A model generated the notes under the pieces. That model was not told the DNA's origin. It searched no databases and worked only from the letters and a program-made list of their open reading frames with translations. Positions 1-64,000 of a stretch of DNA of 64,000 nt are shown one piece after another. The DNA is from Sutcliffiella horikoshii. GTDB taxonomy: Bacteria; Bacillota; Bacilli; Bacillales; Bacillaceae_I. The DNA lies in assembly GCA_001636495.1 (NCBI GenBank), contig KV440964.1, forward strand, positions 2,062,666 through 2,126,665. Reading direction: 5' to 3'. Each line of letters begins with the position of its first letter. Positions within the stretch are counted from its first letter, which is position 1. Made by a program: the position numbers and the translations under genes.

Positions 1-29
1 TAGTTTAGTGAGTTTATAAAACATTTTAA

Positions 30-84
30 CTTATTTGAGGTATTTTTAGATTTTGAAATAATTTGTATTAAGCTATAGGGCAGG
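30..84 (+). repeat. Intergenic repeat, promoter-like half
   Basis: This AT-rich stretch is the first copy of the conserved box found many times later in the window. It reads GAGGTATTTTTAGATTTT then GAAATAATTTGTATTAAGC, followed by GGGCAG. The terminator half would lie off the left edge. The TATTAA hexamer could serve as a -10 for the lipoprotein gene at 133, which starts about 65 bases downstream. The repeat relationship is seen directly; promoter activity is inferred. Confidence 0.65.
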
Positions 85-132
85 ATTATCGAGGTGCTTT
101 ATATTCATGGAATGTTGATAGGGGGTTGGTGA

Positions 133-567
133 ATGAGAAACATAATGCTGTTAATGTTAGCGATAAGTACGCTTATAATAACTGCAAGTTGTTCAGGGAA
201 CAACAAATTAGAGGGAACTAAACCACCAATTCCTGTTATTTATATAGATTCAGTTGATATTCCTGTTGTAAGGGGGACGTATTGTTGGTATGAATGCGCT
301 GACTATCCTTCTATTCCAGAAATTGTTAAAGAAAGAGAACCAACAGTAGTTCCTGGAAATTCTAAATTTAACATCAGTTTTCAATACACTCCTAGACCAA
401 GCAATATTTCCATAGCTCGAATGAAACAAGGTGAAGAAAAATTGTATAACCAGTCTTTGGAAACGCCTTCTGAACAAGGTGTATACTATTATGAAATAGA
501 TGCAAGATGGAACTATGATAACTTAGAAGCTGACTCGTTCTACGCATTTGTAATTGAAGTCAAATAG
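133..567 (+). CDS. Putative secreted lipoprotein, function unknown
   Basis: A 144-residue protein beginning with a short hydrophobic signal (LLMLAISTLIITAS) that ends in a lipobox-like TASC, so residue 20 is the likely lipidated cysteine and the mature protein would sit on the outer face of the membrane. The mature part is Pro/Tyr-rich, has a second cysteine pair (YCWYEC) and probably forms a beta domain. I do not recognise the family. The ATG start is preceded by GGGGGTTGG at a good distance. It stands alone after a copy of the intergenic repeat, as many single genes here do. Confidence 0.75.
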   Translation: MRNIMLLMLAISTLIITASCSGNNKLEGTKPPIPVIYIDSVDIPVVRGTYCWYECADYPSIPEIVKEREPTVVPGNSKFNISFQYTPRPSNISIARMKQGEEKLYNQSLETPSEQGVYYYEIDARWNYDNLEADSFYAFVIEVK

Positions 568-650
568 TTTATTTTAAAGTACCTTGTAGAGTATTTCTAA
601 ACAAGAAAGTGAATAAGGTAAAATACTATATTCTTGTAGGGGGAGTCTAA

Positions 651-1586
651 TTGAAACACTTTGCAAAATGGATAAATCGGGCGTTCAAACATTATCCAAG
701 AAAAGAAATGACTCTCGTTATGGGAGCTCAATATGAACCGCAAACATTTGGACAGCCAGTTGAACGAAACCAAACTTTGTTCATAAGTAACCATGATGCC
801 GAAAAATACTTTCGTCCTTCCCGCCTCCCTATAAAAAATACCCTTTTCAAGAATACCCAATTTTTCGGCCCCTATTATGAAGTAAACTACGAAGAAATCA
901 AACTGCCTGCAACATTAACCCGGACTGCTGATGAAACTATTTTAAACTACTTTAGTATTTTAAGAGAGGCAGAAAACCTGACTCAAAACCAGTTGGGTGG
1001 GTGCGGAACGGTAGGGATGGCAAAATTGCCCTATCCAATTGCTTATAATTTTTTTACAAAAGACTATCATAAAAGAGTTTCCTATAATGAATATCTTCAA
1101 TCGTTTGCTGGAATTGGACATATAAACCTCATTAAGATGAACAGACTTCCAGATGAAAAAGACATTTTTCCTTATTTCATTGAACTGGAAAGCATCGAAG
1201 GTTCATCAAAAGGTGTTACCTATTTTGCTTATTATTATGGTTATGTCCAATTAAAAAAAGAGCAAAACCTGTATAAGATTGAACAGATGAAATTGTATGG
1301 AGAGGACTTCCTTTGTGCAGCCTATCATCTCTGGCAGCATGATGCGGAAGCCGTGGTTGCTATTATGTATGGAGAATGGTGCAAATTAATAAAAAAACAG
1401 CTGCCTGCAAAACAAGACGGTTACATCAAAACCATTGATTATATTGGTACGGATGGAGCCGATTATCGCTTCATCTTTTATCAATTATCAAACGATACAG
1501 ACGTTTTAATTTCTCAGTATAAAAAGGATTTTGAAGGGAACTGGAAATCCATCAAAATTGATCCTTACCAATGTCTTAAAAACTAA
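651..1586 (+). CDS. Hypothetical protein (311 aa)
   Basis: A soluble protein with no signal peptide or membrane segment. The TTG start is chosen because TAGGGGGAG lies 7 bases upstream and no better ATG exists. The chain has an unusual N-terminal stretch rich in aromatic residues, a small glycine patch (QLGGCGTVGMAK, about residues 120-131) and a beta-rich C-terminal third ending in DPYQCLKN. No catalytic motif or known family is recognised. It is not obviously co-transcribed with its neighbours (83 and 123 bp gaps). Confidence 0.7.
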   Translation: MKHFAKWINRAFKHYPRKEMTLVMGAQYEPQTFGQPVERNQTLFISNHDAEKYFRPSRLPIKNTLFKNTQFFGPYYEVNYEEIKLPATLTRTADETILNYFSILREAENLTQNQLGGCGTVGMAKLPYPIAYNFFTKDYHKRVSYNEYLQSFAGIGHINLIKMNRLPDEKDIFPYFIELESIEGSSKGVTYFAYYYGYVQLKKEQNLYKIEQMKLYGEDFLCAAYHLWQHDAEAVVAIMYGEWCKLIKKQLPAKQDGYIKTIDYIGTDGADYRFIFYQLSNDTDVLISQYKKDFEGNWKSIKIDPYQCLKN

Positions 1587-1709
1587 GAATAAGATAAAAG
1601 AAACTTGAACCTTTACTCTAAAGCCCGCGGCAATTTTAGAAGGTATTTCAAAGAGAATTGTTATTTATAACTTGTGACAAGATAACCCTATAAATATAGG
1701 GGGCATTAA

Positions 1710-2180
1710 ATGATTCATTTAGTTATATTTTTATCCTTATTGAATGTATTAAATCCAGTTGATACTAATGCTTTAGAATTTAAAGCCAGTGACACTTGTA
1801 TAGAAATCTCTCATAAGTTCAGAGATCAATACATTAATGAAATTAAACAAGATTTAATAAACAGCTTTCAATTGGATGTATCTAATTATAGTGAATATAA
1901 TTCCCATGATGAAACCGAAAAACTATATCATGATTTAGGTAGTTCCGATAAAAGGACTTCTAGTTTAACGGATATGCTTATAGGTGAATACTACGGTGTG
2001 AAATTTGTGTAAATCAACAAAAATCAGACTGAAGGTTACATTGTCTTCAAAGACAAAAACGGAAACAATAGAATGGAGAAAGTAATTAAGACAGAAAAAA
2101 AGTGGATAAAAGTTGATATTAGAGAAGTAAAGTCAGTACCTCCGTACGAGTTTGATTATAGAGGTTTTTTCTGTCTCTAA
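1710..2180 (+). pseudogene. Secreted small protein gene cut by a nonsense codon
   Basis: The ATG at 1710 follows a GGGGGC ribosome site. The frame reads a hydrophobic leader (about 21 residues ending TNA) and then a charged domain to a TAA at 2010-2012. The same frame then stays open for 55 more codons, with protein-like sequence (KNQTEGYIVFKDKNGNNR, then WIKVDIREVKSVPPYEFDY) and a stop at 2178-2180. The simplest reading is one 156-residue exported protein inactivated by a point mutation; the 100-residue product would lack its C-terminal third. The family is not recognised. A sequencing substitution or stop readthrough cannot be excluded. Confidence 0.65.
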
Positions 2181-2228
2181 ATCCTACGTTCACTAAAGGT
2201 TTTTAACAAAAGGAGAGGGGACTAGCAG

Positions 2229-2957
2229 ATGACTAGAAGTGAAAAAGAAATACTATTGCTGGATAGTGACAAAAACTTTAAGTTATTACTTGAAGTAATT
2301 GAAACCGTACCTAGTAGTAAAAGAGGCATTTCCATTGAAACTCAAGAAAGAGATAAGAATTTCCGAGATGTGTTAATGCATCTGTATGAATGGCATGCAA
2401 TGATGGAGAGATGGCATAGGGAAGGAATAAATGGGGATATCCCTTTTATGCCAGCACCAGGTTATAAATGGCGTAATATTGGGTTACTCAATATGCGAAT
2501 TTGGGAAAACTATCAAGATGTTACATTAAATCAAGCTATAAAAAAATTGAAGTTAAGTCATGAAAGAGTAATGGACCTAATTAAATCACATACCAATGAA
2601 CAAATCATGACAAAAAAACAATATAAATGGACGAAAACAAGTAATTTATACAGTTATTTTGCAGCAAACACTGTCGATCACTACCATTGGGCTATAAAAA
2701 AATGTGAAGAAATTGCTAGGTTCATAAATTTTCAAAGTTGTCCTACCTGTGATAAAGAGAGCAAGTCTGAAAGTGGCTTCCTCTCGAAACTAAGTTCACC
2801 TGCAAGAAATGCCTTAGTTCATGAAGGAGTTGATAATTTACAGAAACTTTCAAAGTACACGGAAAAAGAAATATTAAAAATCCATGGTATTGGACCTGCT
2901 TCTTTACCAACTATGAGAACTTTATTAGAAGAAGAAGGATTACGCTTTAATAAGTAA
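2229..2957 (+). CDS. ClbS/DfsB-family protein with C-terminal HhH domain
   Basis: Residues 1-165 match the ClbS/DfsB (former DUF1706) four-helix fold: an N-terminal kinase-like lead (SEKEILLLDSDKNFKLLLE), the DVLMHLYEWHAMMERWH helix, the FMPAPGYKWRN loop and the YFAANTVDHYHWAIKKCEE helix. Known members include the colibactin self-resistance hydrolase ClbS. After a CPTC pair the chain continues with about 65 residues resembling a helix-hairpin-helix or alpha-CTD-like DNA-binding domain (LSKYTEKEILKIHGIGPAS). The two-domain layout is unusual and might direct the protein to DNA. AAAAGGAGAGGGG precedes the ATG. Family assignment is good; substrate and role are unknown. Confidence 0.8.
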   Translation: MTRSEKEILLLDSDKNFKLLLEVIETVPSSKRGISIETQERDKNFRDVLMHLYEWHAMMERWHREGINGDIPFMPAPGYKWRNIGLLNMRIWENYQDVTLNQAIKKLKLSHERVMDLIKSHTNEQIMTKKQYKWTKTSNLYSYFAANTVDHYHWAIKKCEEIARFINFQSCPTCDKESKSESGFLSKLSSPARNALVHEGVDNLQKLSKYTEKEILKIHGIGPASLPTMRTLLEEEGLRFNK

Positions 2958-3049
2958 TGTTTTTTTCTACTTAATGTCGCTATCCTGGAACAAGAACTAG
3001 CATCTAATTTTCAATACAGATACATCCGTCAAAAAAGGAGTTGTATAAA

Positions 3050-3718
3050 ATGGATGAAAAAAAGGATACAGAACTAAAACGCTCTTCAAAAGCAGAAAAC
3101 ATTCTATTGCAGGTCAATAGTAAAACGAAGCTAGGAGACTTACGTAAAATCGCAAAGGACATAAAAAAAGATCACGAATTAGCTATGGAATTGTGGTCAA
3201 CCGAAGAGTTTTTACCCAGACTACTATCAATCTTAATTATGGACAAAAAACTTCTATCGCAAGATTTGATAAATAAGCTGGATAAGGATATGCAGATTCA
3301 CACATTTGATGAGCGAAATAACTTAATGGATTGGTTAATGGCTAATCAACTCACCAAAGACAAGAAGAACATTTCATTGATGGTGTCATGGGAAAATAGT
3401 CATTCTGCTCTTCAAAGGCGTGCCTACTGGTATTATCAAGCTCGATTGAGATGGACTGGTCAGACACCCCCTGATAACACCGCAGACTTACTATCTGCAA
3501 TTGAAGCTAATATTACGCAGGAAGAACCCGAAGTTCAATGGGCTATGAATTTCACCGCAGGATGGATAGCCGTTTATGACGAAAAGTATCGAGCACGTTG
3601 TATAAAACTTGGTGAGAAAACGGGACTCTACAAAGATGAAATGGTATCAAAAGGATGTACACCAAATTATTTGCCGGAATTCATTACGATTGAAGTTAAC
3701 AAACGAATTATTAATTAG
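3050..3718 (+). CDS. AlkD-like DNA alkylation repair (HEAT-repeat) protein
   Basis: A 222-residue all-helical protein that reads as a DNA alkylation repair family member: GDLRKIAKDIKKDHELAMELW, then MDWLMANQLTK, SHSALQRRAYWYYQARLRW and EVQWAMNFTAGWIAVYD. AlkD enzymes excise cationic alkylpurines using tandem HEAT-like repeats. I choose ATG 3050, nine bases after AAAGGAG, over an in-frame TTG at 3041 that overlaps the spacer. It follows the ClbS/DfsB gene by 92 bp on the same strand, so the two may form a small genotoxin-defence pair (inference). A degenerate copy of the intergenic repeat lies at about 2967-3003 between them. Confidence 0.75.
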   Translation: MDEKKDTELKRSSKAENILLQVNSKTKLGDLRKIAKDIKKDHELAMELWSTEEFLPRLLSILIMDKKLLSQDLINKLDKDMQIHTFDERNNLMDWLMANQLTKDKKNISLMVSWENSHSALQRRAYWYYQARLRWTGQTPPDNTADLLSAIEANITQEEPEVQWAMNFTAGWIAVYDEKYRARCIKLGEKTGLYKDEMVSKGCTPNYLPEFITIEVNKRIIN

Positions 3719-3797
3719 TTTCCACTGAAAAAATCATCAATAGAACACACCGCATTATGGCGGCTAGTTAGAAATATATATACGTTCTTTAACTAAT

Positions 3798-3904
3798 GGG
3801 CGCTACCCTGTAACAACGGATTAGCGCTCGTTTTTATTTCGGCCAAGGAAAATATCTTATTGAAGGAATTTTTAGATTATGAAATAATTGGAATTAAGCA
3901 AACG
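3798..3904 (+). repeat. Composite intergenic repeat (terminator + promoter-like box)
   Basis: The 5' part is a hairpin, GGGCGCTACCC...GGATTAGCGCTC followed by GTTTTTATTTC, that would end transcription of the AlkD-like gene. The 3' part contains TTATTGAAGGAATTTTTAG and GAAATAATTGGAATTAAGC ahead of the next gene. It is a near-complete member of the family described in the findings. Confidence 0.8.
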
Positions 3905-3950
3905 AAAAAAATGCATGCATTATTTTATAAAAATATATGGAGGAATTTTT

Positions 3951-4235
3951 ATGTGGGTAATACTAGGGGTTATTGCAATAGTTATCACTTTTATAAATCT
4001 TTATATGTATGCAGCAGGAAAGGATTATAGGTTTGCTATGGCGATGGGATTGTCATTTACCGCATTAACACTTTGTGCAGAATACAGTCTTGTATCCGAT
4101 TGGGTAGCAGTGGAAGATTGGGCAGCTTTAATGGATGTAGTACCTGGTATGGAAAGGGCATTATGGTTTTTGACAATTGTTTCTATCTTACTAAATATAG
4201 CACCGATATTACTAGAACGAAAAGGTAAGAAATAA
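3951..4235 (+). CDS. Small integral membrane protein (94 aa)
   Basis: ATG 3951 is preceded by TGGAGGAAT at ideal spacing; an upstream in-frame TTG at 3888 lies inside the repeat box and is rejected. The protein has three predicted membrane helices (residues about 2-20, 27-45, 67-87) joined by short loops, one of them acidic (DWVAVEDWAALMD), and a basic C-terminus (RKGKK). It resembles the many uncharacterised small Bacillus membrane proteins; no function can be given. Confidence 0.7.
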   Translation: MWVILGVIAIVITFINLYMYAAGKDYRFAMAMGLSFTALTLCAEYSLVSDWVAVEDWAALMDVVPGMERALWFLTIVSILLNIAPILLERKGKK

Positions 4236-4421
4236 TGACTTAGTGTCAGAAATGAAAAGACCTCTTGAGTCTTAAATCGACAAGTAAAGCAAGTAGTTAA
4301 ACTCAGTTTTAGGAAACTCTTTTGATGGTGAAGGAAACTTATTACCTACAGAGGATGGAGCCCCATTCACAGCGGTTATGATTGTCATTTTAAAACCTTT
4401 CTGCCACTCTACAGGTCTTTC

Positions 4422-4919
4422 TTATCTTCCTTTTAATATCCAAAAACCAATTAAAATAATAGTAATACCGATTCCAGTCCGCCAATTAGGGATTTCTTCA
4501 AGAAATATGTATCCAATTACAACACAAACTAGGATTTCCAATCCTTTAGATACAATAAGTGAAAAGGTTAAGTTATCTACAATTTTTGTTAAATATTTCA
4601 CCCCGTATCCGATCATCATACTCGCAGATAGGAAAAAAGGTATAAGTTTAATATAGTACCATAAAGTATGAAAAAAATTAGAGTCAATGTGCTTAGTTTG
4701 ATAAGCGTAAATTGCATTAATAATCAATAATCCACCTAACATTAATAAAAGAGAAAGTAATATCATAAATGTTATACTCCAATAAGTTAAAATTTTGTTC
4801 CTATAATTTTGCCCAAATGCAAAATTTTTATGTAAGGTGAAATTAAATATGGGCAGGATACATAAACAAGCAAATAATTTAAACCAGTTGGACGTATGCA
4901 GTAATAATTTAAAATACAT
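4422..4919 (-). pseudogene. 5'-truncated EamA/DMT transporter remnant
   Basis: The 165 residues form about five hydrophobic helices and end with YIFLEEIPNWRTGIGITIIL, the signature of the last two helices of an EamA/SMR-type drug-metabolite transporter domain. A full EamA permease has about ten helices and 300 residues; only the second half is present. The reading frame stays open about 25 codons upstream of the ATG but has no start or ribosome site, and then meets a stop near the divergent GNAT gene. This suggests a 5'-deleted gene. A functional half-transporter is the alternative. Confidence 0.55.
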
Positions 4920-4991
4920 AGATAAACAGGGATATAGACGGGGGAATAGAAATGGATTTAATAATTTTATTAGCTATAAGGAGAGTTTGGA

Positions 4992-5489
4992 ATGATAATT
5001 AGAGAAATAAGAATGGAAGATGCAAAAAATTTACTAATCCTAATAAAGGAAGTTGAGAGTACATCTGCTTTTATGCTTATGGAGCCAGGGGAACGAGAAA
5101 TGACTCTTGAACAGCAGCAAAAACGAATCGAAACAATTGACAACCAAAAAAATTCAACGATATTTGTAGCAGAAGAAGATGGCAAATTAATTGGATGTTT
5201 ATTTGTTATGGGCGGAAGCGTTAAAAGAACAAAGCACTCTGCATATCTTGTAATAGGTATTCTACAAGAATTTAGAGGGAAAGGAATAGGTACAATATTG
5301 TTTAATCATGCTACAAATTGGGCTACAAAACATAACATTTCACGCTTAGAGTTAACAGTTGTTACCGAAAATGAGTCAGGTGTAGCACTTTACAAGAAAA
5401 GTGGTTTTGATATAGAAGGAACGAAAAGAAACTCACTTATGATAAATGATAAAGCTTATGAAGAGTATTATATGGCAAAGTTATTATAG
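4992..5489 (+). CDS. GNAT-family N-acetyltransferase
   Basis: A complete 165-residue GCN5-related acetyltransferase. Beta strand 4 and the acetyl-CoA pyrophosphate loop are visible as LVIGILQEFRGKGIGTILF (Q/RxxGxG/A type), with the late motif NESGVALYKKSGFDIEG. The N-terminus (MIIREIRMEDAKNLLILI) is typical of RimI/YjhQ-like proteins. AAGGAG sits eight bases before the ATG. It is a single-gene unit; the acceptor substrate cannot be predicted. Confidence 0.9.
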   Translation: MIIREIRMEDAKNLLILIKEVESTSAFMLMEPGEREMTLEQQQKRIETIDNQKNSTIFVAEEDGKLIGCLFVMGGSVKRTKHSAYLVIGILQEFRGKGIGTILFNHATNWATKHNISRLELTVVTENESGVALYKKSGFDIEGTKRNSLMINDKAYEEYYMAKLL

Positions 5490-5514
5490 CTTCTTTTTAC
5501 TCTTGAAAATCATA

Positions 5515-5721
5515 TTATTCACCAAGTTCCATTATTTTTCTTTCAATAAGGAACACTGAAATCTCAAATGCTTCAATTCTCCTTTTGGCTAAAGTAATTT
5601 GAGATTTATATCTATTAGGATTTTCTTTAGCTTCAAGAGTTTTTACAGTTTCCCTTAATTTGTTAAGCGTAGAGTCAATTTGACGTTTTGCTTCAACCAA
5701 GTCAGATATCTTAATTTCCAT
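5515..5721 (-). CDS. Small coiled-coil protein (68 aa)
   Basis: The 68 residues are highly charged and helical (VEAKRQIDSTLNKLRETVKT, then KRRIEAFEISVFLIERKIM), as expected for a short antiparallel coiled coil. AAAGGAG lies ten bases ahead of the ATG on the minus strand, which supports expression. It is convergent with the GNAT gene. Family and function are unknown. Confidence 0.65.
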   Translation of the reverse strand: MEIKISDLVEAKRQIDSTLNKLRETVKTLEAKENPNRYKSQITLAKRRIEAFEISVFLIERKIMELGE

Positions 5722-5791
5722 CTGAATACACTCCTTTATCGATTTTTAAAAATTAGAATAATAAAGATATCTGAAATTGAGAGGTCTGTCA

Positions 5792-5893
5792 ATGTACTAT
5801 CTAACCGTTTTGATACCCTTTTTTGGTCTGCTTATAAGTTACTTTTATATCATTATGAAGGAATCGAATAGTAACAATTTCGCCGATTTTTAG
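5792..5893 (+). CDS. Possible small membrane peptide (33 aa)
   Basis: ATG 5792 is preceded by TTGAGAGGTCTG, a weak ribosome site. The peptide starts MYYLTVLIPFFGLLISYFYI and has one clear membrane helix and a polar tail. A different frame is also open here, so coding is uncertain. A transcription terminator follows at 5960. Confidence 0.4.
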   Translation: MYYLTVLIPFFGLLISYFYIIMKESNSNNFADF

Positions 5894-5957
5894 CAGCAAG
5901 AATTGGTGTAATCTTATTCTTTGGGAAAAAGCAATCTAGCGACACTAATATCAACTA

Positions 5958-5997
5958 TAGGGCACTTATCTGCCAAAAGGTAAGTGTCTTTTTAATT
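5958..5997 (+). terminator. Hairpin terminator, GGGCACTTA variant of the repeat
   Basis: The sequence AGGGCACTTATCTGCC pairs with AGGTAAGTGTCTTTTT to form a strong stem followed by a T-run on the plus strand. It lies between convergent units and overlaps the stop of the ger operon by two bases. The same stem type (ACTTA..TAAGT with GGG ahead) recurs at 10813, 19924 and 40719. Confidence 0.7.
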
Positions 5998-7102
5998 ATA
6001 TGAGAATCCTGTTTTTTCGTCTTTTCAAAAATGTGAGGAGAAGAAGAAAAAAAGGAATATAAATCTGGAACGAATAATGGAAAAAGTAAATGGCTGATTT
6101 GCCTTCTATTAATTCATTCAAAAAATCAGCATCTTTATAGGAAGGCAAAAAATACAATGTAGTAAAAATAATGATGATCCCCATATTCTTTGAGTTGCCT
6201 GGGAATGCATCTTTAATGAGTCTTGCTGAAGCATACGCAAGAAACGATATCTTAAAATAGGCTGTTGAAAGAATAAAGAAAACTGCTAACAAATCTGCTC
6301 TTTCGATAAAATCAAAGTTAGATACTTCTTGGATTAACATAATAAACGGATAGAAAAACCCAGAGGCGAGTTTTGGGTGTAGTACCCCAATGGCTAAGAA
6401 AGCGGTAAAACTAGTGAACAGAGTATATAAGATTATTGCTATTATTGCTCCTTTTCTTATTTTCTTTTTCCCCTCCTTATTGAGTAAAGGTAAAAGAATC
6501 ATAAAAGCTACAAGCTCACCTAAAGGATAGGTGAGTAAGTAGGGGACAACTTCCCATATTTTTTCAAAATCCCCGATGAAGAGGGGTTGAGTATATTCAA
6601 AATGAAAATCTCCGCTAATCAAGACAAAGATAGGAATACAAATAATAATTATTAAGATACAGGCCCCATATATTAAAGAGCTTCTTAAAAATGCTTCCAC
6701 CCCTTTTAAATAAGTGTAAATTATTATTAAAAAGATACTCGTCTTAATAAAAAAAGGGTGAGTCTTATATAAAAGATTGCTGTTAACATAATTAGTAAAG
6801 TCTGTTAATGCTTTAGAACAAATTAGGATAAAGTAAAACGAGTAAGAAATGGCTATAGCTTTGCCAAATACTCTACCTAGGTTTAGCTGCAATATCTCGT
6901 ATAGGCTCTTATCACCATTGATAGTCCATAAAGTATGATAAAGCAAGAATAAAATAATGCCACCCACACCCACTGCAAGAAGAATAATCCATGAATCATT
7001 TTCTAATTCAAGCGCATTTTTTATTGTCAGTAGTGTACCAGTCAAAAACAAGAACATGGTAAAAGCTATTTCCAGCACACCTATTAAAGATTTTTGGGGC
7101 AT
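5996..7102 (-). CDS. Germinant receptor permease subunit GerB (GerKB-like)
   Basis: This is the B subunit of a GerA-type germinant receptor, an APC-superfamily-like inner spore membrane protein with about ten helices thought to bind the germinant. Ten hydrophobic segments are visible, beginning with FTMFLFLTGTLLTIK and ending with a basic tail (LKRRKNRILI). I choose ATG 7102, which has AGGTGATT upstream within the end of gerC, over GTG 7111. Last gene of an A-C-B operon; the same order is known for B. subtilis gerK. The gerC stop overlaps the start region, implying translational coupling. Confidence 0.85.
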   Translation of the reverse strand: MPQKSLIGVLEIAFTMFLFLTGTLLTIKNALELENDSWIILLAVGVGGIILFLLYHTLWTINGDKSLYEILQLNLGRVFGKAIAISYSFYFILICSKALTDFTNYVNSNLLYKTHPFFIKTSIFLIIIYTYLKGVEAFLRSSLIYGACILIIIICIPIFVLISGDFHFEYTQPLFIGDFEKIWEVVPYLLTYPLGELVAFMILLPLLNKEGKKKIRKGAIIAIILYTLFTSFTAFLAIGVLHPKLASGFFYPFIMLIQEVSNFDFIERADLLAVFFILSTAYFKISFLAYASARLIKDAFPGNSKNMGIIIIFTTLYFLPSYKDADFLNELIEGKSAIYFFHYSFQIYIPFFLLLLTFLKRRKNRILI

Positions 7103-7107
7103 TCTAA

Positions 7108-8277
7108 TCACCTAGTTGCGTCGTATTTTCCAATGTTTTGGAAGTCTAGATCTGTTATTATCTTTATCTCGGCTTTTTGAAGTTCAGCATCCCAATTTTT
7201 TTTGATTTCTTCCCATTTATGATTATTTTTTTTCCGTAATAAACTTCCAAGTCCCATAAAATCAATATTGTTTTCCTTTGAAACCACAAGTAGCTCCTGA
7301 ATGTTTTCATTGATTTCTTTTTGGATTTCCATTTTGATTTTATTATTATTATTAGGGTTGTTTAAGGTTAGTGAACAATTATATTGTACAATCTCACCAG
7401 TAGCTTGAATGTTAAAACTATACTGAAGATTGCCTTCCGAGTGCTTTACATTCTCTGACTTCGTTTTTCCATCATAAATTCGGAAAGTGAATGTGTTCTC
7501 ATCTGTAGGACAAGAAGCAACGACGGTTAGCTCAGAAGTATGTTTCTCAAGCAGAGCCAAATACAACGATTGTATATAGCTTAGCTCCACCACTAACTTT
7601 TCATTTCTAAATGCACCAATACCACTGTAATATAAATGTACAGGACTGGTTGTTTCGTAATTCTCCTTGCTGCCTCCTTTTTCTATATCACCCATAATAC
7701 TAATGAATGGGATGGTAAAATCTTTTCCTTCCTGTATGGTAACTATATTCACATCCATTAGTGTGGTCAAACTGGCCTTTTCTACCCTTCGCATTGTTTT
7801 AGAAATATCAAAGGCAGTAAAACCTTCAATGGGGGAGTATGTATTAAGGAGGTCTATAGCATTTGTATCTTTAGATAAGACCATAACCACTCCTACTGGA
7901 ATTTCTGTACGACGTAAAGCGTAGTTCATGATTTCACGGAGCTTACCTTGCTTTGCTGCCTCCATTCCCACTACAATTACTTTTAGATGGCGCATATCTA
8001 TATTCCTAGATACATACGAAGTGAGTTGATCGATTGCTGAGTCAATGGTTGATCCCCTTGCTTCATATACTATATACGGTGAATGTGGGAGCTGTGTTTT
8101 ACCTGATATAGCTGCAGGATTGATAAGTTGGATACCCACCACAAACTCCTCATCAATATAGTCAATGGAAGTAACAAAGCTTAGTGCCTTGTCATTTAAT
8201 TCCAATTTATCATCACCTCCCCAAAAAACAGAGGATACTGCGAGCAAGGCGAACACCATATAAAGATACTTCATCAT
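7108..8277 (-). CDS. Ger(x)C-family germination protein lacking lipobox Cys
   Basis: The third subunit type of GerA-family receptors is normally a lipoprotein on the outer surface of the inner spore membrane. The family hallmark after the signal peptide is LxGCWDxxELND. Here the matching segment reads SSVFWGGDDKLELND with no cysteine anywhere near it, so lipidation is not possible as written. The rest is normal: VVGIQLINP, the YVSRNIDMRHLKVIVVG segment, IEGFTAFDI, and the C-terminal GLGSLLRKKNNHKWEEI motif. Length (389) is usual. It lies between gerA (22 bp gap) and gerB. Confidence 0.85.
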   Translation of the reverse strand: MMKYLYMVFALLAVSSVFWGGDDKLELNDKALSFVTSIDYIDEEFVVGIQLINPAAISGKTQLPHSPYIVYEARGSTIDSAIDQLTSYVSRNIDMRHLKVIVVGMEAAKQGKLREIMNYALRRTEIPVGVVMVLSKDTNAIDLLNTYSPIEGFTAFDISKTMRRVEKASLTTLMDVNIVTIQEGKDFTIPFISIMGDIEKGGSKENYETTSPVHLYYSGIGAFRNEKLVVELSYIQSLYLALLEKHTSELTVVASCPTDENTFTFRIYDGKTKSENVKHSEGNLQYSFNIQATGEIVQYNCSLTLNNPNNNNKIKMEIQKEINENIQELLVVSKENNIDFMGLGSLLRKKNNHKWEEIKKNWDAELQKAEIKIITDLDFQNIGKYDATR

Positions 8278-8299
8278 ACATCACTCACTTATTTGTTTA

Positions 8300-9742
8300 T
8301 TATTTTAAGTCATCCTTGTTATACTTTTTGGGAGAATCTATTATTTTTCGTAATGGGAATCGGAAGAAGGTATCTTTTAGGTCCTTGCTGTTAAATGGAG
8401 TTAAAGGTGACAAATAGGGAACGCCAAAACTATTGATAGAGCAAAAATGATTAACAAGTACAAAAGAGCCTATTATAACACCGTAAAGACCGAATACACT
8501 TGCGAGAAAAACTAACATGTATCGAATAAGCTTAATAGCAAAAGCAAAGGGATGAATAGGGATCGCGAAGTTAAATACATATGTAGCAGAGACAACTACC
8601 AGCGTTGAAAGCTGAACAAATCCTGCTTCCGCAGCAGATTGCCCTAAAATAATCGTTCCTATAATGGCAAAAGCCAATGTTATCCCTGTTGCCAATCTTA
8701 TGGAACTTTCTAAAATTACTTCGAAAATGAACATAAATAAAACCGTTTCTATTACTACAGGTAATGGGACATCAAGTCTTTGTGCAGTCAGGCTTATCAG
8801 AAGTTCACTTGGGATCAATTCCTGATGAAATAAAGTAAAAGCAATGTATAAAGGAATGAGAAATATTGTACAGAAAAATGATATGATACGCACAATTCGT
8901 GTGAATTGGAAAAACGGTTTTTCATAATAGTCATCCGGAGACTGTAGGAACTGAATAAAAACAGCTGGTGCAATCAAAACATCAGGAGAACCATCGCATA
9001 TAATGGCAACTCTGCCCTCTAACAAATTACCTGCAACTGTATCAGGTCGTTCTGAGGAAAGCATAATAGGAAAGGGGGTGACTTGATCGCTTGTCATGTG
9101 TTCCTCTAAATAAGATGCATCTATGATAGATGAAAGCTGAATAGACTGTAGCTTCTTTTTGATTTCCTCCAAAATGTCCTTGTCTACTCTATCTTCCAGA
9201 TAAAGTAAATGTATACTCGTATTGGTACGATTCCCCAGTTGAAAGTCTTCTATTTTTAAATCCTGATTTTTTATAATTCGTTTTATTAATGAAATATTTG
9301 TATTAGCCAGTTCAATAAAACCTATTTGGGGTCCTCTTAGCACCCTCTGAGTCTGTGGAACGGTTGGAGTTCGCTCTTTCCAGTCTGCGGTGTCCGCAAC
9401 CAAAACTTTTTCTTCACCGTCTATCATAATGATTGTATTTCCATCATTTAAAGCGGAAAAAACCTTATTAAAATCTGACTCGCTTTTTATTTTGGCAATT
9501 TCAATAACATCGCATAGTTCTGTTACTCCTATCCCATTCTCCTTAAATGGAAGCTGAAGAATCGGCCTAATAATATGTTCTTGAAGCGCTGTAGTATCAA
9601 CAATTCTGTCTATATAAGTCAACATTATCTCGTGACCCCTAAGCGAGAGAGTACGAAATACAATATCCGTATTATATTGAAACTCCTTTAAAAGAAAGTC
9701 TTTTCGTTCATTTAATGAATATCCTACCTTTTTCACATTCAC
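8300..9742 (-). CDS. Germinant receptor subunit GerA
   Basis: The A subunit has a large N-terminal soluble domain (residues 1-270) and a membrane domain of about five helices. Family landmarks are present: NISLIKRIIKNQDLKIEDF, LEGRVAIICDGSPDVLIAPA, QSPDDYYEKPFF and the PIHPFAFAIKLIRYMLVFLA stretch. Length (480) is normal. The start is a GTG; a second GTG six bases downstream (9736) is better spaced from GGTGGG, so the true start may be there. First gene of ger operon 1 (A-C-B). A sigma-G promoter is expected upstream; TGAATT...TATGTTA near 9800 is a weak candidate only. Confidence 0.88.
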   Translation of the reverse strand: MNVKKVGYSLNERKDFLLKEFQYNTDIVFRTLSLRGHEIMLTYIDRIVDTTALQEHIIRPILQLPFKENGIGVTELCDVIEIAKIKSESDFNKVFSALNDGNTIIMIDGEEKVLVADTADWKERTPTVPQTQRVLRGPQIGFIELANTNISLIKRIIKNQDLKIEDFQLGNRTNTSIHLLYLEDRVDKDILEEIKKKLQSIQLSSIIDASYLEEHMTSDQVTPFPIMLSSERPDTVAGNLLEGRVAIICDGSPDVLIAPAVFIQFLQSPDDYYEKPFFQFTRIVRIISFFCTIFLIPLYIAFTLFHQELIPSELLISLTAQRLDVPLPVVIETVLFMFIFEVILESSIRLATGITLAFAIIGTIILGQSAAEAGFVQLSTLVVVSATYVFNFAIPIHPFAFAIKLIRYMLVFLASVFGLYGVIIGSFVLVNHFCSINSFGVPYLSPLTPFNSKDLKDTFFRFPLRKIIDSPKKYNKDDLK

Positions 9743-9944
9743 CCACCATACCCATTCAAGTTTGAAAGTAGTTTATGTATTTCTAAAAAATAACATACAA
9801 TTTTATTGAGCCAAATTCATTTAATCGAGTTAGAATTCGTACGAATAATATTTCAAGAGTTTTGGGGAAATATAATGTTTCCACTAAAGACAACACAAAT
9901 TTGTATAGAAGATATGACTGACCAACTTGAAAAAGAGGGATTTG

Positions 9945-10796
9945 ATGAAAGTATTAGTAATAGGCGCATCCGGTAATATAGGTCAATATGTTACACAGGA
10001 ACTATTGAGAAGGGGAGAACAGGTGGTTGCTGCTGGAACAAATGTTAAAAGACTGAAAGATATGTTTGGAGAAAAGGTAACTCCTGTAATGTTAGATCTT
10101 TCAGATGAAGAAACATTTAACATAGGCTTTGAGGAGGTAGATAGGGTTTTTCTAATGAGACCTCCCCACCTTGGTAAGCCTGAGGATTTGTATCCATTTA
10201 TTGATGCTATGAAAAAGCATAAAATAAAACTTGTCTCATTTTTGTCCCTAATGGGAGTGGAGAAAAATCCAATTCCTCCACATCATAAGATTGAAAAATA
10301 CATCGAACAATCTGAAATTCCTTATGCCCATGTTCGACCAGGGTTCTTTATGCAGAACATATCAGGTATTCATTCCCCTGAAATTAGAGAGTTAAATCAG
10401 ATTTTTATTCCTGCTGGAAACAGTAAGACAAGTTTTATTGATGCTGAGGATATTGGGCTTGCAATAGCAACCTTATTAACCAACCCTAAGAAATATGTAA
10501 ATACAGCCCACACAATTACAGGTGGAGAAGCCTTAAGTTATTATCAGGTTGCAGAAATTCTAAGTAAAGTAACCGGTAGAGCAATTACTTATGCTAAACC
10601 AGGATTTCTTAAATATAGAAAGTATTATATTCAAGAGAGAGGGCTTGATAAGGAGTATGTAAATGTTACCGTTGCTCTATATTTTATGACAAGACTGGGA
10701 ACAGCGAAAGCAATAACCAATGATTTTTTTGCTTTGACAGGCAAAAAACCGAGATCTTTTGAAGAGTTCGCAATGTTAAATTTACATTGCTTTTAA
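9945..10796 (+). CDS. NmrA-like NAD(P)-binding protein
   Basis: A 283-residue atypical short-chain dehydrogenase of the NmrA/QorB type. The Rossmann dinucleotide loop is MKVLVIGASGNIGQYVTQEL (GxxGxxG), followed by VDRVFLMRPPH, a central LVSFLSLMGVEKN and the HVRPGFFMQNI segment. Such proteins bind NAD(P)(H) and act as quinone reductases or redox sensors. ATG 9945 with AGAGGG upstream is preferred over TTG 9927. An overlapping short frame from 9873 (MFPLKTTQICIEDMTDQLEK) ends inside the gene and looks like the stump of an upstream gene. Confidence 0.85.
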   Translation: MKVLVIGASGNIGQYVTQELLRRGEQVVAAGTNVKRLKDMFGEKVTPVMLDLSDEETFNIGFEEVDRVFLMRPPHLGKPEDLYPFIDAMKKHKIKLVSFLSLMGVEKNPIPPHHKIEKYIEQSEIPYAHVRPGFFMQNISGIHSPEIRELNQIFIPAGNSKTSFIDAEDIGLAIATLLTNPKKYVNTAHTITGGEALSYYQVAEILSKVTGRAITYAKPGFLKYRKYYIQERGLDKEYVNVTVALYFMTRLGTAKAITNDFFALTGKKPRSFEEFAMLNLHCF

Positions 10797-10812
10797 CAAG
10801 GAATCTTAAGGG

Positions 10813-10902
10813 TTGGCACTTACCTGAAGTAGGTAAAGTGTCTATTTTTTTGAAAAAAAGATTGAGATGTTCAATGTGTTTTGAAATAATTGGTATTATG
10901 TA
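10813..10902 (+). repeat. Terminator hairpin plus promoter-like box
   Basis: GGCACTTACCT and AGGTAAAGTGTC form a stem followed by ATTTTTTTG, ending the NmrA-like gene. About 30 bases later comes the conserved box TTTTGAAATAATTGGTATTATG. Here the box has TGG directly before TATTAT, a good extended -10 sequence, and it lies about 65 bp before the next small gene. It is the ACTTA-stem variant of the repeat. Confidence 0.65.
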
Positions 10903-10964
10903 AAAGGTTAGTAGAGTTGATGAAGTGAAATGAATAATACGTCTAACTTGAAAGGAGCTATTAA

Positions 10965-11126
10965 ATGAATTGGTGGTATAGAATTTACTTTATAATTATT
11001 GGGATAGTGTCTTTTTTTACAGGTGAAATTGTAACTTTTATTATGTTATCGTTTATCTTTTTAAGTTTGAATAATATCCATTCAACATTGCAACAGATCT
11101 ATATTCAGAATAAAGAAAAAAATTAA
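10965..11126 (+). CDS. Small membrane protein (53 aa)
   Basis: AAAGGAGC precedes ATG 10965 by seven bases. The peptide begins MNWWYRIYFIIIGIVSFF and has one or two hydrophobic helices, then a polar tail (NIHSTLQQIYIQNKEKN). Promoter-like box, ribosome site and stop are all in place, so a real small protein is likely. Its role is unknown. Confidence 0.6.
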   Translation: MNWWYRIYFIIIGIVSFFTGEIVTFIMLSFIFLSLNNIHSTLQQIYIQNKEKN

Positions 11127-11184
11127 GATTAAACAATGCTAATGATCATTTAATTTAATAATGTTGCGAGGAGGGTGAATGGCT

Positions 11185-11748
11185 ATGATACTGTGGTTTC
11201 GCCACTTATCACAGGAGAGTTTGGATTCGTCAGAATGGACTCCTTTTATACAAAATATTTGGTACCAAGAACATTATATGAAGTTTGTATACCTCCTTCA
11301 GCTAGTCCTTGTATTCATACCATCTATATTCAGCATAAGATTCTTAAATATACATATTTTTGGACTCATCTTAATTGGTATCTTAGTCTTCATTCTTCAT
11401 GAATGTTTACACATTTTGGTCATAAAGCAAAAAGGTGATATAAGCCTAACTTTTAGCGGTATTTTTTTTTGGATCAATACAAATGCCATCCTCTCTAAAG
11501 CTAGATTCTGGGTTTTTATGAGCTTGCCTTTTGTTGTATTATCGGTTGTGCCTGCCATTCTATCGTTCTATGTTTCAGGAGATTTGAAAGTAATCTTATT
11601 ATTCATAAGTTGGTTCAACACGTTGATTTCTGCCTCAGATATGATCAATTCAGTTCTCATTGCACTTAAACCAAAGAACACGCTTTTTTTCAGAGGGTAT
11701 GTGAGGGTGGGGAAAGGCATTTTAAAAATGAATGGGCCACTAAATTAA
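11185..11748 (+). CDS. DUF3267-type putative zinc metalloprotease
   Basis: A membrane protein of 187 residues with four hydrophobic segments and, in the second, the zinc-site motif HECLHIL (HExxH) at about residues 73-79, as in DUF3267/site-2-protease-like families. Substrate is unknown. Two in-frame ATGs are available; 11185 is nine bases from GAGGAGGG and is preferred over 11179, which is only three bases away. The next gene follows after 19 bp and may be co-transcribed. Confidence 0.7.
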   Translation: MILWFRHLSQESLDSSEWTPFIQNIWYQEHYMKFVYLLQLVLVFIPSIFSIRFLNIHIFGLILIGILVFILHECLHILVIKQKGDISLTFSGIFFWINTNAILSKARFWVFMSLPFVVLSVVPAILSFYVSGDLKVILLFISWFNTLISASDMINSVLIALKPKNTLFFRGYVRVGKGILKMNGPLN

Positions 11749-11767
11749 TTAATTCGAGGTGAATATA

Positions 11768-12490
11768 TTGCCAAATATAGCACTCCTAACAGTTACACAT
11801 GACCCAACAGGCAAAAATATTAAGCTGTTTAAAGAATTACAAAAAGAATTTGAGGACATCTATTCAGAGCTTTATGTAACTATAAGTGATGAATCGTCTA
11901 ATACACTATTGGAACAAATACAAAAAAGTGAATTTAATGTAAAAGTAATTCCTAAAAAAGGAGCAGCTGCAGCAAGAAGAGAAGCGCTCAGTTTGGGACT
12001 CACGGGGCATAGTGATTATTATCATTATTGCGACCTGGACAGACTTTTAACCTGGGGAGCAAACCATATTGAGGAGCTGAAATTATTAACCTCTAATTTA
12101 CCGATTTGCGACTACCTTATTTTAGGCCGTTCAGAAAGAGCAATGAATACACACCCAGAGGAATGGATCCAAACAGAAAAGATTACAAACAAAATTTGTT
12201 CTCTTGAATTGGGGATAAACGTTGATATAACAGGGGGTTCCTGCTTGTTTTCTAGGGCTAGTGCAGAATATATAAATAATTATTCCAAAGAAAAAATGAC
12301 GGATGCCGAATGGGCAATGATTGTACATAGAATCGCAAAACTAGAAATCGGTTACGCTCCTGTTGAAGGTTTAGAATACCACGAAGAAATAAATGGAATT
12401 TCGAGAAGTCTAAGTGAATCGGAAAAGTGGATGGGACGTTTAAAACTAAGTTCAATTATCAGTGAAACTGCTATTACTACAGGGAAGTAA
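11768..12490 (+). CDS. Glycosyltransferase-like (GT-A) protein
   Basis: About 240 residues without membrane segments. The pattern is that of a GT-A nucleotide-sugar fold: an N-terminal strand with IALLTVTHDPTGKNIKLFK, a basic patch (KKGAAAARREALSLG), a DxD-like YYHYCDLDRLLTWG around residue 92, then VDITGGSCLFSRASAEYI and a late acidic TDAEWAMI. It resembles uncharacterised family-2-like transferases. The TTG at 11768, seven bases from GAGGTGA, is preferred over GTG 11759, which overlaps that site. Substrate is unknown and the enzymatic role is inferred. Confidence 0.55.
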   Translation: MPNIALLTVTHDPTGKNIKLFKELQKEFEDIYSELYVTISDESSNTLLEQIQKSEFNVKVIPKKGAAAARREALSLGLTGHSDYYHYCDLDRLLTWGANHIEELKLLTSNLPICDYLILGRSERAMNTHPEEWIQTEKITNKICSLELGINVDITGGSCLFSRASAEYINNYSKEKMTDAEWAMIVHRIAKLEIGYAPVEGLEYHEEINGISRSLSESEKWMGRLKLSSIISETAITTGK

Positions 12491-12586
12491 ATTCTATACA
12501 AAATAAGGGCAGTAAATGAGATTATCTTCTTTTCTTAGGAACTCTTTAAGAAAGATGAAGATAGATTAAACAGTTGGAGTGAGTTT

Positions 12587-12769
12587 ATGGAAAGGTTTTT
12601 ATTTGTCTTTGGTATTATCGTATTTTTCTTTAGTTTTATATTTTTTGTAATGAATTTTTTTTCTGATTATGAAAGTACCACAATGGTAGGTTCTGTGTTA
12701 ATTATGTTAAATGCGAGTATAGCAGTGTGTGTTTCAGAGATTCTAACAAGAATTAAAAACATAAAATAA
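12587..12769 (+). CDS. Small membrane protein (60 aa)
   Basis: ATG is preceded by GTTGGAGTGAG. Two hydrophobic helices (FLFVFGIIVFFFSFIFFVM and MVGSVLIMLNASIAVCVSEI) are joined by a short acidic loop (SDYEST) and followed by a basic tail (RIKNIK). No family is recognised. Confidence 0.6.
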   Translation: MERFLFVFGIIVFFFSFIFFVMNFFSDYESTTMVGSVLIMLNASIAVCVSEILTRIKNIK

Positions 12770-12810
12770 AATTAAACATTAGTGAGTACTTGTAAAAAGG
12801 AGAAGGTTTA

Positions 12811-13275
12811 ATGCCTCTGATTGAGCATCAGCAATTTATTCAAGCACCTGTTAAAAAATGTTTTGATCTAGCTAGGAACGTAGATATACATATTCAAACA
12901 ACCTCTAAAACTAAGGAAAGAGCTGTTGGCGGAGTGACAGCAGGCTTATTAGAAAAGGGAGATACAGTCACCTGGGAAGCTACTCACTTTGGTATTAAGC
13001 AAAGGTTAACAGCTGAAGTGATATTTATGGAACCCCCTCATAAGTTTGTCGATGTTATGGTGAAGGGAGCTTTCCAGTCTTTTACCCACACTCATCATTT
13101 TTTGGAAGCAGATGGTGGGACGATAGTGATAGATCAATTCCAATACCAGTCGCCTTTAGGTCTAATCGGTGTTGCTGCCGACAAGTTGTTTTTAGAGAGA
13201 TATATGAGAAAATTCATTATTTCACGTGCAAAGGAATTAAAAAAGATTGCTGAAAACGATGATAGTTTTGAATAG
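12811..13275 (+). CDS. SRPBCC (START/Bet v1-like) family protein
   Basis: The 154 residues fit the SRPBCC helix-grip fold used for lipid or hydrophobic ligand binding: an N-terminal IQAPVKKCFDLARNVDIHIQ, the GDTVTWEATHFG strands, PPHKFVDVMVKGAFQSFTH and a long C-terminal helix (LFLERYMRKFIISRAKELKK). Related Bacillus proteins are annotated only as cyclase/dehydrase-like or division-inhibitor-like. AAAAAGGAGAAGG gives a strong ribosome site. Function cannot be narrowed further. Confidence 0.8.
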   Translation: MPLIEHQQFIQAPVKKCFDLARNVDIHIQTTSKTKERAVGGVTAGLLEKGDTVTWEATHFGIKQRLTAEVIFMEPPHKFVDVMVKGAFQSFTHTHHFLEADGGTIVIDQFQYQSPLGLIGVAADKLFLERYMRKFIISRAKELKKIAENDDSFE

Positions 13276-13355
13276 TGGTTCTTAGATGGGCGGAAGCACT
13301 TTTAGAATGAACTACACTTTTGTTGAAGTATAAAGTGTAAAAGGGGTTGAAATTT

Positions 13356-13802
13356 ATGAAATCTATATATAAATGTTCTATTGATATTCGTTTTGAAGGT
13401 GGCGATATTAAGATTGACGTTTCAGATGGAACACAGTTGTTTAGTTTTAAATCGGGTGTAGGTTTTATTGCTATTCCACATTTCTTGATTACGCTTGCAC
13501 AAATTTATAGAGGAGAAGTCAACGAAGCGGAATTAGATTGTCATGGGAATTCGGATTATTATCGATTTTCTAGCGATGGTGTAATCCTTTTTATTGAACA
13601 TATATCCAAATATCCCAAAGACGAAATTTATAAATATCAATTTAATTTAATTAATTATCTAGAAGCTATTGATAACGGATTTAAGAGATATTTAAACGAA
13701 CTTGAAAATCAGGGATTATTACCCTTAAAAACCCAAGAATTTGCGCATCCCTTAGGCGATGATGTACTAAATGCATTCTATGAGTTTTCAGAACAATTGT
13801 AA
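13356..13802 (+). CDS. Hypothetical protein (148 aa)
   Basis: ATG 13356 lies nine bases after AAAGGGG and is chosen over TTG 13347. The protein is soluble and mixed alpha/beta; SIDIRFEGGDIKIDVSDGTQ at the N-terminus and NGFKRYLNELENQGLLPLKT near the C-terminus suggest a small globular domain such as those seen in immunity-like proteins, but no family is recognised. Confidence 0.6.
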   Translation: MKSIYKCSIDIRFEGGDIKIDVSDGTQLFSFKSGVGFIAIPHFLITLAQIYRGEVNEAELDCHGNSDYYRFSSDGVILFIEHISKYPKDEIYKYQFNLINYLEAIDNGFKRYLNELENQGLLPLKTQEFAHPLGDDVLNAFYEFSEQL

Positions 13803-13810
13803 AATTGGGA

Positions 13811-13982
13811 GTGTCAGAAAAGAATCCTTCTGCAATTAGATTCTATGAATCTATTGGTATGGCTACAAAGAGTAGAAAAATGGAGATTATATTGAATTAA
13901 CTTGGAGACAGATTCGAAAAAACTTCAACCATTTATAGAAAACGAAGAAACCCGAGAAATAGTAGATATAGTACTTGAATAG
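13811..13982 (+). pseudogene. Fused tails of a GNAT and a Nudix gene
   Basis: Two gene stumps lie end to end without starts. From 13811 the frame reads VSEKNPSAIRFYESIGM, the late motif of a GNAT acetyltransferase, and stops at 13900. From about 13905 another frame reads KKLQPFIENEETREI and stops at 13982. The second closely matches the Nudix protein at 38146 (KKLQPFIENEETSDI), both in protein and in DNA. This is debris left by deletion or recombination. Confidence 0.6.
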
Positions 13983-14006
13983 AACTAATTAAAAGGGGAC
14001 TAGTAG

Positions 14007-14971
14007 ATGAAAGCGGTCATTCAAAATGAATTCGGTGATGCAAATGTGCTCTTTTATACTGAGATCGAAATACCAAAAATTCACGAAAAAGAAGTTTTAA
14101 TTAAAACAGAATATACGAGTGTAAATTATGCAGATATAAAAAAACGCATGGGGAATAAAGGGGAGGGTAAGTTTCCATTAACACTTGGATTGGATGTGGC
14201 TGGGACGATTGAAGAAGTTGCGGAAGGGTCACCATTTTCAGTGGGTGATCGGGTAATAGCTTTTCCGGAAGATGGTTCATATGCAGAGTATGTTGTAGCA
14301 AATGAACAATTGGTTTTTAGAATTCCAGACAGTCTTTCTTTCAAGCAAGCTGCAACAGCACCAACCGTATCTATTTTAGCTTATATACTGATTCATGAAA
14401 TTGGACAAGTAAGAACAACTGATACCATTGTGATACATAGTGCTGCAGGTGGCGTAGGTTCCATGTTAGTGCAACTCGCCAAACAAGCTGGTGTTAAGAG
14501 AATTATCGGAACAGTTGGAAATCTAAATAAAGAAGGTTACGTGAAAATCTAGGTGCAGACGTTGTGTGTACCTATGAAACGTTTGTAGAAGAAGTTTTAA
14601 AGTTAACCAATAATTTAGGAGCTAACGTTATTTTCGATTCCGTTGCTGGTGAGGTAACCAGTAAGAGCTTAGAGTGTTTGGCCCTTTATGGCACTCTTGT
14701 TCAATTCGGTAATAGTAGTGGCAAACCAGGAAGCTTTAAAACAAGTGATGTTCATAACAGTTGTAGAAATATCAAAGGGTTTAGCTTGGGTACAACGAGA
14801 AAACATGATCCGGCAAGATTAGCTGATGTGGCCGAGAAAGTATTAGAACTTTTTGCTTCAGAAAAGATCACGCTTCCTATTGCCAAGGTGTTTGACTTAG
14901 AGGAAGCAGCACAGGCGCACAAACTAATCGAGACCCGTAACTATGAAGGGAAGATATTAATTAAGGTGTAG
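14007..14971 (+). pseudogene. Quinone oxidoreductase (MDR family), frameshifted
   Basis: The first frame (14007-14552) reads a zinc-independent medium-chain reductase: ADIKKRMGNKGEGKFPLTLG, LDVAGTIEEV and the NADPH loop IHSAAGGVGSMLVQLAKQAG. At about 14535-14540 the frame is lost and reaches TAG. The remainder continues in another frame as RENLGADVVCTYETFVEEV..., FDSVAGEVTSKSLECLA, HKLIETRNYEGKILIKV to 14971. A single lost base explains both parts, which together give a normal length of about 321 residues. Such enzymes reduce quinones with NADPH. A sequencing error is the alternative to true inactivation. Confidence 0.8.
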
Positions 14972-14989
14972 AGAAAGGGGGGGTACTCC

Positions 14990-15463
14990 TTGAAAGTTTT
15001 GTTCCTGTGTACGGATAACTTCACAAGAAGTGTTACAGCAGAATTTTGTATGAAGCATTTCTTAAAACAAAAAAATATAACCCATATTGACGTTGCATCA
15101 GCAGGCTTTAAAGCAGATAGCGATTTGAGTCCGTTTTCCAATATTCATTTTGATAGGATGAGACAATTAAACATTAGTACGGATGGATTTAGTAGAACAC
15201 AATTTAATCAGAGATTTATAGATGAGTTTGATGTAATTATCGGAATGGGAAAAGAACATAAGAATTACATACAGCAAGAATATAATGAGAAGATTTATCT
15301 TTTCAATGAAATTTATAAAGATGATCAAAGCTCTATAACTGTACCTCCTCCGGATAAGGATGGAGATTATTTGGTGAAGATATCTGAGATGGTTGATTAT
15401 ATTAATGGAGCTATTCCGCAGTTAGTAAGAAATCTTGATAATAAGAAAAACACAGGCGCATGA
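14990..15463 (+). CDS. Low-molecular-weight protein tyrosine phosphatase-like
   Basis: The N-terminal P-loop MKVLFLCTDNFTRSVTAEF carries the CX5RS signature (Cys7, Arg13) of the LMW-PTP/arsenate-reductase fold. A DPxx-type acid loop is less clear (VPPPDKDGDY near residue 125 may supply it). The chain is 157 residues, close to family length. The TTG start has AAAGGGGGGG upstream, and the gene follows the broken oxidoreductase by 18 bp, so they were probably one transcript. Real substrate is unknown. Confidence 0.75.
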   Translation: MKVLFLCTDNFTRSVTAEFCMKHFLKQKNITHIDVASAGFKADSDLSPFSNIHFDRMRQLNISTDGFSRTQFNQRFIDEFDVIIGMGKEHKNYIQQEYNEKIYLFNEIYKDDQSSITVPPPDKDGDYLVKISEMVDYINGAIPQLVRNLDNKKNTGA

Positions 15464-15573
15464 AATTGGTGAATAATCTAAAAATAAAATAATTATGGAT
15501 ATATTTACTGTTTTAGTGTAAAATTACCCTAAAGGAAAGTTTGACTAAAACATTTTTACAAAGGGGAAAAACC

Positions 15574-16725
15574 ATGAGAGTTCTTGGATCGCTTATCTTG
15601 TCAATTGCTATTTTGTATTTTGGGTTTTACGGAACAATTATTTTAACCATATCCACTGGCAAGGATTTATACGGTTTTGTTTCAGCTGCATTTGTGCTCA
15701 CACTGCTCATTTCCGCAAATTTATGGGTGTGGGGGCAGTTTGCTAAAAAGGCAGTGAAGTACACATTTTTCTGTTTGATTAGTATATTTGTTCTTTTTGT
15801 TGGAGTGGAAAGCGGGAAAGCTTGGTATCAAGATTCCTTAAAAATTATGAGCACCCAGGATGTCGATTTAGGCCAATATGAACCATTCCAAAATAATAAA
15901 CGTGTTGCGGACTTGGGTAGGGAAGCATCTATGCAACTAGAAAAACCTCTTTTAAAGTTAGATGGGTCAACCGCATTATACCCTGTGTTTGCCTCTTTCG
16001 CGCAGGCTGTTTATCCAAAAGGCACGTATGATTCTACTATGAGTGAAGTCCAATCCACACAGACCTCAGGAGCTTGGGCCGGTCTACTCAAAGAAGAAAG
16101 AGAACTCATTTTTGTACCAGAACCTCCAAACTCTATCCAGTCGCAAGCAGAAGCGAAAGACGTGGAACTTATTTTAACGCCAGTCGGTAAAGAAGCCTTT
16201 GTTTTCTTTGTACATAAAGATAACCCTGTTACTAATCTTACAGTGGAAGATATTCAAAATATTTATTCTGGTGAAATTACAAACTGGAAAGAGCTTGGTG
16301 GAAACGATGAGCCAATCATAGCGTTTCAACGACCAGAAGACAGTGGCAGTCAGCAGATGCTTAGAAAAGTAATGGGAACCAAACGATTAATGGACCCGCC
16401 AAGTGACCAGCGAGTATCTGGTATGGGGGGAATCATTGAAGAAACCTTAGACTATGAAAATAGGAAAAATGCAATTGGTTTCTCGTTCCGCTTTTTCTCT
16501 GAAACGATGGTGCAAAACAACAAAATTAAGCACTTAAAGGTGGACGGAGTGGCACCTTCCATTGAATCTATACAAAAAGATACCTACCCGTTTGTCAGTC
16601 CGTTTTATGCCGTGCATCTTTCCAGTGCAACAAATCCTAATCTTGTATCATTTTTAGAATGGATCAAATCAGAGGAAGGCCAATTGCTTGTAGAAAAGTC
16701 GGGGTATGTTCCGTATCATAAGTAA
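15574..16725 (+). CDS. Membrane-anchored PstS-like substrate-binding protein
   Basis: Residues 1-85 hold about three membrane helices (VLGSLILSIAILYFGFYG, then FVSAAFVLTLLISANLWVW and FCLISIFVLFVGVE). The rest is a periplasmic-binding fold of the PstS/PBP-like type: LKLDGSTALYPVFASFAQAV, GKEAFVFFVHKDNPV, LTVEDIQNIYSGEITNWKEL and QRPEDSGSQQMLR. In PstS this domain binds phosphate on the outer face of the cell. No ABC transporter genes are adjacent, so a sensing or scavenging role is possible. ATG 15574 follows AAAGGGG and is preferred over TTG 15541. Confidence 0.8.
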   Translation: MRVLGSLILSIAILYFGFYGTIILTISTGKDLYGFVSAAFVLTLLISANLWVWGQFAKKAVKYTFFCLISIFVLFVGVESGKAWYQDSLKIMSTQDVDLGQYEPFQNNKRVADLGREASMQLEKPLLKLDGSTALYPVFASFAQAVYPKGTYDSTMSEVQSTQTSGAWAGLLKEERELIFVPEPPNSIQSQAEAKDVELILTPVGKEAFVFFVHKDNPVTNLTVEDIQNIYSGEITNWKELGGNDEPIIAFQRPEDSGSQQMLRKVMGTKRLMDPPSDQRVSGMGGIIEETLDYENRKNAIGFSFRFFSETMVQNNKIKHLKVDGVAPSIESIQKDTYPFVSPFYAVHLSSATNPNLVSFLEWIKSEEGQLLVEKSGYVPYHK

Positions 16726-16743
16726 TTTCAGTGGGTAAAAGAA

Positions 16744-16776
16744 TCCAGCCGCAAAGAAGGCTGGATTTATTTTTTT
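16744..16776 (+). terminator. Intrinsic terminator
   Basis: AATCCAGCC and GGCTGGATT form a nine-pair stem with an eight-base loop followed by TATTTTTTTG. It ends the PstS-like gene and is of ordinary type, unrelated to the repeat family. Confidence 0.85.
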
Positions 16777-16840
16777 GCCTAATAAAAGAACCCTTCCACG
16801 TACACCTATTTATACTATTAAAAAGGAGTTCACTGACAAA

Positions 16841-17029
16841 ATGGAAATCATCATCATTTATGTGATCATCGGGGTATTGATAAGTGCTTCCATTTATATT
16901 GTGGCAGATTTTTGCCATTTGTATTACTGCGCTATATTGTGCATTGCCTGGTTACCCCTCATCATCATTGGAGTAGTTATTAGTCCATTTATGGATATAG
17001 AAGAAATCTCCAATAAGCTAAACAAATAA
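16841..17029 (+). CDS. Small membrane protein (62 aa)
   Basis: AAAAAGGAG lies about 12 bases before ATG 16841. The peptide has two hydrophobic stretches (IIIIYVIIGVLISASIYIV and CIAWLPLIIIGVVISPF) and a polar tail. It overlaps the 3' end of the convergent mraY-like gene by 41 bp, which lowers confidence slightly. Function unknown. Confidence 0.55.
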   Translation: MEIIIIYVIIGVLISASIYIVADFCHLYYCAILCIAWLPLIIIGVVISPFMDIEEISNKLNK

Positions 17030-17945
17030 ACACACAAATCCAAGAAATAAACCCAAATACTGTAACAATAGTCGTTTCAGACCAGCCATATTTTAACCCA
17101 AAATGATAGTGTATTGGTGTCATTCTGAAAATGCGCTTATGCCTAAGTTTGAAAGAAGAAACTTGTAAGATAACCGACAATTGCTCAGCAAAATATATAA
17201 AGAACAAAATGGGAATTAGAATTTCGACCTTCTCGAGGACGGCAAGAAAGGATAGGGAACCACCTATAGCTAATGAACCGGTATCACCCATAAATGCTTT
17301 TGCAGGGTATATATTATAAATGAGAAAGCCAAGTAAACATCCAATCATAATTAAGCTGAAAAGTTGCACCTCTGGTCTGTCTGAAACTACAAAAAAGAAA
17401 AAATATGTAGGAATTGCTACAACTCCTAAAAGACCGTCTAATCCATCTGTAAAATTAATGGCGTTTGCAGATCCTACAACAAATAAGGTAATGACAATGA
17501 CATATAACACCAACGGAAAATCCAAGGTAATGTCTTTGAAAATATTAATTTTGGTGTCTATGCCTAATTCGATAATAACGTAATATAGCAATGTACCTGT
17601 GAACAAAAATTGAAGAATAAGTTTAGTTTTTCCTGATACTCCCCCTGGATCTTGACGAGAAGCCTTCCAAAAATCGTCCAAAAACCCAATGAAACTAAAA
17701 AGAATGTAAGTTATACACAAGAAGTACATCAAGGGAGTAGGCGAAAAAAGAATCGAAAGTATAATCCCTACAAACAGAATAATACCAAACATTAAGGGAG
17801 TACCTTTCTTTAATTGATGATCGGAAGGTAGTTCTTTTCTTATTGGTTGGATCAATTTAAGTTTCCTCAAGGTGGCGATAAATAATGGCGATAAAATGGC
17901 AACAACAATAAAAGCGATTAGCGCTGGAATTATTTGATCAATCAC
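16989..17945 (-). CDS. mraY: MraY-type phospho-MurNAc-pentapeptide transferase, stand-alone
   Basis: MraY joins phospho-MurNAc-pentapeptide to undecaprenyl phosphate to make lipid I. The 318-residue protein has about ten helices and the active-site motifs GFLDDFWK (Asp-Asp pair), NAINFTDGLDGL and AKAFMGDTGSLAIGG. The histidine motif, HHH in the usual enzyme, reads PIHYHF here, so its middle residue is tyrosine. The GTG start has AAAAAAGGAG upstream. It is alone, away from the division/cell-wall cluster where the housekeeping gene normally sits, and diverges from the T-box lysS. Likely a second copy. MraY is the target of tunicamycin-, muraymycin- and capuramycin-type nucleosides, so a resistance or self-protection role is possible (inference). 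Confidence 0.85.
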   Translation of the reverse strand: MIDQIIPALIAFIVVAILSPLFIATLRKLKLIQPIRKELPSDHQLKKGTPLMFGIILFVGIILSILFSPTPLMYFLCITYILFSFIGFLDDFWKASRQDPGGVSGKTKLILQFLFTGTLLYYVIIELGIDTKINIFKDITLDFPLVLYVIVITLFVVGSANAINFTDGLDGLLGVVAIPTYFFFFVVSDRPEVQLFSLIMIGCLLGFLIYNIYPAKAFMGDTGSLAIGGSLSFLAVLEKVEILIPILFFIYFAEQLSVILQVSSFKLRHKRIFRMTPIHYHFGLKYGWSETTIVTVFGFISWICVFICLAYWRFLLYP

Positions 17946-18049
17946 TCTTCTATTACTCCTTTTTTCTTTGTCATCTCTAATAAATTCTAAAGAACTTAAT
18001 CATTTCCTCTATTTCAACTAAAATAATGAAATAATTTGGTGGAAGGACA

Positions 18050-18078
18050 TTGCCTTAAAGATTTATTTGTGCTAATAT
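18050..18078 (+). promoter_or_regulatory. Sigma-A-type promoter of the lysS leader
   Basis: TTGCCT and TAATAT are separated by exactly 17 bases, with TG two bases upstream of the -10 region (TGTGCTAATAT). It lies about 35 bp before the T-box leader, as expected for the start of the leader transcript. Confidence 0.65.
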
Positions 18079-18107
18079 TCTAAAAAACATACGGAATATA
18101 CGGCTGT

Positions 18108-18393
18108 GAAGAGAAGAGTAATTAAGGTATATTATTTCCAGAGAGCTTCGGTAGGTGAGAAGAAGCAATAATGATCTTAATGAAAAAAGCCTCGGAGCCT
18201 TTGCACGGATCTAAGATTTCTTAGTGATACTGCGACGGGATCTCCCGTTATAGAGATAGGGTATATTTGGTTGTTAAAAACAGAAGTACCCGAAGAGGTT
18301 GATATGGCAACATGTCAACAAACTGGGGTGGTACCACGAAGTTAACAACTCTCGTCCTCAAGATGAATAATCTTGGGGGTGGGAGTTTTTTTG
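18108..18393 (+). promoter_or_regulatory. T-box riboswitch, lysine specifier (AAA)
   Basis: The leader shows Stem I elements AGTA, AGAGAGCTTCGGTAGGTG at 18140 onward, and a specifier region TGAAA-AAA-GCC in which AAA (18186-18188) is the lysine codon. The T-box proper, GGGGTGGTACCACG, is at 18325-18338. The competing terminator is formed by CTCTCGTCC and the GGGGGTGGGAG before TTTTTTT at 18347-18393. Uncharged lysyl-tRNA would stabilise the antiterminator and switch on lysS. Confidence 0.92.
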
Positions 18394-18454
18394 TTTTTAT
18401 AAAATTGGATGGCAGCAGAAAAATAGATAAATAAAAAATAGGAGTTGATAAAAA

Positions 18455-19912
18455 ATGAGTCAAGAACAAACAGCCCTTAGAATGGAGAAATTAGAGGCTT
18501 TAAAGTCACAGGGGGTTCCAGTATATCCTGAAAGGTTCCAGACAAATTACGAACTATACGGAGCCTCTTCACTAGAGGATGGAACATCAGGTGTTCGAGT
18601 TGCAGGAAGAATCATGGGGATCCGTCAATTTAGCAAATTCAGTTTCATCACCATTTCAGACATACAAGGTAAGTTGCAACTTCTTCTGAAAAAAGACGAG
18701 GTTGGGGAGCGGGCGATGAGTCATTTCCTCGATTATTTTGATATAGGCGATTTTATCGGTGTAGAAGGAAAGATGTATTCCACGAAAACAAATGAAAAAA
18801 CGCTTCGTATTGAAAACTATATGCTGCTCGGGAAAGCGTTACACACACTGCCAGATAAATGGCATGGTTTAACGAATACGGATACACGTTATAGACAACG
18901 ATATATTGATTTGATAATGACAAAAGAAACACAAAATCGTATGTTAATGCGAACAAAACTAGTGCGTGCGATTCGTAGATTTTTAGAAGAAAAAGACTTC
19001 ATGGAAGTGGAAACACCTGTATTGCAACATACTTCCTCTGGTGCTTTAGCACGCCCGTTTAAAACATATCATAACTCATTAGATATGGAACTGAATTTAC
19101 GGATTGCTCCAGAGACTTATTTAAAAAGGCTAATTGTAAGCGGCTTTACAAAAGTATTCGAATTTGCAAAATGCTTTAGAAATGAAGGGGTCAGCCCACA
19201 ACATCTTCAAGAATTTACAATGGTGGAAGGCTATGCAGCATATTGGAACTATGAAGATACGATGCAACTCATGCGTGAAATGATTGTCTATGTTCTTAAT
19301 GAAACATTCGACTCAACAATTATTAGCATACAAGGACAATCCATTGATTTTTCACTAGAGTGGAATGTTGTATCATTTAGAGAATTAATTTTAAAAGATA
19401 CAGGCATTGATATTGAGTTGTATCCAGATGTGAAAAGCTTATATGAAAAAACAAAACGAAGGAATATTCATTTAGAAAGCGAGGATATCGAGACATTAGG
19501 AAGAGGGAACTTTATTGACCTTCTATACAAAAAAGTGTGTCGCCCACATTTAATCGAACCAACATTTCTAGTTAACCACCCAATAGATTTATCACCATTA
19601 GCCAGAGCAAATGATGACAACCAAGCAATAACAGATCGTTTTCAATTAGTTATAAATGGTGCTGAAATCATCAATGCCTATTCAGAGTTAGTTGATCCTG
19701 TGGAACAGAGAAAACGATTACAGGCACAAAGCTTGTTGAAAAGCGGCGGTGATGTAGAAGCCATGGAAATGGATGAAGATTACTTATTGGCGATAGAGTA
19801 TGGAATGCCTCCGATTTCCGGTTGGGGGTTTGGGATTGAGCGGTTATTAATGGTATTAACCGATTGTGATACGATTAAGGACTGTGTTTTATTTCCGTTA
19901 ACTAGAAAATAA
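18455..19912 (+). CDS. lysS: Lysyl-tRNA synthetase, class II, divergent copy
   Basis: The enzyme charges tRNA-Lys. An N-terminal OB-fold (VRVAGRIMGIRQFSKFSFIT) is followed by the class II core: VETPVLQHTSSGALARPF, motif 2 in FRNEGVSPQHLQEFTMVEGY and motif 3 in GWGFGIERLLMVLTDC. Several positions differ from the usual Bacillus enzyme (RIAPE for RIAIE, GWGFGIER for GLGIGIDR, NAYSELVDP for NAFTELNDP). It has its own lysine T-box and lies outside the fol/ftsH region that normally carries the housekeeping gene. It is therefore probably a second, horizontally acquired LysRS induced by lysine or LysRS limitation. ATG follows ATAGGAG. Confidence 0.92.
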   Translation: MSQEQTALRMEKLEALKSQGVPVYPERFQTNYELYGASSLEDGTSGVRVAGRIMGIRQFSKFSFITISDIQGKLQLLLKKDEVGERAMSHFLDYFDIGDFIGVEGKMYSTKTNEKTLRIENYMLLGKALHTLPDKWHGLTNTDTRYRQRYIDLIMTKETQNRMLMRTKLVRAIRRFLEEKDFMEVETPVLQHTSSGALARPFKTYHNSLDMELNLRIAPETYLKRLIVSGFTKVFEFAKCFRNEGVSPQHLQEFTMVEGYAAYWNYEDTMQLMREMIVYVLNETFDSTIISIQGQSIDFSLEWNVVSFRELILKDTGIDIELYPDVKSLYEKTKRRNIHLESEDIETLGRGNFIDLLYKKVCRPHLIEPTFLVNHPIDLSPLARANDDNQAITDRFQLVINGAEIINAYSELVDPVEQRKRLQAQSLLKSGGDVEAMEMDEDYLLAIEYGMPPISGWGFGIERLLMVLTDCDTIKDCVLFPLTRK

Positions 19913-19923
19913 ATAATAACTGT

Positions 19924-20010
19924 GGAAGCTTATCTGAATAAAGGTAAGCTTCTTATTTATGAAATTTCATATTGTTTAAATAGTAAAAATTTGAAATAAT
20001 TGGTATAAGG
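19924..20010 (+). repeat. Terminator hairpin plus promoter-like box
   Basis: GAAGCTTATCT pairs with AGGTAAGCTTC followed by TTATTT, ending lysS. After a T-rich spacer comes TTTGAAATAATTGGTATAAGG, where TGG precedes TATAAG in a good extended -10. The next small gene starts 28 bases later. Same layout as 40719-40800. Confidence 0.65.
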
Positions 20011-20037
20011 AAAAACTTAATAAAAAAGGAGATATAT

Positions 20038-20325
20038 ATGGAAAATAATAATTATGAAAAACAACACATAAGAAGTATGACCACATTTAGTTATCTCACC
20101 CTTGCATTTCTTTTTTCATTCATATTTACCTCAATATGCATCCTTATTTTACTGGTTCCCATGGTAGGAATTTTAGATTTCACCTATTTCCCCTCAAAAG
20201 TTGCAATTCCTTCATTTATTATATCTATGATTTTCTCTGTTCTAGCCTTTAGGAATATCTTTGGAAAGATATTGATATTAATTAACCTGTGTCTAATGGT
20301 CTTTATGATTGTTTATGGGCCTTAA
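20038..20325 (+). CDS. Small integral membrane protein (95 aa)
   Basis: AAAAGGAGATATAT precedes the ATG. After a polar, basic N-terminus (MENNNYEKQHIRS) the protein has three to four hydrophobic helices: LTLAFLFSFIFTSICILILL, VAIPSFIISMIFSVLAF and KILILINLCLMVFMIVY. This is the layout of DUF4190-like small Bacillus membrane proteins, but I cannot assign a family firmly. Confidence 0.65.
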   Translation: MENNNYEKQHIRSMTTFSYLTLAFLFSFIFTSICILILLVPMVGILDFTYFPSKVAIPSFIISMIFSVLAFRNIFGKILILINLCLMVFMIVYGP

Positions 20326-20364
20326 TAAATCTATTAAAACAAATTTCCGTAGAGGAGGATATCA

Positions 20365-20820
20365 ATGTACCAATATTTTAATGGTTTCGTAATCAGGGAA
20401 GGTACAGAGGGGGTTCCTGCTGAATTTGTGGAAGCTCTGTTTGAGGATGCAGGATGGGCACGGAATACACCCACTTGGCAAAAGGAGAAGTTCTCGCTTA
20501 TTTTTAAAAACTCAACCTGGGCATTTACGGTGTGGGACCAGAACAAGATGATTGGGATGGTTAGGGTGATCTCAGACCAAATAATGGTTGCTAACATATT
20601 GGATTTGGTTATTTTATCGGAATATCGCGGGAAAGGTATCGGGCAGAAAATCGTCGAACTTTGTGTTCAAAAACTTCCTCACGGTGATTGGTTTGCACAC
20701 ACATCTGCTAATAATTTCAGTTTCTATGAGAAGTGCGGATTTGAAGTTAAAGACTTAAACCAGAACGGCACATGTGCGTATTACGGATATATACAAGCGA
20801 GGAAAGATGGGCATAGGTAG
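20365..20820 (+). CDS. GNAT-family N-acetyltransferase
   Basis: A 151-residue acetyltransferase with the acetyl-CoA motif LDLVILSEYRGKGIGQKIVE and the C-terminal NNFSFYEKCGFEVKD segment. GAGGAGGATATC gives a strong ribosome site. The following methyltransferase gene starts 25 bases after its stop, so the two are likely co-transcribed. Confidence 0.9.
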   Translation: MYQYFNGFVIREGTEGVPAEFVEALFEDAGWARNTPTWQKEKFSLIFKNSTWAFTVWDQNKMIGMVRVISDQIMVANILDLVILSEYRGKGIGQKIVELCVQKLPHGDWFAHTSANNFSFYEKCGFEVKDLNQNGTCAYYGYIQARKDGHR

Positions 20821-20845
20821 AGATAGGAAAAAGGGAGATGTTTTA

Positions 20846-21577
20846 ATGGAGTTCAGAGGATCAAGTGTTTACGATCAAAGCGATTTCTTTTCAAATTACA
20901 TGAAAAGAAGAAATAGAGAAGACAGTCCCAATAATGCAATTGAAGGTCCAATTATGTACGTATTAGTTGGTAACATTCAAAATGTGACGATATTAGATTT
21001 AGGGTGTGGAGATGCTTCTTTTGGTAAAGAACTATTAAACTTAGGGGCAAGGCACTACACAGGAGTCGAAGGTTCTGAACAAATGGTAGAAGCTTCGCGC
21101 TCTAACTTACTGGAGCTAGACGCCACTATACATAATGAAACAATGGAATCATTTCAATACCCAAGTGAGTCTTACGATCTCGTAACCTCTCGTTTCGCTA
21201 TTCATTACGTATCCGACATTAACCGCCTATTTCAAAATATTTATCAAACCCTAAAAGAAGATGGCAGATTTGTATTCAGCATTCAACATCCGCTCACAAC
21301 TTCCTCTTTTGCCAGTAAGCAAACTAGTGATAAACGAGGTAACTGGATTGTGGATGATTACTTCCTTGAGGGTGAAAGGAAAGAGCCTTGGATCAACAAT
21401 ATAGTCGTTAAGTATCACCGCACCATTGAACAATATTTTACCGCACTTAGACAAGCGGGTTTTACCGTACAGGATTTACGCGAAGGTACACCGAAGCGCG
21501 AACATTTTAGTAGTGAAGAAGAATTTTTCAGAAGGAAACGTATACCAGTAGTTTTAGTGTTTGCTTGTAGAAAGTAA
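20846..21577 (+). CDS. Class I SAM-dependent methyltransferase
   Basis: Motif I is TILDLGCGDASFGKELLNLG (GxGxxxF), motif II lies around YTGVEGSEQMVEASR and motif III in YDLVTSRFAIHYVSDINRLF. The later FSIQHPLTTSSFA segment is typical of UbiE/SmtA-like small-molecule methyltransferases. ATG 20846, eight bases after AAGGGAG, gives 243 residues; the longer frame would overlap the preceding GNAT gene. Substrate unknown. Confidence 0.88.
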   Translation: MEFRGSSVYDQSDFFSNYMKRRNREDSPNNAIEGPIMYVLVGNIQNVTILDLGCGDASFGKELLNLGARHYTGVEGSEQMVEASRSNLLELDATIHNETMESFQYPSESYDLVTSRFAIHYVSDINRLFQNIYQTLKEDGRFVFSIQHPLTTSSFASKQTSDKRGNWIVDDYFLEGERKEPWINNIVVKYHRTIEQYFTALRQAGFTVQDLREGTPKREHFSSEEEFFRRKRIPVVLVFACRK

Positions 21578-21606
21578 ATGGTCCGACATCCACTTTTTGA
21601 TAAATT

Positions 21607-22095
21607 TTAAGACTCTCTAGATGTCAACTGCTTTATGTACCATGCATCCATTGCCGAGTGTTCAGATCCTGGTAGTGGCTCTTGTAATAATGTGAATCCG
21701 AATTTTTCATATAATAAACAGGCGGTTTTCAACTCTTTTGTTGTTTCTAAATAACACTTTTTATAATGTTCTGAAGCAAAGGACAGAGCGGTTTCCATTA
21801 GCTGTTTTCCAATTCCCAACCCTTGCACATTTGTACGTACATAAAGCTTTTGTAATTCGCAAACTTTATCATCCTTGTTAAATGGCGCAATACCTATTCC
21901 GCCAACAACTTCTTTACTCACTTCGACTACCCAATATTTAGCATGATCTAGATTAGTATAATATTGATGCAGGTCGTTAAGTTGAGGGTCAAAATATGCA
22001 GTCCCGGGTATAGCTAGACCAAGGGATTCTAAAGAATTTTGGATAATTTCTTTAACTATTGCATTGTCTTCTTTTTTCATTTCTCGAATAATCAT
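21607..22095 (-). CDS. GNAT-family N-acetyltransferase
   Basis: A 162-residue protein with a GNAT core: MIIREMKKEDNAIVKEIIQN at the start, LQKLYVRTNVQGLGIGKQLM (acetyl-CoA loop) and the KTACLLYEKFGFTLLQEP tail. Members with this pattern include YjgM/ArgA-like acetyltransferases. ATG 22095 is preceded by CTAAGGAGATT on the minus strand, better than the upstream in-frame start at 22122. Convergent with the methyltransferase gene. Confidence 0.88.
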   Translation of the reverse strand: MIIREMKKEDNAIVKEIIQNSLESLGLAIPGTAYFDPQLNDLHQYYTNLDHAKYWVVEVSKEVVGGIGIAPFNKDDKVCELQKLYVRTNVQGLGIGKQLMETALSFASEHYKKCYLETTKELKTACLLYEKFGFTLLQEPLPGSEHSAMDAWYIKQLTSRES

Positions 22096-22180
22096 GTGTA
22101 ATCTCCTTAGATTTATTTTCAAGTTAAATACGAAACATATTCCCCATATCTAGAAAGCTTTGAAAATGAAAATGAAAGCC

Positions 22181-22204
22181 CAATGTATAAAATTATACAT
22201 ATTT
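22181..22204. promoter_or_regulatory. Palindrome in divergent intergenic region
   Basis: ATGTATAAAATTATACATAT contains a perfect TGTATAA/TTATACA inverted repeat with a two-base centre. It lies in the 251-bp gap between the divergent GNAT and LURP genes and could be an operator. Nothing else in this gap is recognisable except AT-rich promoter-like sequence. Confidence 0.35.
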
Positions 22205-22346
22205 CAAGGGAGAAATGAAATGTTACATCAGTAAATGATTTCTTACACGTCTTTTTTCCTATGGGGAATACACAAGAGGTTCACATGTTGAAACCATTTC
22301 TAATACTCATTCGTAAATAAATAAAAGCCGAATAGGGGGAAGTAAG

Positions 22347-22844
22347 ATGAGACAGCTATTTATCAAACAAAAGGTATTTAGTATAAGCGAGAAATTCACA
22401 GTAAAGGATCATCAAGAAAAGGATATCTATTATGTGGAAGGGAGCTTTTTGCGACTTCCTAAAACTTTCTCCATCTTGACCCCTAAACGAGAAGAAGTGG
22501 CACTCATTACGAAAAAAATGTTCAGCTTTTTGCCAAAGTTTATGGTGGAAGTTAATGGTCAAGAAATACTTACAATTAAAAAGGAATTTTCTTTTTTTAA
22601 AGCAAGATATAGTATTGATGCGGCAGGAATTGAAGTTCGTGGGAACTGGTGGGACATGGATTTTCAAGTGCTTCAACATGGAATAGTTGTAGGAGAAGTG
22701 TCCAAAAAGTGGTTCACATGGGGTGATAGCTACAGCGTTCAAATTCAAGATGTAGAGATGGAAACCATTGTAATCTCAATAGTCGTTGCCATCGATTGTG
22801 TGAAGGCAGATCATGCAGCATCTTTTTCAAACACTGCTACATAA
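22347..22844 (+). CDS. LURP-one-related (YxjI-like) protein
   Basis: The 165 residues follow the tubby-like LURP1/YxjI pattern: MRQLFIKQKVFSISEKFTVK, an early YYVEGSFLRLPKTFSI, then ALITKKMFSFLPKF, the central WWDMDFQVLQHG and WGDSYSVQIQDVEMETIVIS. The family forms a closed beta barrel around a central helix and its bacterial role is unknown. GGGGGAAGTAAG precedes the ATG. Confidence 0.85.
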   Translation: MRQLFIKQKVFSISEKFTVKDHQEKDIYYVEGSFLRLPKTFSILTPKREEVALITKKMFSFLPKFMVEVNGQEILTIKKEFSFFKARYSIDAAGIEVRGNWWDMDFQVLQHGIVVGEVSKKWFTWGDSYSVQIQDVEMETIVISIVVAIDCVKADHAASFSNTAT

Positions 22845-22899
22845 AAAGGCTTGAAAAAAATTCTATTATTTTTCCATTAATTATGTAATAATAAGTAAA

Positions 22900-23207
22900 A
22901 ATATTACGTAAACGCGACGATAAGGAAAGTAAATCAGCCTTCATTTTCTTACAGAGAGCTTCGGTAGCTGAAAAGAAGCAGAGAATAGTTGATTGAAAAT
23001 GGCCTTTGAGCAGCAAAGTCGACTTTCTAATGTAGAAATAGACTTTTACGAGATTTGGCACTCGTTACAAATGTCAGAGTATAAGGGTGATTTATTCACT
23101 CCGTACTTATGGAGGCTGATAATGCGAATTATTAGTAAATTAAGGTGGTAACACGAGATAAACCTCGTCCTTAGACAATCATTTTGTCTATAGGCGAGGT
23201 TTTTTTA
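22900..23207 (+). promoter_or_regulatory. T-box riboswitch, methionine specifier (ATG)
   Basis: Stem I carries AGAGAGCTTCGGTAGCTG at 22953 onward and a specifier region TGAAA-ATG-GCC, with ATG at 22999-23001. The T-box sequence AAGGTGGTAACACGAG lies at 23142-23157. The terminator pairs AACCTCGTCC with GGCGAGGTTTTTTT up to 23207. The specifier context is aligned base for base with the lysS leader (TGAAA-NNN-GCC), which supports both codon calls. Uncharged tRNA-Met would induce metG. Confidence 0.92.
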
Positions 23208-23230
23208 TTTGAGTTTAGGAGGATGAAAAG

Positions 23231-24865
23231 ATGACGATTTTTATTGGAGGCGCATGGCCTTATGCCAATGGTTCCTTACACCTAGGGCATGTAGCAGCAT
23301 TATTACCTGGAGATATTTTAGCAAGGTTTTACCGTCAAAAAGGAGAAAAGGTTTTATATGTTTCAGGAAGTGACTGTAACGGGACGCCGATTTCCATAAG
23401 AGCCAGTCATGAAAATACAACAACGGAAGCGATAGCAAATCGTTATCATCAAGAATTTTCGGAGACTTTTCAAAAACTGGGGTTTACCTATGATTTGTAT
23501 ACCCGGACAGACGCAGAACACCATCATCAATCTGTGCAAGTAATATTTTTACAACTTCTCGAAAATGGCTACCTTTACAAGAAAACGATTGAGCAGGCCT
23601 ATTGTGAGACAGATCAGCAATTTCTACCTGATCGTTTTGTCGAAGGGTTATGTCCTAATTGCGGCGCAAAAGCACGAGGAGATCAATGTGATCATTGTTC
23701 TGCCATTCTAGATCCACTGGAATTATTAGAAAAGCGATGCAAGATATGTGGGAACCAGTCTTCTATAAAAGAAACGGAGCATTTTTATTTTTGCCTTAGT
23801 CAATTTCAGAAACGTTTGGAAGAATTAGTGGAGGATGCTGAACAAGAAAATAGATGGCGGGAGAATGCGATCAGACTAACACAAAGATATCTAAATGATG
23901 GAGTGCCAGATCGGGCAGCGACACGCGATCTCCCTAATGGGGTTGAGGTTCCGATAGCAGGTTTTGAAGGGAAGAAAATATATGTGTGGATTGAAGCGGT
24001 GGCAGGCTATTTGACAGCCAGTAAAGAATGGGCAAAAAAACACAATGAAAAGATAGAAGACTATTGGAATAAAGAGACCACTTCCTATTACATTCATGGA
24101 AAAGACAACATCCCTTTTCATTCGATCATTTGGCCATCCATTTTAATGGGTATTGATAATCCAGCCCTACCAACACATATCATCTCCAATGAATATTTAA
24201 CGATTGAAAAACGCAAGATCTCGACAAGTCAAAACTGGGCTGTTTGGATTCCAGATATGTTGGAAAGATACGATGCAGATTCTATCCGCTATTTTCTAAC
24301 AATCAATGCCCCTGAAAATAGAGACACTGACTTCTCATGGCGCGAATTTATCTACAGTCATAACAGTGAATTGCTTGGTGCATATGGTAACTTTGTCAAT
24401 CGAACGTTGAAGTTTATCGAGAAATCTTACGCAGGAACATCGCCAGTAGGGGAAATCGAATCAGAAATTGAGGTTAAAGTGAAGGAACTTTATAGAGAGG
24501 TTGGCTCTTTAATAAGAGAGGGACAATTTAAGAAATCTTTAGAGCAAATTTTTGAGTTTGTTCGGTATGCAAATAAGTATTTTGATGAGCAAAAGCCATG
24601 GATTCAAATTAAGGAAGACAAAGCATCTTGTGATAAGACGATAACTAATTGTGTTTATATCATTGTAAACCTCGCACAATTGTTAAATCCTTTCCTGCCT
24701 TTCTCTAGTGAAAAAGTGAAAGTGATGTTGGGGTTAATAGAACTAAGCTGGGAAGAAATAAAGGTTACATCCGTTAATCTGCAAGAAATAAAACCACTTT
24801 TTGAAAGAATTGAAGTGAAGAGAATAGAAGAAGAGTTAGAGCGGTTGGCTAAAGAAGCTTTATAA
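23231..24865 (+). CDS. metG: Methionyl-tRNA synthetase, second-type, short form
   Basis: A class I synthetase charging tRNA-Met. The HIGH signature is GSLHLGHV. A zinc-knuckle insert contains CPNC, CDHC and CKIC, and [10 protein letters not shown] follows. The KMSKS loop is altered to KISTS ([10 protein letters not shown]), a position that normally begins with KM and ends with KS. The anticodon-binding domain is present, but the C-terminal tRNA-binding domain found in the 660-residue housekeeping Bacillus enzyme is absent (544 residues). Second MetRS enzymes of this type are known in B. anthracis and Streptococcus pneumoniae, where they give resistance to MetRS inhibitors. Strong ribosome site TAGGAGG. 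Resistance here is inferred. Confidence 0.92.
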
Positions 24866-25669
24866 AATATATTGATCTATTGTTAAGGATCTCTTTGATC
24901 TACTGACCGACACAAAAGACCTAATATTGAAGTAGTGGATTTTAGAAATGTTTATAGCAGCCACTAGGGACTTTTGTGTCAGTATTATATGATGCAGAGT
25001 ATTCCATTTAAGGGCCATTATCTGGAAGACTTGAAATCGAGATAATGTTAAAACATATATGATAAGGTACTATTTTTACTACTGTTCTCTCGTCAGGCAA
25101 CTGGCGATTCAATTATGCGGCTTACATTAGACGAACTATCCGAACGCAACGAGCTGACGTAGTATGAACTTACGGTACGTCTCATTATAAAGCAAGACCT
25201 TTCCATTTCGCTAGAGGCGAAGCTCTAAACAACTTGCTGCATTGGAAGCCTCGAAAAATCAAAACGAAAGGGAAAATATCTAGTATCTATATTCAACAAC
25301 GAATCACTTATAAATATACTGAAAGGAGATAGAGTAATTTTATTAAAATAACTTCTGAAGAATGATGGGTTTTTCTCCATGGAGCCAGATGTATTTGCCG
25401 GTAGTCCCTGTCTATCTTGTAGTGTCATAGCTTCGCTTGTTGTACGACGGGGTCTAAGCCCCAACCAGCCTCAAACATGTATCTACAAGTAGGGGTGGAC
25501 ACAGTATAACGGACGGAATTATGGTCCCAAGGGAGCGAACATCTTACCATGGCTATCTAAAGAATAACCTATAAAAAATAGGCCAACCAGAATAAATATA
25601 AGTGGAATACTATTCATTTTGCTAAGTGTGCAAAGCAATTGCATTTTCCATGTTTCAAATATTGTCCTT
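24866..25669. other. Unassigned 0.8-kb region with inverted repeat
   Basis: No convincing gene was found. At 24905-24984 GACACAAAAGACC and GGGACTTTTGTGTC form the ends of an imperfect hairpin with an inner TAGTGG/CCACTA pairing, possibly the metG terminator or an element end. From about 25085 to 25560 the composition becomes less AT-rich than its surroundings and all frames are broken; short peptide-like stretches (SIMRLTLDELSERNELT in one frame) suggest a decayed gene or mobile element. A group II intron or transposase remnant was considered but not supported. Confidence 0.4.
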
Positions 25670-26788
25670 TTAATGTTTATAGTTTATATTTTGTTCAATG
25701 TGTATCTTTACTTCAATATGTTCTATAGATTCTTTATCAATCGAATTAATTGCACTTACATCCCACTTTTTCAGATGATATCGATATGTTTTTTCACTTA
25801 TATTTAACAAATCTGCATTTATTTCTTCACTTTTCTCCATCGTCTTTAATATTTCCCTTTTAATTTTCTTTTCTAATACTTTTTTAATTTTATCTATACT
25901 AATATCTTCCTCATTTTGAATCAATACTGCATTGGCTTTTACAATTAAGTGATAGGAAGGTTTATAACCATTTACTACTTCAATTGTTTTTTTAGGTTTC
26001 TGTATGATTACACTTACTTTTTCTTCAAAGAGGGAGAGAGGGATATTAGTAGCTTTTTTAGAAAACCATTTTAAGCCAACTAAATCTTTTTTATTTACCC
26101 ATCCTTTATATTGTTTCTGTGAAATGACAAATCCTCCGGTAACAACAGCAATATTTTTCTTTTCTTCATCCTCTGAGTAATGAGTTTTATTTATTTCTAA
26201 TGAAGGTATGATCTGAGTACCAACTGGCTGGTAATAGGTCGAAATAAATTTATTATACTTTTCAATGGGAATAAAAAAGTTGTTTTCAGTTAAGGCTTTG
26301 GGATTATGGATGATTGTATATAAAGATGAGAAATTAAAAAAGCTCTCACTTGTTAAAATTTCTTTAATATCCTGTTCCGTACCAAAAAGCCATATATTGT
26401 ATCTAAGTAAAGAATTTTGTCCAATAAAATCGATGACGGACTTCATTTGCTCCTTTATAAGATTTTCACTTAAAAGAATGGATTCAACATGCCCATAGTA
26501 GTGAGGTAATGACGCCTTTTGTTCTAATTTGCTTAAAGCGGCTTGTATTGTTTTTCCTTTAGCTTCCCCAATTAAAATGGAGGAGGCTTGTTGCAGAGAA
26601 GAAGCGCCTTCTTGCTTCGCGATATTGGCAAAATTCAAGGCTTGAATATAGGCGATAAATTCTCCTTCAGCGTAATCTAGTCCTAAAGCTGAAATATAAG
26701 TTTGACTTTGTATTTCTTTTGCACCCCAGCACCCAGTCAGGAAAAAAATCTGACTGCTTATCATGAAGATCAATAAAATCTTTTTCAT
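25670..26788 (-). CDS. Ger(x)C-family germination lipoprotein
   Basis: The signal peptide ends in a proper lipobox (FFLTGCWGAKEIQSQ), so residue 20 is the lipidated cysteine. Family features follow: YISALGLDYAEGEFIAYIQA, KLEQKASLPHYYGHVESILL, a central domain and a C-terminal ISEKTYRYHLKKWDVSAI. Length 372 is normal. AAAAGGAG lies inside the end of gerA and the gap is three bases, so translation is coupled. Last gene of ger operon 2 (order B-A-C). Confidence 0.88.
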   Translation of the reverse strand: MKKILLIFMISSQIFFLTGCWGAKEIQSQTYISALGLDYAEGEFIAYIQALNFANIAKQEGASSLQQASSILIGEAKGKTIQAALSKLEQKASLPHYYGHVESILLSENLIKEQMKSVIDFIGQNSLLRYNIWLFGTEQDIKEILTSESFFNFSSLYTIIHNPKALTENNFFIPIEKYNKFISTYYQPVGTQIIPSLEINKTHYSEDEEKKNIAVVTGGFVISQKQYKGWVNKKDLVGLKWFSKKATNIPLSLFEEKVSVIIQKPKKTIEVVNGYKPSYHLIVKANAVLIQNEEDISIDKIKKVLEKKIKREILKTMEKSEEINADLLNISEKTYRYHLKKWDVSAINSIDKESIEHIEVKIHIEQNINYKH

Positions 26789-26791
26789 ATA

Positions 26792-28249
26792 TTACTCCTT
26801 TTGACTATCGCTATCAGTAGGTTCGTATGCTTGATTTCGCTTCTTCATAAATCGATAAGGCAGCTTCAACATATTTTTAATGATATCTGATGCATTTGGT
26901 TTGGATAAATACGACATATACGGCTGACCAAAGCTTTCTAATGAAACTAAGTTAGTTAGAATTAGAAAAAAAGAAATAAAGAAGCCATATAATCCAAATA
27001 GTCCTGAAAAGGCTAAAACTAGAAATCGCAGGATCACGATATTGCCTGCCATGGTTTGATTACTTAGGATATAACCTGATATGACTGTAACTGCAACAAT
27101 GACCAAACAGGCTGGAGATGTTAACCCTGCTCGAATCGCAGCATCACCAATAAATAAGCCGCCTAAAACAGCAACAGTCTGTCCCACAGCCTTAGGTAGG
27201 CGTACCCCGGCTTCTTTAAATAATTCAAATAAAACAAGCATAATAAAGACTTCCATAGGTGCAGATATAGGCAAGCCGATTCTAGAAGCAGATATTGTTG
27301 CGAGAAGTGGATAAGGAATTTGATCAAGTTGAAAGGTTATTAATGAAATATAAAAACCAGGTAAGAATATCGTCGTAGATATAGCCAAAAACCGGAGAAC
27401 ACGGACCATACTAACGTAAAAAAAACTATCATGTGCGTCTTCTGGTGAATATAATAGTTGATTTAAATTTGCGGGTCCTATTAAGCAAGTCGGATTTCCA
27501 TCCACTATGATCACAAATCTTCCTTGTGTTAAGGACTGAACAGCGAAGTCTGGTCTGCCTGAATGCTCCAATAAAGGGAATAGAGAAAAGGTTTTGTCAT
27601 ATAGGAATTCCTCAATTTCATAACTGCTAGCGACACTATCTACCTTTATGAAATCTAATCGCTTTTTGACATCTTCAAGAATAGAAGGATTCATAATATC
27701 ATTTATATAAAGTAATAAGATTTTCGTTCTGCTTCTTTCGCCAATTGTAAATTCAATACTTTTTAGTGATGATGTTTTTAATCTCTGACGGATTAATGCC
27801 ATATTATCCGATATATTTTCTACTAATCCATCCCTTGGCCCTCTAATTGAGGATTCCATGTTAGATTCTTCAGGACCTCGTTTTGGAAGATTTGATACGG
27901 GAAGAAAGTAAAGATCGTTTAAATGATGATTAAAAATGATTAATTCACCTGAAAATAGCTTTTCCTCTGTCTCTGTTTTAACGTGATGTATATCTTTAAG
28001 CTTACTGGCCTCCAGAACATTATTTAATAATTCAAAATTTAAGTGGCCGTTCTTTTCTATGACTACATTAATAGTAGGAAAAATAACCTCATTTATAAAT
28101 TTCATATCTACTAATTGAGGACAATACAAAAATTCCAAAGTATGATCTTGATAGTCCCTCGTTTTTATCACGGTATCAGAAGAACCTTCAAACCAAATTT
28201 TCAATTGATCTATGCTGGCGATTTTTTTATTAGGTTGAACTTTCTTCAT
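26792..28249 (-). CDS. Germinant receptor subunit GerA
   Basis: A 485-residue A subunit. Landmarks: NMALIRQRLKTSSLKSIEFT, LTQGRFVIIVDGNPTCLIGP, YSPEDAHDSFFYVSMVRVLR, then five helices with LPKAVGQTVAVLGGLFIGDA and NIVILRFLVLAFSGLFGLYG. ATG 28249 is chosen because AAAAGGTGATC is correctly spaced; GTG 28258 overlaps that site. It overlaps the 3' end of gerB by 20 bases and runs into gerC. Confidence 0.9.
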   Translation of the reverse strand: MKKVQPNKKIASIDQLKIWFEGSSDTVIKTRDYQDHTLEFLYCPQLVDMKFINEVIFPTINVVIEKNGHLNFELLNNVLEASKLKDIHHVKTETEEKLFSGELIIFNHHLNDLYFLPVSNLPKRGPEESNMESSIRGPRDGLVENISDNMALIRQRLKTSSLKSIEFTIGERSRTKILLLYINDIMNPSILEDVKKRLDFIKVDSVASSYEIEEFLYDKTFSLFPLLEHSGRPDFAVQSLTQGRFVIIVDGNPTCLIGPANLNQLLYSPEDAHDSFFYVSMVRVLRFLAISTTIFLPGFYISLITFQLDQIPYPLLATISASRIGLPISAPMEVFIMLVLFELFKEAGVRLPKAVGQTVAVLGGLFIGDAAIRAGLTSPACLVIVAVTVISGYILSNQTMAGNIVILRFLVLAFSGLFGLYGFFISFFLILTNLVSLESFGQPYMSYLSKPNASDIIKNMLKLPYRFMKKRNQAYEPTDSDSQKE

Positions 28250-29321
28250 GTTGATCACCTTTTAAATGAATGATTAGTAAAAAAAACAGTAGCGTGCAAA
28301 TTTGAAAAATTAGGCTAAAAGGGAAATAATATTTTTGTAAAAAGTAAAAAAATGAGGTGGCATTCCAAGGAATGCATGCACTAATGATTAATAGTAAATA
28401 CAGGATAGGAAGACCCCATTTTTTCTTTTTGTTTAATAAAAATAGTTTGACTGCAATAAATAATGATAAGCTTATCCGAACAAATGCTCCAGAGAGCCAT
28501 TGAAAGATTGAAAGAAAATCAAGACGAGTAATATGCTCGCTAATTTGCAACAGCTTCCACTGCTCATAAGCTGGATTCCTCAATTTTGTTGCTTCTTCTG
28601 GACCGAATTGTGAAATGGCTCCCACAAGTGGACCTAGGATTAAAAACACAAGAATGATACCAACCAATATTAGCCATTTAATCTTTAATCTGTCTTTAAT
28701 AAAGGACGTTAAAAACAAAAGAAAGATCATTTCAAACAAACCAGCACAGCTATACACTAAACCTTGAAGAAAATCTATGTATCCATTCTCAAATATCGGA
28801 AATAACAGTTCATAATTCTTATTTTTTGAATTTCCGAAACCTACCAAAAATCCAAAAAATGACACTGTTGGAAACGCTAGAAAAGCAATCGTACTTATCG
28901 TTCGAATTCCTTTTGCAGACGCATACAAACAGATGAGAGCGAATAACAATACAATGACAAAATTAGGGACCTCAAAAGTATAATTAGCATTTGCCCAAAA
29001 AAAAGTATATTTAAGAGTAATAAAGGCGGAAATTAGAAAATATAATCCGAATACAATTGAAAATATTATAAAAAACCCGGATTGTGATAATTTTCTTTTA
29101 AGTAAAGAGAGAATATCATCATGAGTATTTAACTTTTTATAAATGTAAAAAACAAGCAGAATCCAGAGGATAAATGGTATCGTACTGAAAATGACACTTA
29201 ACCAGGCATCCCTGTTAGAGGCTGATAATATAGCTGGGATAATTAGAACATGTACCATGAATCCTGTAGACATAATAAATAATATATAAATATGAACAGC
29301 TTGTATTATCTTTTGATTCAT
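28230..29321 (-). CDS. Germinant receptor permease subunit GerB
   Basis: A 363-residue protein with about ten membrane helices, of the spore-germination permease family (APC-like). Visible segments include QAVHIYILFIMSTGFMVHVL at the start, the VPNFVIVLLFALICLYASAK helix and the ITRLDFLSIFQWLSGAFVRI stretch common to GerB proteins (RxDxx in the eighth-helix region). TTAAGGTGG precedes the ATG. It is the first gene of operon 2, giving the order B-A-C. Confidence 0.85.
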   Translation of the reverse strand: MNQKIIQAVHIYILFIMSTGFMVHVLIIPAILSASNRDAWLSVIFSTIPFILWILLVFYIYKKLNTHDDILSLLKRKLSQSGFFIIFSIVFGLYFLISAFITLKYTFFWANANYTFEVPNFVIVLLFALICLYASAKGIRTISTIAFLAFPTVSFFGFLVGFGNSKNKNYELLFPIFENGYIDFLQGLVYSCAGLFEMIFLLFLTSFIKDRLKIKWLILVGIILVFLILGPLVGAISQFGPEEATKLRNPAYEQWKLLQISEHITRLDFLSIFQWLSGAFVRISLSLFIAVKLFLLNKKKKWGLPILYLLLIISACIPWNATSFFYFLQKYYFPFSLIFQICTLLFFLLIIHLKGDQHEESST

Positions 29322-29488
29322 GGAAAACCACCTTAAATTCAGCTAATTACTTACTTGCATAGTTTAACCTTGAAGCTGAAAAAAATTCTTGATAATGTAA
29401 AAAAATGTTTAAATAGTTTAAGTCATCAACAAAAGATGACAATTTACGCAAATCGGTATTTAACTATGAGTGGACCGGACAGATTCGT

Positions 29489-29634
29489 TTTTCAGCCCTT
29501 ACATCTAAAGATGACAATGCAGTTTGAGTTTTATTGAAAAAGGACAAAACGTGGTATTGGTGGGTTCTCCGGGCACAGGGAAAACACATCTAGATCTAGC
29601 TACCGGTTTGGGAGGTATTGCTAACGCTTGGTGA
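29489..29634 (+). pseudogene. Degraded istB (IS21 helper ATPase) fragment
   Basis: A short open stretch reads FIEKGQNVVLVGSPGTGKTH, the Walker A region of IstB, the ATPase partner of IS21-family transposases, and stops at 29634. The 40 bases before it look like the preceding IstB sequence with several stops. No istA or rest of istB is present. It marks an old IS21-type insertion beside ger operon 2. Confidence 0.7.
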
Positions 29635-29894
29635 CAAACCTCTGTACTTTTCTTTTCATTTTTTTTCACTTTTGTATTGCAATTTTCTGCAAAATACAAT
29701 CAGTTTTAATGGAATTGGATATATTTGATAGTGCTTAGTGGAGATTGTTACAAAAATAAAAAGAACCGGTTAATAAGCTTTAAAAATGATTAATAATTTT
29801 GTTTCAGTTGACAGTGGAATAAAAAACTTTCATTAGTAGAACATTAATAAAACATTTTTAACAGCAAAAGTTTACAACGAAAGGAGCTTAAAAA

Positions 29895-30890
29895 TTGGAT
29901 TTGATTAATAAAAGGTTAACCTCTGCGGAAATAACAAATTTATGGACCCATTATATTCAAGAAACTATGGCAATTTGTGTAAGTAAATATGCGTTAAAAT
30001 GTATAGAAGATACTGACATCAGTTCGGTTTTTGAGTTTGCCTTAACCTTATCAAATAGTCACATTCAAAAATTAAAAGGTTTTTTCGTTCAAGAAGAATT
30101 CCCAATTCCTAATGGGTTTACTGATGAGGATGTTAATTTAGAAGCTCCACCGTTATATACTGAGACATTTTGGTTGGAATACATTCATGGTATGACAATG
30201 CATGGTTCCTCATTATATAGTCTTGCATTTAACTCTTCAGTACGGAAAGATATAAGGGATTTTTATTACCAATGTGTGAATGATTCCATGAACCTTTACA
30301 ATAAGTCAATTGATGTTCTTATATCGAAGGAGTTATACGAGAAATCACCATATTATTCTACTCCACAACAAGTTGATTACATAACAAAATTAACTTATGT
30401 AACCGATGTTTTTGGTAAGCGAAGACCCTTGAATTCAATGGAGAGTGCAAATATTTACTTTAATCTAAAAAAGAGTATTATAACAAAGGCAATTATTTTA
30501 GGATTTAGTCAAGTATGTGAATTAATTGAGATTCGTAAATTTATGGAAAAAGGATTGCAAGTTGCAAATAAACACATTGGATTATTTTCTACAGTGTTGC
30601 TTGAAGATGACCTACATTCTCCTAAGTTAATGGATTCAGAAGTTACAAATTCATCTATTGCTCCTTTTTCTGATAAACTTATGCTTTATCATGCAGGGAA
30701 TTTGTTTAGTGTTGCCATATCATACTACAGTCATGCTGCTGTTATGAGTATGCGAGCTGATCTACTTGTACACTGTGAAACAGCAATTTCAAGAGATCTA
30801 AAAGTTTTTGCAAAATATGGTCAGCTTATGATAAAAAATCAATGGTTGGAACAACCACCTAAGGCGGATGACCGTAAAGTAAACTACTGA
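29895..30890 (+). CDS. DUF3231 family protein
   Basis: A 331-residue, mostly helical protein with two related halves, as in the ferritin-like DUF3231 family of spore formers: LTSAEITNLWTHYIQETMAI, then HIQKLKGFFVQEEFPIPNGF, and in the second half RKDIRDFYYQCVNDSMNLYN and KHIGLFSTVLLEDDL. TTG start with GAAAGGAGC upstream. These proteins occur in Bacillus and Paenibacillus spores and biofilms but their role is not known. Confidence 0.85.
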   Translation: MDLINKRLTSAEITNLWTHYIQETMAICVSKYALKCIEDTDISSVFEFALTLSNSHIQKLKGFFVQEEFPIPNGFTDEDVNLEAPPLYTETFWLEYIHGMTMHGSSLYSLAFNSSVRKDIRDFYYQCVNDSMNLYNKSIDVLISKELYEKSPYYSTPQQVDYITKLTYVTDVFGKRRPLNSMESANIYFNLKKSIITKAIILGFSQVCELIEIRKFMEKGLQVANKHIGLFSTVLLEDDLHSPKLMDSEVTNSSIAPFSDKLMLYHAGNLFSVAISYYSHAAVMSMRADLLVHCETAISRDLKVFAKYGQLMIKNQWLEQPPKADDRKVNY

Positions 30891-30910
30891 GATGTTTATT
30901 AAAAGTTAAA

Positions 30911-30968
30911 TATCTTCAGCAATTCTGTAGCAAGAAATGTGCTCTTTTTTATGTTAAGGCCAAATATT
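30911..30968 (+). repeat. Degenerate copy of the intergenic repeat
   Basis: ATCTTCAGCAATTCTGTAGC, then GTGCTCTTTTTTAT and GGCCAAAT match the order of blocks in the repeat family (AATC, GCGCTC-TTTTTAT, GGCCA), with an eroded stem. It directly follows the DUF3231 gene and could still end transcription weakly. Confidence 0.45.
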
Positions 30969-31054
30969 TAAATAAATAAGTAACCAAACCTCTGTATGAA
31001 TGTTCATTAATATCAATTATGAGATATAATGGAAGCTGAAAATTGGTGGATCAA

Positions 31055-31207
31055 TTGAATCGAACTATGGAACAGGTACTCATTCACTCTGACGGAACGA
31101 CAATTACACTTCTAGAACAAGGTACAGATGAACATGGGGAGTACTTGATTGTTGAACATTTGGGGTTGGCACGACAGGCCCGTTTAGTCGGATATAAGCT
31201 TTTATAA
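31055..31207 (+). pseudogene. Truncated cupin-like gene start
   Basis: About 50 codons read MNRTMEQVLIHSDGTTITLL then EQGTDEHGEYLIVEHLG, resembling the N-terminal strands of a small cupin-type protein, and stop early after GYKLL. TTG 31055 has GGTGG upstream; ATG 31067 is an alternative. A 3' deletion remnant is the likeliest reading. Confidence 0.4.
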
Positions 31208-31398
31208 TCAAGTTAAAGGACGTGTTTATTTAAGAACGCGTCTTTTTCGTTTATTGAGCCAATATTCTGGAGTAAAAAGGGAAATTAGATAGTTCATCTT
31301 GAATTTATAAGTTATGCCAGAAAAGGGCAGTATTTTCCAATAAGGTATTTTAACTTTAAGTATTTTATTTGAGTAGATATAGATCGGGGAGCACTTTT

Positions 31399-31481
31399 AT
31401 GAATGGTAAAGTTAAATGGGGAATATTTTTAATCGATATTATCCTCAGCACGGTATGTTCTAGTTTTCTTTCTCACACTGA
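31399..31481 (+). pseudogene. Membrane peptide gene interrupted by the IS
   Basis: The frame from ATG 31399 (GGGGAGCAC upstream) reads MNGKVKWGIFLIDIILSTVC and runs into the left end of the IS1182 element at 31482. No continuation is recognised beyond the right end, so the 3' part may have been deleted. Confidence 0.45.
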
Positions 31482-31513
31482 GAGGCTGGGACAAAACCCT
31501 CCTCAGAAATGAA

Positions 31514-31556
31514 AAAGCCGGCGAAATTTTACAAGGAGTAAAATTTCGCCGGCTTT
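31514..31556 (+). terminator. Perfect hairpin inside IS left end
   Basis: AAAGCCGGCGAAATTTTAC and GTAAAATTTCGCCGGCTTT form a perfect 19-pair stem around AAGGA. It lies between the left inverted repeat and the transposase start and probably blocks transcription entering from outside, protecting against transposase overexpression. Confidence 0.75.
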
Positions 31557-31637
31557 GTTTATTTTTAAATTAAAATAAGGACCACTTCTGATAAAATAAA
31601 GTTACCACACAAAATTTCATCGGAAAGAAGGGTCCTT

Positions 31638-33206
31638 ATGTTTAAAGATTATATCATGAATCAAATAGTTTTGCCTTTAGATTTAGAAGTGAAATTACAT
31701 AAGAATGATATTGCCCTCCATGTCCATCAGTTAGTTGAAAGTATCCCTCAAGAAGTGTTCGAACCATTTCTCCGAAATGAAGGCTGTCCGGCTTATCATC
31801 CGCGTATGATGCTTAAAATTATCTTATGCGCCTACACACAATCTGTCTTTTCAGGACGTAAAATTGAAGCCCTCTTAAAAGACAGTATCCGTATGATGTG
31901 GCTAGCTCAAGGATATGAACCAAGCTACCGCACCATTAACCGATTCCGTGTGCAACCAGAAGTGAAAGAACTAATTCGCGAGTGTTTTGTCCAATTCCGA
32001 TGCCAATTGGTAGAAGCAAAACTTATTGATCAAGAAGCCATTTTTATTGAAGGTACAAAGATTGAAGCGAATGCGAATAAATTTACTTTTGTATGGAGGA
32101 AATCCATCGAGAAATATCATGAAAGTTTAATTGAAAAGTCAAACCAGTTATACAACGAACTCCTACAGAATGAAATCATACCTGAAATGGAACGTGAAAC
32201 TGCAGAGCAATTATCCGTGGAAGAGCTCGCTCAATTGGTTCAAAAAGTAGACGAAGTCGTAACCAAATATGATAAACAAATTGAAGCTACCTCAGACATT
32301 CCGCAACGAAAAGCCTTAAGAGGTGAGCGCAAATATCCGAAACAAGTCCGTAAACAACTGATTGATTTTGTCGTACGTAAACAAAAATACCAACAAGACT
32401 TAGAAACCTTTGGTACACGTAATAGCTATTCTAAAACAGATACCGATGCGATATTCATGCGAATGAAAGATGATTATATGAAAAACGGACAATTGAAAGC
32501 TGGTTACAATGTACAAATCGTAACGGAAGGTCAATACACACTAGCCTATAGTTTGTTTTCAAACCCAACAGATACACGTACGTTGATACCATTTTTAGAT
32601 GAAATCGAGCTGTATTATTTTGAGTTACCGAAACACATTGTCGCAGACGCAGGTTATGGCAGTGAACAAAACTTTACCGATATCCTTTCAAACAGAAAAC
32701 GAGAAGCACTAATTACCTATAACCTATATTTGAAGGAACAAAAGAAAAAGTACAAACAAGACATATTCAACCCCGACAACTGGGAGTATGATGAAGAAAC
32801 AGATACCTATACATGCCCTAATCAAAAACGGCTTGAATTTCAATACCACTCTACTCGCAATGACCGTACAGGCTTTGAACGAAAGTTCAAAATCTATGAG
32901 TCCGAAGACTGTTTGGAGTGCCCATTCCGTTCATCATGTACGAAAGCAAAAGTAGGCAACAATCGAAAACTAATGGTGAATGAAAAGTGGGAACAGCAAA
33001 AAGAATATGTAAGAGCTAAGCTTTCAGAAGAGAAAACGAGATCCATCTATCGAAAACGCAAAATCGATGTGGAACCAGTTTTTGGATTTTTGAAGGCTGA
33101 TTTACGTTTCGCTCGATTTTCTGTCAGAGGAAAATCGAAGGTCGAAAATGAAATGGGCCTCGCGTTAATGGCAGTGAATTTGAGAAAATTCACTGCCAAC
33201 CACTGA
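31638..33206 (+). CDS. IS1182-family transposase
   Basis: A 522-residue DDE transposase. N-terminal DUF772-type domain (AYHPRMMLKIILCAYTQSVF, then SYRTINRFRV), catalytic core with IFIEGTKIEANANKFTFVWR (first acidic residue region), KHIVADAGYGSEQNF (second Asp) and the RKIDVEPVFGFLKADLRFAR segment holding the last Glu. A CPFRSSC cysteine pair precedes it. The gene appears intact, so the element may be active. GAAAGAAGGG is the ribosome site. Confidence 0.95.
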   Translation: MFKDYIMNQIVLPLDLEVKLHKNDIALHVHQLVESIPQEVFEPFLRNEGCPAYHPRMMLKIILCAYTQSVFSGRKIEALLKDSIRMMWLAQGYEPSYRTINRFRVQPEVKELIRECFVQFRCQLVEAKLIDQEAIFIEGTKIEANANKFTFVWRKSIEKYHESLIEKSNQLYNELLQNEIIPEMERETAEQLSVEELAQLVQKVDEVVTKYDKQIEATSDIPQRKALRGERKYPKQVRKQLIDFVVRKQKYQQDLETFGTRNSYSKTDTDAIFMRMKDDYMKNGQLKAGYNVQIVTEGQYTLAYSLFSNPTDTRTLIPFLDEIELYYFELPKHIVADAGYGSEQNFTDILSNRKREALITYNLYLKEQKKKYKQDIFNPDNWEYDEETDTYTCPNQKRLEFQYHSTRNDRTGFERKFKIYESEDCLECPFRSSCTKAKVGNNRKLMVNEKWEQQKEYVRAKLSEEKTRSIYRKRKIDVEPVFGFLKADLRFARFSVRGKSKVENEMGLALMAVNLRKFTANH

Positions 33207-33369
33207 GGAAATAGAGACTTTAACTCATAAAAAAAGAAAAAAGATGAATTTGAGCGTGTCAAAATCATCTTTTTCATTATTTGAAGCTAGTTATGTCCCA
33301 GCCTCTTTTTGTAAGAGCAAATTTTTTTAATGCTAAAATGCAATACAGATAGCTAGCTTCTGACAATCT

Positions 33370-34512
33370 CTAGCATATCGTTCCAATAGCTATTCCAGTA
33401 GGTGCCTGGCCGACTGGAATGGTATCAATTACTGTATTAGTCGCTATTTCAATGACAGATACTGTATTATCAGCTTGATTGGTCACATAAGCAAGTGTTC
33501 CATCAGGAGTAATCGCGATTTGATCCGGTGATCCTCCCACAGCAATAGTATCAATTACCGTATTTGTCAGGGTATTAATTATTGAAACATTGTTACTATC
33601 TTTATTAACAATATACAAACGTGTTCCGTTAGGGGTGATGGATGCTCCGACTGGTGAGTCTCCTACGTTAATGGTACCAAGTACCGTGTTCAACTCTGTA
33701 TCAATGATTGATATGTTGTCATCATCCTGATTTGTAACATAAGCTCGAGTCCCATCAAGCGAAAAAACTATCTTTCTAGGGCGTGCCCCCACAGGAATTG
33801 TAGAAATAACCATCATTGATGCTGTATCAATAACCGAAATCGTTCCACTGTTTTCATTTGCTACATATGCAAATGATCCGTCCGGCGAAAAAGCTATTCC
33901 CTGTGGACCATCTCCAACTGGAATTGTAGCAATTACCATATTCGTTTCTGTATCTATTACTGATACATCATCATCACCTGGAACTAAGCCATGATTAGAA
34001 ACATATGCAATTGTACCATCTGGCGAAATAGCAATACCAAGTGGATTTGCCCCAACTGGAATAGTAGCTATTGTCATATTTGTCGCCGAGTCAATAACCG
34101 ATACGTCATTCGAGAAGAAATTTGGTACATAGACACGAGTCCCATCAGGCAAGACAGCCGCTTCAAGAGGTGCATCCCCCACACCAACCGTTGCGACAAC
34201 CGTATTCGTTCCTGAATCAATGACTGATACTGTATCACTCTCTCCCGGACTTGGAGTACCAGCATTTGTAACGTAAACAAAAAAACTACAAGTAATAAGG
34301 GGCGGGAAGGATAGTGCCACCACATTCCGACAACAAATAACCGTAATTCGACCTTCCGCTGTAGCAACAGTAATTAGCCCTGTCTTTGGATTAAAATTGA
34401 CAAAAGTACCAGTTATACTGGTAGTTGAAGCTATAATCAATGAAATTATTCTGCCTGGAGACAAGTTTTCAAAAATAGAACATAGACAAGAACACTTTCT
34501 TTTAGATATCAC
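33370..34512 (-). CDS. YVTN-type beta-propeller protein, cysteine-rich N-terminus
   Basis: Residues about 75-380 hold seven or so 42-residue blades of the YncE/YVTN type, each like NTVSVIEIATNTVIDTIPVG plus PxGIAISPDGTxAYV. The first 75 residues differ: CSCLC at 7-11, SIFENLSPGRIISLIIAST, ITGTFVNFNPKTGLITVATA and ICC at about 59-61. No signal peptide is visible. Cys-rich tails with such short repeats are frequent among spore coat and exosporium proteins, so a spore-surface protein assembled through disulfides is likely (inference). The GTG start follows AAAGGAGATTTGAT. Confidence 0.75.
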   Translation of the reverse strand: MISKRKCSCLCSIFENLSPGRIISLIIASTTSITGTFVNFNPKTGLITVATAEGRITVICCRNVVALSFPPLITCSFFVYVTNAGTPSPGESDTVSVIDSGTNTVVATVGVGDAPLEAAVLPDGTRVYVPNFFSNDVSVIDSATNMTIATIPVGANPLGIAISPDGTIAYVSNHGLVPGDDDVSVIDTETNMVIATIPVGDGPQGIAFSPDGSFAYVANENSGTISVIDTASMMVISTIPVGARPRKIVFSLDGTRAYVTNQDDDNISIIDTELNTVLGTINVGDSPVGASITPNGTRLYIVNKDSNNVSIINTLTNTVIDTIAVGGSPDQIAITPDGTLAYVTNQADNTVSVIEIATNTVIDTIPVGQAPTGIAIGTIC

Positions 34513-35488
34513 ATCAAATCTCCTTTCTATAGAAACAAGTATATTCCATTTTATTCACTAATCTCAGTAAGGTATAGTCATATCACCAGAAAGGGCATTA
34601 ATATAGAAATTTTTTGAATGGTGTTAAGCTCCTATAAACGAAAAGCACGATTATATTAAGATTGAATTTAACTAATACTCGAACCTCGCAGGGATATGCA
34701 TTAAGAAAAATATTAGTGAAGAGCTCTTATGATATAGTGGATATATAGTGTTTTTGCCCACTCCCCAAAACGGTCCAATTTTGAGAATATATTCTATAAG
34801 GGTTAATGCAAATAAATGCTAATCTAATTTTTGAATGGAAAGAGCCGATGTGGATTTAAAAACTTACACTATTTTGAAAAAGATAACCAGTTTATAAAAA
34901 GTTGCGATTTTTTTAAAGTTAACAGTCTTATAGGGCAGTATTATAAAGAAAACACTGTGGTAGAAGGATTTTTGAAAACTGTTGAACAAACTTATTTATA
35001 AAAATTGTATACTAATTGAAAAAAAGTGATTTCATTATAAACAATCTTTATTTAAAAATGGAGTCTCTTTGTTTGCTGTTAAACAGTAGCAGCATTCCCT
35101 GGAGTTTATAAATTCATTTGATACAACTTAAATCAGAATAGGGGTCTATGGTTTGAAAACTCCCTCTTTTTAATGAGAGGCAGTCATTAGGATGTTATTT
35201 TAGGAGTTTAATATTCTGATCGCTTCAATTTTATTACTGTCGATTATTACACTATCTGCTGTAGAATCGGAAGTTGGAAATTTGGAATCTTCCGCAATAG
35301 GGCGCCATTCGGGAACAAGAATTGGCGCTCACTTTTCATTTTAGGGCCAGATTGTGTAATAACACTTGGGAGTTGAATTGGATATTTATGTTAAAATGAT
35401 TAGAGATTGTGAAGGATTGACTTAAAGTAAAAGAGCAGGTTAATGAAATTAGAGATTGCATATTAAGAAAGTCTAAGGAGGTTAAAGG
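34513..35488. other. Gene-poor kilobase with coding debris
   Basis: No complete gene is supported. An open stretch at about 34833-35000 (plus) reads CGFKNLHYFEKDNQFIKSCD and ends EGFLKTVEQTYL, without a start or ribosome site, and may be the tail of a lost gene. Around 35200-35290 another frame reads LIASILLLSIITLSAVES ahead of a repeat copy, probably a truncated membrane peptide. Confidence 0.4.
35287..35365 (+). repeat. Intergenic repeat, GCCATTC variant
   Basis: ATCTTCCGCAATAGGGCGCC and GAATTGGCGCTC form the stem around CATTCGGGAACAA, followed by ACTTTTCATTTTAGGGCCAG and ATTGTGTAATAAC. This variant replaces the GAAATAATTGG box by the GGGCCAGATTGTG tract; it recurs at 57275, 61706, 62218 and 63608. 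Confidence 0.75.
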
Positions 35489-35539
35489 GTGGGACTTTTA
35501 ATAATTATACTCATTGGGTACGCACCGTATATCGTTTAG
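35489..35539 (+). pseudogene. Truncated small peptide gene
   Basis: AAGGAGGTTAAAGG precedes GTG 35489, and 16 codons (MGLLIIILIGYAPYIV) end in TAG. The excellent ribosome site with so short a hydrophobic product suggests the start of a small membrane-protein gene whose remainder is lost or mutated; a true micro-peptide is possible. Confidence 0.3.
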
Positions 35540-35614
35540 AAAGAATGCTTTGTATGCTTATTCTATTAAACTTAATAAATATATTTAACAAAATTCAATG
35601 TAAGGCTGAGGAAT

Positions 35615-36007
35615 GTGAAAAATTGGAAGTCTAAAGTTCTATTAGTTTTATTGATTTCAAGTATAGGGTTAAATGTTTTTCTGATTGGAAATTGGTTTTT
35701 ATATAAGAAACCGTCTATCCCAACGGCTGAGGAAAAGGTTATTTTAAGTGAAATGGTAATAAAAACCATTGATAGTGAAGATTATAAAAGTTTGGCGGAA
35801 ACTGAAAATATAATTTCTATTGATACAACTGTTGACAAATTTAAAGGAGGAGTATTCCCCTTTTATTTAAATGTAGCGGTTAAAACTGATAAGCAAACTT
35901 ACCTTTTCTCTTGCACTGATAAAAAGTGTTCTAATGTGACCAATGAAGGATGGACTTATTCCATATATGAAGATGAAAACCCAAGGCTTCCATTAAAAGA
36001 AAAATGA
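35615..36007 (+). CDS. Membrane-anchored hypothetical protein (130 aa)
   Basis: A GTG start with GAGGAAT close by. One N-terminal membrane anchor (VLLVLLISSIGLNVFLIGNW) is followed by an extracellular domain of about 100 residues with a CTDKKC pair that may form a disulfide. The C-terminus is beta-rich (YLNVAVKTDKQTYLFSCTDK). No family is recognised. Flanked on both sides by repeat copies. Confidence 0.6.
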   Translation: MKNWKSKVLLVLLISSIGLNVFLIGNWFLYKKPSIPTAEEKVILSEMVIKTIDSEDYKSLAETENIISIDTTVDKFKGGVFPFYLNVAVKTDKQTYLFSCTDKKCSNVTNEGWTYSIYEDENPRLPLKEK

Positions 36008-36059
36008 TACTGTTAAATTGTGAAGAAATGTACTTAAAGGGAGCTTTTCTTTAATAGCG

Positions 36060-36120
36060 ATCTTCCGCAATCGGGCGCTAGTACGAAAGAGTGGGAGCTG
36101 TCATAAAGGCAGCTCCTTTG
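36060..36120 (+). repeat. Intergenic repeat, short form with terminator
   Basis: ATCTTCCGCAATCGGGCGC is identical to the left arm of other copies. The downstream part differs: GGAGCTG and CAGCTCC form a stem followed by TTTGAC. No GAAATAATTGG box is present. Confidence 0.65.
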
Positions 36121-36201
36121 ACTTATTAAGCTAAAAAGTCAATTACTATAGGTTACATAAAACTTACATCCGAGGAAAAGATAACCTTGGAGGTGCTAAA
36201 A

Positions 36202-36957
36202 ATGAAAAGAATTATGATAACAATAATTACTTTAGGCATTTTATTTTTATCAACACAAACAGGGATGGCGACACCACCTTTTAAAGAGGGTAATGTAGTT
36301 AGTAACTTTATACATACGTTAGTTAGAAACGGTGAAAATCAAGCAAGGTCATTTACAGTTCCTGATGTTAAAATACCTGAAATTCGAGAAAAAACACCAA
36401 TCAATGGGTTTTCTGGATTAAATTCCCCTAATGAAAATGTAAGAGTAATAATTGGCTACTTTGAAAGTGGAGAGAATGAACCAGAAAGAATTGCGTTTAT
36501 ATGGGAAGTAACATCTAATAAAGAAAAAGTTACTGATATAAGAGTTGTGTTCGATGGTTCTAATCCATTTATAAATGAAGCAAAAGCAATTCAAGAGTAT
36601 CAAGATAAAATGAATACTTCTATACTTGCAGCCTCCGAGTTTCCTTTTGACATTACCCATATTGACGCAGATTTTAATAAAGATACACTAATGTTGAGGT
36701 ATAGGAATGCTGATTTACAAGGATTAGTTCAGGTGAAAATAGCACCAATTGATACTGATTTAAAGAAGTTAAAAGGTGAAAATGATGAATATTATACATT
36801 GAAGAGCGGTACGAAAGCACTGTATCAGAATGTTCCTTCTGCCCATCAACTTATCTTTCAACATAAGAATTCAAGGTATTCAATTGGTATAAGTAAAACA
36901 ACGAAAAAAGATATTGCAGTGGAGGATTTACTTAAAATTGCTAATTCAATGTTCTAA
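36202..36957 (+). CDS. Secreted protein, possibly DUF4367-like
   Basis: ATG 36202 lies after TTGGAGGTG. A signal peptide (IMITIITLGILFLSTQTGMA) precedes about 230 extracellular residues. The C-terminal part, with ALYQNVPSAHQLIFQHKNSR, YSIGIS and VEDLLKIANSMF, resembles the end of DUF4367/LolA-like domains, in which a last helix follows GYxYxI strands. The N-terminal half contains NENVRVIIGYFESGENEPER and is unassigned. Role unknown. Confidence 0.6.
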   Translation: MKRIMITIITLGILFLSTQTGMATPPFKEGNVVSNFIHTLVRNGENQARSFTVPDVKIPEIREKTPINGFSGLNSPNENVRVIIGYFESGENEPERIAFIWEVTSNKEKVTDIRVVFDGSNPFINEAKAIQEYQDKMNTSILAASEFPFDITHIDADFNKDTLMLRYRNADLQGLVQVKIAPIDTDLKKLKGENDEYYTLKSGTKALYQNVPSAHQLIFQHKNSRYSIGISKTTKKDIAVEDLLKIANSMF

Positions 36958-36960
36958 AAC

Positions 36961-36990
36961 TAAGGGTTGCTACGGGCGACCCTTTTTTCT
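36961..36990 (+). terminator. Intrinsic terminator
   Basis: AAGGGTTGC and GCGACCCTT pair around TACGG, followed by TTTTCTTC. It ends the secreted-protein gene and is followed at once by another repeat copy. Confidence 0.75.
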
Positions 36991-37002
36991 TCAAACTTTT
37001 GG

Positions 37003-37115
37003 ATCTTCCACAAACGGCGCGATCTTGTAATAGGGATTTGTGCTTTTTTTATTTCACCGGGGCGAAAATTAACATATTGTAGGAATTTTTAGATTATGAA
37101 ATAATTGGTATTAAA
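37003..37115 (+). repeat. Composite intergenic repeat
   Basis: ATCTTCCACAAACGGCGCG, an eroded stem and a T-tract are followed by GGGGCGAAAATT, then CATATTGTAGGAATTTTTAG and GAAATAATTGGTATTAAA. The hairpin has lost much of its pairing but the 3' box is intact, 52 bp before the methyltransferase gene. Confidence 0.75.
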
Positions 37116-37166
37116 TATGGGGTGATTTGTTTATTACCATTGAATTAATCTAAAGGTGGAAAGCAA

Positions 37167-37970
37167 ATGAGACAAGAAGAACTTAGTAAAACAAATGAAA
37201 TAGGTTGGAATCAGGCAGCATATCAAGCCTGGGTTAATCGCCATGGATCACCAAGTAGTTATTCTCAATTATTAAAAGAAAACCCTAAGAAGACTGTGTC
37301 CCATTATCTAGACTTCATGGGTGATGTTAAGGGGAAGAAAGTAATCAACCTTTTAGGATCAAAAGGGAATAAAGCAGTTTCATTAGCTTTATTAGGTGCT
37401 AGTGTAACCGTGGTAGATATTTCTGAAGGAAATAGACAATATGCAACTGAATTAGCTGAAGCATCGGGAGTCAGCCTTAATTATGTAGTTTCAGATGTAT
37501 TGAACTTACCATCTCAAGATCAAGTACAACTAGGGGATTTTGATTATGTACTGTTAGAGTTGGGGGTATTGCATTATTTCATAGATTTAAATCCTCTTTT
37601 TGAAGTAGTGTTTAAGCTGTTAAGACCTGGTGGGAAATTTGTATTAAGAGACTATCATCCTTTTGTTTCAAAGCTAATCAATATTGATGATAATAAAGTA
37701 GTTGCCAATGGTAATTACTTCGATAAGGAAGTAAAACAAGTCGAGGTAGCATATAGTTTGTTATTATCAGAAAAAGAACGTGAAAAATTAAAGAAAAATA
37801 GTATTAGAAGATGGGGCTTAGGTGAAATCGTTACTGCAATTATTACTGCTGGTTTAACAATGGAAAGCTTAGAAGAAGAAGCAGGAATTAGATGGGCTTT
37901 TCCGGAAAATTCTCCTGACCACATTGAAGATAATATTCCTGGACTCTTTACGATTTTGGCCAAAAAATAA
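37167..37970 (+). CDS. Class I SAM-dependent methyltransferase
   Basis: A 267-residue methyltransferase. Motif I reads KVINLLGSKGNKAVSLALLG, in which the usual GxGxG is loosened to GSKGN. It is followed by VTVVDISEGNRQYATELAE, DFDYVLLELGVLHYFIDLNP and RPGGKFVLRDYHPF. The WNQAAYQAWVNRHGSPSSY N-terminus is typical of a Bacillus subgroup. AAAGGTGGAAAG gives the ribosome site. Substrate unknown. Confidence 0.87.
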   Translation: MRQEELSKTNEIGWNQAAYQAWVNRHGSPSSYSQLLKENPKKTVSHYLDFMGDVKGKKVINLLGSKGNKAVSLALLGASVTVVDISEGNRQYATELAEASGVSLNYVVSDVLNLPSQDQVQLGDFDYVLLELGVLHYFIDLNPLFEVVFKLLRPGGKFVLRDYHPFVSKLINIDDNKVVANGNYFDKEVKQVEVAYSLLLSEKEREKLKKNSIRRWGLGEIVTAIITAGLTMESLEEEAGIRWAFPENSPDHIEDNIPGLFTILAKK

Positions 37971-38145
37971 TATCATTTTTTAGTTGTAGCTTCTAATCTG
38001 TTAGGAGATAAACATTTTTTGTATATTCAATTTATAACAAATGGTTTTAAGAAATAGGGCGGGGTTGCCGTATAAGGTTTCGGATAATGAGATTTAGATC
38101 GATTAAAGAATATTGATTTAGTGTTCTTTTAGAGGAGGAATCTAT

Positions 38146-38592
38146 TTGAACTTAACCAAGGACAACGGAATTGAATTTCTTGATTTCATTAATTTATGTG
38201 AAGAAGATATGCTTAATTATCAAACATTAGCTGGTTCCATTGCGGTAATTAAATGTGAAGGAAAATATCTTATGTGTTACAACTTATGGCGTGAACAATG
38301 GGAATTGCCAGCTGGACGTAGAGAAGGTGATGAAACTCCAAAAGAATGTGCGATTAGAGAGTTGTTTGAGGAAACAGGACAAATAGTGACTAATTTAGAA
38401 TTTAAGGGATTATTAAAATCAAAAAAAGCAATAACTGGCGAAGTTAGATACAATCCAGTTTATTTTACTGAAGTGAAAAAACTACAACCTTTTATAGAAA
38501 ATGAAGAAACCTCTGATATAAGACTTTGGGACTTAAAAGAAGAATTAGGCTACTTAGATTCGGTGGATATACGGATATTTGAATTTATTTAA
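38146..38592 (+). CDS. Nudix hydrolase
   Basis: The Nudix box is complete: GRREGDETPKECAIRELFEE followed by TGQ (GX5EX7REUXEEXGU), at residues about 65-87, so the protein should hydrolyse a nucleoside diphosphate derivative with Mg2+. Before it are GSIAVIKCEGKYLMCYN and WELPAG. TTG start after GAGGAGGAATC. A fragment nearly identical to its C-terminal part lies at about 13905-13982. Confidence 0.92.
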   Translation: MNLTKDNGIEFLDFINLCEEDMLNYQTLAGSIAVIKCEGKYLMCYNLWREQWELPAGRREGDETPKECAIRELFEETGQIVTNLEFKGLLKSKKAITGEVRYNPVYFTEVKKLQPFIENEETSDIRLWDLKEELGYLDSVDIRIFEFI

Positions 38593-38703
38593 CATATTAC
38601 TGCTGATTAATGTAAACGAGAACACACACTATTAGTATGGCTGCTAATAGAACTTTTATTATTTTATTAAACTGCTAAAAGAAGCTACTTAGTTATTCCA
38701 TTA

Positions 38704-38817
38704 TAGGGCGCTTTCCTGTAACAAGGATAGGCGCTCATTTTTATTTAAGCCTAGTTGGAATATCTTATTGTAGGAATTTTTAGATTATGAAATAATTGGT
38801 ATTAAGCATATGGCAGC
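38704..38817 (+). repeat. Composite intergenic repeat
   Basis: GGGCGCTTTCCTGTAACAA and GGATAGGCGCTC form the terminator stem, followed by ATTTTTATTT, then TATCTTATTGTAGGAATTT and GAAATAATTGGTATTAAGC, about 48 bp ahead of the next start. One of the best-preserved copies. Confidence 0.85.
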
Positions 38818-38864
38818 ATTAATGAGCATTGCAGTTAAACATTGAGTGTGGATGGAGTGAATTT

Positions 38865-39200
38865 ATGAAGGTAATTACTTTATGTGGATCTACTAAATTT
38901 AAGAAACAATTTAGAGAAGCAGAAGCATCACTTACTTTACAAGGACACATAGTAATTAGTCTTGGTTTCTTTGAACAAAGTGAAGGAATAAAAATACCCA
39001 AGGAACAAGAAGAATTATTTGAAGATATGCATTTCAGGAAAATTGATATATCAGATGAAATATTTGTTATTGATTTAGATGGTTATATAGGCAATAGCAC
39101 AAAGAAGGAAATAGAGTATGCTAAGAAAGCAGGAAAAATCATTCGTTATTACTCTATGGGAATGGATACAAGTAATCAAAGTATTACTCTGCAATTATGA
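38865..39200 (+). CDS. Nucleoside 2-deoxyribosyltransferase-like protein
   Basis: The 111 residues fit the small nucleoside 2-deoxyribosyltransferase/DUF4406 Rossmann-like fold: MKVITLCGSTKFKKQFREAE at the start, the HFRKIDISDEIFVIDLDGYI strand and the GNSTKKEIEYAKKAGKIIRY motif with the likely catalytic Glu. ATG 38865 follows ATGGAGTG; an upstream in-frame start is rejected for lack of a ribosome site. It may process nucleosides in salvage or defence. Confidence 0.75.
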   Translation: MKVITLCGSTKFKKQFREAEASLTLQGHIVISLGFFEQSEGIKIPKEQEELFEDMHFRKIDISDEIFVIDLDGYIGNSTKKEIEYAKKAGKIIRYYSMGMDTSNQSITLQL

Positions 39201-39263
39201 TGGTTTAGGAAACCGGTGAGTCTATTCCAATGAAACCTTATAATTATTGGAGGAGTTTATCAG

Positions 39264-39818
39264 ATGTCTAACCCGTTTGATTGTATTACTGAATTTATTT
39301 TTGTGGAAAACGTAGTTTCTCCAGCAGATGTAATCTTGGTTCCTGGTGCAAATCATCCTCAATTAATGGAGAAGGCTGCAGACTTGTATAAGCAAGGAAT
39401 GGCTCCTTATATACTTCCATCTGGCGGATATAAACCACACGTTGGAACTACTGAGTGGGAGTATTTACGAAAAATTGCCATTGAAAATGGAATACCTGAA
39501 GAAGCAATTTTAAAAGAAGACAAGGCACAACATACATTAGAAAATGCCCGTTTTTCGTTAGAAGTTCTTCATAGGAACAATATAGTTCCGAGAAAAGCTA
39601 TTGTGGTTTGTAAAGCAGGGCATGCTCGGCGTTCACTATTATGCTATCAGGCTGAATTCCCAATAGATTGTGAGTTCCTAGTTTCACCTTGTGTTGATAG
39701 ATATGAAATAACAAAGGAAAACTGGTTTTTATCAGAAGTGGGCATTAATCGCGTTATGAATGAAGTTAAGAAAATTGGTACATATTTCGGGGAAATCATT
39801 CCTAGTTGGATTAAATAA
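39264..39818 (+). CDS. YdcF/SanA-family (DUF218) protein
   Basis: The DUF218 pattern is clear: ADVILVPGANHPQLMEKAAD, LYKQGMAPYILPSGG, then EWEYLRKIAIENGIPEEAIL, KAQHTLENARFSLEVL and VVCKAGHARRSLLCYQAEFP. Members are Rossmann-like proteins linked to envelope or vancomycin phenotypes in enterics, with little known biochemistry. This one is cytosolic (no membrane anchor), 184 residues. TTGGAGGAG ribosome site. Confidence 0.88.
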   Translation: MSNPFDCITEFIFVENVVSPADVILVPGANHPQLMEKAADLYKQGMAPYILPSGGYKPHVGTTEWEYLRKIAIENGIPEEAILKEDKAQHTLENARFSLEVLHRNNIVPRKAIVVCKAGHARRSLLCYQAEFPIDCEFLVSPCVDRYEITKENWFLSEVGINRVMNEVKKIGTYFGEIIPSWIK

Positions 39819-39834
39819 TTATTTGGTTATTGTT

Positions 39835-39870
39835 CCGAACGGGCGCAATCCTAGAATGATTTTAGATTGA
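39835..39870 (+). repeat. Short repeat copy
   Basis: TTGTTCCGAACGGGCGCAAT retains the left arm and GGGCGC core of the family, without a closing GCGCTC arm. It lies in the 78-bp gap between the YdcF and GNAT genes. Confidence 0.5.
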
Positions 39871-39896
39871 TAGAAAGCTTAAAAAGGGGAAGTAAG

Positions 39897-40316
39897 ATGA
39901 AAATTGCTGTTAAGGCTAATATCGAAGATCTGGACAAAATAATGAATATAGACTGTGAGGTTATTGGCAAAACGAGCAGACGAGACTATATTGAGAATGC
40001 TATTGAGTTAGGACACTGCATAATTGCGAAAAATGAAGATGATATTGAGGGATTTTTAATTTACGATATTAACTTCTTTGAATGCTCTTTTATATCACTA
40101 ATTATTGTGTCACCGTCCAAGAGACGAAAAGGAAATGCAAGCTTACTGATGGATTATATGATGAGTATATCTCCTACTACGAAGGTATTTTCTTCTACTA
40201 ATCGTTCTAACATTAGTATGCAGGAAGTATTTCATGCAAACGGATTTATTGAGAGTGGTATAGTTGAAAATTTAGATGAAGGAGATCCTGAAATCATATA
40301 CTTTAAATCAAAGTAG
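39897..40316 (+). CDS. GNAT-family N-acetyltransferase
   Basis: A 139-residue acetyltransferase with IAKNEDDIEGFLIYDINFFE, the acetyl-CoA loop SLIIVSPSKRRKGNASLLMD (xxRRxGxx) and a late MQEVFHANGFIESGIVENLD. ATG 39897 follows AAAAGGGGAAGT, better than TTG 39867. A short repeat remnant (AATAGGGCGCAAGAATTGAA) follows the stop. Confidence 0.85.
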   Translation: MKIAVKANIEDLDKIMNIDCEVIGKTSRRDYIENAIELGHCIIAKNEDDIEGFLIYDINFFECSFISLIIVSPSKRRKGNASLLMDYMMSISPTTKVFSSTNRSNISMQEVFHANGFIESGIVENLDEGDPEIIYFKSK

Positions 40317-40412
40317 TTGTTATTCAAGAATAGGGCGCAAGAATTGAACATCGCGATTGCTACCGGGATCTCTTTCTTTTCTTAAGTTACTCGTTAATTC
40401 GTAAGGTTTCAG

Positions 40413-40715
40413 GTGGAAATGATTATTCTAGGAAGAAAACGCAGATATTATGATACATCAGCTTATTCATTTTTGGTGAATGGGGGTATTTATATCTGCA
40501 ACTTAATTGGTTTTGGGATTGGTTTAATCTTTCTAATGTTCGGTGGATTGTTCTTATATTTAAATACAAAAGATGATCCAAAATCTTTAAGGCTAATTTC
40601 TATATTATCTTTTGAAGGTGGAGCAATACTGTTAGGTCTTTTAATTATTCTTATGACTATCCTTCCTAACCTGGCTTTCGGAACTGGATCGTGCAAAAGT
40701 GATTTTTTCAATTAA
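40413..40715 (+). CDS. Small membrane protein (100 aa)
   Basis: GTG 40413 has GTAAGG seven bases upstream. Two hydrophobic helices (IGFGIGLIFLMFGGLFLYL and GGAILLGLLIILMTILPNL) are separated by a charged loop (NTKDDPKSLR). The N-terminus is basic (GRKRRYYD). No family is recognised. Confidence 0.55.
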   Translation: MEMIILGRKRRYYDTSAYSFLVNGGIYICNLIGFGIGLIFLMFGGLFLYLNTKDDPKSLRLISILSFEGGAILLGLLIILMTILPNLAFGTGSCKSDFFN

Positions 40716-40718
40716 CTA

Positions 40719-40800
40719 GGAGCTTATCTGGGATAAAGGTAAGCTTTTTATTTATGTGAAATTTCTATTGAGTAAATGTTCATTATTTGAAATAATAATT
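40719..40800 (+). repeat. Terminator hairpin plus partial box
   Basis: AGGAGCTTATCT and AAGGTAAGCTTTTT form a terminator, followed by a T-rich spacer and ATTTGAAATAATAATT, a shortened form of the box. Same design as 19924-20010. Downstream to 41012 the DNA is AT-rich with no further feature apart from possible promoter sequence. Confidence 0.6.
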
Positions 40801-41012
40801 AAATCTCAAAGAAAACGTTAATATTTACAAAACAAGAAAGCCACATAATTTTGCTAATATTCATATAAACATTTGATTAGAAACCTAAAAAATTTAGTAA
40901 TAAATCTAGTCCCCCAGATTTATTCGATAAGAGAATGGAGCAATTAATTAATGAATAGTCCAATTTAAGCTTTCCCCATTAAAGATTTAACTTTAAAATT
41001 GGGGGATAAAAA

Positions 41013-42221
41013 ATGAAATTAAATAAGAACTTTTTATTATTACTATTGGGTAATTCTCTCGCTAATATTGGCGATGTATTATATATGATTAGCGTCATTA
41101 GTACGATATTCGTATTAACGGGTTCTGCAACTGCATCTTCATTTGTACCATTTACGATTACTACTTCTATGTTTTTATCTAGTATATTAACGCCTTTATT
41201 GATTGGAAAAATCAATCTTAAATGGTTAATGGCTGGATCGCAAATAGGAAAAACGATTTTGCTTTTTATTTTAGGTTTTATGTTGATCGGAATAACAGCA
41301 TCTAATTATTATTTAATATTCCTAATTATAGGGTTTATTGCTTTTCTTGATGGATGTGCCAATCCAATAAGACAAACAATGATTCCACATTATGTTGAAC
41401 CTGAACATTTGATTCAAGCTAATGGAATTTCCAATACAGTTACTCAGGTCATACAAGCATCTATGTGGATTGTAGGAAGTATGTTTCTTATTGTTATGAG
41501 CTCTCAACAATTGGTCTGGTTGGTCGGATTATTATTCGTGGTTGCAAGCATCTTACTTTGCTTTTTAGAAGATGTAAATCAAAATAGAACCGAACCCAAA
41601 GGTAAATTTGAACAGATAAAAGAAGGATGGGTAACTATAATAAACACTCCAGTATTAAAAAGAATCGCTTGGATCGATTTTTTTGAAACTATTGCTGGAA
41701 CGGTGTGGATTGCTGCCATATTATATGTGTTTGTCAGCGATGGTTTAAATGTTGATGAAAAATGGTGGGGCTTTATTAATGGTGCATTCTTTTTAGGGTT
41801 AATCCTAGGGAGTGTCTATTGTATTAAATATGCAAATTTTATTGAAAAGAGATTAGGTACCTTTATTTTTCTTGGTTCACTCTTAAGTTTTGTAGTTACA
41901 TTATTATTTAGCATAAATAGTATCCCTATCATTGCGTTAATATTATCCCTCTTTGTAGGGGTTTTCGCACAAATTAAGAGTATACCTCAACAATCGATTA
42001 TACAAACTAGCGTTTCAAAAGAACAGTTAACAACGGTTTATACCTCTTTAGGTGCTATCGGAACCGGAATGTTTGGAATTGGTTCTCTTGTTATGGGTCT
42101 ACTAGCAGATTTTATGGGAATTAGATTCGTATTTATTATATCAGGGGTTTTGCTTGCAATAGTAAGTGTGATCGTTCATCAAAACAAGGGATTGTTTGTT
42201 AGAAATGTGATGAAACAATAA
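41013..42221 (+). CDS. MFS transporter
   Basis: A 402-residue permease with twelve hydrophobic helices and the MFS loop pattern of the MFS_3/enterobactin-exporter-like group: LLLLLGNSLANIGDVLYMIS at the start, LDGCANPIRQTMIPHYVEPE after helix 4 and QSIIQTSVSKEQLTTVYTSL in helix 10. Such proteins export drugs or small metabolites. TGGGGGATAAAA precedes the ATG. It is a stand-alone unit with its own strong terminator. Confidence 0.88.
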   Translation: MKLNKNFLLLLLGNSLANIGDVLYMISVISTIFVLTGSATASSFVPFTITTSMFLSSILTPLLIGKINLKWLMAGSQIGKTILLFILGFMLIGITASNYYLIFLIIGFIAFLDGCANPIRQTMIPHYVEPEHLIQANGISNTVTQVIQASMWIVGSMFLIVMSSQQLVWLVGLLFVVASILLCFLEDVNQNRTEPKGKFEQIKEGWVTIINTPVLKRIAWIDFFETIAGTVWIAAILYVFVSDGLNVDEKWWGFINGAFFLGLILGSVYCIKYANFIEKRLGTFIFLGSLLSFVVTLLFSINSIPIIALILSLFVGVFAQIKSIPQQSIIQTSVSKEQLTTVYTSLGAIGTGMFGIGSLVMGLLADFMGIRFVFIISGVLLAIVSVIVHQNKGLFVRNVMKQ

Positions 42222-42227
42222 ATATAT

Positions 42228-42265
42228 GGATGAAGGTTTTGGTTACTGCAAAACCTTCATTTTAG
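42228..42265 (+). terminator. Intrinsic terminator
   Basis: ATGAAGGTTTTG and CAAAACCTTCAT pair perfectly around GTTACTG and are followed by TTTAGTTT. It ends the MFS gene. Confidence 0.85.
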
Positions 42266-42395
42266 TTTATTAAATCTTTATCTTAGAGAATAAAGGAATG
42301 CATTTAATAACGAATTGAACCGAGCAGAAAGATCTTCTTGTTTAGGTAATCTGGAGCTTTAATCGTAGATCGTATTACAAGTTATCTCGAATTAA

Positions 42396-42450
42396 AGTCT
42401 TCCGCAATCGGGCGCGTTTATCGTATAACGCGCTTTTTTGTTTGGGCCAG
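42396..42450 (+). repeat. Intergenic repeat, short-stem form
   Basis: AGTCTTCCGCAATCGGGCGC has the family left arm; here GCGCGTTTATCG and TATAACGCGC close a different stem, followed by TTTTTTGTTTGGGCCAG. The stem sequence differs from other copies yet still pairs. Confidence 0.65.
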
Positions 42451-42643
42451 ATTTTTGTAGAAGCTTTCCGAAAACACCTGATTTTTTCATGCTAATCTGA
42501 GAAACAGATAATTAATTTAAGTTTAACTTGTTTCTACAAGATTATAAGAGTAAGGATTGCCCGAGAATAAAGTGGTACAGCATACATAAAAATTTCGTTT
42601 ATTGGCAAAATTAACTTGGACACAAAATCTAAGGAGCATTCTA

Positions 42644-43960
42644 ATGGAGAATTTGGTTAAAGAAATACAAAATATGTTTTCTGACCATGCTGATTTTTTC
42701 ATGGAGAAGGAAATAAAAGATAGCACACCTATTTATCTTATGGGATTTAACACCCTAATTGATTTAACCAAATCAAAATTGTATGTTCGCCAAATTGCAG
42801 GAACTTCAGCTTCGGTAAAAGAGCTTTTTATAAACCTCAGTGATCAGCTCGACATTGATTCCGAGCAAATTATACATGCGTTATTAAAAGGGAAATTAGT
42901 GATTGTATCAGAGAAAGATGAACGGAATGCCATAGTCGATCCAATCTCCCGAAATCTTACAAGAAGCATTGCTGAACCTCTAAGTGAAAGCCCTCTTCTA
43001 TCGTCTGTGGATGCCTTTGGCGAGGATATTGATACTAATATCGGGCTGATTAGGAAACGGTTGAACACTGAACGTCTGTATCATGGTTCCTTTGAAATTG
43101 GAGAATTTGAGAGTAGAAAACTATCAATGCTTTATATCAAGGGAAAAGCTCCGGATGCTCTAATTGGGGAAATTAAGAGGCAGATAAACCAAATTGACAC
43201 AGATATTGATACGGTAGAAGATCTCAATAAATATTTTGGTGAGCGCAGGTTCAGTATCGTAAGTCATGTTTTTCAGACAGAATTACCGAATGAGGCAACT
43301 CACTTCTTGAAAAAGAACAGAGTTGTGCTCTTTTTAGATAATTATCCTTTTGCGCTTGTATTTCCTCAAACCTTAATGGATATGTTTAATGTTTCTAGTG
43401 ATCGAAATTACCCAACAGTAATTGCGTATGTTATTCGAACACTAAGGGCCATCGGGGCAATTGTCAATGTCCTGCTTCCCGCATTATATGTTTCTGTCGT
43501 ATCTGTCAATCCTGAGGCATTGAAAATAGACCTGGCTTTATTTGTCTCGGAAAGTAGGCAAGGCATACCATTTCCGGCATTAGTTGAAACCATTACAATG
43601 GTAGTTTTAGTAGACTTAACACTTGAAGCGATTGTGAGGCTTCCAAAAAGTGTAGGTCCAACCATCACAATGGTTGGAGGAATCATCCTTGGCCAGGCGA
43701 TGGTGGAGGCAAAATTAGTGAGCCCATTATTAGTAATTGTGATTACTGCAATTGTCATTTCGGGTTCAGTTGTTTCGGGTATACAAAATTCCTTGTACAT
43801 CCGTCTGTTAAGATACCCTATATTAATTTTGGCCTCTATTTTTGGGCTGCTAGGTATGTTTATTGGTATTCTTTTTATCCTTGTATATCTGGCGAGTTTA
43901 AAATCGAACGGTATCCCTTACACAACGTTTCATATTAATAGAAAAGGTGACGCTAAATGA
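42644..43960 (+). CDS. Germinant receptor subunit GerA
   Basis: A 438-residue A subunit, shorter at the N-terminus than the other two. Landmarks: NIGLIRKRLNTERLYHGSFE, FLKKNRVVLFLDNYPFALVF, SSDRNYPTVIAYVIRTLRAI, LPKSVGPTITMVGGIILGQA and IRLLRYPILILASIFGLLGM. ATG 42644 lies seven bases after AAGGAG, inside a longer open frame. First gene of ger operon 3 (A-B-C); its stop overlaps the gerB start (ATGA). Confidence 0.9.
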   Translation: MENLVKEIQNMFSDHADFFMEKEIKDSTPIYLMGFNTLIDLTKSKLYVRQIAGTSASVKELFINLSDQLDIDSEQIIHALLKGKLVIVSEKDERNAIVDPISRNLTRSIAEPLSESPLLSSVDAFGEDIDTNIGLIRKRLNTERLYHGSFEIGEFESRKLSMLYIKGKAPDALIGEIKRQINQIDTDIDTVEDLNKYFGERRFSIVSHVFQTELPNEATHFLKKNRVVLFLDNYPFALVFPQTLMDMFNVSSDRNYPTVIAYVIRTLRAIGAIVNVLLPALYVSVVSVNPEALKIDLALFVSESRQGIPFPALVETITMVVLVDLTLEAIVRLPKSVGPTITMVGGIILGQAMVEAKLVSPLLVIVITAIVISGSVVSGIQNSLYIRLLRYPILILASIFGLLGMFIGILFILVYLASLKSNGIPYTTFHINRKGDAK

Positions 43961-45039
43961 TTCAAAAATTACAGATTGGATTTATCTTTATCATTATGTA
44001 TGTAAGTTTAAACCATTTGTTTTATCCGGATCTAATTTTGCAACTAACGAATTATGGACATTGGGGAGTGGTTTTTTGTCAAGGTTTGCTTCAATTATTT
44101 TTAATTTGGATTTATATAAAAGGATTGAGTTATTTTCCTCAACAGGATGTAATTGATATTTGTTTGAAAATCGGCAAACCAATTGCATTCATTCTTCTCA
44201 TTCCATTTGTAATTTCTTTAACAGCTTTGGTTACCATTAATAATCAGTTACATACTGAGGTTATAATCTCGATTTTTTTACCGCGCACCCCCTCCTGGCC
44301 AGTATTGGTACTTCTCTTTTTCATCACAACATATATCGCCTTAACAGGTTTAGGGACTATTCTTCGTGCATCCTTTTTCATATTCTTTATGGTTATTCCT
44401 TTGTTATTAATGATAACTTTCACCTCCTTTATAAATATTGATTGGTACAACGCAGCTCCGATTTGGCCACCTTCTATTAATTTTTTAAAAGAAAAAAAAT
44501 TCTTCTATCTTATGGGATATTCGGCTTTCTTACCCCTAGGATTCATGGTATACAAAACTGCATTAACTTTTCGTTCCATTTTTCTGGCATGGATGTGTGT
44601 AATGTTCTTCTCTCTTTCTTCGGTGTATATCCCACTATTGATATTTGGTCAAGAATCAGCCATTTCATTGACCTTTTCTATGGTTCGTGCAATTTATACT
44701 GTGGATGTCGATTGGTTCTTTTTAAATAAGCAATCAATGTTCTTGGGTTTATCTTTGATTGGATTCACTGTCATACTGAATGCCGTTTTACTATGGGTTA
44801 TTGGAAGAATTATGAATAAATTATTGAGATGGATAAAGGTTGAAATCTCCTACTGGATTATTGCTTTTTCTGTGGTCGCTTTTTTAGGTGCATTAATGGT
44901 CCCAAGTCTTGCTTGGACAGAAAGAATCTTTTTTTGGAGTGTGGGGGCCCAGGTCTTTTTTATGATAATAATTCCATTAACCATTTATATCTATGGATTT
45001 ATAATAAAAAGGAGAACAGCGTTTTATGAAGAGGGTTAA
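43957..45039 (+). CDS. Germinant receptor permease subunit GerB
   Basis: A 360-residue, ten-helix spore germination permease. It opens with IQKLQIGFIFIIMYVSLNHL and contains LTGLGTILRASFFIFFMVIP and a TVDVDWFFLNKQSMFLGLSL segment comparable to the RxDxx region of other GerB proteins. AAAAGGTGACG precedes the ATG within gerA. It overlaps gerC by 14 bases. Confidence 0.85.
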   Translation: MIQKLQIGFIFIIMYVSLNHLFYPDLILQLTNYGHWGVVFCQGLLQLFLIWIYIKGLSYFPQQDVIDICLKIGKPIAFILLIPFVISLTALVTINNQLHTEVIISIFLPRTPSWPVLVLLFFITTYIALTGLGTILRASFFIFFMVIPLLLMITFTSFINIDWYNAAPIWPPSINFLKEKKFFYLMGYSAFLPLGFMVYKTALTFRSIFLAWMCVMFFSLSSVYIPLLIFGQESAISLTFSMVRAIYTVDVDWFFLNKQSMFLGLSLIGFTVILNAVLLWVIGRIMNKLLRWIKVEISYWIIAFSVVAFLGALMVPSLAWTERIFFWSVGAQVFFMIIIPLTIYIYGFIIKRRTAFYEEG

Positions 45040-46072
45040 AGCTTTGATGATATTAATGTTTCTGGTTACCTTTCTCAGCGGATGTTGGGATATTAAGGAT
45101 ATAGATAAAAGAGTTCTCCCGTTGGTAATTGGTATTTCCAAAGTTAACAATGAGGACTATAAGGTAACGGTGCAAATCCCCATAACAAAAAAAGACGGCG
45201 AAATTTCGAGAATAGTAACAAGTATAGATGAAAATGTTTCTAGTGCCCTTGGACAAATAAAAACAAACTCTGAAAATGCGGTGGATTATTCACATGTGCG
45301 ATTGGTTATAATACAATCGGATTTATCAGATAACAAAGAAGAATTGAAGAAACTTGTGACGTTTTTGATGACCTCAAGGGAATTTCCCACAAACGCACAA
45401 TTGGCTTTTACAGATGTTTCTATTGAGGAACTGCTGTCAAATATTAACGACAAACTAGGTGTTGATTCCACTTCTTTATATGATTTTTTTAACAAAGGGG
45501 CTGGCTGGGCACCCGAGATTTTAAGTACTCGTATTTGGGAAGTGTATCGTAGTATGTTTTCATACACTGAAGATATAACCATTCCTATTGTTGATCCTGG
45601 AAAGGATACGGTAATAAATTATAAGGGCGCTGTTGCCTTAAAATTGGGTGAACTTACTCAAAGAATCGACCCTAATGAAACCCAATTAATTAAATTGTTC
45701 CAAAACAAAAATGCAAAAGGAAAAATAGAGAATGTTGGTTTTGCAAGTGTTATGATTACAAGTAGCGACATCGAAAATAAAACGTTAATGGAAAGTAATA
45801 AACCAGTAGTGTCTATTGACGTAAAGTTAAAAATACACGTTTTGGAACGAGAAGCAGGAATCTCGAATGAACTGATCAAAAAGGACCTAGAAAAGCTTAT
45901 TGAAGAACGGTTTAATAAGATGTTTGAAAAAGCTCAAGAAAACAAAACCGATATTTTTGGATTTGGTCAATATTTTCGAAATCAAATTCCATATGATGAT
46001 TTAAAAAATTGGAGAGAAGAGTATTATCCTGATTTAAAAGTGGATTTTCAAGTCCACACCAGTATGGAGTAA
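45026..46072 (+). CDS. Ger(x)C-family germination lipoprotein
   Basis: The signal peptide ends in the canonical FLSGCWDIKDIDKR, with the lipidated cysteine at residue 20. ISKVNNEDYKVTVQIPI, YSHVRLVIIQSDL and a C-terminal GFGQYFRNQIPYDDLKNWRE (the family's end motif) are all present. AAAAGGAG lies within gerB. Last gene of operon 3. Confidence 0.9.
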   Translation: MKRVKALMILMFLVTFLSGCWDIKDIDKRVLPLVIGISKVNNEDYKVTVQIPITKKDGEISRIVTSIDENVSSALGQIKTNSENAVDYSHVRLVIIQSDLSDNKEELKKLVTFLMTSREFPTNAQLAFTDVSIEELLSNINDKLGVDSTSLYDFFNKGAGWAPEILSTRIWEVYRSMFSYTEDITIPIVDPGKDTVINYKGAVALKLGELTQRIDPNETQLIKLFQNKNAKGKIENVGFASVMITSSDIENKTLMESNKPVVSIDVKLKIHVLEREAGISNELIKKDLEKLIEERFNKMFEKAQENKTDIFGFGQYFRNQIPYDDLKNWREEYYPDLKVDFQVHTSME

Positions 46073-46207
46073 CACTGGATTTATATGTTCTTATTTTGGA
46101 ATATATTGCAAGGAAACAATAAAAACAATACGCTAGAATAACCGGCTAATCTATAATTAATCTAGTGGGTATCAACCTAAATAAAAGTCAACAATAGTAA
46201 CCTCAAT

Positions 46208-46330
46208 TCTTATTCAACAAACGGGCGCGATCCTGGAATAAGGATCAGCGCTCGTTTTTATGTTGGCGAAAAAATATTTAATTGAAGGAATTTTAATATT
46301 ATGAAATAATTGGAATTAAGCAAACGGGCA
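46208..46330 (+). repeat. Composite intergenic repeat, well-preserved copy
   Basis: TTATTCAACAAACGGGCGCG then ATCCTGGAATAAGGAT and CAGCGCTCGTTTTTATG form the terminator. ATTGAAGGAATTTTAATATT and GAAATAATTGGAATTAAGC, then AAACGGGCAG, form the 3' part. It separates gerC from an unrelated small membrane-protein gene. Confidence 0.85.
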
Positions 46331-46379
46331 GTTTAGTTGAATAAACAGTGGTTACATTATGAGTAGGAGGTGTAACCTA

Positions 46380-46667
46380 ATGCAATATTTAAAGTTCATT
46401 TTGTATGAAGTGATTCTATTTAGCCCATTTTTTATATTGAATTTCTATGAAAGTATTTACTTCAAGTCACCGTTTACAAAAGGTGGATTTTTAGCCCTTA
46501 TAATATCTGTGTGTGTATATGCTGTTTTAATTAGTTTATTGATTAAATTATTTATACGGTTTGAAGCTATTTCATTTAAAAGAAAGACTTTACTTTCTAT
46601 TCTCAATTTATTTATATCTGGATTAATTACTGGCATTATAATGTCATTTATTCTCGGTGCAGAATAA
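46380..46667 (+). CDS. Small integral membrane protein (95 aa)
   Basis: ATG 46380 is eight bases after TAGGAGGTG. Three hydrophobic helices are visible (FILYEVILFSPFFILNF, FLALIISVCVYAVLISLLI and LFISGLITGIIMSFILG), with basic residues between the second and third (RFEAISFKRK). No family is recognised. Confidence 0.65.
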   Translation: MQYLKFILYEVILFSPFFILNFYESIYFKSPFTKGGFLALIISVCVYAVLISLLIKLFIRFEAISFKRKTLLSILNLFISGLITGIIMSFILGAE

Positions 46668-46745
46668 CTTTTGCTATAAAGCTAACGAGCTGAAGAGTTT
46701 AACAAGACGTATGTTAAAATCAGTAAAAACAATAGGGACTGATGA

Positions 46746-47205
46746 GATGGTACGATTAAAGATTGGAGATGTTTTTGAGATAGTTACATCAAATGGTATA
46801 GGGTTATTTCAATATGTCCATAAAGACGAAACCATAGGACAGCTAATCCGCATATTACCTAATTTATATGAGGAAGGGTATGTTATAGAAAAAGAAATAG
46901 TGGAAAAGAAGGAATTATATCTTATTCATTTCCCTTTAGGTTCTGCAATAAAGCAAAAAATTGTAGCTAAAAAGGGTAATTATCCAATTCCACAAGATTT
47001 TAAATTACCTCAAAAATTTAGAGATAACCATATAGTAAATGGTGAATTTATTTGTTGGCATATTGTTGATTATAATACTTGGAAAAGGGACAAAGTTGAA
47101 AAATTGTCCGATGAACAAAAGCAACTATCACCCTGGGGAACTTGGAATGACACTTTACTTAAAGAGAGATTGGCTGAAGGATGGACATTAAATAATTGGA
47201 TTTAG
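46746..47205 (+). CDS. Hypothetical protein, possibly immunity-like
   Basis: ATG 46746 gives about 152 residues (MVRLKIGDVFEIVTSNGIGL...). The open frame extends upstream to 46657, but that part contains a degenerate repeat (GCTAACGAGCTGAAGAG) and overlaps the preceding gene, so the shorter form is preferred although its ribosome site is weak. The fold looks mixed alpha/beta with a conserved-looking ICWHIVDYNTWKRDKVEKLS and an end of GTWNDTLLKERLAEGW. Size and style recall immunity proteins, but there is no toxin nearby. Confidence 0.55.
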
Positions 47206-47285
47206 TTATTCAGCTAACGCTCCATTAGTTCAATAACAATCTTCAACAATCTAGGGCTGATAGCTGAATAATAATTGTTGTAGTT
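47206..47285 (+). repeat. Hairpin repeat, TAGGGC core
   Basis: TTATTCAGCT immediately after the stop codon pairs with AGCTGAATAA at 47262-47271, enclosing TTCAACAATCTAGGGCTGAT. The core AATCTAGGGC is shared with 59437. Little T-run follows, so it is a poor terminator. Confidence 0.55.
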
Positions 47286-47310
47286 TAAATTAATCTATTG
47301 GAGCTGCTTT

Positions 47311-48177
47311 ATGGAAAACACCGATAAAATAATAGATGTTTTAGAAAGTGAAGGAATGTTAAGAAATGCTGAAATAGAGTTAAAACGCATGAATAGTGGT
47401 ACTACAAGAGGAGTCATATATACTCTTTTACTAGAGAATAACCCTACCTATGTTATCAAAATAGATGATCCGAAAATCATAAGTTCAACTAAAGATTTCC
47501 TGCTGGCATACAAAGAAATAAGTGTAATACCTGATGTGATTTATGCGGATGAAAATGATAATTACATAGTTTACACATATATCCCCGGAGAAACGCACAA
47601 CAACCGTGGTTCTAAATTAGATTGGATGACCATTTTAATCCGAGAATTATTTACTAAATACAAAAAGATAAATAATGATACATCATGGGGAAGGGTTAAT
47701 GGAATACATAGAAGTACCTGGTCAGATTTTAACTATATTAGTTTTCAGCTTGCTCATGAAAACATAGGAAACCATCTACCTAATGAAGACCATAGAAGAG
47801 TTAAAGAGTTAGTGGAGAAACTTAGAGATTATCATAATAAAGAGGAAAAATATTATCTTCACGGAGATACAGGGATCCACAATTTCGTCTATTATTCAAA
47901 TAAACTAGTCGGAGTTATAGATCCTTCACCTTTAATTGGTCCAAAGATTTATGACTTTACGTATGCATTATGCTCATCTCCAGATAGCCTGAATATAGAA
48001 ACGCTGCTGCCATTATTTGCGCTATGGAAAGTTAATACACCCTTCACAGAAGAACGGCTTATAGATGAGGTGATTTTTCAACTGTATACACGTATTGGCA
48101 CATGCATTAAAGTGCACCCTCAGGACTTAAGTAGCTATATGAAAGCTTGGACTAAATGGAGAGAGTATCTTAGTTGA
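47311..48177 (+). CDS. APH-family phosphotransferase
   Basis: A 288-residue aminoglycoside phosphotransferase/choline-kinase-fold protein. The ATP lysine lies in YVIKIDDPKI, the catalytic Brenner motif is YYLHGDTGIHNFVYY (HGDxxxxN) and the metal-binding aspartate follows in GVIDPSPLIGPKIYDFTYAL. Substrate is unknown: antibiotic, nucleoside and small sugar are all possible. TTGGAGC precedes the ATG. Single-gene unit between repeats. Confidence 0.85.
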   Translation: MENTDKIIDVLESEGMLRNAEIELKRMNSGTTRGVIYTLLLENNPTYVIKIDDPKIISSTKDFLLAYKEISVIPDVIYADENDNYIVYTYIPGETHNNRGSKLDWMTILIRELFTKYKKINNDTSWGRVNGIHRSTWSDFNYISFQLAHENIGNHLPNEDHRRVKELVEKLRDYHNKEEKYYLHGDTGIHNFVYYSNKLVGVIDPSPLIGPKIYDFTYALCSSPDSLNIETLLPLFALWKVNTPFTEERLIDEVIFQLYTRIGTCIKVHPQDLSSYMKAWTKWREYLS

Positions 48178-48209
48178 CCACCATAATTAAGTACATAAAT
48201 AGGATGACC

Positions 48210-48335
48210 ATTATTCAGCAATCGGGCGCGATCCAGGAACAAGGATCAGCGCCATTTTTGTCGTGGCCAAAGAGAATTTCATATTGTAGGAATTATTAGA
48301 TTATGAAATAATTGGAATTAAGCAAACGGGCAGTT
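48210..48335 (+). repeat. Composite intergenic repeat
   Basis: TTATTCAGCAATCGGGCGCG with ATCCAGGAACAAGGAT and CAGCGCCATTTTTG, then GGCCAAAGAG, TATTGTAGGAATTATTAG and GAAATAATTGGAATTAAGC, then AAACGGGCAG. All blocks are present. Confidence 0.85.
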
Positions 48336-48391
48336 TAGTGAAATACAGAATTTTAAAAATGTTACAATAAATAAAAAGGGAGAGGATAACT

Positions 48392-48577
48392 TTGGATAAA
48401 AGGATATTCTATCTAATACTACAAATGATATTTATTATTGTGATGTTAATATTTTCCTATTATTTTTTATTTGATAAACAAGTTGTAAAAGTTATTACTT
48501 TTTTTGTTATGGTAACATCTATAATACTCTTGGGTTATTATCTTAATAAAAAATTCAAACGGGATAATAAAGATTAA
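48392..48577 (+). CDS. Small membrane protein (61 aa)
   Basis: TTG 48392 is preceded by GGGAGAGGATAAC. Two hydrophobic helices (FYLILQMIFIIVMLIFSYYF and VKVITFFVMVTSIILLGYYL) are followed by a basic tail (NKKFKRDNKD). No family is recognised. Confidence 0.6.
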   Translation: MDKRIFYLILQMIFIIVMLIFSYYFLFDKQVVKVITFFVMVTSIILLGYYLNKKFKRDNKD

Positions 48578-48635
48578 TAAAGGCTTTCTTTCGCTAACGG
48601 GAGCAATAGCACAATAAATATTGCAGCCCTTATAC

Positions 48636-48656
48636 AACAAACTAGGAGCGATTGTT
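48636..48656 (+). repeat. Short hairpin repeat, TAGGAGC loop
   Basis: AACAAAC and GATTGTT pair (one mismatch) around TAGGAGC. It is the short form of the family seen at 59437 and lies between two small genes. Confidence 0.5.
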
Positions 48657-48698
48657 TTAAAAGGGTAATACTTAAATTAGATGGAGGGAGGAGCATAT

Positions 48699-48836
48699 AT
48701 GGCATATATTTTCATCGGAATCGTAGTGTTTGTCGTCTGTTTTTCAATTTTTAAAGCCATTAAGAAAAGGAGATTACCAAGTAACAATTATACTCCGTTT
48801 GATGACATTGAAAGGGGTAAAGCTGATAAAGATTAG
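48699..48836 (+). CDS. Small membrane protein, DUF3951-like (45 aa)
   Basis: ATGGAGGGAGGAGC gives a strong ribosome site before ATG 48699. One helix (AYIFIGIVVFVVCFSIFKAI) is followed by a basic stretch and SNNYTPFDDIERGKADKD. The YTPFDDI motif resembles DUF3951 proteins of Bacillus, an assignment from memory. Role unknown. Confidence 0.6.
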   Translation: MAYIFIGIVVFVVCFSIFKAIKKRRLPSNNYTPFDDIERGKADKD

Positions 48837-48852
48837 GTAATTTCTTATGCCG

Positions 48853-48868
48853 CAATCTGAAGCGATTG
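48853..48868 (+). repeat. Short hairpin repeat, TGAAGC loop
   Basis: CAATC-TGAAGC-GATTG is a five-pair hairpin in the same CCGCAATC context as the longer repeats. Confidence 0.45.
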
Positions 48869-48938
48869 TAACATAATGGATTATTTCTATATTATTAAAT
48901 AGGCTGGATTTTAGGGGGGAGTTTTTATAAAGAGTATA

Positions 48939-49193
48939 ATGGGCGTATTTTTATTTACTTTCTCTAGCTTTTTAATATGGTTGTATCTCGCTTCAAATCA
49001 CTCTACTCCTGATGATTGGTGGACTGTGAAATATGTAAAAGAAACCTATACAGTAGACAACGAAGTTAAAATGATTCCACATCATTTTTCGACATCTCTA
49101 TTAAAGGTCATAATCGGTACAGGAATTTTTATTTTGTTAGGAACTTTGCTTTCATTTCTTGTTATTAACAGGAAACAAAGAAGACTGGATTAA
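48939..49193 (+). CDS. Small membrane protein (84 aa)
   Basis: Two membrane helices (GVFLFTFSSFLIWLYLAS and VIIGTGIFILLGTLLSFLV) flank an extracellular loop with DDWWTVKYVKETYTVDNE. GGGGGGAG lies 16 bases before ATG 48939, which is too far; the in-frame ATA at 48927 sits five bases from it. The start may therefore be non-standard or mutated. No family is recognised. Confidence 0.6.
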   Translation: MGVFLFTFSSFLIWLYLASNHSTPDDWWTVKYVKETYTVDNEVKMIPHHFSTSLLKVIIGTGIFILLGTLLSFLVINRKQRRLD

Positions 49194-49246
49194 TTCGATA
49201 ATTGAATGTAATCCAAACTGGAAACCATTATAAAATCACTACATTA

Positions 49247-49279
49247 ATCTTCCGCAATCTAGGAGCTTTAATTGAAGAT
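49247..49279 (+). repeat. Short hairpin repeat, AATCTAGGAGC core
   Basis: ATCTTC and GAAGAT form the arms around CGCAATCTAGGAGCTTTAAT. The left part is the family arm ATCTTCCGCAATC; the right arm is complementary to it rather than to the arms of other copies. Confidence 0.55.
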
Positions 49280-49313
49280 AACGAAAAAGATTTTTATAGA
49301 GGGAGGTTATTAT

Positions 49314-49871
49314 TTGAAAAAGGAAGTAATGTTTATTCACAGCGCAGGACCCCAGGAAGGGAAACAGGGAAGTAGCCAACTAATCGCTTACTTACAAAAA
49401 TCGATTAGTTCGGATTACATTTTTTCCTCCCCTGCCATGCCAGATCCTGAAAACCCGAGTTATGATTTATGGAAGAACGTATTAAAAGAGAAACTTTCTG
49501 AGTTAAATGGTTCCGTTATTTTAATCGGCCATTCACTAGGTGGCTCTGTCCTCCTAAAGTATCTCTCAGAAGGAAATTGTAATTTATCCATCTCTGGTTT
49601 GTTTTTGATGGGATCGCCGTACTGGGGCCTGGATAAAGATTGGCTATTTAGAGAATTTGAACTCTCCGATAAATTTGCTACAAGACTACCTCAAATCTCA
49701 CAAATCTATCTATATCATAGTCGAAATGATGAAGTAGTACCTTTTTCTCATTTTGAACACTATGCCTATAAACTTCCACACGCGAAGGCAAGGATCTTCG
49801 AGAACTACGGGCATTTATTTCAAGATGAACTGCCTGAACTTGTTCAAGATATCGAAGTATTAAATCGTTAA
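49314..49871 (+). CDS. Alpha/beta hydrolase (RBBP9/YdeN-like)
   Basis: A 185-residue serine hydrolase-like protein. The nucleophile elbow is VILIGHSLGGSVLLKYL (GHSLG), the acid lies in YHSRNDEVVPFSHFEHYA and the histidine in NYGHLFQDEL, giving a full catalytic triad. TTG 49314, eight bases after GGGAGG, is preferred to the upstream in-frame ATG 49272, which overlaps the short repeat. Substrate is unknown. Confidence 0.88.
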   Translation: MKKEVMFIHSAGPQEGKQGSSQLIAYLQKSISSDYIFSSPAMPDPENPSYDLWKNVLKEKLSELNGSVILIGHSLGGSVLLKYLSEGNCNLSISGLFLMGSPYWGLDKDWLFREFELSDKFATRLPQISQIYLYHSRNDEVVPFSHFEHYAYKLPHAKARIFENYGHLFQDELPELVQDIEVLNR

Positions 49872-49974
49872 AAGAAAATTTTTAATTCACCGTATACTTA
49901 CCGATTTCAGTTGTAGCAATTGTAGACTAGCATAAGGTCAATTTCGCAACAATGAGAATTATCTTGATATCAAG

Positions 49975-50092
49975 TCTTCCTTTTAAAAGCGCGATCCACA
50001 AGGATCAGCGCTCGTTTTTATATGGGCCAAAGAAAATATCTTATTGAAGGAATTTTTAGATTATGAAATAATTGGAATTAAGAAAACGGGTA
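49975..50092 (+). repeat. Composite intergenic repeat
   Basis: GCGCGATCCACAAGGATC and AGCGCTCGTTTTTATATG form a compact terminator; GGGCCAAAG, TTATTGAAGGAATTTTTAG and GAAATAATTGGAATTAAG follow. The left arm is altered (TCTTCCTTTTAAAAGC). Confidence 0.85.
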
Positions 50093-50155
50093 GGATAGTT
50101 AAACTACTTTGGATATTTCACATTATGTTGAGAAACATATATAGGAGGTCAGACC

Positions 50156-51247
50156 ATGCATGAGACATTAGATAAAGTAGAACAGGTTATTGAGAGCTTT
50201 TTAAATGAGAACAAAATTCCCGGGCTGAGTTTACATATAGTTTCTGATGGAGAGAGTATTTTCACTTTCGATTATGGCTATTCAAACCTAAAACTAAAGA
50301 AACCTATGCAACAAGATACAGTCAGTTCAATAATGAGTATTTCAAAAAGTTTTACTGCCATGGCAATGTTACATTTAGAAGAAAATACTGATTTTAATTT
50401 AGAAACACCTATTATTGAATATCTACCTTATTTTAGTACAAAGAGCGGTAGATATAATGAAATTACTTCTAAGCACTTACTGAGTCATACTGCTGGTTTG
50501 CCAGATAATATATGGCTTGTGAAATTACTGGATAAAGGTTTATATAAATTTGCAAAAGATCTCCCAGAATACCAATTTATTTTTAAACAATGTCCAAACA
50601 TTGAAGATACTATTACTAAAATAAAAAGCAGAGAAGATATCACAAAGTATTTTTCAAATATTGACTTAGCATATGAACCAGGTAAAGGATGGCTGTATTG
50701 TACAGATGCATACGTAATTTTGGCTGATGTTTTAGAAAAAATAAGTGGTTTGACGTGGGAAGAATATGTAACAAAAAATATAATAAAACCCTTAAACATG
50801 AATAGTACATACATAAACCCCTCAAAGGGTTCACCTTATAATATGAATGAGTACTATTTATATAGTAAAAGCGACTTTATAAAAATACCGACTCCTAATA
50901 ATCAGTTAGGGGCACCTGTTGGATTTATCTATTCAACTGCAAATGATATGGCAAAATATTTAATTGCACTAATGACAAGTGAACAGAAATTCATTAGTCA
51001 ATTGAGTAGAAGTAAAATGTTTTCAATGATTGCACAAAGAGAGCCTGGGTTAAGCTATGGACTTGGTTGGAAAATTAAAAAGTTGCGTGAATTAAAGGTG
51101 ATTGAACATGCAGGAGGATATCCAGGAGTCAGTAGTTTTGCATCCATGATACCAGCCAAAACCTTTGGACTTGTTATGTTATGTAATATTGGTGATGCTC
51201 CTCTTCAAATTTTATCAGATAATATAGTCGATATTTTTTATCCCTAA
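50156..51247 (+). CDS. Serine beta-lactamase-like hydrolase (AmpC/esterase type)
   Basis: A 363-residue penicillin-binding fold protein. The SxxK motif is SISKSFTAMAML (Ser at about 62), the second motif appears as YCTDAYVILADVL (Y-x-T in place of YxN) and the third as EHAGGYPGVSSFA (HxGG). No signal peptide is present, so a cytosolic esterase or peptidase is likelier than an antibiotic-destroying beta-lactamase. ATAGGAGGTC precedes the ATG. Confidence 0.88.
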   Translation: MHETLDKVEQVIESFLNENKIPGLSLHIVSDGESIFTFDYGYSNLKLKKPMQQDTVSSIMSISKSFTAMAMLHLEENTDFNLETPIIEYLPYFSTKSGRYNEITSKHLLSHTAGLPDNIWLVKLLDKGLYKFAKDLPEYQFIFKQCPNIEDTITKIKSREDITKYFSNIDLAYEPGKGWLYCTDAYVILADVLEKISGLTWEEYVTKNIIKPLNMNSTYINPSKGSPYNMNEYYLYSKSDFIKIPTPNNQLGAPVGFIYSTANDMAKYLIALMTSEQKFISQLSRSKMFSMIAQREPGLSYGLGWKIKKLRELKVIEHAGGYPGVSSFASMIPAKTFGLVMLCNIGDAPLQILSDNIVDIFYP

Positions 51248-51357
51248 TATTAGAGTGTTAAATTTGTGAATAATCTCACTTAAGATAACTGGTGAGTTAT
51301 TTCAATAAAACTCATCAGCAATCTGGATCTTTTTTTTAATAAGACGATAACAGAAGG

Positions 51358-51484
51358 TCTTCGTTCGGCAATCGGGCGCGATTCTGTATCATGGATCAGC
51401 GTTCGTTTTTATATTGGAGAAGGGAATATCTTGTTGTAGGAATATTTATATTATGAAACAATTGGAATTAAGCAAACAGGCAGA
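51358..51484 (+). repeat. Composite intergenic repeat
   Basis: TCGGCAATCGGGCGCG, ATTCTGTATCATGGAT and CAGCGTTCGTTTTTATAT form the terminator; TTGTTGTAGGAATATTTA and GAAACAATTGGAATTAAGC, then AAACAGGCAG, form the 3' part. A few substitutions relative to consensus. Confidence 0.8.
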
Positions 51485-51541
51485 ATAATATACAAAGGAT
51501 TGATAGAATTTCTGCTCAAACAGATATAAGTAAAGGGGTAT

Positions 51542-52006
51542 ATGATATTGCAATTTTGTCCGAAAAAAATAAGTATTGAAGAAGCAACAAAAGACGGAAT
51601 AAAATTAAATTTTGATCAAATGAACAATGGTGAAAAGCGATATAGGTTAGTAGGACCTGATGGCAGTGGCTATTGCCGGACTTTAGGTTCTAATAAAGGT
51701 GCTTGGCAGAACAGTCATTATCATAAAGCAGCTACTGAAATTTACATAGTCCAGTCTGGTTGGATTATTTATGGAGAGATAGATCATAGTAAGAATTGTA
51801 AATTGAATTACTTAAAAGAAGGACAGAGTGTAACTGTATTACCTTTTGTCCATCACAATGTATTTATGTCACCTAATTCGGTTGTTCATACCGTCAAATG
51901 CGGGAAAACAGACAGAGGTGCAGATTGGTTTCCTTCTGAGGAATTAGATGAGTATACAAAATCTTTTTCAGAAGAAGATTTATTTAAACTGTTTGTTAAA
52001 ATATAG
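51542..52006 (+). CDS. Cupin-domain protein
   Basis: ATG follows AAAGGGGTAT. The 154-residue chain has a cupin metal site in NSHYHKAATEIYIVQSGWII (HxH...E) and a second motif with LPFVHHNVFMSPNSVVHTVK, so it is a single-domain beta barrel. Cupins range from isomerases to storage proteins; this member cannot be narrowed. Single-gene unit. Confidence 0.8.
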   Translation: MILQFCPKKISIEEATKDGIKLNFDQMNNGEKRYRLVGPDGSGYCRTLGSNKGAWQNSHYHKAATEIYIVQSGWIIYGEIDHSKNCKLNYLKEGQSVTVLPFVHHNVFMSPNSVVHTVKCGKTDRGADWFPSEELDEYTKSFSEEDLFKLFVKI

Positions 52007-52187
52007 ACCTCTATTCAGCTATTATTGGCGATAATTGAAGCAGACTAAATTTTTCAAGGTAAAATAAGTAAATTATCCTATTAAAAAGCGTAATAGCTAA
52101 GTATCTAGGAATAGAGACCAGATGTTTTACCCGAATGCATCGGATGTAATCATTGTAAAGGACGAAACGAATTCATAGGAGAAACTA

Positions 52188-52993
52188 ATGAAATTAATTA
52201 TTGCTCTAGCCCAGTTTAAACCAACACTTAATGTCACAGAGAATCTTAATAAGATGGTTAAGTTGATAACCCAAACTAAAGAGAATGATATTGTGGTAAT
52301 GCCTGAAGGCTGTTTATCAGGGTATTCACATAACCTTGGATTTTTAAATGAAAATATTGCTCTTAAAATAGAGCAAGCACTTTTAAACCTTCAATCCTAT
52401 ACGAAACAACACCATGTTCATTTAATATTTGGTTCCTGTATAAGGGAAGAGTGTAGCTGGTATAATGCGGGAATCTACATATCTCCCAATGGAATTAAAC
52501 ATATATATATAAAGGTAAATTTGGCCATTCATGAAAGAGGAATTCTCAAAGAAGGAAACGATCTTTCTTGTTTTGACTTAGATAATGGTGAAGCAAATAT
52601 TAAAGTTGCTATTCAATTATGTCGAGAGATACGTTTCCCTGAACAATGGAAATTCCTTTCTTTAAATGGTGCAAATGTAATTTTTTATCTCACTAATATT
52701 ATAGATACTGAAGAACTTGATATTTGGAACGCTCACTTAATTAGTCGTGCAGCAGAAAATCAACGCTATGTTATTTCGTCAAATATAGCACATGTAGAAC
52801 AAGGCAAGGCTGTTCATCAATGGTAATCTCACCAAAGGGGAAAGTAATTAACATCCTAAAAGTAGATTGTGAGTCATTAGAAAGAATACAAATAGATCTA
52901 AGTGAAAATTCTAATTGGTATTTGAGCCAGAGTCGAAAAGATTTACTAGATGTTATAGATGTTGGTCTTTTAAATAATAGTTGGCAGAAATAG
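52188..52993 (+). pseudogene. Nitrilase-superfamily amidohydrolase, frameshifted
   Basis: The first frame reads a carbon-nitrogen hydrolase with its Glu-Lys-Cys triad: VVMPEGCLSGYS, IYIKVNLAIHERG and VAIQLCREIRFPEQW. Near 52820 it ends as AVHQW plus stop where other members continue with a P-S-M-x-I strand. The next frame reads SSMVISPKGKVINILKVDCE and runs to a stop at 52993. A one-base indel between about 52805 and 52822 explains both parts. Enzymes of this superfamily hydrolyse amides such as omega-amides. Loss of about 60 C-terminal residues probably inactivates it unless this is a sequencing error. Confidence 0.75.
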
Positions 52994-53022
52994 TTAGATC
53001 AATATTCTATAAATAAGTATCT

Positions 53023-53146
53023 TATCTTCAGCAATCGGCGCGATCCAGGAAAAAGGATCAGCGCTCACTTTATTTTTAGAAGAATGTAGAATAACTTATT
53101 GTAGGAATTTTTTAATTAAAAAAATTGAAATATGAAATAGGGCAGC
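53023..53146 (+). repeat. Composite intergenic repeat, mutated box
   Basis: ATCTTCAGCAATCGGCGCG, ATCCAGGAAAAAGGAT and CAGCGCTCACTTTATTT keep the hairpin. The 3' box is altered: TTATTGTAGGAATTTTTTAA followed by AAAAATTGAAATATGAAATA, then GGGCAGC. Confidence 0.7.
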
Positions 53147-53268
53147 TAAATAGGAACAACATGAATAAGAAGAAAAATTACAGGACCCTAAAGACCTGTT
53201 TTTTTTATGAGATTAGTTGTCACAAAACTGAGCACGCGAGCTAGTTAAAAATGTTTTTTTATAATTTT

Positions 53269-53295
53269 TGAAACATTTTGGCTTACTCAATCGTC
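53269..53295 (+). promoter_or_regulatory. ECF-type promoter ahead of the sigma gene
   Basis: TGAAAC and CGTC are 17 bases apart, matching the -35/-10 pattern of sigma-W/M/X-type promoters (TGAAAC, 16-17 bases, CGT). It lies 35 bp upstream of the ECF sigma gene, so the gene is probably autoregulated, as is usual for ECF sigma factors. Confidence 0.75.
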
Positions 53296-53330
53296 AAACC
53301 ATTGCTTAAATGAGAAAAAGAGGGGATATC

Positions 53331-53855
53331 GTGAGCGAAAACGAGAAAGATCTATTATTGGAGAAAGTCATGCTCGAGTACGGTGACCAATTAGCACGAC
53401 TTGCTTACTCCTATGTAAAAGAGCGGGAAATTGCAAAAGATCTTGTGCAGAATACATTTGTAAAATGTTATACGAAGTTAGAAAACTTCAGGCATGAATC
53501 TACGATAAAAACATGGCTATACAGAATTACCATTAATGAATGTAAAGACTACTTAAAAAGTTGGTCTTATAAAAAGTCTAGAATGATGGAGTTATATAGT
53601 GCTAATAAAAATATCTCTTTATCTTCGGAAGAGGAAGCAATGGAAAAGTGGGAAAAGGGGAGGGTGAAGAGTACTATTTTTACTTTGCCTCCAAAATATC
53701 GGGAAATGATCTTCTTGTATTATTATGAAGAATTAACAATGGAAGAGATTGCAGAGCTTCTCGGGTTATCAATCAGTACAGTCAAGACCAGAATTAGTCG
53801 CGGGAGAGAAAGGCTTAAATTAGAAATGGAAAGGAATAAAATCTATGAACAATGA
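53331..53855 (+). CDS. ECF RNA polymerase sigma factor
   Basis: Sigma-70 region 2 is visible in LARLAYSYVKEREIAKDLVQ and NTFVKCYTKLENFR, and region 4 in LPPKYREMIFLYYYEELTME, IAELLGLSISTVKTRISRGR. The 174-residue length and missing regions 1 and 3 place it in group IV. GTG 53331 is six bases from AGAGGGG, better than ATG 53310. The next gene overlaps its end by 11 bases, as expected for a sigma/anti-sigma pair. Confidence 0.93.
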   Translation: MSENEKDLLLEKVMLEYGDQLARLAYSYVKEREIAKDLVQNTFVKCYTKLENFRHESTIKTWLYRITINECKDYLKSWSYKKSRMMELYSANKNISLSSEEEAMEKWEKGRVKSTIFTLPPKYREMIFLYYYEELTMEEIAELLGLSISTVKTRISRGRERLKLEMERNKIYEQ

Positions 53856-54714
53856 GGAAAAGGAAAAGCTTTTTGCCGATTTTGATGAATTGAAATTCAA
53901 CTCTAAAGATAGAAAAGAAGTATTCAATAAGCTTCATAAACAGAATGTTATAAAGTTCTCTTTTCTCCGTTCAAGGCCAGCATTACTTACCTCATTCTTG
54001 GGGTTAATAAGTGCAGTTATATTATTCTTTGCGCTGACCTCCCCTAATGTTTTTATCCAAGAAAATCAGGAAATACGGAGTACTTCTACAACTGAAACGA
54101 TAAAAACAGGGTTCCTTCTTGTAAAAAATGAAAACCATCGAACATCATTGAATCTTGTCCTTTCTTATAATCCTAAAACCCGATTGTTAAATGTGTTGTC
54201 TATCCCTAGAGATCTATATGTTCCTATCCTTGATTCAGATGGAAAAAATAGAGGTGAGGATAAAGTTATGCATGCATTTACTTTCGGTGGGACAGAGGGT
54301 GTTCAACAAACCCTAACAAATTATTTCCATGTTCCCCATGACTTTTATTCAGAGTTAACGGAAGATGAACTAATCGAATTTATAGACGAGATTGGAGGAA
54401 TTACTCCGTCTTCAAGTGAACAAGTATTATTAGGGAAAGATGTGTTAACGTCCCTTTTGGAAAGGGATCAAGCTAGTGAAGATGTGTTAAAAACGGCAGA
54501 AAAGGAACACTATCAGCTCTTAACAGAATTTTTAAAGAGTGCAATCGAGCAGCCGCAAGAATCAAAAATAATAGGATGGGATTTTCCGGAAGAAGTAGAA
54601 ATAAACAAAGTTGAAATAGCGGAAATGATAGAGGTAGAGAGAATTGATGGCGTGTTCTATTTTATCCTAGAAGAGGAAGAGTTGGAGAAGGTGAAAGATA
54701 GTTTAAAGCATTAA
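53845..54714 (+). CDS. LCP-domain membrane protein, probable anti-sigma factor
   Basis: The 289-residue protein has a cytosolic N-terminus of about 45 residues (EKEKLFADFDELKFNSKDRK), one membrane helix (LLTSFLGLISAVILFFAL) and an extracellular part matching the LytR-CpsA-Psr fold: LNVLSIPRDLYVPI, KVMHAFTFGGTEGVQQTLTN, YFHVPHDFYSEL and IDEIGGI. LCP enzymes attach wall polymers to peptidoglycan. The gene is translationally coupled to the ECF sigma gene, the usual place for its anti-sigma factor. I infer that the LCP-like domain acts as the sensor; several catalytic arginines of true LCP enzymes seem to be missing. Confidence 0.75.
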   Translation: MNNEEKEKLFADFDELKFNSKDRKEVFNKLHKQNVIKFSFLRSRPALLTSFLGLISAVILFFALTSPNVFIQENQEIRSTSTTETIKTGFLLVKNENHRTSLNLVLSYNPKTRLLNVLSIPRDLYVPILDSDGKNRGEDKVMHAFTFGGTEGVQQTLTNYFHVPHDFYSELTEDELIEFIDEIGGITPSSSEQVLLGKDVLTSLLERDQASEDVLKTAEKEHYQLLTEFLKSAIEQPQESKIIGWDFPEEVEINKVEIAEMIEVERIDGVFYFILEEEELEKVKDSLKH

Positions 54715-54733
54715 AGGAAAGCAGGATGCCACT

Positions 54734-55676
54734 ATGACTAAGATAACTAGAGTGAAAAAAAGAGACTCAAAAAAGAAACGATTTTCAATTTTCATGATTT
54801 TTTTCCCACTCATCATTATCTCTGCTTTGTTTATGTATGGGTATTAACAATATAAAGGTGCTTTTGAAAACTCAATAAAAGATTCAGTCTTAGATAGAAC
54901 GGAAATAGAGTTTACACCGGTAAAAAGTAGAGATGATAAATATAACGTTTTGTTGCTAGGTATTGATGCCAGGGACGAAGAGGAATCCAGAACAGATACA
55001 ATCATGATTGCTCAATACGATGAACAATCAAAAAGCACGAAAATTATTTCTATTATGCGTGATTCCTATGTGGATATCCCGGATTATGGTTACAACAAAA
55101 TCAATGCTGCACACGCATATGGGGGAGTAGAAACATTTAGGAAAACGTTGAAGGTAAACTTTGACCTTGATGTTCATTATTTTGCAATGGTTGACTTTAA
55201 AAGTTTTCCAAAAGTAGTGGATGTGGCTTTTCCTGAAGGAATCGAAATTAATGTAGAGAAGGCAATGTCTAAAGGGATTAGTTCTACCCTTACAGCTGGT
55301 ACTCACAAATTGAGTGGTGACCAATTATTGGATTATGTTAGGTTTAGACAAGATGAGGAAAGTGATTTCGGTAGAGTACGTAGAAAACAAGAAGTCCTAA
55401 AAGTACTAAGTGATGAATTCTCAGAAATAAATAATATAGTGAAACTTCCTAAGGTTTTAGGGACTATAACCCCCTCATATTAAAACAAATATGAAAAGTT
55501 CACTTCTTTTTTCCATTGGACAGTCCATGCTTTTTGAAAAGGGGAATGATATTGAATCCATGAGAATACCATTGGAAGGGACATACACAGATGAAAGGTA
55601 TGATCACGCGGGGTTAGTACTCAGAATAGATTTAGATGAGAATAAAAAAGCAATTCAATCTTTCTTAAATGAATAA
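54734..55676 (+). pseudogene. LytR-CpsA-Psr (LCP) gene with two lesions
   Basis: The frame from ATG 54734 encodes a basic leader and a helix (FSIFMIFFPLIIISALFMYG) and then TAA at 54845. The same frame continues with an LCP domain: YNVLLLGIDARDEEESRTDT, IISIMRDSYVDIPDYGYNKI, NAAHAYGG, DQLLDYVRFRQDEESDFGRV and RRKQEV, to a stop at 55483. The C-terminal end continues in a different frame from about 55478 (HIKTNMKSSLLFSIGQSMLF... to 55676), a one-base shift at a run of five C. All LCP catalytic motifs are otherwise intact. The gene follows the anti-sigma gene by 19 bp. Confidence 0.85.
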
Positions 55677-55789
55677 GTAGATGTCTTATAGGAGTTTATC
55701 TGCTCAAATGGATGTCAAAACATATACTCAATTAGTCCTTACTTTAAGATGAAAAAGAGGTATTAGCATTTTCTTTTTAAATTATATGG

Positions 55790-55908
55790 TTATTCCGCAA
55801 TCGGGCGCTATCCACGAACAGGGATCAGCGCTCATTTAATTGAACTGGATGGAGAATTACATATTGTAGGAATTTATTGATTATGAAATAATTGGTATAA
55901 AGTGTTAG
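55790..55908 (+). repeat. Composite intergenic repeat
   Basis: TTATTCCGCAATCGGGCGCT, ATCCACGAACAGGGAT and CAGCGCTCATTTAATTG form the hairpin; CATATTGTAGGAATTTATTG and GAAATAATTGGTATAAAG follow. The box has TGG before TATAAA, a near-consensus extended -10. Confidence 0.82.
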
Positions 55909-55988
55909 AGCACTGTCATTTAATAGAATAACACATAGTAGGAAAATTAGGATTGGCCTATATCCATAGGAAGATGGGGATAGAAAAA

Positions 55989-56501
55989 ATGAAAAAAACA
56001 TTTGGTGTTTTGATTATTGTTTCATTGGTTTTAACGGCCTTCTTTCTGCATTTTACCGAACAACAAAGTAGTGTAGTTGATAATAGCCCCGGTGAGTCTG
56101 CAATAGATTTTGAATTACAAGCATTAGATGGTACATCAACAAGACTATCAAGTTTTAAAGGAAAACCAATAATCCTTAATTTTTGGGCTTCTTGGTGTGA
56201 GCCTTGTGAGAATGAAATGCCGGAATTAGATAAATTCCATAAAAAATATACTGAAGACGTTGTTATAATGGGTGTAAATATTACCAGTCAAGAAATTAGT
56301 GAGCAAAGTGTTCGGAATTTTGTCAATGAACTTGATATATCATTTCCGGTGTTATTAGATACAGAAGGTGTTTTTAGGCAATATCAAGTCATGAATTTAC
56401 CTACCACATACTTTATTGATTCAAATGGAAAGATTGTAGATAGTTATTATGGAGAGTTAACGTTTGAGATGTTGGAACAATTTAAAGCGAAACTCAAATA
56501 A
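55989..56501 (+). CDS. TlpA/ResA-like membrane thioredoxin
   Basis: An N-terminal signal anchor (VLIIVSLVLTAFFLHF) is followed by a thioredoxin fold of the ResA/TlpA type. The active site is LNFWASWCEPCENEMPELD (CxxC = CEPC), then VVIMGVNITSQE and LPTTYFIDSNGKIVDSYYGE with the cis-proline. It should act outside the membrane as a disulfide reductase, for cytochrome c maturation or spore/envelope thiols. ATG 55989 is preferred over upstream ATGs, which lack spacing to AGGAAG. It lies 51 bp before ccdA. Confidence 0.9.
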   Translation: MKKTFGVLIIVSLVLTAFFLHFTEQQSSVVDNSPGESAIDFELQALDGTSTRLSSFKGKPIILNFWASWCEPCENEMPELDKFHKKYTEDVVIMGVNITSQEISEQSVRNFVNELDISFPVLLDTEGVFRQYQVMNLPTTYFIDSNGKIVDSYYGELTFEMLEQFKAKLK

Positions 56502-56552
56502 AATAATTGAATAAGTTTCTAGTTCACAAATAATTTAGTATAAGGGGTTAGT

Positions 56553-57254
56553 ATGGAAGATATTACGATATGGTTAGCTTTCACTGGTGGATTAATCTCC
56601 TTTTTTTCGCCGTGTTGTTTACCTCTTTACCCAACATTCATTTCTTATATTACTGGTATTTCAGTTTCAGATCTTAAGAAAAATGAACTGAAAATTAGAA
56701 GTGTAGCATTAAAGCATTCCGTTGCATTTGTATTAGGTTTTTCTATCGTTTTTTACCTAGTAGGGTTTTCAGCAAGTTATTTTGGAAAGGCATTTGTCCA
56801 GTACAATGACCTATTAAGAATGCTAGGGGCCATTTTTATTATTACAATGGGATTATTCATGATAGGAATTTTTTCGCCGGAGTTTTTATTAAAAGAGAAA
56901 AGGCTGCCCTTTGTAAAAAAGAGTGGAAATTTATTAAATTCTTTTCTAGTAGGGTTGATTTTTGCAGCAGGGTGGACACCATGTATCGGTCCAATTTTTG
57001 GAGCTATAATATATGCTAATGTTTTATATCCAAGTGAAACATTTATAAACATAACAGCTTTCTCCTTAGGCTTTGGCATACCATTTATCATAATGGCATT
57101 ATTTATTTCTAAAGTGAAGCTGCTAACAAAATATTCTTCAGGTTTCTTGAAATTAGGTGGAATATTAATGATAGCGATTGGATTAATTCTCTTTTTTAAT
57201 AAAATGTTCTATTTGAATATTTGGATGAACCGAATAATAGAATTATTTGAATAG
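56553..57254 (+). CDS. ccdA: CcdA-type thiol-disulfide transmembrane protein
   Basis: Six membrane helices with the two family cysteines: LISFFSPCCLPLYPTFISYI and LIFAAGWTPCIGPIFGAIIY. CcdA carries electrons from cytosolic thioredoxin across the membrane to ResA/StoA-like partners, and the partner is encoded directly upstream. The doubled Cys (PCC) in helix 1 is a small variation. ATAAGGGGTTAGT precedes the ATG. Confidence 0.92.
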   Translation: MEDITIWLAFTGGLISFFSPCCLPLYPTFISYITGISVSDLKKNELKIRSVALKHSVAFVLGFSIVFYLVGFSASYFGKAFVQYNDLLRMLGAIFIITMGLFMIGIFSPEFLLKEKRLPFVKKSGNLLNSFLVGLIFAAGWTPCIGPIFGAIIYANVLYPSETFINITAFSLGFGIPFIIMALFISKVKLLTKYSSGFLKLGGILMIAIGLILFFNKMFYLNIWMNRIIELFE

Positions 57255-57274
57255 GAAAAACGGCGTGATTTTAG

Positions 57275-57350
57275 CATCTTCCATTATCGGGCGCCATTCT
57301 GGAACAAGAATAGGCGCTCACTTTTCATTTTAGGACCAGATTAGTTAATA
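57275..57350 (+). repeat. Intergenic repeat, GCCATTC variant
   Basis: ATCTTCCATTATCGGGCGCC, ATTCTGGAACAAGAAT and AGGCGCTCACTTTTCATTTT form a strong terminator after ccdA, followed by AGGACCAGATTAGTTAATA. Nearly the same as the copies at 35287 and 61706. Confidence 0.8.
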
Positions 57351-57470
57351 GTAATTTTTTAAGGCATAGTAGATATATTTAGCAGTTTAATTATTTGAAT
57401 TGCTGGATTTATTTGGTATTGTAGGTTGCGAGGGATTAAAAAATAGTGAACGGTGGGAGTGAAAATAGGT

Positions 57471-57758
57471 ATGAAAGGCAAGTTTGGATTACTAGCTTTA
57501 TGTGTTATTCTAGGATCTGCGTTATTTTGGTATACACAAAAAGAGCCATATAGTACAGAGGTAGTTGTTAATTCTGTATGGGATAAATTTGAAGTGCAAA
57601 GCACTCAAATTGGCGATAAAGATCCAGTTATCTGGATAGACGTTTTTAATAAAAATGATATAGCCGAAGTTGAAAAATATGTAACAGAAAACTTATCCAA
57701 AGACGACCTAGAACATTATGAAGTCGATGTCTTTTCTAATAAAGGGATAAAATATTAA
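57471..57758 (+). CDS. Signal-anchored hypothetical protein (95 aa)
   Basis: One N-terminal anchor (KFGLLALCVILGSALFWYT) and an extracellular domain with VVVNSVWDKFEVQST and VIWIDVFNKNDIAEVEKYVT. Starts at GTG 57453, GTG 57459 and ATG 57471 are all in frame; ATG 57471 has GGGAG about 12 bases upstream. No family is recognised. Confidence 0.55.
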   Translation: MKGKFGLLALCVILGSALFWYTQKEPYSTEVVVNSVWDKFEVQSTQIGDKDPVIWIDVFNKNDIAEVEKYVTENLSKDDLEHYEVDVFSNKGIKY

Positions 57759-57777
57759 ACCGGTTTTCAATAAAACG

Positions 57778-57812
57778 GGCGACTTTCAGTAGTAACGAAA
57801 GCGCCTTTTCCT
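57778..57812 (+). terminator. Terminator, GGGCG-core repeat variant
   Basis: GGGCGACTTTC and GAAAGCGCC pair around AGTAGTAAC, followed by TTTTCC. The GGGCG...GCGCC ends link it to the repeat family, while the inner stem is unrelated in sequence. Confidence 0.7.
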
Positions 57813-57948
57813 ATGTTTCCCAACCTCTATGTACTATCCTAAACTAAACCATTCCCCTAGATTGTTGAATAAAATCGTATAAAACCTACTTTTCTAGTCA
57901 AGACTATTCTTAAGATTAATTGGTTTGTAAACTAGGAGAGTGAAGTAG

Positions 57949-58791
57949 ATGCTATTGTCACAAGTTTGGGAGAAATACCAGCTTGATAAAAAGATAGAGG
58001 GGTATTCACCGCTAACATTAAAAACCTATTGTTTTCAATATAATATGTTGTTGCGTTACTTTGGGGATATCGACCTGAACAAAATGACCACAGATCAGTT
58101 AAAAGAGTATCTGATCAAGGGAAGCACGCATCTAAAACCCTCAAGTTTGGGGCATAGAGTTCGATGTATTAGGTCATTATTCAAATGGGCAAATGACGAA
58201 GGGTTAATAAAAAAGAATCCAGCAGCTAAGCTGAAAGAACCAAAGCTTGGGAAACGAATTCCAAAATTCTTAACCGAACTTGAAATTGAACACCTCCGTG
58301 AATCCTGTCAAAACTCCATGGAGAATGCGTTATTTGAATTCTTTTATTCAACTGGTTGTCGTATTGGCGAAGTTGTTAAACTTAATCGTGATGATATCAA
58401 TTTCGCGTCAAATTCGGTCATCGTTCATGGAAAAGGGGATAAAGAACGGGAGGTATATTTCAATACTCGGTGCTCCTTGTGGTTAAAGAGATATCTCGAT
58501 GAGCGAGATGACCAGGACCCGTGTTTGTTCATAACCGAGAGGAGACCTAAGAGAAGAATGAGTATCGACTTAATAAGATACATTATTAAGCGTATATCGT
58601 CTGGAGCCGGGATTAAGAAGAGCATTCATCCACATCAATTAAGGCATAGCTACGCTACGCATATGATTAACAATGGAGCTCCACTGGAAGTAATACAAAG
58701 TTTACTTGGCCATGAAAAAAGTGAAACAACAAGAATTTATGCTCAGCTAAGTGGGAAGTTACGAAAAGATCTCTACAGCAAATACTTTTAA
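57949..58791 (+). CDS. Tyrosine recombinase (XerC/D-like)
   Basis: A 280-residue site-specific recombinase with an N-terminal SAM-like core-binding domain (LTLKTYCFQYNMLLRYFGDI, HRVRCIRSLFKWANDEGLI) and a C-terminal catalytic domain containing all key residues: Arg in STGCRIGEVVKL, Lys in HGKGDKEREV, HxxR in IHPHQLRHSYATHMI, His in LLGHEKSETTRIYAQL and the nucleophilic Tyr in the same motif. It is not the chromosome-dimer XerC/D context and lacks the insertion typical of integron integrases. It stands alone among single-gene units flanked by hairpin repeats. AGGAGAGTGAAG ribosome site. Confidence 0.93.
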   Translation: MLLSQVWEKYQLDKKIEGYSPLTLKTYCFQYNMLLRYFGDIDLNKMTTDQLKEYLIKGSTHLKPSSLGHRVRCIRSLFKWANDEGLIKKNPAAKLKEPKLGKRIPKFLTELEIEHLRESCQNSMENALFEFFYSTGCRIGEVVKLNRDDINFASNSVIVHGKGDKEREVYFNTRCSLWLKRYLDERDDQDPCLFITERRPKRRMSIDLIRYIIKRISSGAGIKKSIHPHQLRHSYATHMINNGAPLEVIQSLLGHEKSETTRIYAQLSGKLRKDLYSKYF

Positions 58792-58796
58792 AAAAT

Positions 58797-58828
58797 CACG
58801 TTCAAATTTGAGCGTGATTTTTTATATT
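58797..58828 (+). terminator. Intrinsic terminator
   Basis: AAATCACGTTCAAA and TTTGAGCGTGATTT pair almost perfectly and are followed by TTTTATATTG. It ends the recombinase gene. Confidence 0.85.
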
Positions 58829-58860
58829 GAATGAAAATAAAAGATTGAGTTTATCACTTG

Positions 58861-58895
58861 TTTTTGAAATAATTGGTATTAAGCAATCGGGCAGG
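58861..58895 (+). repeat. Promoter-like box of the repeat, alone
   Basis: TTTTTGAAATAATTGGTATT, AAGC then AATCGGGCAGG, without an associated GGGCGC hairpin; the upstream recombinase terminator takes that place. It lies 63 bp before the next gene, the same position as in composite copies. Confidence 0.75.
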
Positions 58896-58957
58896 TTTGT
58901 GGAATAAGAAGCCACCTTTGTACTAAAGAAAAAGAAGCTTTGAGGTGATTAAGATAT

Positions 58958-59419
58958 ATGGATTCGAATGCTTTGTTTTATAAAATTCAAAAGGAAAGTG
59001 TTACCACGGAAGATTATATTAAATGGTCCCATTTCTTATTAGCAAATCAAATTTCAACGCCATCTTTAAATATAATTTCTTCATTATCTTTTGATGACAA
59101 TATCTTTGAAGTAGAGGACTTTTTTAAGAGGGCTTTAAAAGAAATCGGAATACAAGCACCCACCTTCGAGACCAGTGCAAGAGCTTATATAGCTTATTTA
59201 GCAATAAACATATTAGAGGATGTAAATAGCCCTAAGATTTTTGATTTAGCTTATAAGATTTATCGAATTGTTGTAGAACTGCAATATCCTGAAGATTTGA
59301 TGGAATGGTATAACATTAGCGAAATGATTGACCAACTTGAGTATGATGATGTACCTCTAGAATTTAATAATGATGAAGTAATAATAAAGATTAAGAATGA
59401 GGCTAAATTGATTTTATAA
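58958..59419 (+). CDS. Hypothetical acidic helical protein (153 aa)
   Basis: Soluble and acidic, largely helical (SARAYIAYLAINILEDVNSP, FDLAYKIYRIVVELQYPEDL), ending with KIKNEAKLIL. Start ATG lies after TTTGAGGTG. It resembles small immunity or regulatory proteins in style only; no family is recognised. Confidence 0.6.
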   Translation: MDSNALFYKIQKESVTTEDYIKWSHFLLANQISTPSLNIISSLSFDDNIFEVEDFFKRALKEIGIQAPTFETSARAYIAYLAINILEDVNSPKIFDLAYKIYRIVVELQYPEDLMEWYNISEMIDQLEYDDVPLEFNNDEVIIKIKNEAKLIL

Positions 59420-59436
59420 TAAAATGATAGTATTTC

Positions 59437-59468
59437 TTATTCAACAATCTAGGGCGATTGTTGAATAA
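59437..59468 (+). repeat. Perfect short hairpin repeat, TAGGGC loop
   Basis: TTATTCAACAATC-TAGGGC-GATTGTTGAATAA is a perfect 13-pair hairpin with a six-base loop, directly after the hypothetical gene. No T-run follows, so it is not a classical terminator. A separate terminator (AACTCAG...GCTGGGTTATTTTTT) follows at 59495-59530. Confidence 0.75.
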
Positions 59469-59534
59469 GTGGTTTAACAAAATATACGGCTTATAACTCA
59501 GTTCATTTTCGAGCTGGGTTATTTTTTATATACA

Positions 59535-59562
59535 AAAAGCACTGCAAAAGCAGTGCAATTTT
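59535..59562 (-). terminator. Bidirectional hairpin terminator
   Basis: GCACTGC and GCAGTGC pair around AAAA and are flanked by AAAAA and TTTT, so the hairpin can end transcription on either strand. On the minus strand it follows the CBO0543-like gene. Confidence 0.7.
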
Positions 59563-60156
59563 AACTACATAGTAACTTGCATTTAATAACGCAAAAAGAG
59601 TTTTTGCGATAGGTAACGGAACCCGTTACTTTTTTAAGAACCTTTTCCTTTTTAATTTGATTGTAACTGAATACTACTTTATATGATTTTTCAAAATTAT
59701 TTCTTTGAACAAGAAAATAAGCAATTAAAAAAATGACTATTAAAATCAGAAAAGAGTAAAAATATTTCCAATTTACCGGATGAAAAATTCCTATAAAGTT
59801 AAGAAAAGGAAGTACTATAAATGATGCAACAGCAAAATAAATAGCTACTTTTAAAAATGGATTAACTTATGGCTTGATTTGTAAAAAAACATAATTGATA
59901 TCGGCAACATAACAAGGCTCAAAGGAAAATAACTTGAAGCAAAAGGAAATAATTCATATTGATAATGAAATAAACCAAGAGAAGTACCAATTAAGTCAAG
60001 GAAGGAGGCAGAAATTGCAATGAAAAAACCAGAATATAATAATCGGTTTGAACTATCTTTCTTTCTCCAAAAAATAATGGTTATAAATAATAACATTGAG
60101 TCAAACCACCACTGCCAAGAAAACACAGAATGTTCTAACCAATTGAAATTTTTCAT
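59561..60156 (-). pseudogene. CBO0543-family membrane protein, frameshifted
   Basis: From ATG 60156 the protein reads like the CBO0543 family: SVFSWQWWFDSMLLFITIIF, FFIAISASFLDLIGTSLGLF and PFASSYFPLSLVMLPISIMF. It ends early at 59851. The missing C-terminal half lies in another frame from about 59865: NPFLKVAIYFAVASFIVLPF, IGIFHPVNWKYFYSFLILIV. A one-base change near 59860-59868 explains this. The family is membrane-bound and uncharacterised. Either real decay or a sequencing error. Confidence 0.7.
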
Positions 60157-60389
60157 TGATTAACAAGTTTTTTCTTTAAAAAGTACTCATCAAAAATCTG
60201 AATAGTCATAGGACTCCTACAAAATTGGTAATCAAATTTGTACGTTTAGTTTTTACAAATCAAATTAATTAAATCCCCTTTGTTCAGTTAACTTATGGAC
60301 AAATTCTTAGGTCAACAGAATAATTTCAATTAACGGAGGTCATGATAATTATCGTATCATCTAAAAATTCTTCTTAGGAGGTCTTCTCA

Positions 60390-60869
60390 ATGGGCATTTT
60401 TGACTGGTTTAACGAAAATGAAGAAACTCGAAAGAAAAGACAAAAAGAGGTACGAGAAGTAGAGGGAGTAAGAGATACGGAATTCGCTGCGGAAGAAGCA
60501 CACCTTGATCTTCGAGAAGAAGAATTAGATATTCACAAAGACCGTGTCGAAACAGGTGACGTAGTTCTCCATAAAGATATCGTCGAGGAAGAACAAACTG
60601 TCAATGTTCCTGTTTCCCATGATCAAGTAATTATCGAAAGTCGAGAGGTTGACCATGAGCTTACGGATGAACCAATTAATGAGGAAGAAACGGTTCATAT
60701 ACCAGTTACTGCTGAGAAGATCGAAGTGGATAAGCATACAGTCGTAACGGGGGAAGTATCTGCTCATAAGCGATCCGTTGAAGAAACAGAACAAGTACGA
60801 GATGTACTTCACAAAGAAGTTGCTGAAGTGGAAGAACATGGTGATACGGATATTATTAGAAAAGACTAA
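60390..60869 (+). CDS. DUF2382 (YsnF/AvaK) domain protein
   Basis: A 159-residue, very acidic and charged protein with two copies of the DUF2382 motif: LDLREEELDIHKDRVETGDV, LHKDIVEEEQTVNVPVSHDQ, and VHIPVTAEKIEVDKHTVVTG, EVSAHKRSVEETEQVRD. In Bacillus these are linked with general stress (YsnF). TTAGGAGGTC precedes the ATG. A paralogue follows at 61027 after a terminator. Confidence 0.88.
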   Translation: MGIFDWFNENEETRKKRQKEVREVEGVRDTEFAAEEAHLDLREEELDIHKDRVETGDVVLHKDIVEEEQTVNVPVSHDQVIIESREVDHELTDEPINEEETVHIPVTAEKIEVDKHTVVTGEVSAHKRSVEETEQVRDVLHKEVAEVEEHGDTDIIRKD

Positions 60870-60918
60870 CTTGAAGTTCAAATAATATTCAGCTTGTCTT
60901 AAGAAGTAACTGTTACTT

Positions 60919-60958
60919 TAGCCTGTTATGAGATAGTCACTCATAGCAGGCTTTTCTT
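60919..60958 (+). terminator. Intrinsic terminator
   Basis: AGCCTGTTATGAG and CTCATAGCAGGCT pair around ATAGTCA, followed by TTTCTTTG. It separates the two DUF2382 genes. Confidence 0.85.
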
Positions 60959-61026
60959 TGAGTTCATTTCTTTATAAAATTTTTTTGCATGGGGAACAAT
61001 AATAAAAATCAATTAGGAGGATCGCT

Positions 61027-61542
61027 ATGGGTAAGTATATTATTATCGGAGCGTTTATTGGTAGCGTCGTTGGATGGGTATTGAATTTTTCGCTCATAAT
61101 AGGTTTTATTTTAGGGGCAATCGTCGGTGGAATTAGCTATACGTTTTTTTCCAAACGAAATGACAAACGAATAGATGAGACAACCGAGTCTGGAGAACAA
61201 AAAATGCTGCTGCGAGAGGAAAAATTGGATATAACTAAAGAGCGTGTTCAAACAGGGGATGTAAAGGTTCATAAAGAAGTGGTAGAAGAACAAAAAACAT
61301 TTACTGTCCCAATTAGACGGGAGGAAATGGTCATTGAAGCAGGGGATGAAGAAGCGTATCGGATTCCTATAAAAGAAGAGGAAGTTCAAATAACTAAAAA
61401 GCCTGTCAAAGTGAATGAAGTATCTATTTCCAAACGTGAAGTGGAAGAAATGGAACAAGTAAAAGAAATGGTAAAAAAAGAAACGGTTGACATTGAGATT
61501 ATAGGAAATGGAGATGTAAAAAAGAATGGTGAGCAACTATAA
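61027..61542 (+). CDS. DUF2382 protein with glycine-zipper membrane anchor
   Basis: Residues 1-40 form one or two small-residue-rich membrane helices (YIIIGAFIGSVVGWVLNF, IIGFILGAIVGGISYTFF). They are followed by DUF2382: LLREEKLDITKERVQTGDVK, VHKEVVEEQKTFTVPIRREE and ISKREVEEMEQVKEMVKKET. It is a paralogue of the soluble protein at 60390; together they may form a stress-type pair, one anchored and one soluble (inference). ATTAGGAGGATCGC ribosome site. Confidence 0.88.
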   Translation: MGKYIIIGAFIGSVVGWVLNFSLIIGFILGAIVGGISYTFFSKRNDKRIDETTESGEQKMLLREEKLDITKERVQTGDVKVHKEVVEEQKTFTVPIRREEMVIEAGDEEAYRIPIKEEEVQITKKPVKVNEVSISKREVEEMEQVKEMVKKETVDIEIIGNGDVKKNGEQL

Positions 61543-61705
61543 TTGTTCCTTTGTTTAATAAGTCCTATGTGGTGCGCTGCTATTTTCTAATTAACTTAAA
61601 TATGCAACGTGTAAAAAGCGTTGCTATTTAACTTTTTTATATATGTGCACTAAAACTAAGTTATTTGTTGCACAGTACAACGATACTATTCATTAGGAAA
61701 AGGAT

Positions 61706-61752
61706 ATTCAACGGGCGCCATTCTGGAACAAGAATAGGCGCTCACTTTTTTT
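61706..61752 (+). repeat. Intergenic repeat, GCCATTC variant
   Basis: TTCAACGGGCGCC, ATTCTGGAACAAGAAT and AGGCGCTCACTTTTTTTC form a strong terminator-like hairpin. The core is identical to 57288 onward over more than 30 bases. About 160 bp separate it from the DUF2382 stop. Confidence 0.8.
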
Positions 61753-61959
61753 CTAACGCACCAAAAATAACCATAATTTCAACTTGCATCCATGACTTTG
61801 ATGTCTAATTAATATAAATCCTAATGAAATCTTAAGAGAAAGCTAGAATCTAGAGTTATTCCTTTCTTTATAGAGGGAGGATAGTTGAACAAGTAGATGG
61901 GAACATTAATAATTAGTGTTTAAATAGAACTACTACTCAATGGGTGGTTATGACATATT

Positions 61960-62200
61960 ATGAATGGAATTATTGTTGTTTTAATAGCCGTTGTTTTACT
62001 ACTTATTGGTACTTATATTTGGAAAAAAGGAAATAAGAAAGAACCATTTTGGGAATCTCTATTTGAAGTAATCGGAAATATATTTGTGTGGGAAATTGCC
62101 TGCTTTCTTTACATTAAGGGCGTGGGCAGTGTTTTTGTGGTTGATTGGAATTATTCTGATGATAATCTTTTTAATTGCTAAAATTAGTACTTGGTTTTGA
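61960..62200 (+). pseudogene. Small membrane protein, probable frameshift
   Basis: ATG 61960 (GGTGG upstream) starts with NGIIVVLIAVVLLLIGTYIW and continues to VGSVFVVDWNYSDDNLFNC, stop at 62181. If one T is removed from the TTTTT run at about 62131-62135, the frame ends instead with VLWLIGIILMIIFLIAKIST and stops at 62200, giving a clear second membrane helix. I therefore suspect a one-base insertion, real or a homopolymer error. No family is recognised. Confidence 0.55.
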
Positions 62201-62217
62201 TTCTTATTAAAGGGTTT

Positions 62218-62300
62218 TTACTCAACTATCGGGAGCATTTCTTGAGTAAGAAAATGTGCCTTCTGCATGAAAAGGGCCAGATTGTGGAGTAACTTCTTTA
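62218..62300 (+). repeat. Hairpin repeat with TTACTCAA/TTGAGTAA arms
   Basis: TTACTCAA and TTGAGTAA (62218-62249) pair around CTATCGGGAGCATTTC, which keeps the ATCGGGAGC core. GGGCCAGATTGTGGAGTAAC follows at about 62275, as in the 35287 copy. The arms differ from all other copies but remain complementary. Confidence 0.65.
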
Positions 62301-62434
62301 AAGAAAATTAGATCTCTTCCCTAAATTTAAAAGTGATTGTGAAATTATAAACTTAAAGTAATCCTGTCTTAAAGACGATATAATAGCTTCTATAGAGTAG
62401 TGTAATGTTTGGATTCGTAAAAGGAGGTTTGTTC

Positions 62435-63055
62435 TTGAATATTTTAGTTTTAGGTGCAACTGGACGAGTTGGAAGTCAAATAGTTACTTGTGCCCTTCAT
62501 GACAGACATCATGTTACTGTACTGGTTCGCACTCCAGAGAAGCTTCAAATAAATCATGAAAATTTAACAATTATTCAAGGAAATGTTTTAAATAAAGATG
62601 ATATCGTACATGCAATGCATGGAATTGATGTCGTTATTAGTGCACTTAATACAGATGGGGCAACCACTCTATCTGAAAGCATGCCGTTTATTATCGAAGC
62701 AATGGAAAATGAAGGCATACAACGAATTATTACTATAGGAACTGCTGGGATCCTGCAAAGTAGAATTACCCCCAATTTATTACGTTATCAATCAAGTGAA
62801 TCAAAGCGCAAGTCAGTCCGTGCAGCCGAAGAACATCATAAAATTTACGATATGCTTAAACAATCAAAACTAGAATGGACGATTGTCTGTCCCACATATT
62901 TGCCGGATGGAGAAAGGATAGGTAACTATCGAACAGAAAGTGATTTTTTGCCAGAGGGTGGTATTAAAATTTCAGTGCCGGATACAGCAGAATTTGCATT
63001 TAGCCAAATAAAAAGTAACGATTATATAAATACACGTGTAGGTATCACCTACTAA
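62435..63055 (+). CDS. NAD(P)-binding (NmrA/BVR-B-like) protein
   Basis: A 206-residue Rossmann protein: MNILVLGATGRVGSQIVTCA (GATGxxG loop), TIIQGNVLNKDDIVHAMHGI, VISALNTD and WTIVCPTYLPDGERIGNYRT. It belongs to the NAD(P)H-binding, biliverdin-reductase-B-like atypical SDRs. TTG 62435, seven bases after AAAGGAGG, is preferred over ATG 62405. Substrate unknown. Confidence 0.87.
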   Translation: MNILVLGATGRVGSQIVTCALHDRHHVTVLVRTPEKLQINHENLTIIQGNVLNKDDIVHAMHGIDVVISALNTDGATTLSESMPFIIEAMENEGIQRIITIGTAGILQSRITPNLLRYQSSESKRKSVRAAEEHHKIYDMLKQSKLEWTIVCPTYLPDGERIGNYRTESDFLPEGGIKISVPDTAEFAFSQIKSNDYINTRVGITY

Positions 63056-63198
63056 TAATATTCTCTTACACTACTTACTTATCGGGCTAAACCGTTAGTT
63101 GAATAATCAAAGGAGTTGCTGCTACAACCTCCTCACTTTACTAAAGGGTAGCTTTAGTGTAAAAGAATAATTAATTTTTAGAATGAGAAATGATATTT

Positions 63199-63257
63199 AG
63201 TTATTCCAGGATAGGGCGCGATCCAGTAACAAGGAGCTGCGCTCGTTTTATTTTTCC
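63199..63257 (+). repeat. Intergenic repeat copy
   Basis: TTATTCCAGGATAGGGCGCG, ATCCAGTAACAAGGA and GCTGCGCTCGTTTTATTTTT form the terminator hairpin. The 3' promoter-like box is absent; a minus-strand gene follows instead. Confidence 0.75.
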
Positions 63258-63318
63258 CAGGGTGACTAAAAAATGGAAAGTAAAAAAAGGAAGTTTTATC
63301 AGCGAAAAAATAAAATAA

Positions 63319-63340
63319 AAAGGCGATGAAGTCATCGCCA
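63319..63340 (-). terminator. Intrinsic terminator (minus strand)
   Basis: GGCGATGA and TCATCGCC pair around CT and are followed on the minus strand by TTTTTATTTT. It ends the small gene at 63344-63493. Confidence 0.85.
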
Positions 63341-63343
63341 AAT

Positions 63344-63493
63344 TTAAGCGTCTTTATTAGAGCGTTCCTGATGATATATATAATCAACCCGTTCTTTAGT
63401 TTTCATAAGTAGTGAAGCTAAAATAGCAGTGTAAATAGATGTTAAAAGAATTGCAATCATTCCTACACCAAACAAATTATTATTGCCATTCAT
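63344..63493 (-). CDS. Small membrane protein (49 aa)
   Basis: ATG 63493 is preceded by AAAAAGGTGGTGG on the minus strand. The peptide has a polar start (MNGNNN), one hydrophobic helix (LFGVGMIAILLTSIYTAILA) and a charged tail (KTKERVDYIYHQERSNKDA). Ribosome site, length and a dedicated terminator support a real gene. Function unknown. Confidence 0.65.
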   Translation of the reverse strand: MNGNNNLFGVGMIAILLTSIYTAILASLLMKTKERVDYIYHQERSNKDA

Positions 63494-63607
63494 TGGTACC
63501 ACCACCTTTTTTTAATGTTGCAACAATATTTTGCACTTGGAACTTATTTTTATTCAAAAAAATTAAGGAATTGTCCGCAGTTCGACCATACTATTCAATA
63601 GAAAGTG

Positions 63608-63680
63608 GATATTAAACAAACGGGCGCTATCAGTACCAAGGGTCAGCGCTCTTTATTAATAACTCCAGATTGTGAAATAA
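63608..63680 (+). repeat. Intergenic repeat copy
   Basis: ATTAAACAAACGGGCGCTAT, CAGTACCAAGGGT and CAGCGCTCTTTATTAAT form the hairpin, followed by CCAGATTGTGAAATAAC, the tract of the 35287 variant. Confidence 0.75.
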
Positions 63681-63827
63681 CATGTTAAATAAAATAGTGA
63701 AGGCGATGTACTTAAACTTAAGAGCTGGTTATTGTAAACGCTGATAACACTAATAAGCTAAAGAAAAACAGTTTTACGTGGTAAGATAATAAATAAATTA
63801 TTCAGACCTTTAAGAGAGGCGATTAAA

Positions 63828-64000
63828 ATGAAAATGGAAATATGTTTCCCTGCCGAACACACTTATCCTTTTGAGATTTACGGTGAGTCAAAGAGTATCA
63901 TTGAGTTTTCTTGCTATATTGATGGTGCTTATACAGATGCCCATGAAGAATTCTTTTGCAACTGGATGGAGAACCCGGTTTATTACCCTATTTATTCACT
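63828..64000 (+). CDS. Hypothetical protein, cut by window end
   Basis: ATG 63828 follows AAGAGAGGCG. The 57 visible codons (MKMEICFPAEHTYPFEIYGE, then SIIEFSCYIDGAYTDAHEEF) are open to the right edge and read as a soluble domain. The family cannot be judged from this part. Confidence 0.55.
   Translation, partial: MKMEICFPAEHTYPFEIYGESKSIIEFSCYIDGAYTDAHEEFFCNWMENPVYYPIYS

Follow-up and report, generated by a model that had tools for sequence, protein, structure and literature searches.

Single genes lined up in one direction between short recombination sites appear to be exchanged between Bacillaceae species

The gene cassettes of integrons (IntI/attC, including the Vibrio chromosomal arrays) are mostly small units that stand in one-way arrays with imperfect inverted-repeat sites, are exchanged with breakpoints in the site, share their array with a tyrosine recombinase and commonly carry GNAT, hydrolase and unknown genes, and in all of these respects the locus described here is like them. 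IntI has an extra domain specific to its family and recombines a folded single strand, attI and a common promoter (Pc) lie next to its gene, and the attC crossover lies in the 3′ R box. The dif modules of Acinetobacter follow another plan, arm-6 bp-arm, with sites in alternating orientation; arm-spacer-arm symmetry is typical of the sites of tyrosine recombinases, enzymes whose catalytic set is R-K-H-R-H-Y. These modules (pdif, XerC/XerD; the subject of PMC6449649, PMC12907356 and PMC13141974), like the units below, hold accessory genes bounded by short Xer-type sites. The Bacillus families Bcr1, Bant-1 and Bhal-1 are likewise stem-loop repeats, of 70-170 bp, and are set apart by their description, in that the part of it drawn on here ties no gene exchange to them (PMC2267715). 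Integrons themselves are reported to be extremely rare in Firmicutes, and a host in the Bacillaceae distinguishes our locus from the integrons reported there (PMC9024848).

We analyzed a 64,000-nt stretch (the window) of Sutcliffiella horikoshii (GCA_001636495.1, contig KV440964.1, positions 2,062,666-2,126,665, forward strand), in which genes line up singly and in one direction, separated by short recombination sites, and seem to pass as interchangeable units among species of these soil bacteria, relatives of Bacillus. It is very probable that this array exchanges gene cassettes by site-specific recombination, and the best reading is of a platform that works like an integron, yet is not an integron by integrase or site. 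No earlier account of these Bacillaceae cassettes was found in the open-access literature, a scope that leaves out preprints and most subscription papers.

Architecture and distribution of the sites

The core site consists of a 13-bp arm (TTATTCnnCAATC), a 6-bp spacer (mostly GGGCGC) and the inverted arm (Table 1); a terminator-like hairpin and a promoter-like tail often lie 3′ of it, and some junctions are a short simple site only (e.g., 59437-59468). The original prediction had described the element as a hairpin in a sequence context; the full unit is larger, comprising the arm-spacer-arm core, the hairpin, the promoter-like tail and a second site. The hairpin is 31 nt long, with a T-rich tail in 154/155; its inner stem covaries (34 two-sided changes, whereas shuffles reached 29 at most; no correction for relatedness), and covariation in the outer stem is no greater than in shuffles. 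Judged by these resemblances, the hairpin would be a terminator and the tail a promoter; scans of 46-52 kb found no excess of promoters (27 matches vs. 31.1 in shuffles), and the terminator scan did not flag the bulged hairpins (2 vs. 2.3). Conservation amounts to 2.05-2.40 bits per base in the spacer and 2.0-2.4 in the facing hairpin strand (nhmmer alignment with no GGGCGC filter; a profile anchored on copies with at least 5/6 GGGCGC bases inflates the spacer score). Since the opposite strand of the hairpin scores as high, conservation of the spacer may serve the hairpin and not strand exchange, and we did not count it in favor of duplex exchange.

Table 1. Features of the array, numbered from the first base of the window
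Feature	Position	Strand	Details
Tail-like copies	near 48, 10876, 19986		left of 35 kb
Long site + tail	about 3777..3910	+	left of 35 kb; sites not confined to 35-64 kb
Long cassette site	35287..35363	+	left arm 35287-35299, spacer GGGCGC 35300-35305, hairpin, T-run, right arm GATTGTGTAATAA
Left arm + spacer	36060..36078	+	spacer GGGCGC 36073-36078; opens unit 36061-37114
Long site + promoter-like tail	37003..37140	+	opens methyltransferase unit
Long site + promoter-like tail	38693..38820	+	spacer 38706-38711; 3′ of NUDIX gene 38146-38592
Simple site	39828..39859	+	spacer GGGCGC 39841-39846
Simple site	40320..40352	+	spacer 40333-40338; G011 block ends at its last base
Long site	42397..42465	+	spacer 42410-42415; 3′ of MFS gene
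Three-gene unit	42517..46253	+	genes 42602, 43957, 45026; GerA and GerC proteins; 98% identical in G013
Long site	46210..46344	+	spacer GGGCGC 46223-46228; promoter-like TTGAAG-17-AATAAT 46282-46310; second site GGGCAG 46326-46331
Simple site	47239..47272	+	spacer TAGGGC 47252-47257
Long site + tail	48211..48345	+	spacer 48224-48229
Simple site, variant spacer	48845..48880	+	
Simple site	49247..49280	+	TAGGAGC 49260-49266; block 49248-50081 begins here
Long site + tail, left arm degraded	49974..50104	+	promoter-like TTGAAG-17-AATAAT 50044-50072
Long site + tail	51361..51485	+	spacer 51374-51379
Long site + tail	53022..53140	+	spacer one base short (GGCGC)
Long site + tail	55790..55920	+	spacer 55803-55808
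Long site	57276..57350	+	spacer 57289-57294; closes thioredoxin-like/DsbD-like unit
Site opening recombinase cassette	57771..57805	+	spacer GGGCGA 57777-57782; homology of cassette to G010 and G005 starts at 57773-57784
Tyrosine recombinase gene	57949..58791	+	280 aa; itself a cassette gene
Site closing recombinase cassette	58875..58907	+	spacer GGGCAG 58889-58894
Simple site	59437..59468	+	perfect 13-bp inverted arms; spacer TAGGGC 59450-59455
Long site	61700..61757	+	spacer 61713-61718
Site with distal right arm	62218..62292	+	spacer GGGAGC 62231-62236
Long site	63201..63256	+	spacer 63214-63219
Long site with distal right arm	63609..63680	+	spacer 63622-63627

Across the whole 4.26-Mb genome, a strict hairpin pattern matched ten times forward and never in reverse (control 0), eight times within the window and twice at 2.614-2.616 Mb. 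A looser core pattern with 0-1 mismatch gave 13 forward matches and 1 reverse, and those forward matches that lie at 2.1348 and 2.1355 Mb indicate that the array extends ~9 kb beyond the end of the window; at 2 mismatches the control was not clean (38 + 23 vs. 21 + 8 in the control). Our comparison set combined the window with 60 fetched stretches (61 in all, 1.15 Mb from 14 congeneric genomes) and contained 258 copies of the element (nhmmer, E ≤ 0.01), two fetched stretches having none; in nearly every stretch all copies share one orientation, with mixtures only in L142 (1 vs. 5) and L174 (1 vs. 1). A second selection, also of 258 sites (anchored on GGGCGC with at least 5/6 spacer bases, majority orientation only, away from stretch ends), placed 0/258 inside an ORF of at least 100 aa, compared with 1601/2440 random points. 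Strict-pattern sites are present in 15 of 16 Sutcliffiella genomes; in one finished genome, G013, their orientation is 5/5, and this split follows chromosome region, so that uniform orientation may come in part from genes being co-directional with replication. Rfam at gathering thresholds returned only two T-boxes within the window, and no near match longer than 73 bp to positions 35500-60000 was found among PLSDB plasmids.

Our searches agree with the original prediction of a repeated plus-strand element that never lies within a gene, and its copies are, as anticipated, far from equally frequent in the two directions genome-wide, the even split in G013 notwithstanding. Two of its claims hold in part: copies do occupy 35-64 kb, but there are more to the left, and most units do carry a single gene, but 42602-46072 holds three. 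One or two ORFs of at least 60 aa were found in 113/187 units, and the cargo includes GNAT, NUDIX, methyltransferase and hydrolase genes.

Shared units and the position of their breakpoints

Copies of window units occur in other species at 89-98% identity, beside other neighbors. Examples are unit 36061-37114 (97% in both G001 and G015, with different neighbors there), the methyltransferase unit 37002-38714 (96% in G002, core region 83%), the MFS unit 40719-42457 (93% in G007), block 49248-50081 (96% in G015, which has two copies) and the thioredoxin-like/DsbD-like unit (89% in G009 and G012). The block homologous to G011 (39841-40338, 91%) begins at the first spacer base of the simple site 39828..39859 and carries a GNAT gene between its two spacers, and the blocks homologous to G008 and G001 begin at 47259 and 47261, by the simple site 47239..47272. 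Cassettes are also more alike than the core genome, at 96.1% vs. 83.4% between G000 and G002, 89.4% vs. 76.3% between G000 and G009, and 99.98% over 5.6 kb vs. 94% for rpoB between G001 and G015. Of the homologous pairs of whole cassettes (n = 43, not independent), 20 of 28 testable ones have a different right neighbor and 15 of 23 a different left neighbor.

Homologous blocks (at least 90% identity and at least 300 bp between stretches) start no more than 30 bp from a scored site in 95/236 distinct cases in the Sutcliffiella stretches, compared with 101/5000 random points, the other 141 starting farther from any scored site; block ends fall within -130..+30 of a site in 115/268 cases (random, 277/5000). 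Outside Sutcliffiella the counts are 64/202 starts (random, 99/5000) and, a small excess, 22/192 ends (random, 202/5000). In about 57% of the 27 start and 26 end junctions, identity switches within the spacer or at its left edge, and the switch recurs outside the genus, where 68 start and 8 end junctions were profiled. A mixture model put the best 7-bp crossover windows at -5..+1 for starts and -1..+5 for ends (fraction 0.57 each, with ~43% of junctions outside; log-likelihood gains of 16.5 and 17.9); elsewhere, ends show no gain from +14 on and starts gain at most 3.1 at +14..+27. The interval for a single junction touches the spacer in 13/22 starts and 13/24 ends. A crossover at the spacer, at the 5′ base of the hairpin, keeps the hairpin and the promoter-like tail together with the gene that follows them.

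Locus L129 (order A-B) and locus L130 (A-X-Y-B) differ cleanly by the gain or loss of precisely two units, and both breakpoints fall at the spacer. The three L130 sites carry the spacer GGGTGC, and identity is 92% left of the A-X junction and right of the Y-B junction, compared with 62% in the other flanks. This pair was the one clean by offsets, and the only one inspected by sequence, among six candidates from an indel search of other genera. Within Sutcliffiella, none of eight candidate cassette indels found by coordinates was counted, seven having no site in the inserted stretch, and among six indels inspected by sequence one resembles an insertion sequence and the rest have at least one breakpoint in a gene or off-site. 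Two Peribacillus plasmids, whose near-identical gene order surrounds a copy matched in two pieces, have the same few site-like matches and no indel. The original prediction had looked to comparisons between strains for unit gain or loss at the element, which the L129/L130 pair displays for two units, and its suggestion of a cassette-like system or recombination hotspot is strengthened by gene-plus-element units common to several species whose breakpoints are related to the element.

The recombinase and a proposed mechanism

The tyrosine recombinase predicted at 57949 is complete, with R138, K165, H229, R232, H255 and Y264 in place (alignment to XerD 1a0p), and family models uphold the view that it is not of IntI type: it scores 100.4 bits against the TIGR02249 integron integrase cut-off of 265 and 61 against 435 for PRK15417. 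The XerC and XerD models were missed as well (TIGR02224, 207 vs. 335; TIGR02225, 204 vs. 330), and the NCBIfam XerA-type model NF040815 was just passed (222.8 vs. 220). Relatives are located in arrays of many Bacillaceae genera, and the array recombinases form one clade (support 100/99) apart from XerD and Xer-like rows; phage matches reach 34-36% identity. In 26 of 47 relative loci (at least 72% identity) the start codon is preceded by a site at a distance of 136-191 bp, and in 14 of 32 loci (65-71%) an opposite-strand site lies at +889..+904, about 50 bp past the stop; sites run with the gene 250 times and against it 60 times in the former group, 18 and 152 times in the latter. An intact recombinase (at least 65% identity) occurs in 5/16 Sutcliffiella genomes (G000, G005, G008, G010 and G013), and G007 and G009 have short remnants close to sites. 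In 299 genomes from the order, presence of the exact core site goes weakly with presence of the recombinase (18/55 with it vs. 44/244 without; Fisher p = 0.026). Four tandem tyrosine recombinases (G001, G008) were considered as the array enzyme and set aside: their long branches stand apart from the array clade, and they share an 8.2-kb block with an ORF of 1248/1225 aa.

What links the recombinase to the sites is position, and most likely the enzyme acts on them. We propose that a cassette would run from one spacer to the next and include the spacer, terminator-like hairpin, promoter-like tail, gene and left arm, with the hairpin presumably acting on the gene to its left. The XerA-like recombinase, carried as a cassette, would most likely bind the arms and carry out strand exchange over the spacer, the substrate probably being duplex DNA. 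Recombination between two direct sites could thereby free one or more cassettes as a circle, which would enter at another site and, the spacer being asymmetric, adopt one orientation. We also lean toward a wider proposition, that the Bacillaceae own an independent platform in which a dedicated, cassette-borne XerA-like clade moves promoter- and terminator-bearing cassettes at duplex arm-6 bp-arm sites, with different spacers (GGGCGC, GGGTGC, TGATGC) as compatibility codes and a pool shared across many genera and plasmids.

Competing explanations and known systems

Could the element simply be a dispersed terminator-like repeat, its units shuffled by RecA-dependent homologous recombination in the repeats together with DNA uptake, and the recombinase a passenger? 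The terminator shape of the element, the absence of an intact recombinase from most Sutcliffiella genomes and the 13.1-kb stretch common to G015 and G008 at 99.985%, as homologous recombination would give, all fit. We nevertheless regard this as unlikely, because breakpoints center on the spacer and not on the remaining hairpin or tail, although these too are homologous, and because blocks are also bounded by simple sites without a terminator hairpin (39841, 40338, 47259); moreover, it leaves the recombinase's own site-bounded form unexplained, and the arm-spacer-arm symmetry points to a tyrosine recombinase.

That the enzyme is an integron integrase, though a divergent one working on folded single-stranded sites (a true integron), is still less probable: the one-way array of mostly small units, distal arms able to pair with the left arm, the kinds of cargo genes and a recombinase antisense to the sites in the 65-71% group are consistent with it, but the TIGR02249 score is far below its cut-off, and the crossover cuts through the 5′ end of the element, leaving its two arms in different cassettes. 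Least probable of all is that host XerC/XerD moves the sites, as with the Acinetobacter dif modules, the 280-aa recombinase not being the main enzyme. Sites do occur in genomes without an intact recombinase, the dif plan has the same arm-6 bp-arm form, and a dif-like match in G009 (1,910,745) is ~2 kb from a strict-pattern site (1,912,845). That genome, however, was the only one of five matched by a dif query, at up to 3 mismatches; the arms here differ from dif, the sites are direct and not alternating, the arrays are long and chromosomal, and they hold a dedicated recombinase clade, separate from XerD and Xer-like enzymes and found among sites in many genera, with short recombinase remnants near sites in G007 and G009.

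If exchange of cassettes by site-specific recombination is correct, a major Gram-positive family would possess a second cassette platform, which would mean that cassette arrays arose by a route independent of IntI and perhaps of folded single-stranded sites, and the movement of single genes between Bacillaceae species would be explained. To judge from its sequence, each unit seems to bring its own promoter and end its neighbor's transcript, an expression-ready cassette format, and the arms plus spacer offer a mapped substrate for direct tests.

Set beside the integrons, the locus has the same one-way array of exchangeable, mostly single-gene units. The differences are that the Bacillaceae enzyme, which lies among the sites, fails the IntI model and is itself a cassette; that the crossover falls in a 6-bp spacer at the element's 5′ end and not as in attC; and that units carry a promoter-like tail, which moves, like the hairpin, with the gene downstream. 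These cassettes are unlike integron gene cassettes in their recombinase and in the kind of site, and otherwise much alike.

Structure, orientation and spread of the site

The copies share, in order, TTATTCnnCAATC, the spacer GGGCGC and an inverted arm that matches in part. Conservation in the nhmmer alignment (258 hits) is 2.05-2.40 bits per base over the spacer's six positions and 0.5-1.7 in the left arm, and the facing hairpin strand is, in parts, as conserved as the spacer (2.0-2.4 bits). Arm-6-arm matches with at most four arm mismatches numbered 191 in the loci gathered vs. 0 in the same loci base-shuffled; both strands were searched, so that a palindromic site is counted twice, and some loci overlap.

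In their short form the sites consist of no more than an inverted repeat, the best example being 59437-59468 (13+6+13). Long forms add a hairpin, 31 nt in most (155 copies), followed by a T-rich tail in 154 of the 155, and often a further tail: TTGAAG or TTGTAG, 17 nt, AATAAT, then a second site with the spacer GGGCAG (a pattern search gave 97, of which 62 follow a first site at a distance of 100-109 bp). Judging from the sequence, the hairpin may serve as a terminator and the tail as a promoter; a promoter consensus scan gave no excess over shuffled sequence, and a terminator scan did not flag the bulged hairpins of long sites.

The strict hairpin pattern was present in 15 of 16 Sutcliffiella genomes (G000-G015, G000 being the window's own) and in both genomes sampled from the same family; elsewhere in the order, 0 of 132 genomes had it. 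An exact 16-base core occurred in 62 of 299 genomes and 39 of 116 genera of the order (reversed control: 1 genome). Forward/reverse counts, which are not readable for draft genomes, were 10/0 in G000, 0/12 in G001, 0/7 in G009 and 1/44 in G015, while the 5/5 of G013 splits by region (forward at 0.34-0.58 Mb, reverse at 2.34-3.84 Mb).

Exchange of units and breakpoints at the spacer

We compared 60 stretches around site clusters all against all, each oriented by its own sites. The window from 36 to 59 kb is a mosaic whose separate blocks match different species.

Window, recombinase cassette and homologous blocks
Feature	Position	Identity	Partner or detail
Window	2,062,666-2,126,665		main contig; genome 4.26 Mb
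Recombinase cassette boundaries	spacers at 57777 and 58889		sites both sides
Homologous block	36061-37114	97%	G001 and G015
Homologous block	37002-38714	96%	G002
Homologous block	40719-42457	93%	G007
Homologous block	42517-46253	98%	G013
Homologous block	49248-50081	96%	G015, twice
Homologous block	55841-57350	89%	G009
Homologous block	57773-58908	94%	G010

As core yardsticks, the window genome's xerD region is 83.4% identical to G002 (2.7 kb) and 76.3% to G009 (3.8 kb), and its rpoB, a slow gene, 93.9% to G001, 93.2% to G007 and 86.7% to G005; G001 and G015 share cassettes at 99.98% over 5.6 kb vs. 94% for rpoB. Among pairs with a yardstick, the excess of cassette over core identity is clear for G002, G009 and G001-G015 and weak for G007. 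Two species (G015 and G008) have 13.1 kb in common at 99.985% identity (stretches L151 and L180); therefore, long multi-cassette stretches also move.

Across 47 starts and 34 ends of blocks that span at least 350 bp at 92% identity or more, most identity values within the unit lie in the range 0.86-0.98; at the spacer, identity drops to what random pairs of elements show. A mixture model of non-redundant junctions (at least 90% identity) placed the crossover, relative to the spacer, in -5..+1 for 57% of 27 starts and in -1..+5 for 57% of 26 ends, junctions outside these windows being diffuse; single junctions carry little information, their intervals touching the spacer on their own in 13 of 22 starts and 13 of 24 ends. 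Outside Sutcliffiella the same switch appears at 68 starts, which mostly come from comparing recombinase cassettes with one another in pairs and are therefore not independent, and at 8 ends. There, block starts lay near a site in 64 of 202 cases vs. 99 of 5000 random points, and block ends in only 22 of 192 vs. 202 of 5000.

One clean case involves two units: in Bacillus sp. OK048 (L129) unit A is joined directly to recombinase unit B, and in Neobacillus soli (L130) units X and Y stand between them, with the spacer GGGTGC at all three sites. The L129 junction combines the left side of A|X with the right side of Y|B, which is the pattern expected from a deletion or insertion between direct sites; this is a single event.

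The recombinase and its relatives

The window recombinase (280 aa; Phage_integrase domain, 133 bits) scores under the XerC, XerD and IntI cut-offs and narrowly above NF040815, bearing out the original prediction that it is not of IntI type. Among the best 80 of 300 relatives from a genome scan (79 loci), nearly all in Bacillaceae and neighbours, the closest come from Sutcliffiella deserti and S. rhizosphaerae (98, 97 and 96% identity), on which basis the window genome is regarded as Sutcliffiella-like. Of the sites around the 47 loci of at least 72% identity, 250 run with the gene and 60 run opposite to it (a site at -136..-191 in 26 loci); the corresponding counts for the 32 loci of 65-71% are 18 and 152 (an other-strand site at +889..+904 in 14), opposite-strand counts including some palindromes read backwards. 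Array recombinases form one clade (22 rows, support 100/99), separate from XerD, from the Xer-like rows and from a group of four tandem recombinases that sit on long branches.

An intact recombinase of at least 65% identity is present in 5 of 16 Sutcliffiella genomes; G007 and G009 retain remnants of it near sites (38 and 42 residues). In arrays without an intact copy, either the enzyme was lost, as in some integron arrays, or a different enzyme acts.

The four tandem tyrosine recombinases (276-293 aa; L140, G001:C1:3162995-3166398, and L174, G008:C83:7072-10535) lie behind a 1248/1225-aa ORF, adjoining one array-type site, in an 8.2-kb region that the two genomes share at 94.8% identity and that may be a mobile element of its own. 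A plasmid stretch filed as Arthrobacter citreus (L214, CP053689.1:107827-148663) encodes a recombinase with 63% identity to that of the window; of the 41 genes annotated in the stretch, 35 lie on the opposite strand, and the sites there have similar arms and the spacers TGATGC, TAATGC and GCATGC; other matches to its DNA are in Bacillaceae, and the species label may be wrong. The only match to what we take to be the dif sequence (G009:C1:1910745) has an array-type site roughly 2 kb away, at 1912845.

Cargo and comparison with integrons

Eighty proteins, from 129 units with a suitable ORF, were scanned for cargo families (E<=1e-5). Among the 25 listed of 66 families are GNAT (PF00583; 12), Lactamase_B (5), methyltransferase (PF08241; 4), NUDIX (4), beta-lactamase family (2) and APH (2); PADLOC matched 7 families, by name only, most strongly mad2 (4 members, best 1.8e-21). 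The window also holds six tandem copies of a ~126-bp repeat (33478-34235, within minus-strand ORF 33370-34512), two T-box leaders (18097-18362 and 22908-23175) and two adjacent genes (60390-60869 and 61027-61542) whose products look, by eye, like related charged repeat proteins.

No description of this system was found in searches of an open-access library, a coverage that leaves preprints and most subscription journals outside. For Firmicutes, the IntegronFinder 2.0 paper (PMC9024848) reports a single complete integron plus a few clusters that lack an integrase, and it terms integrons in such clades extremely rare.
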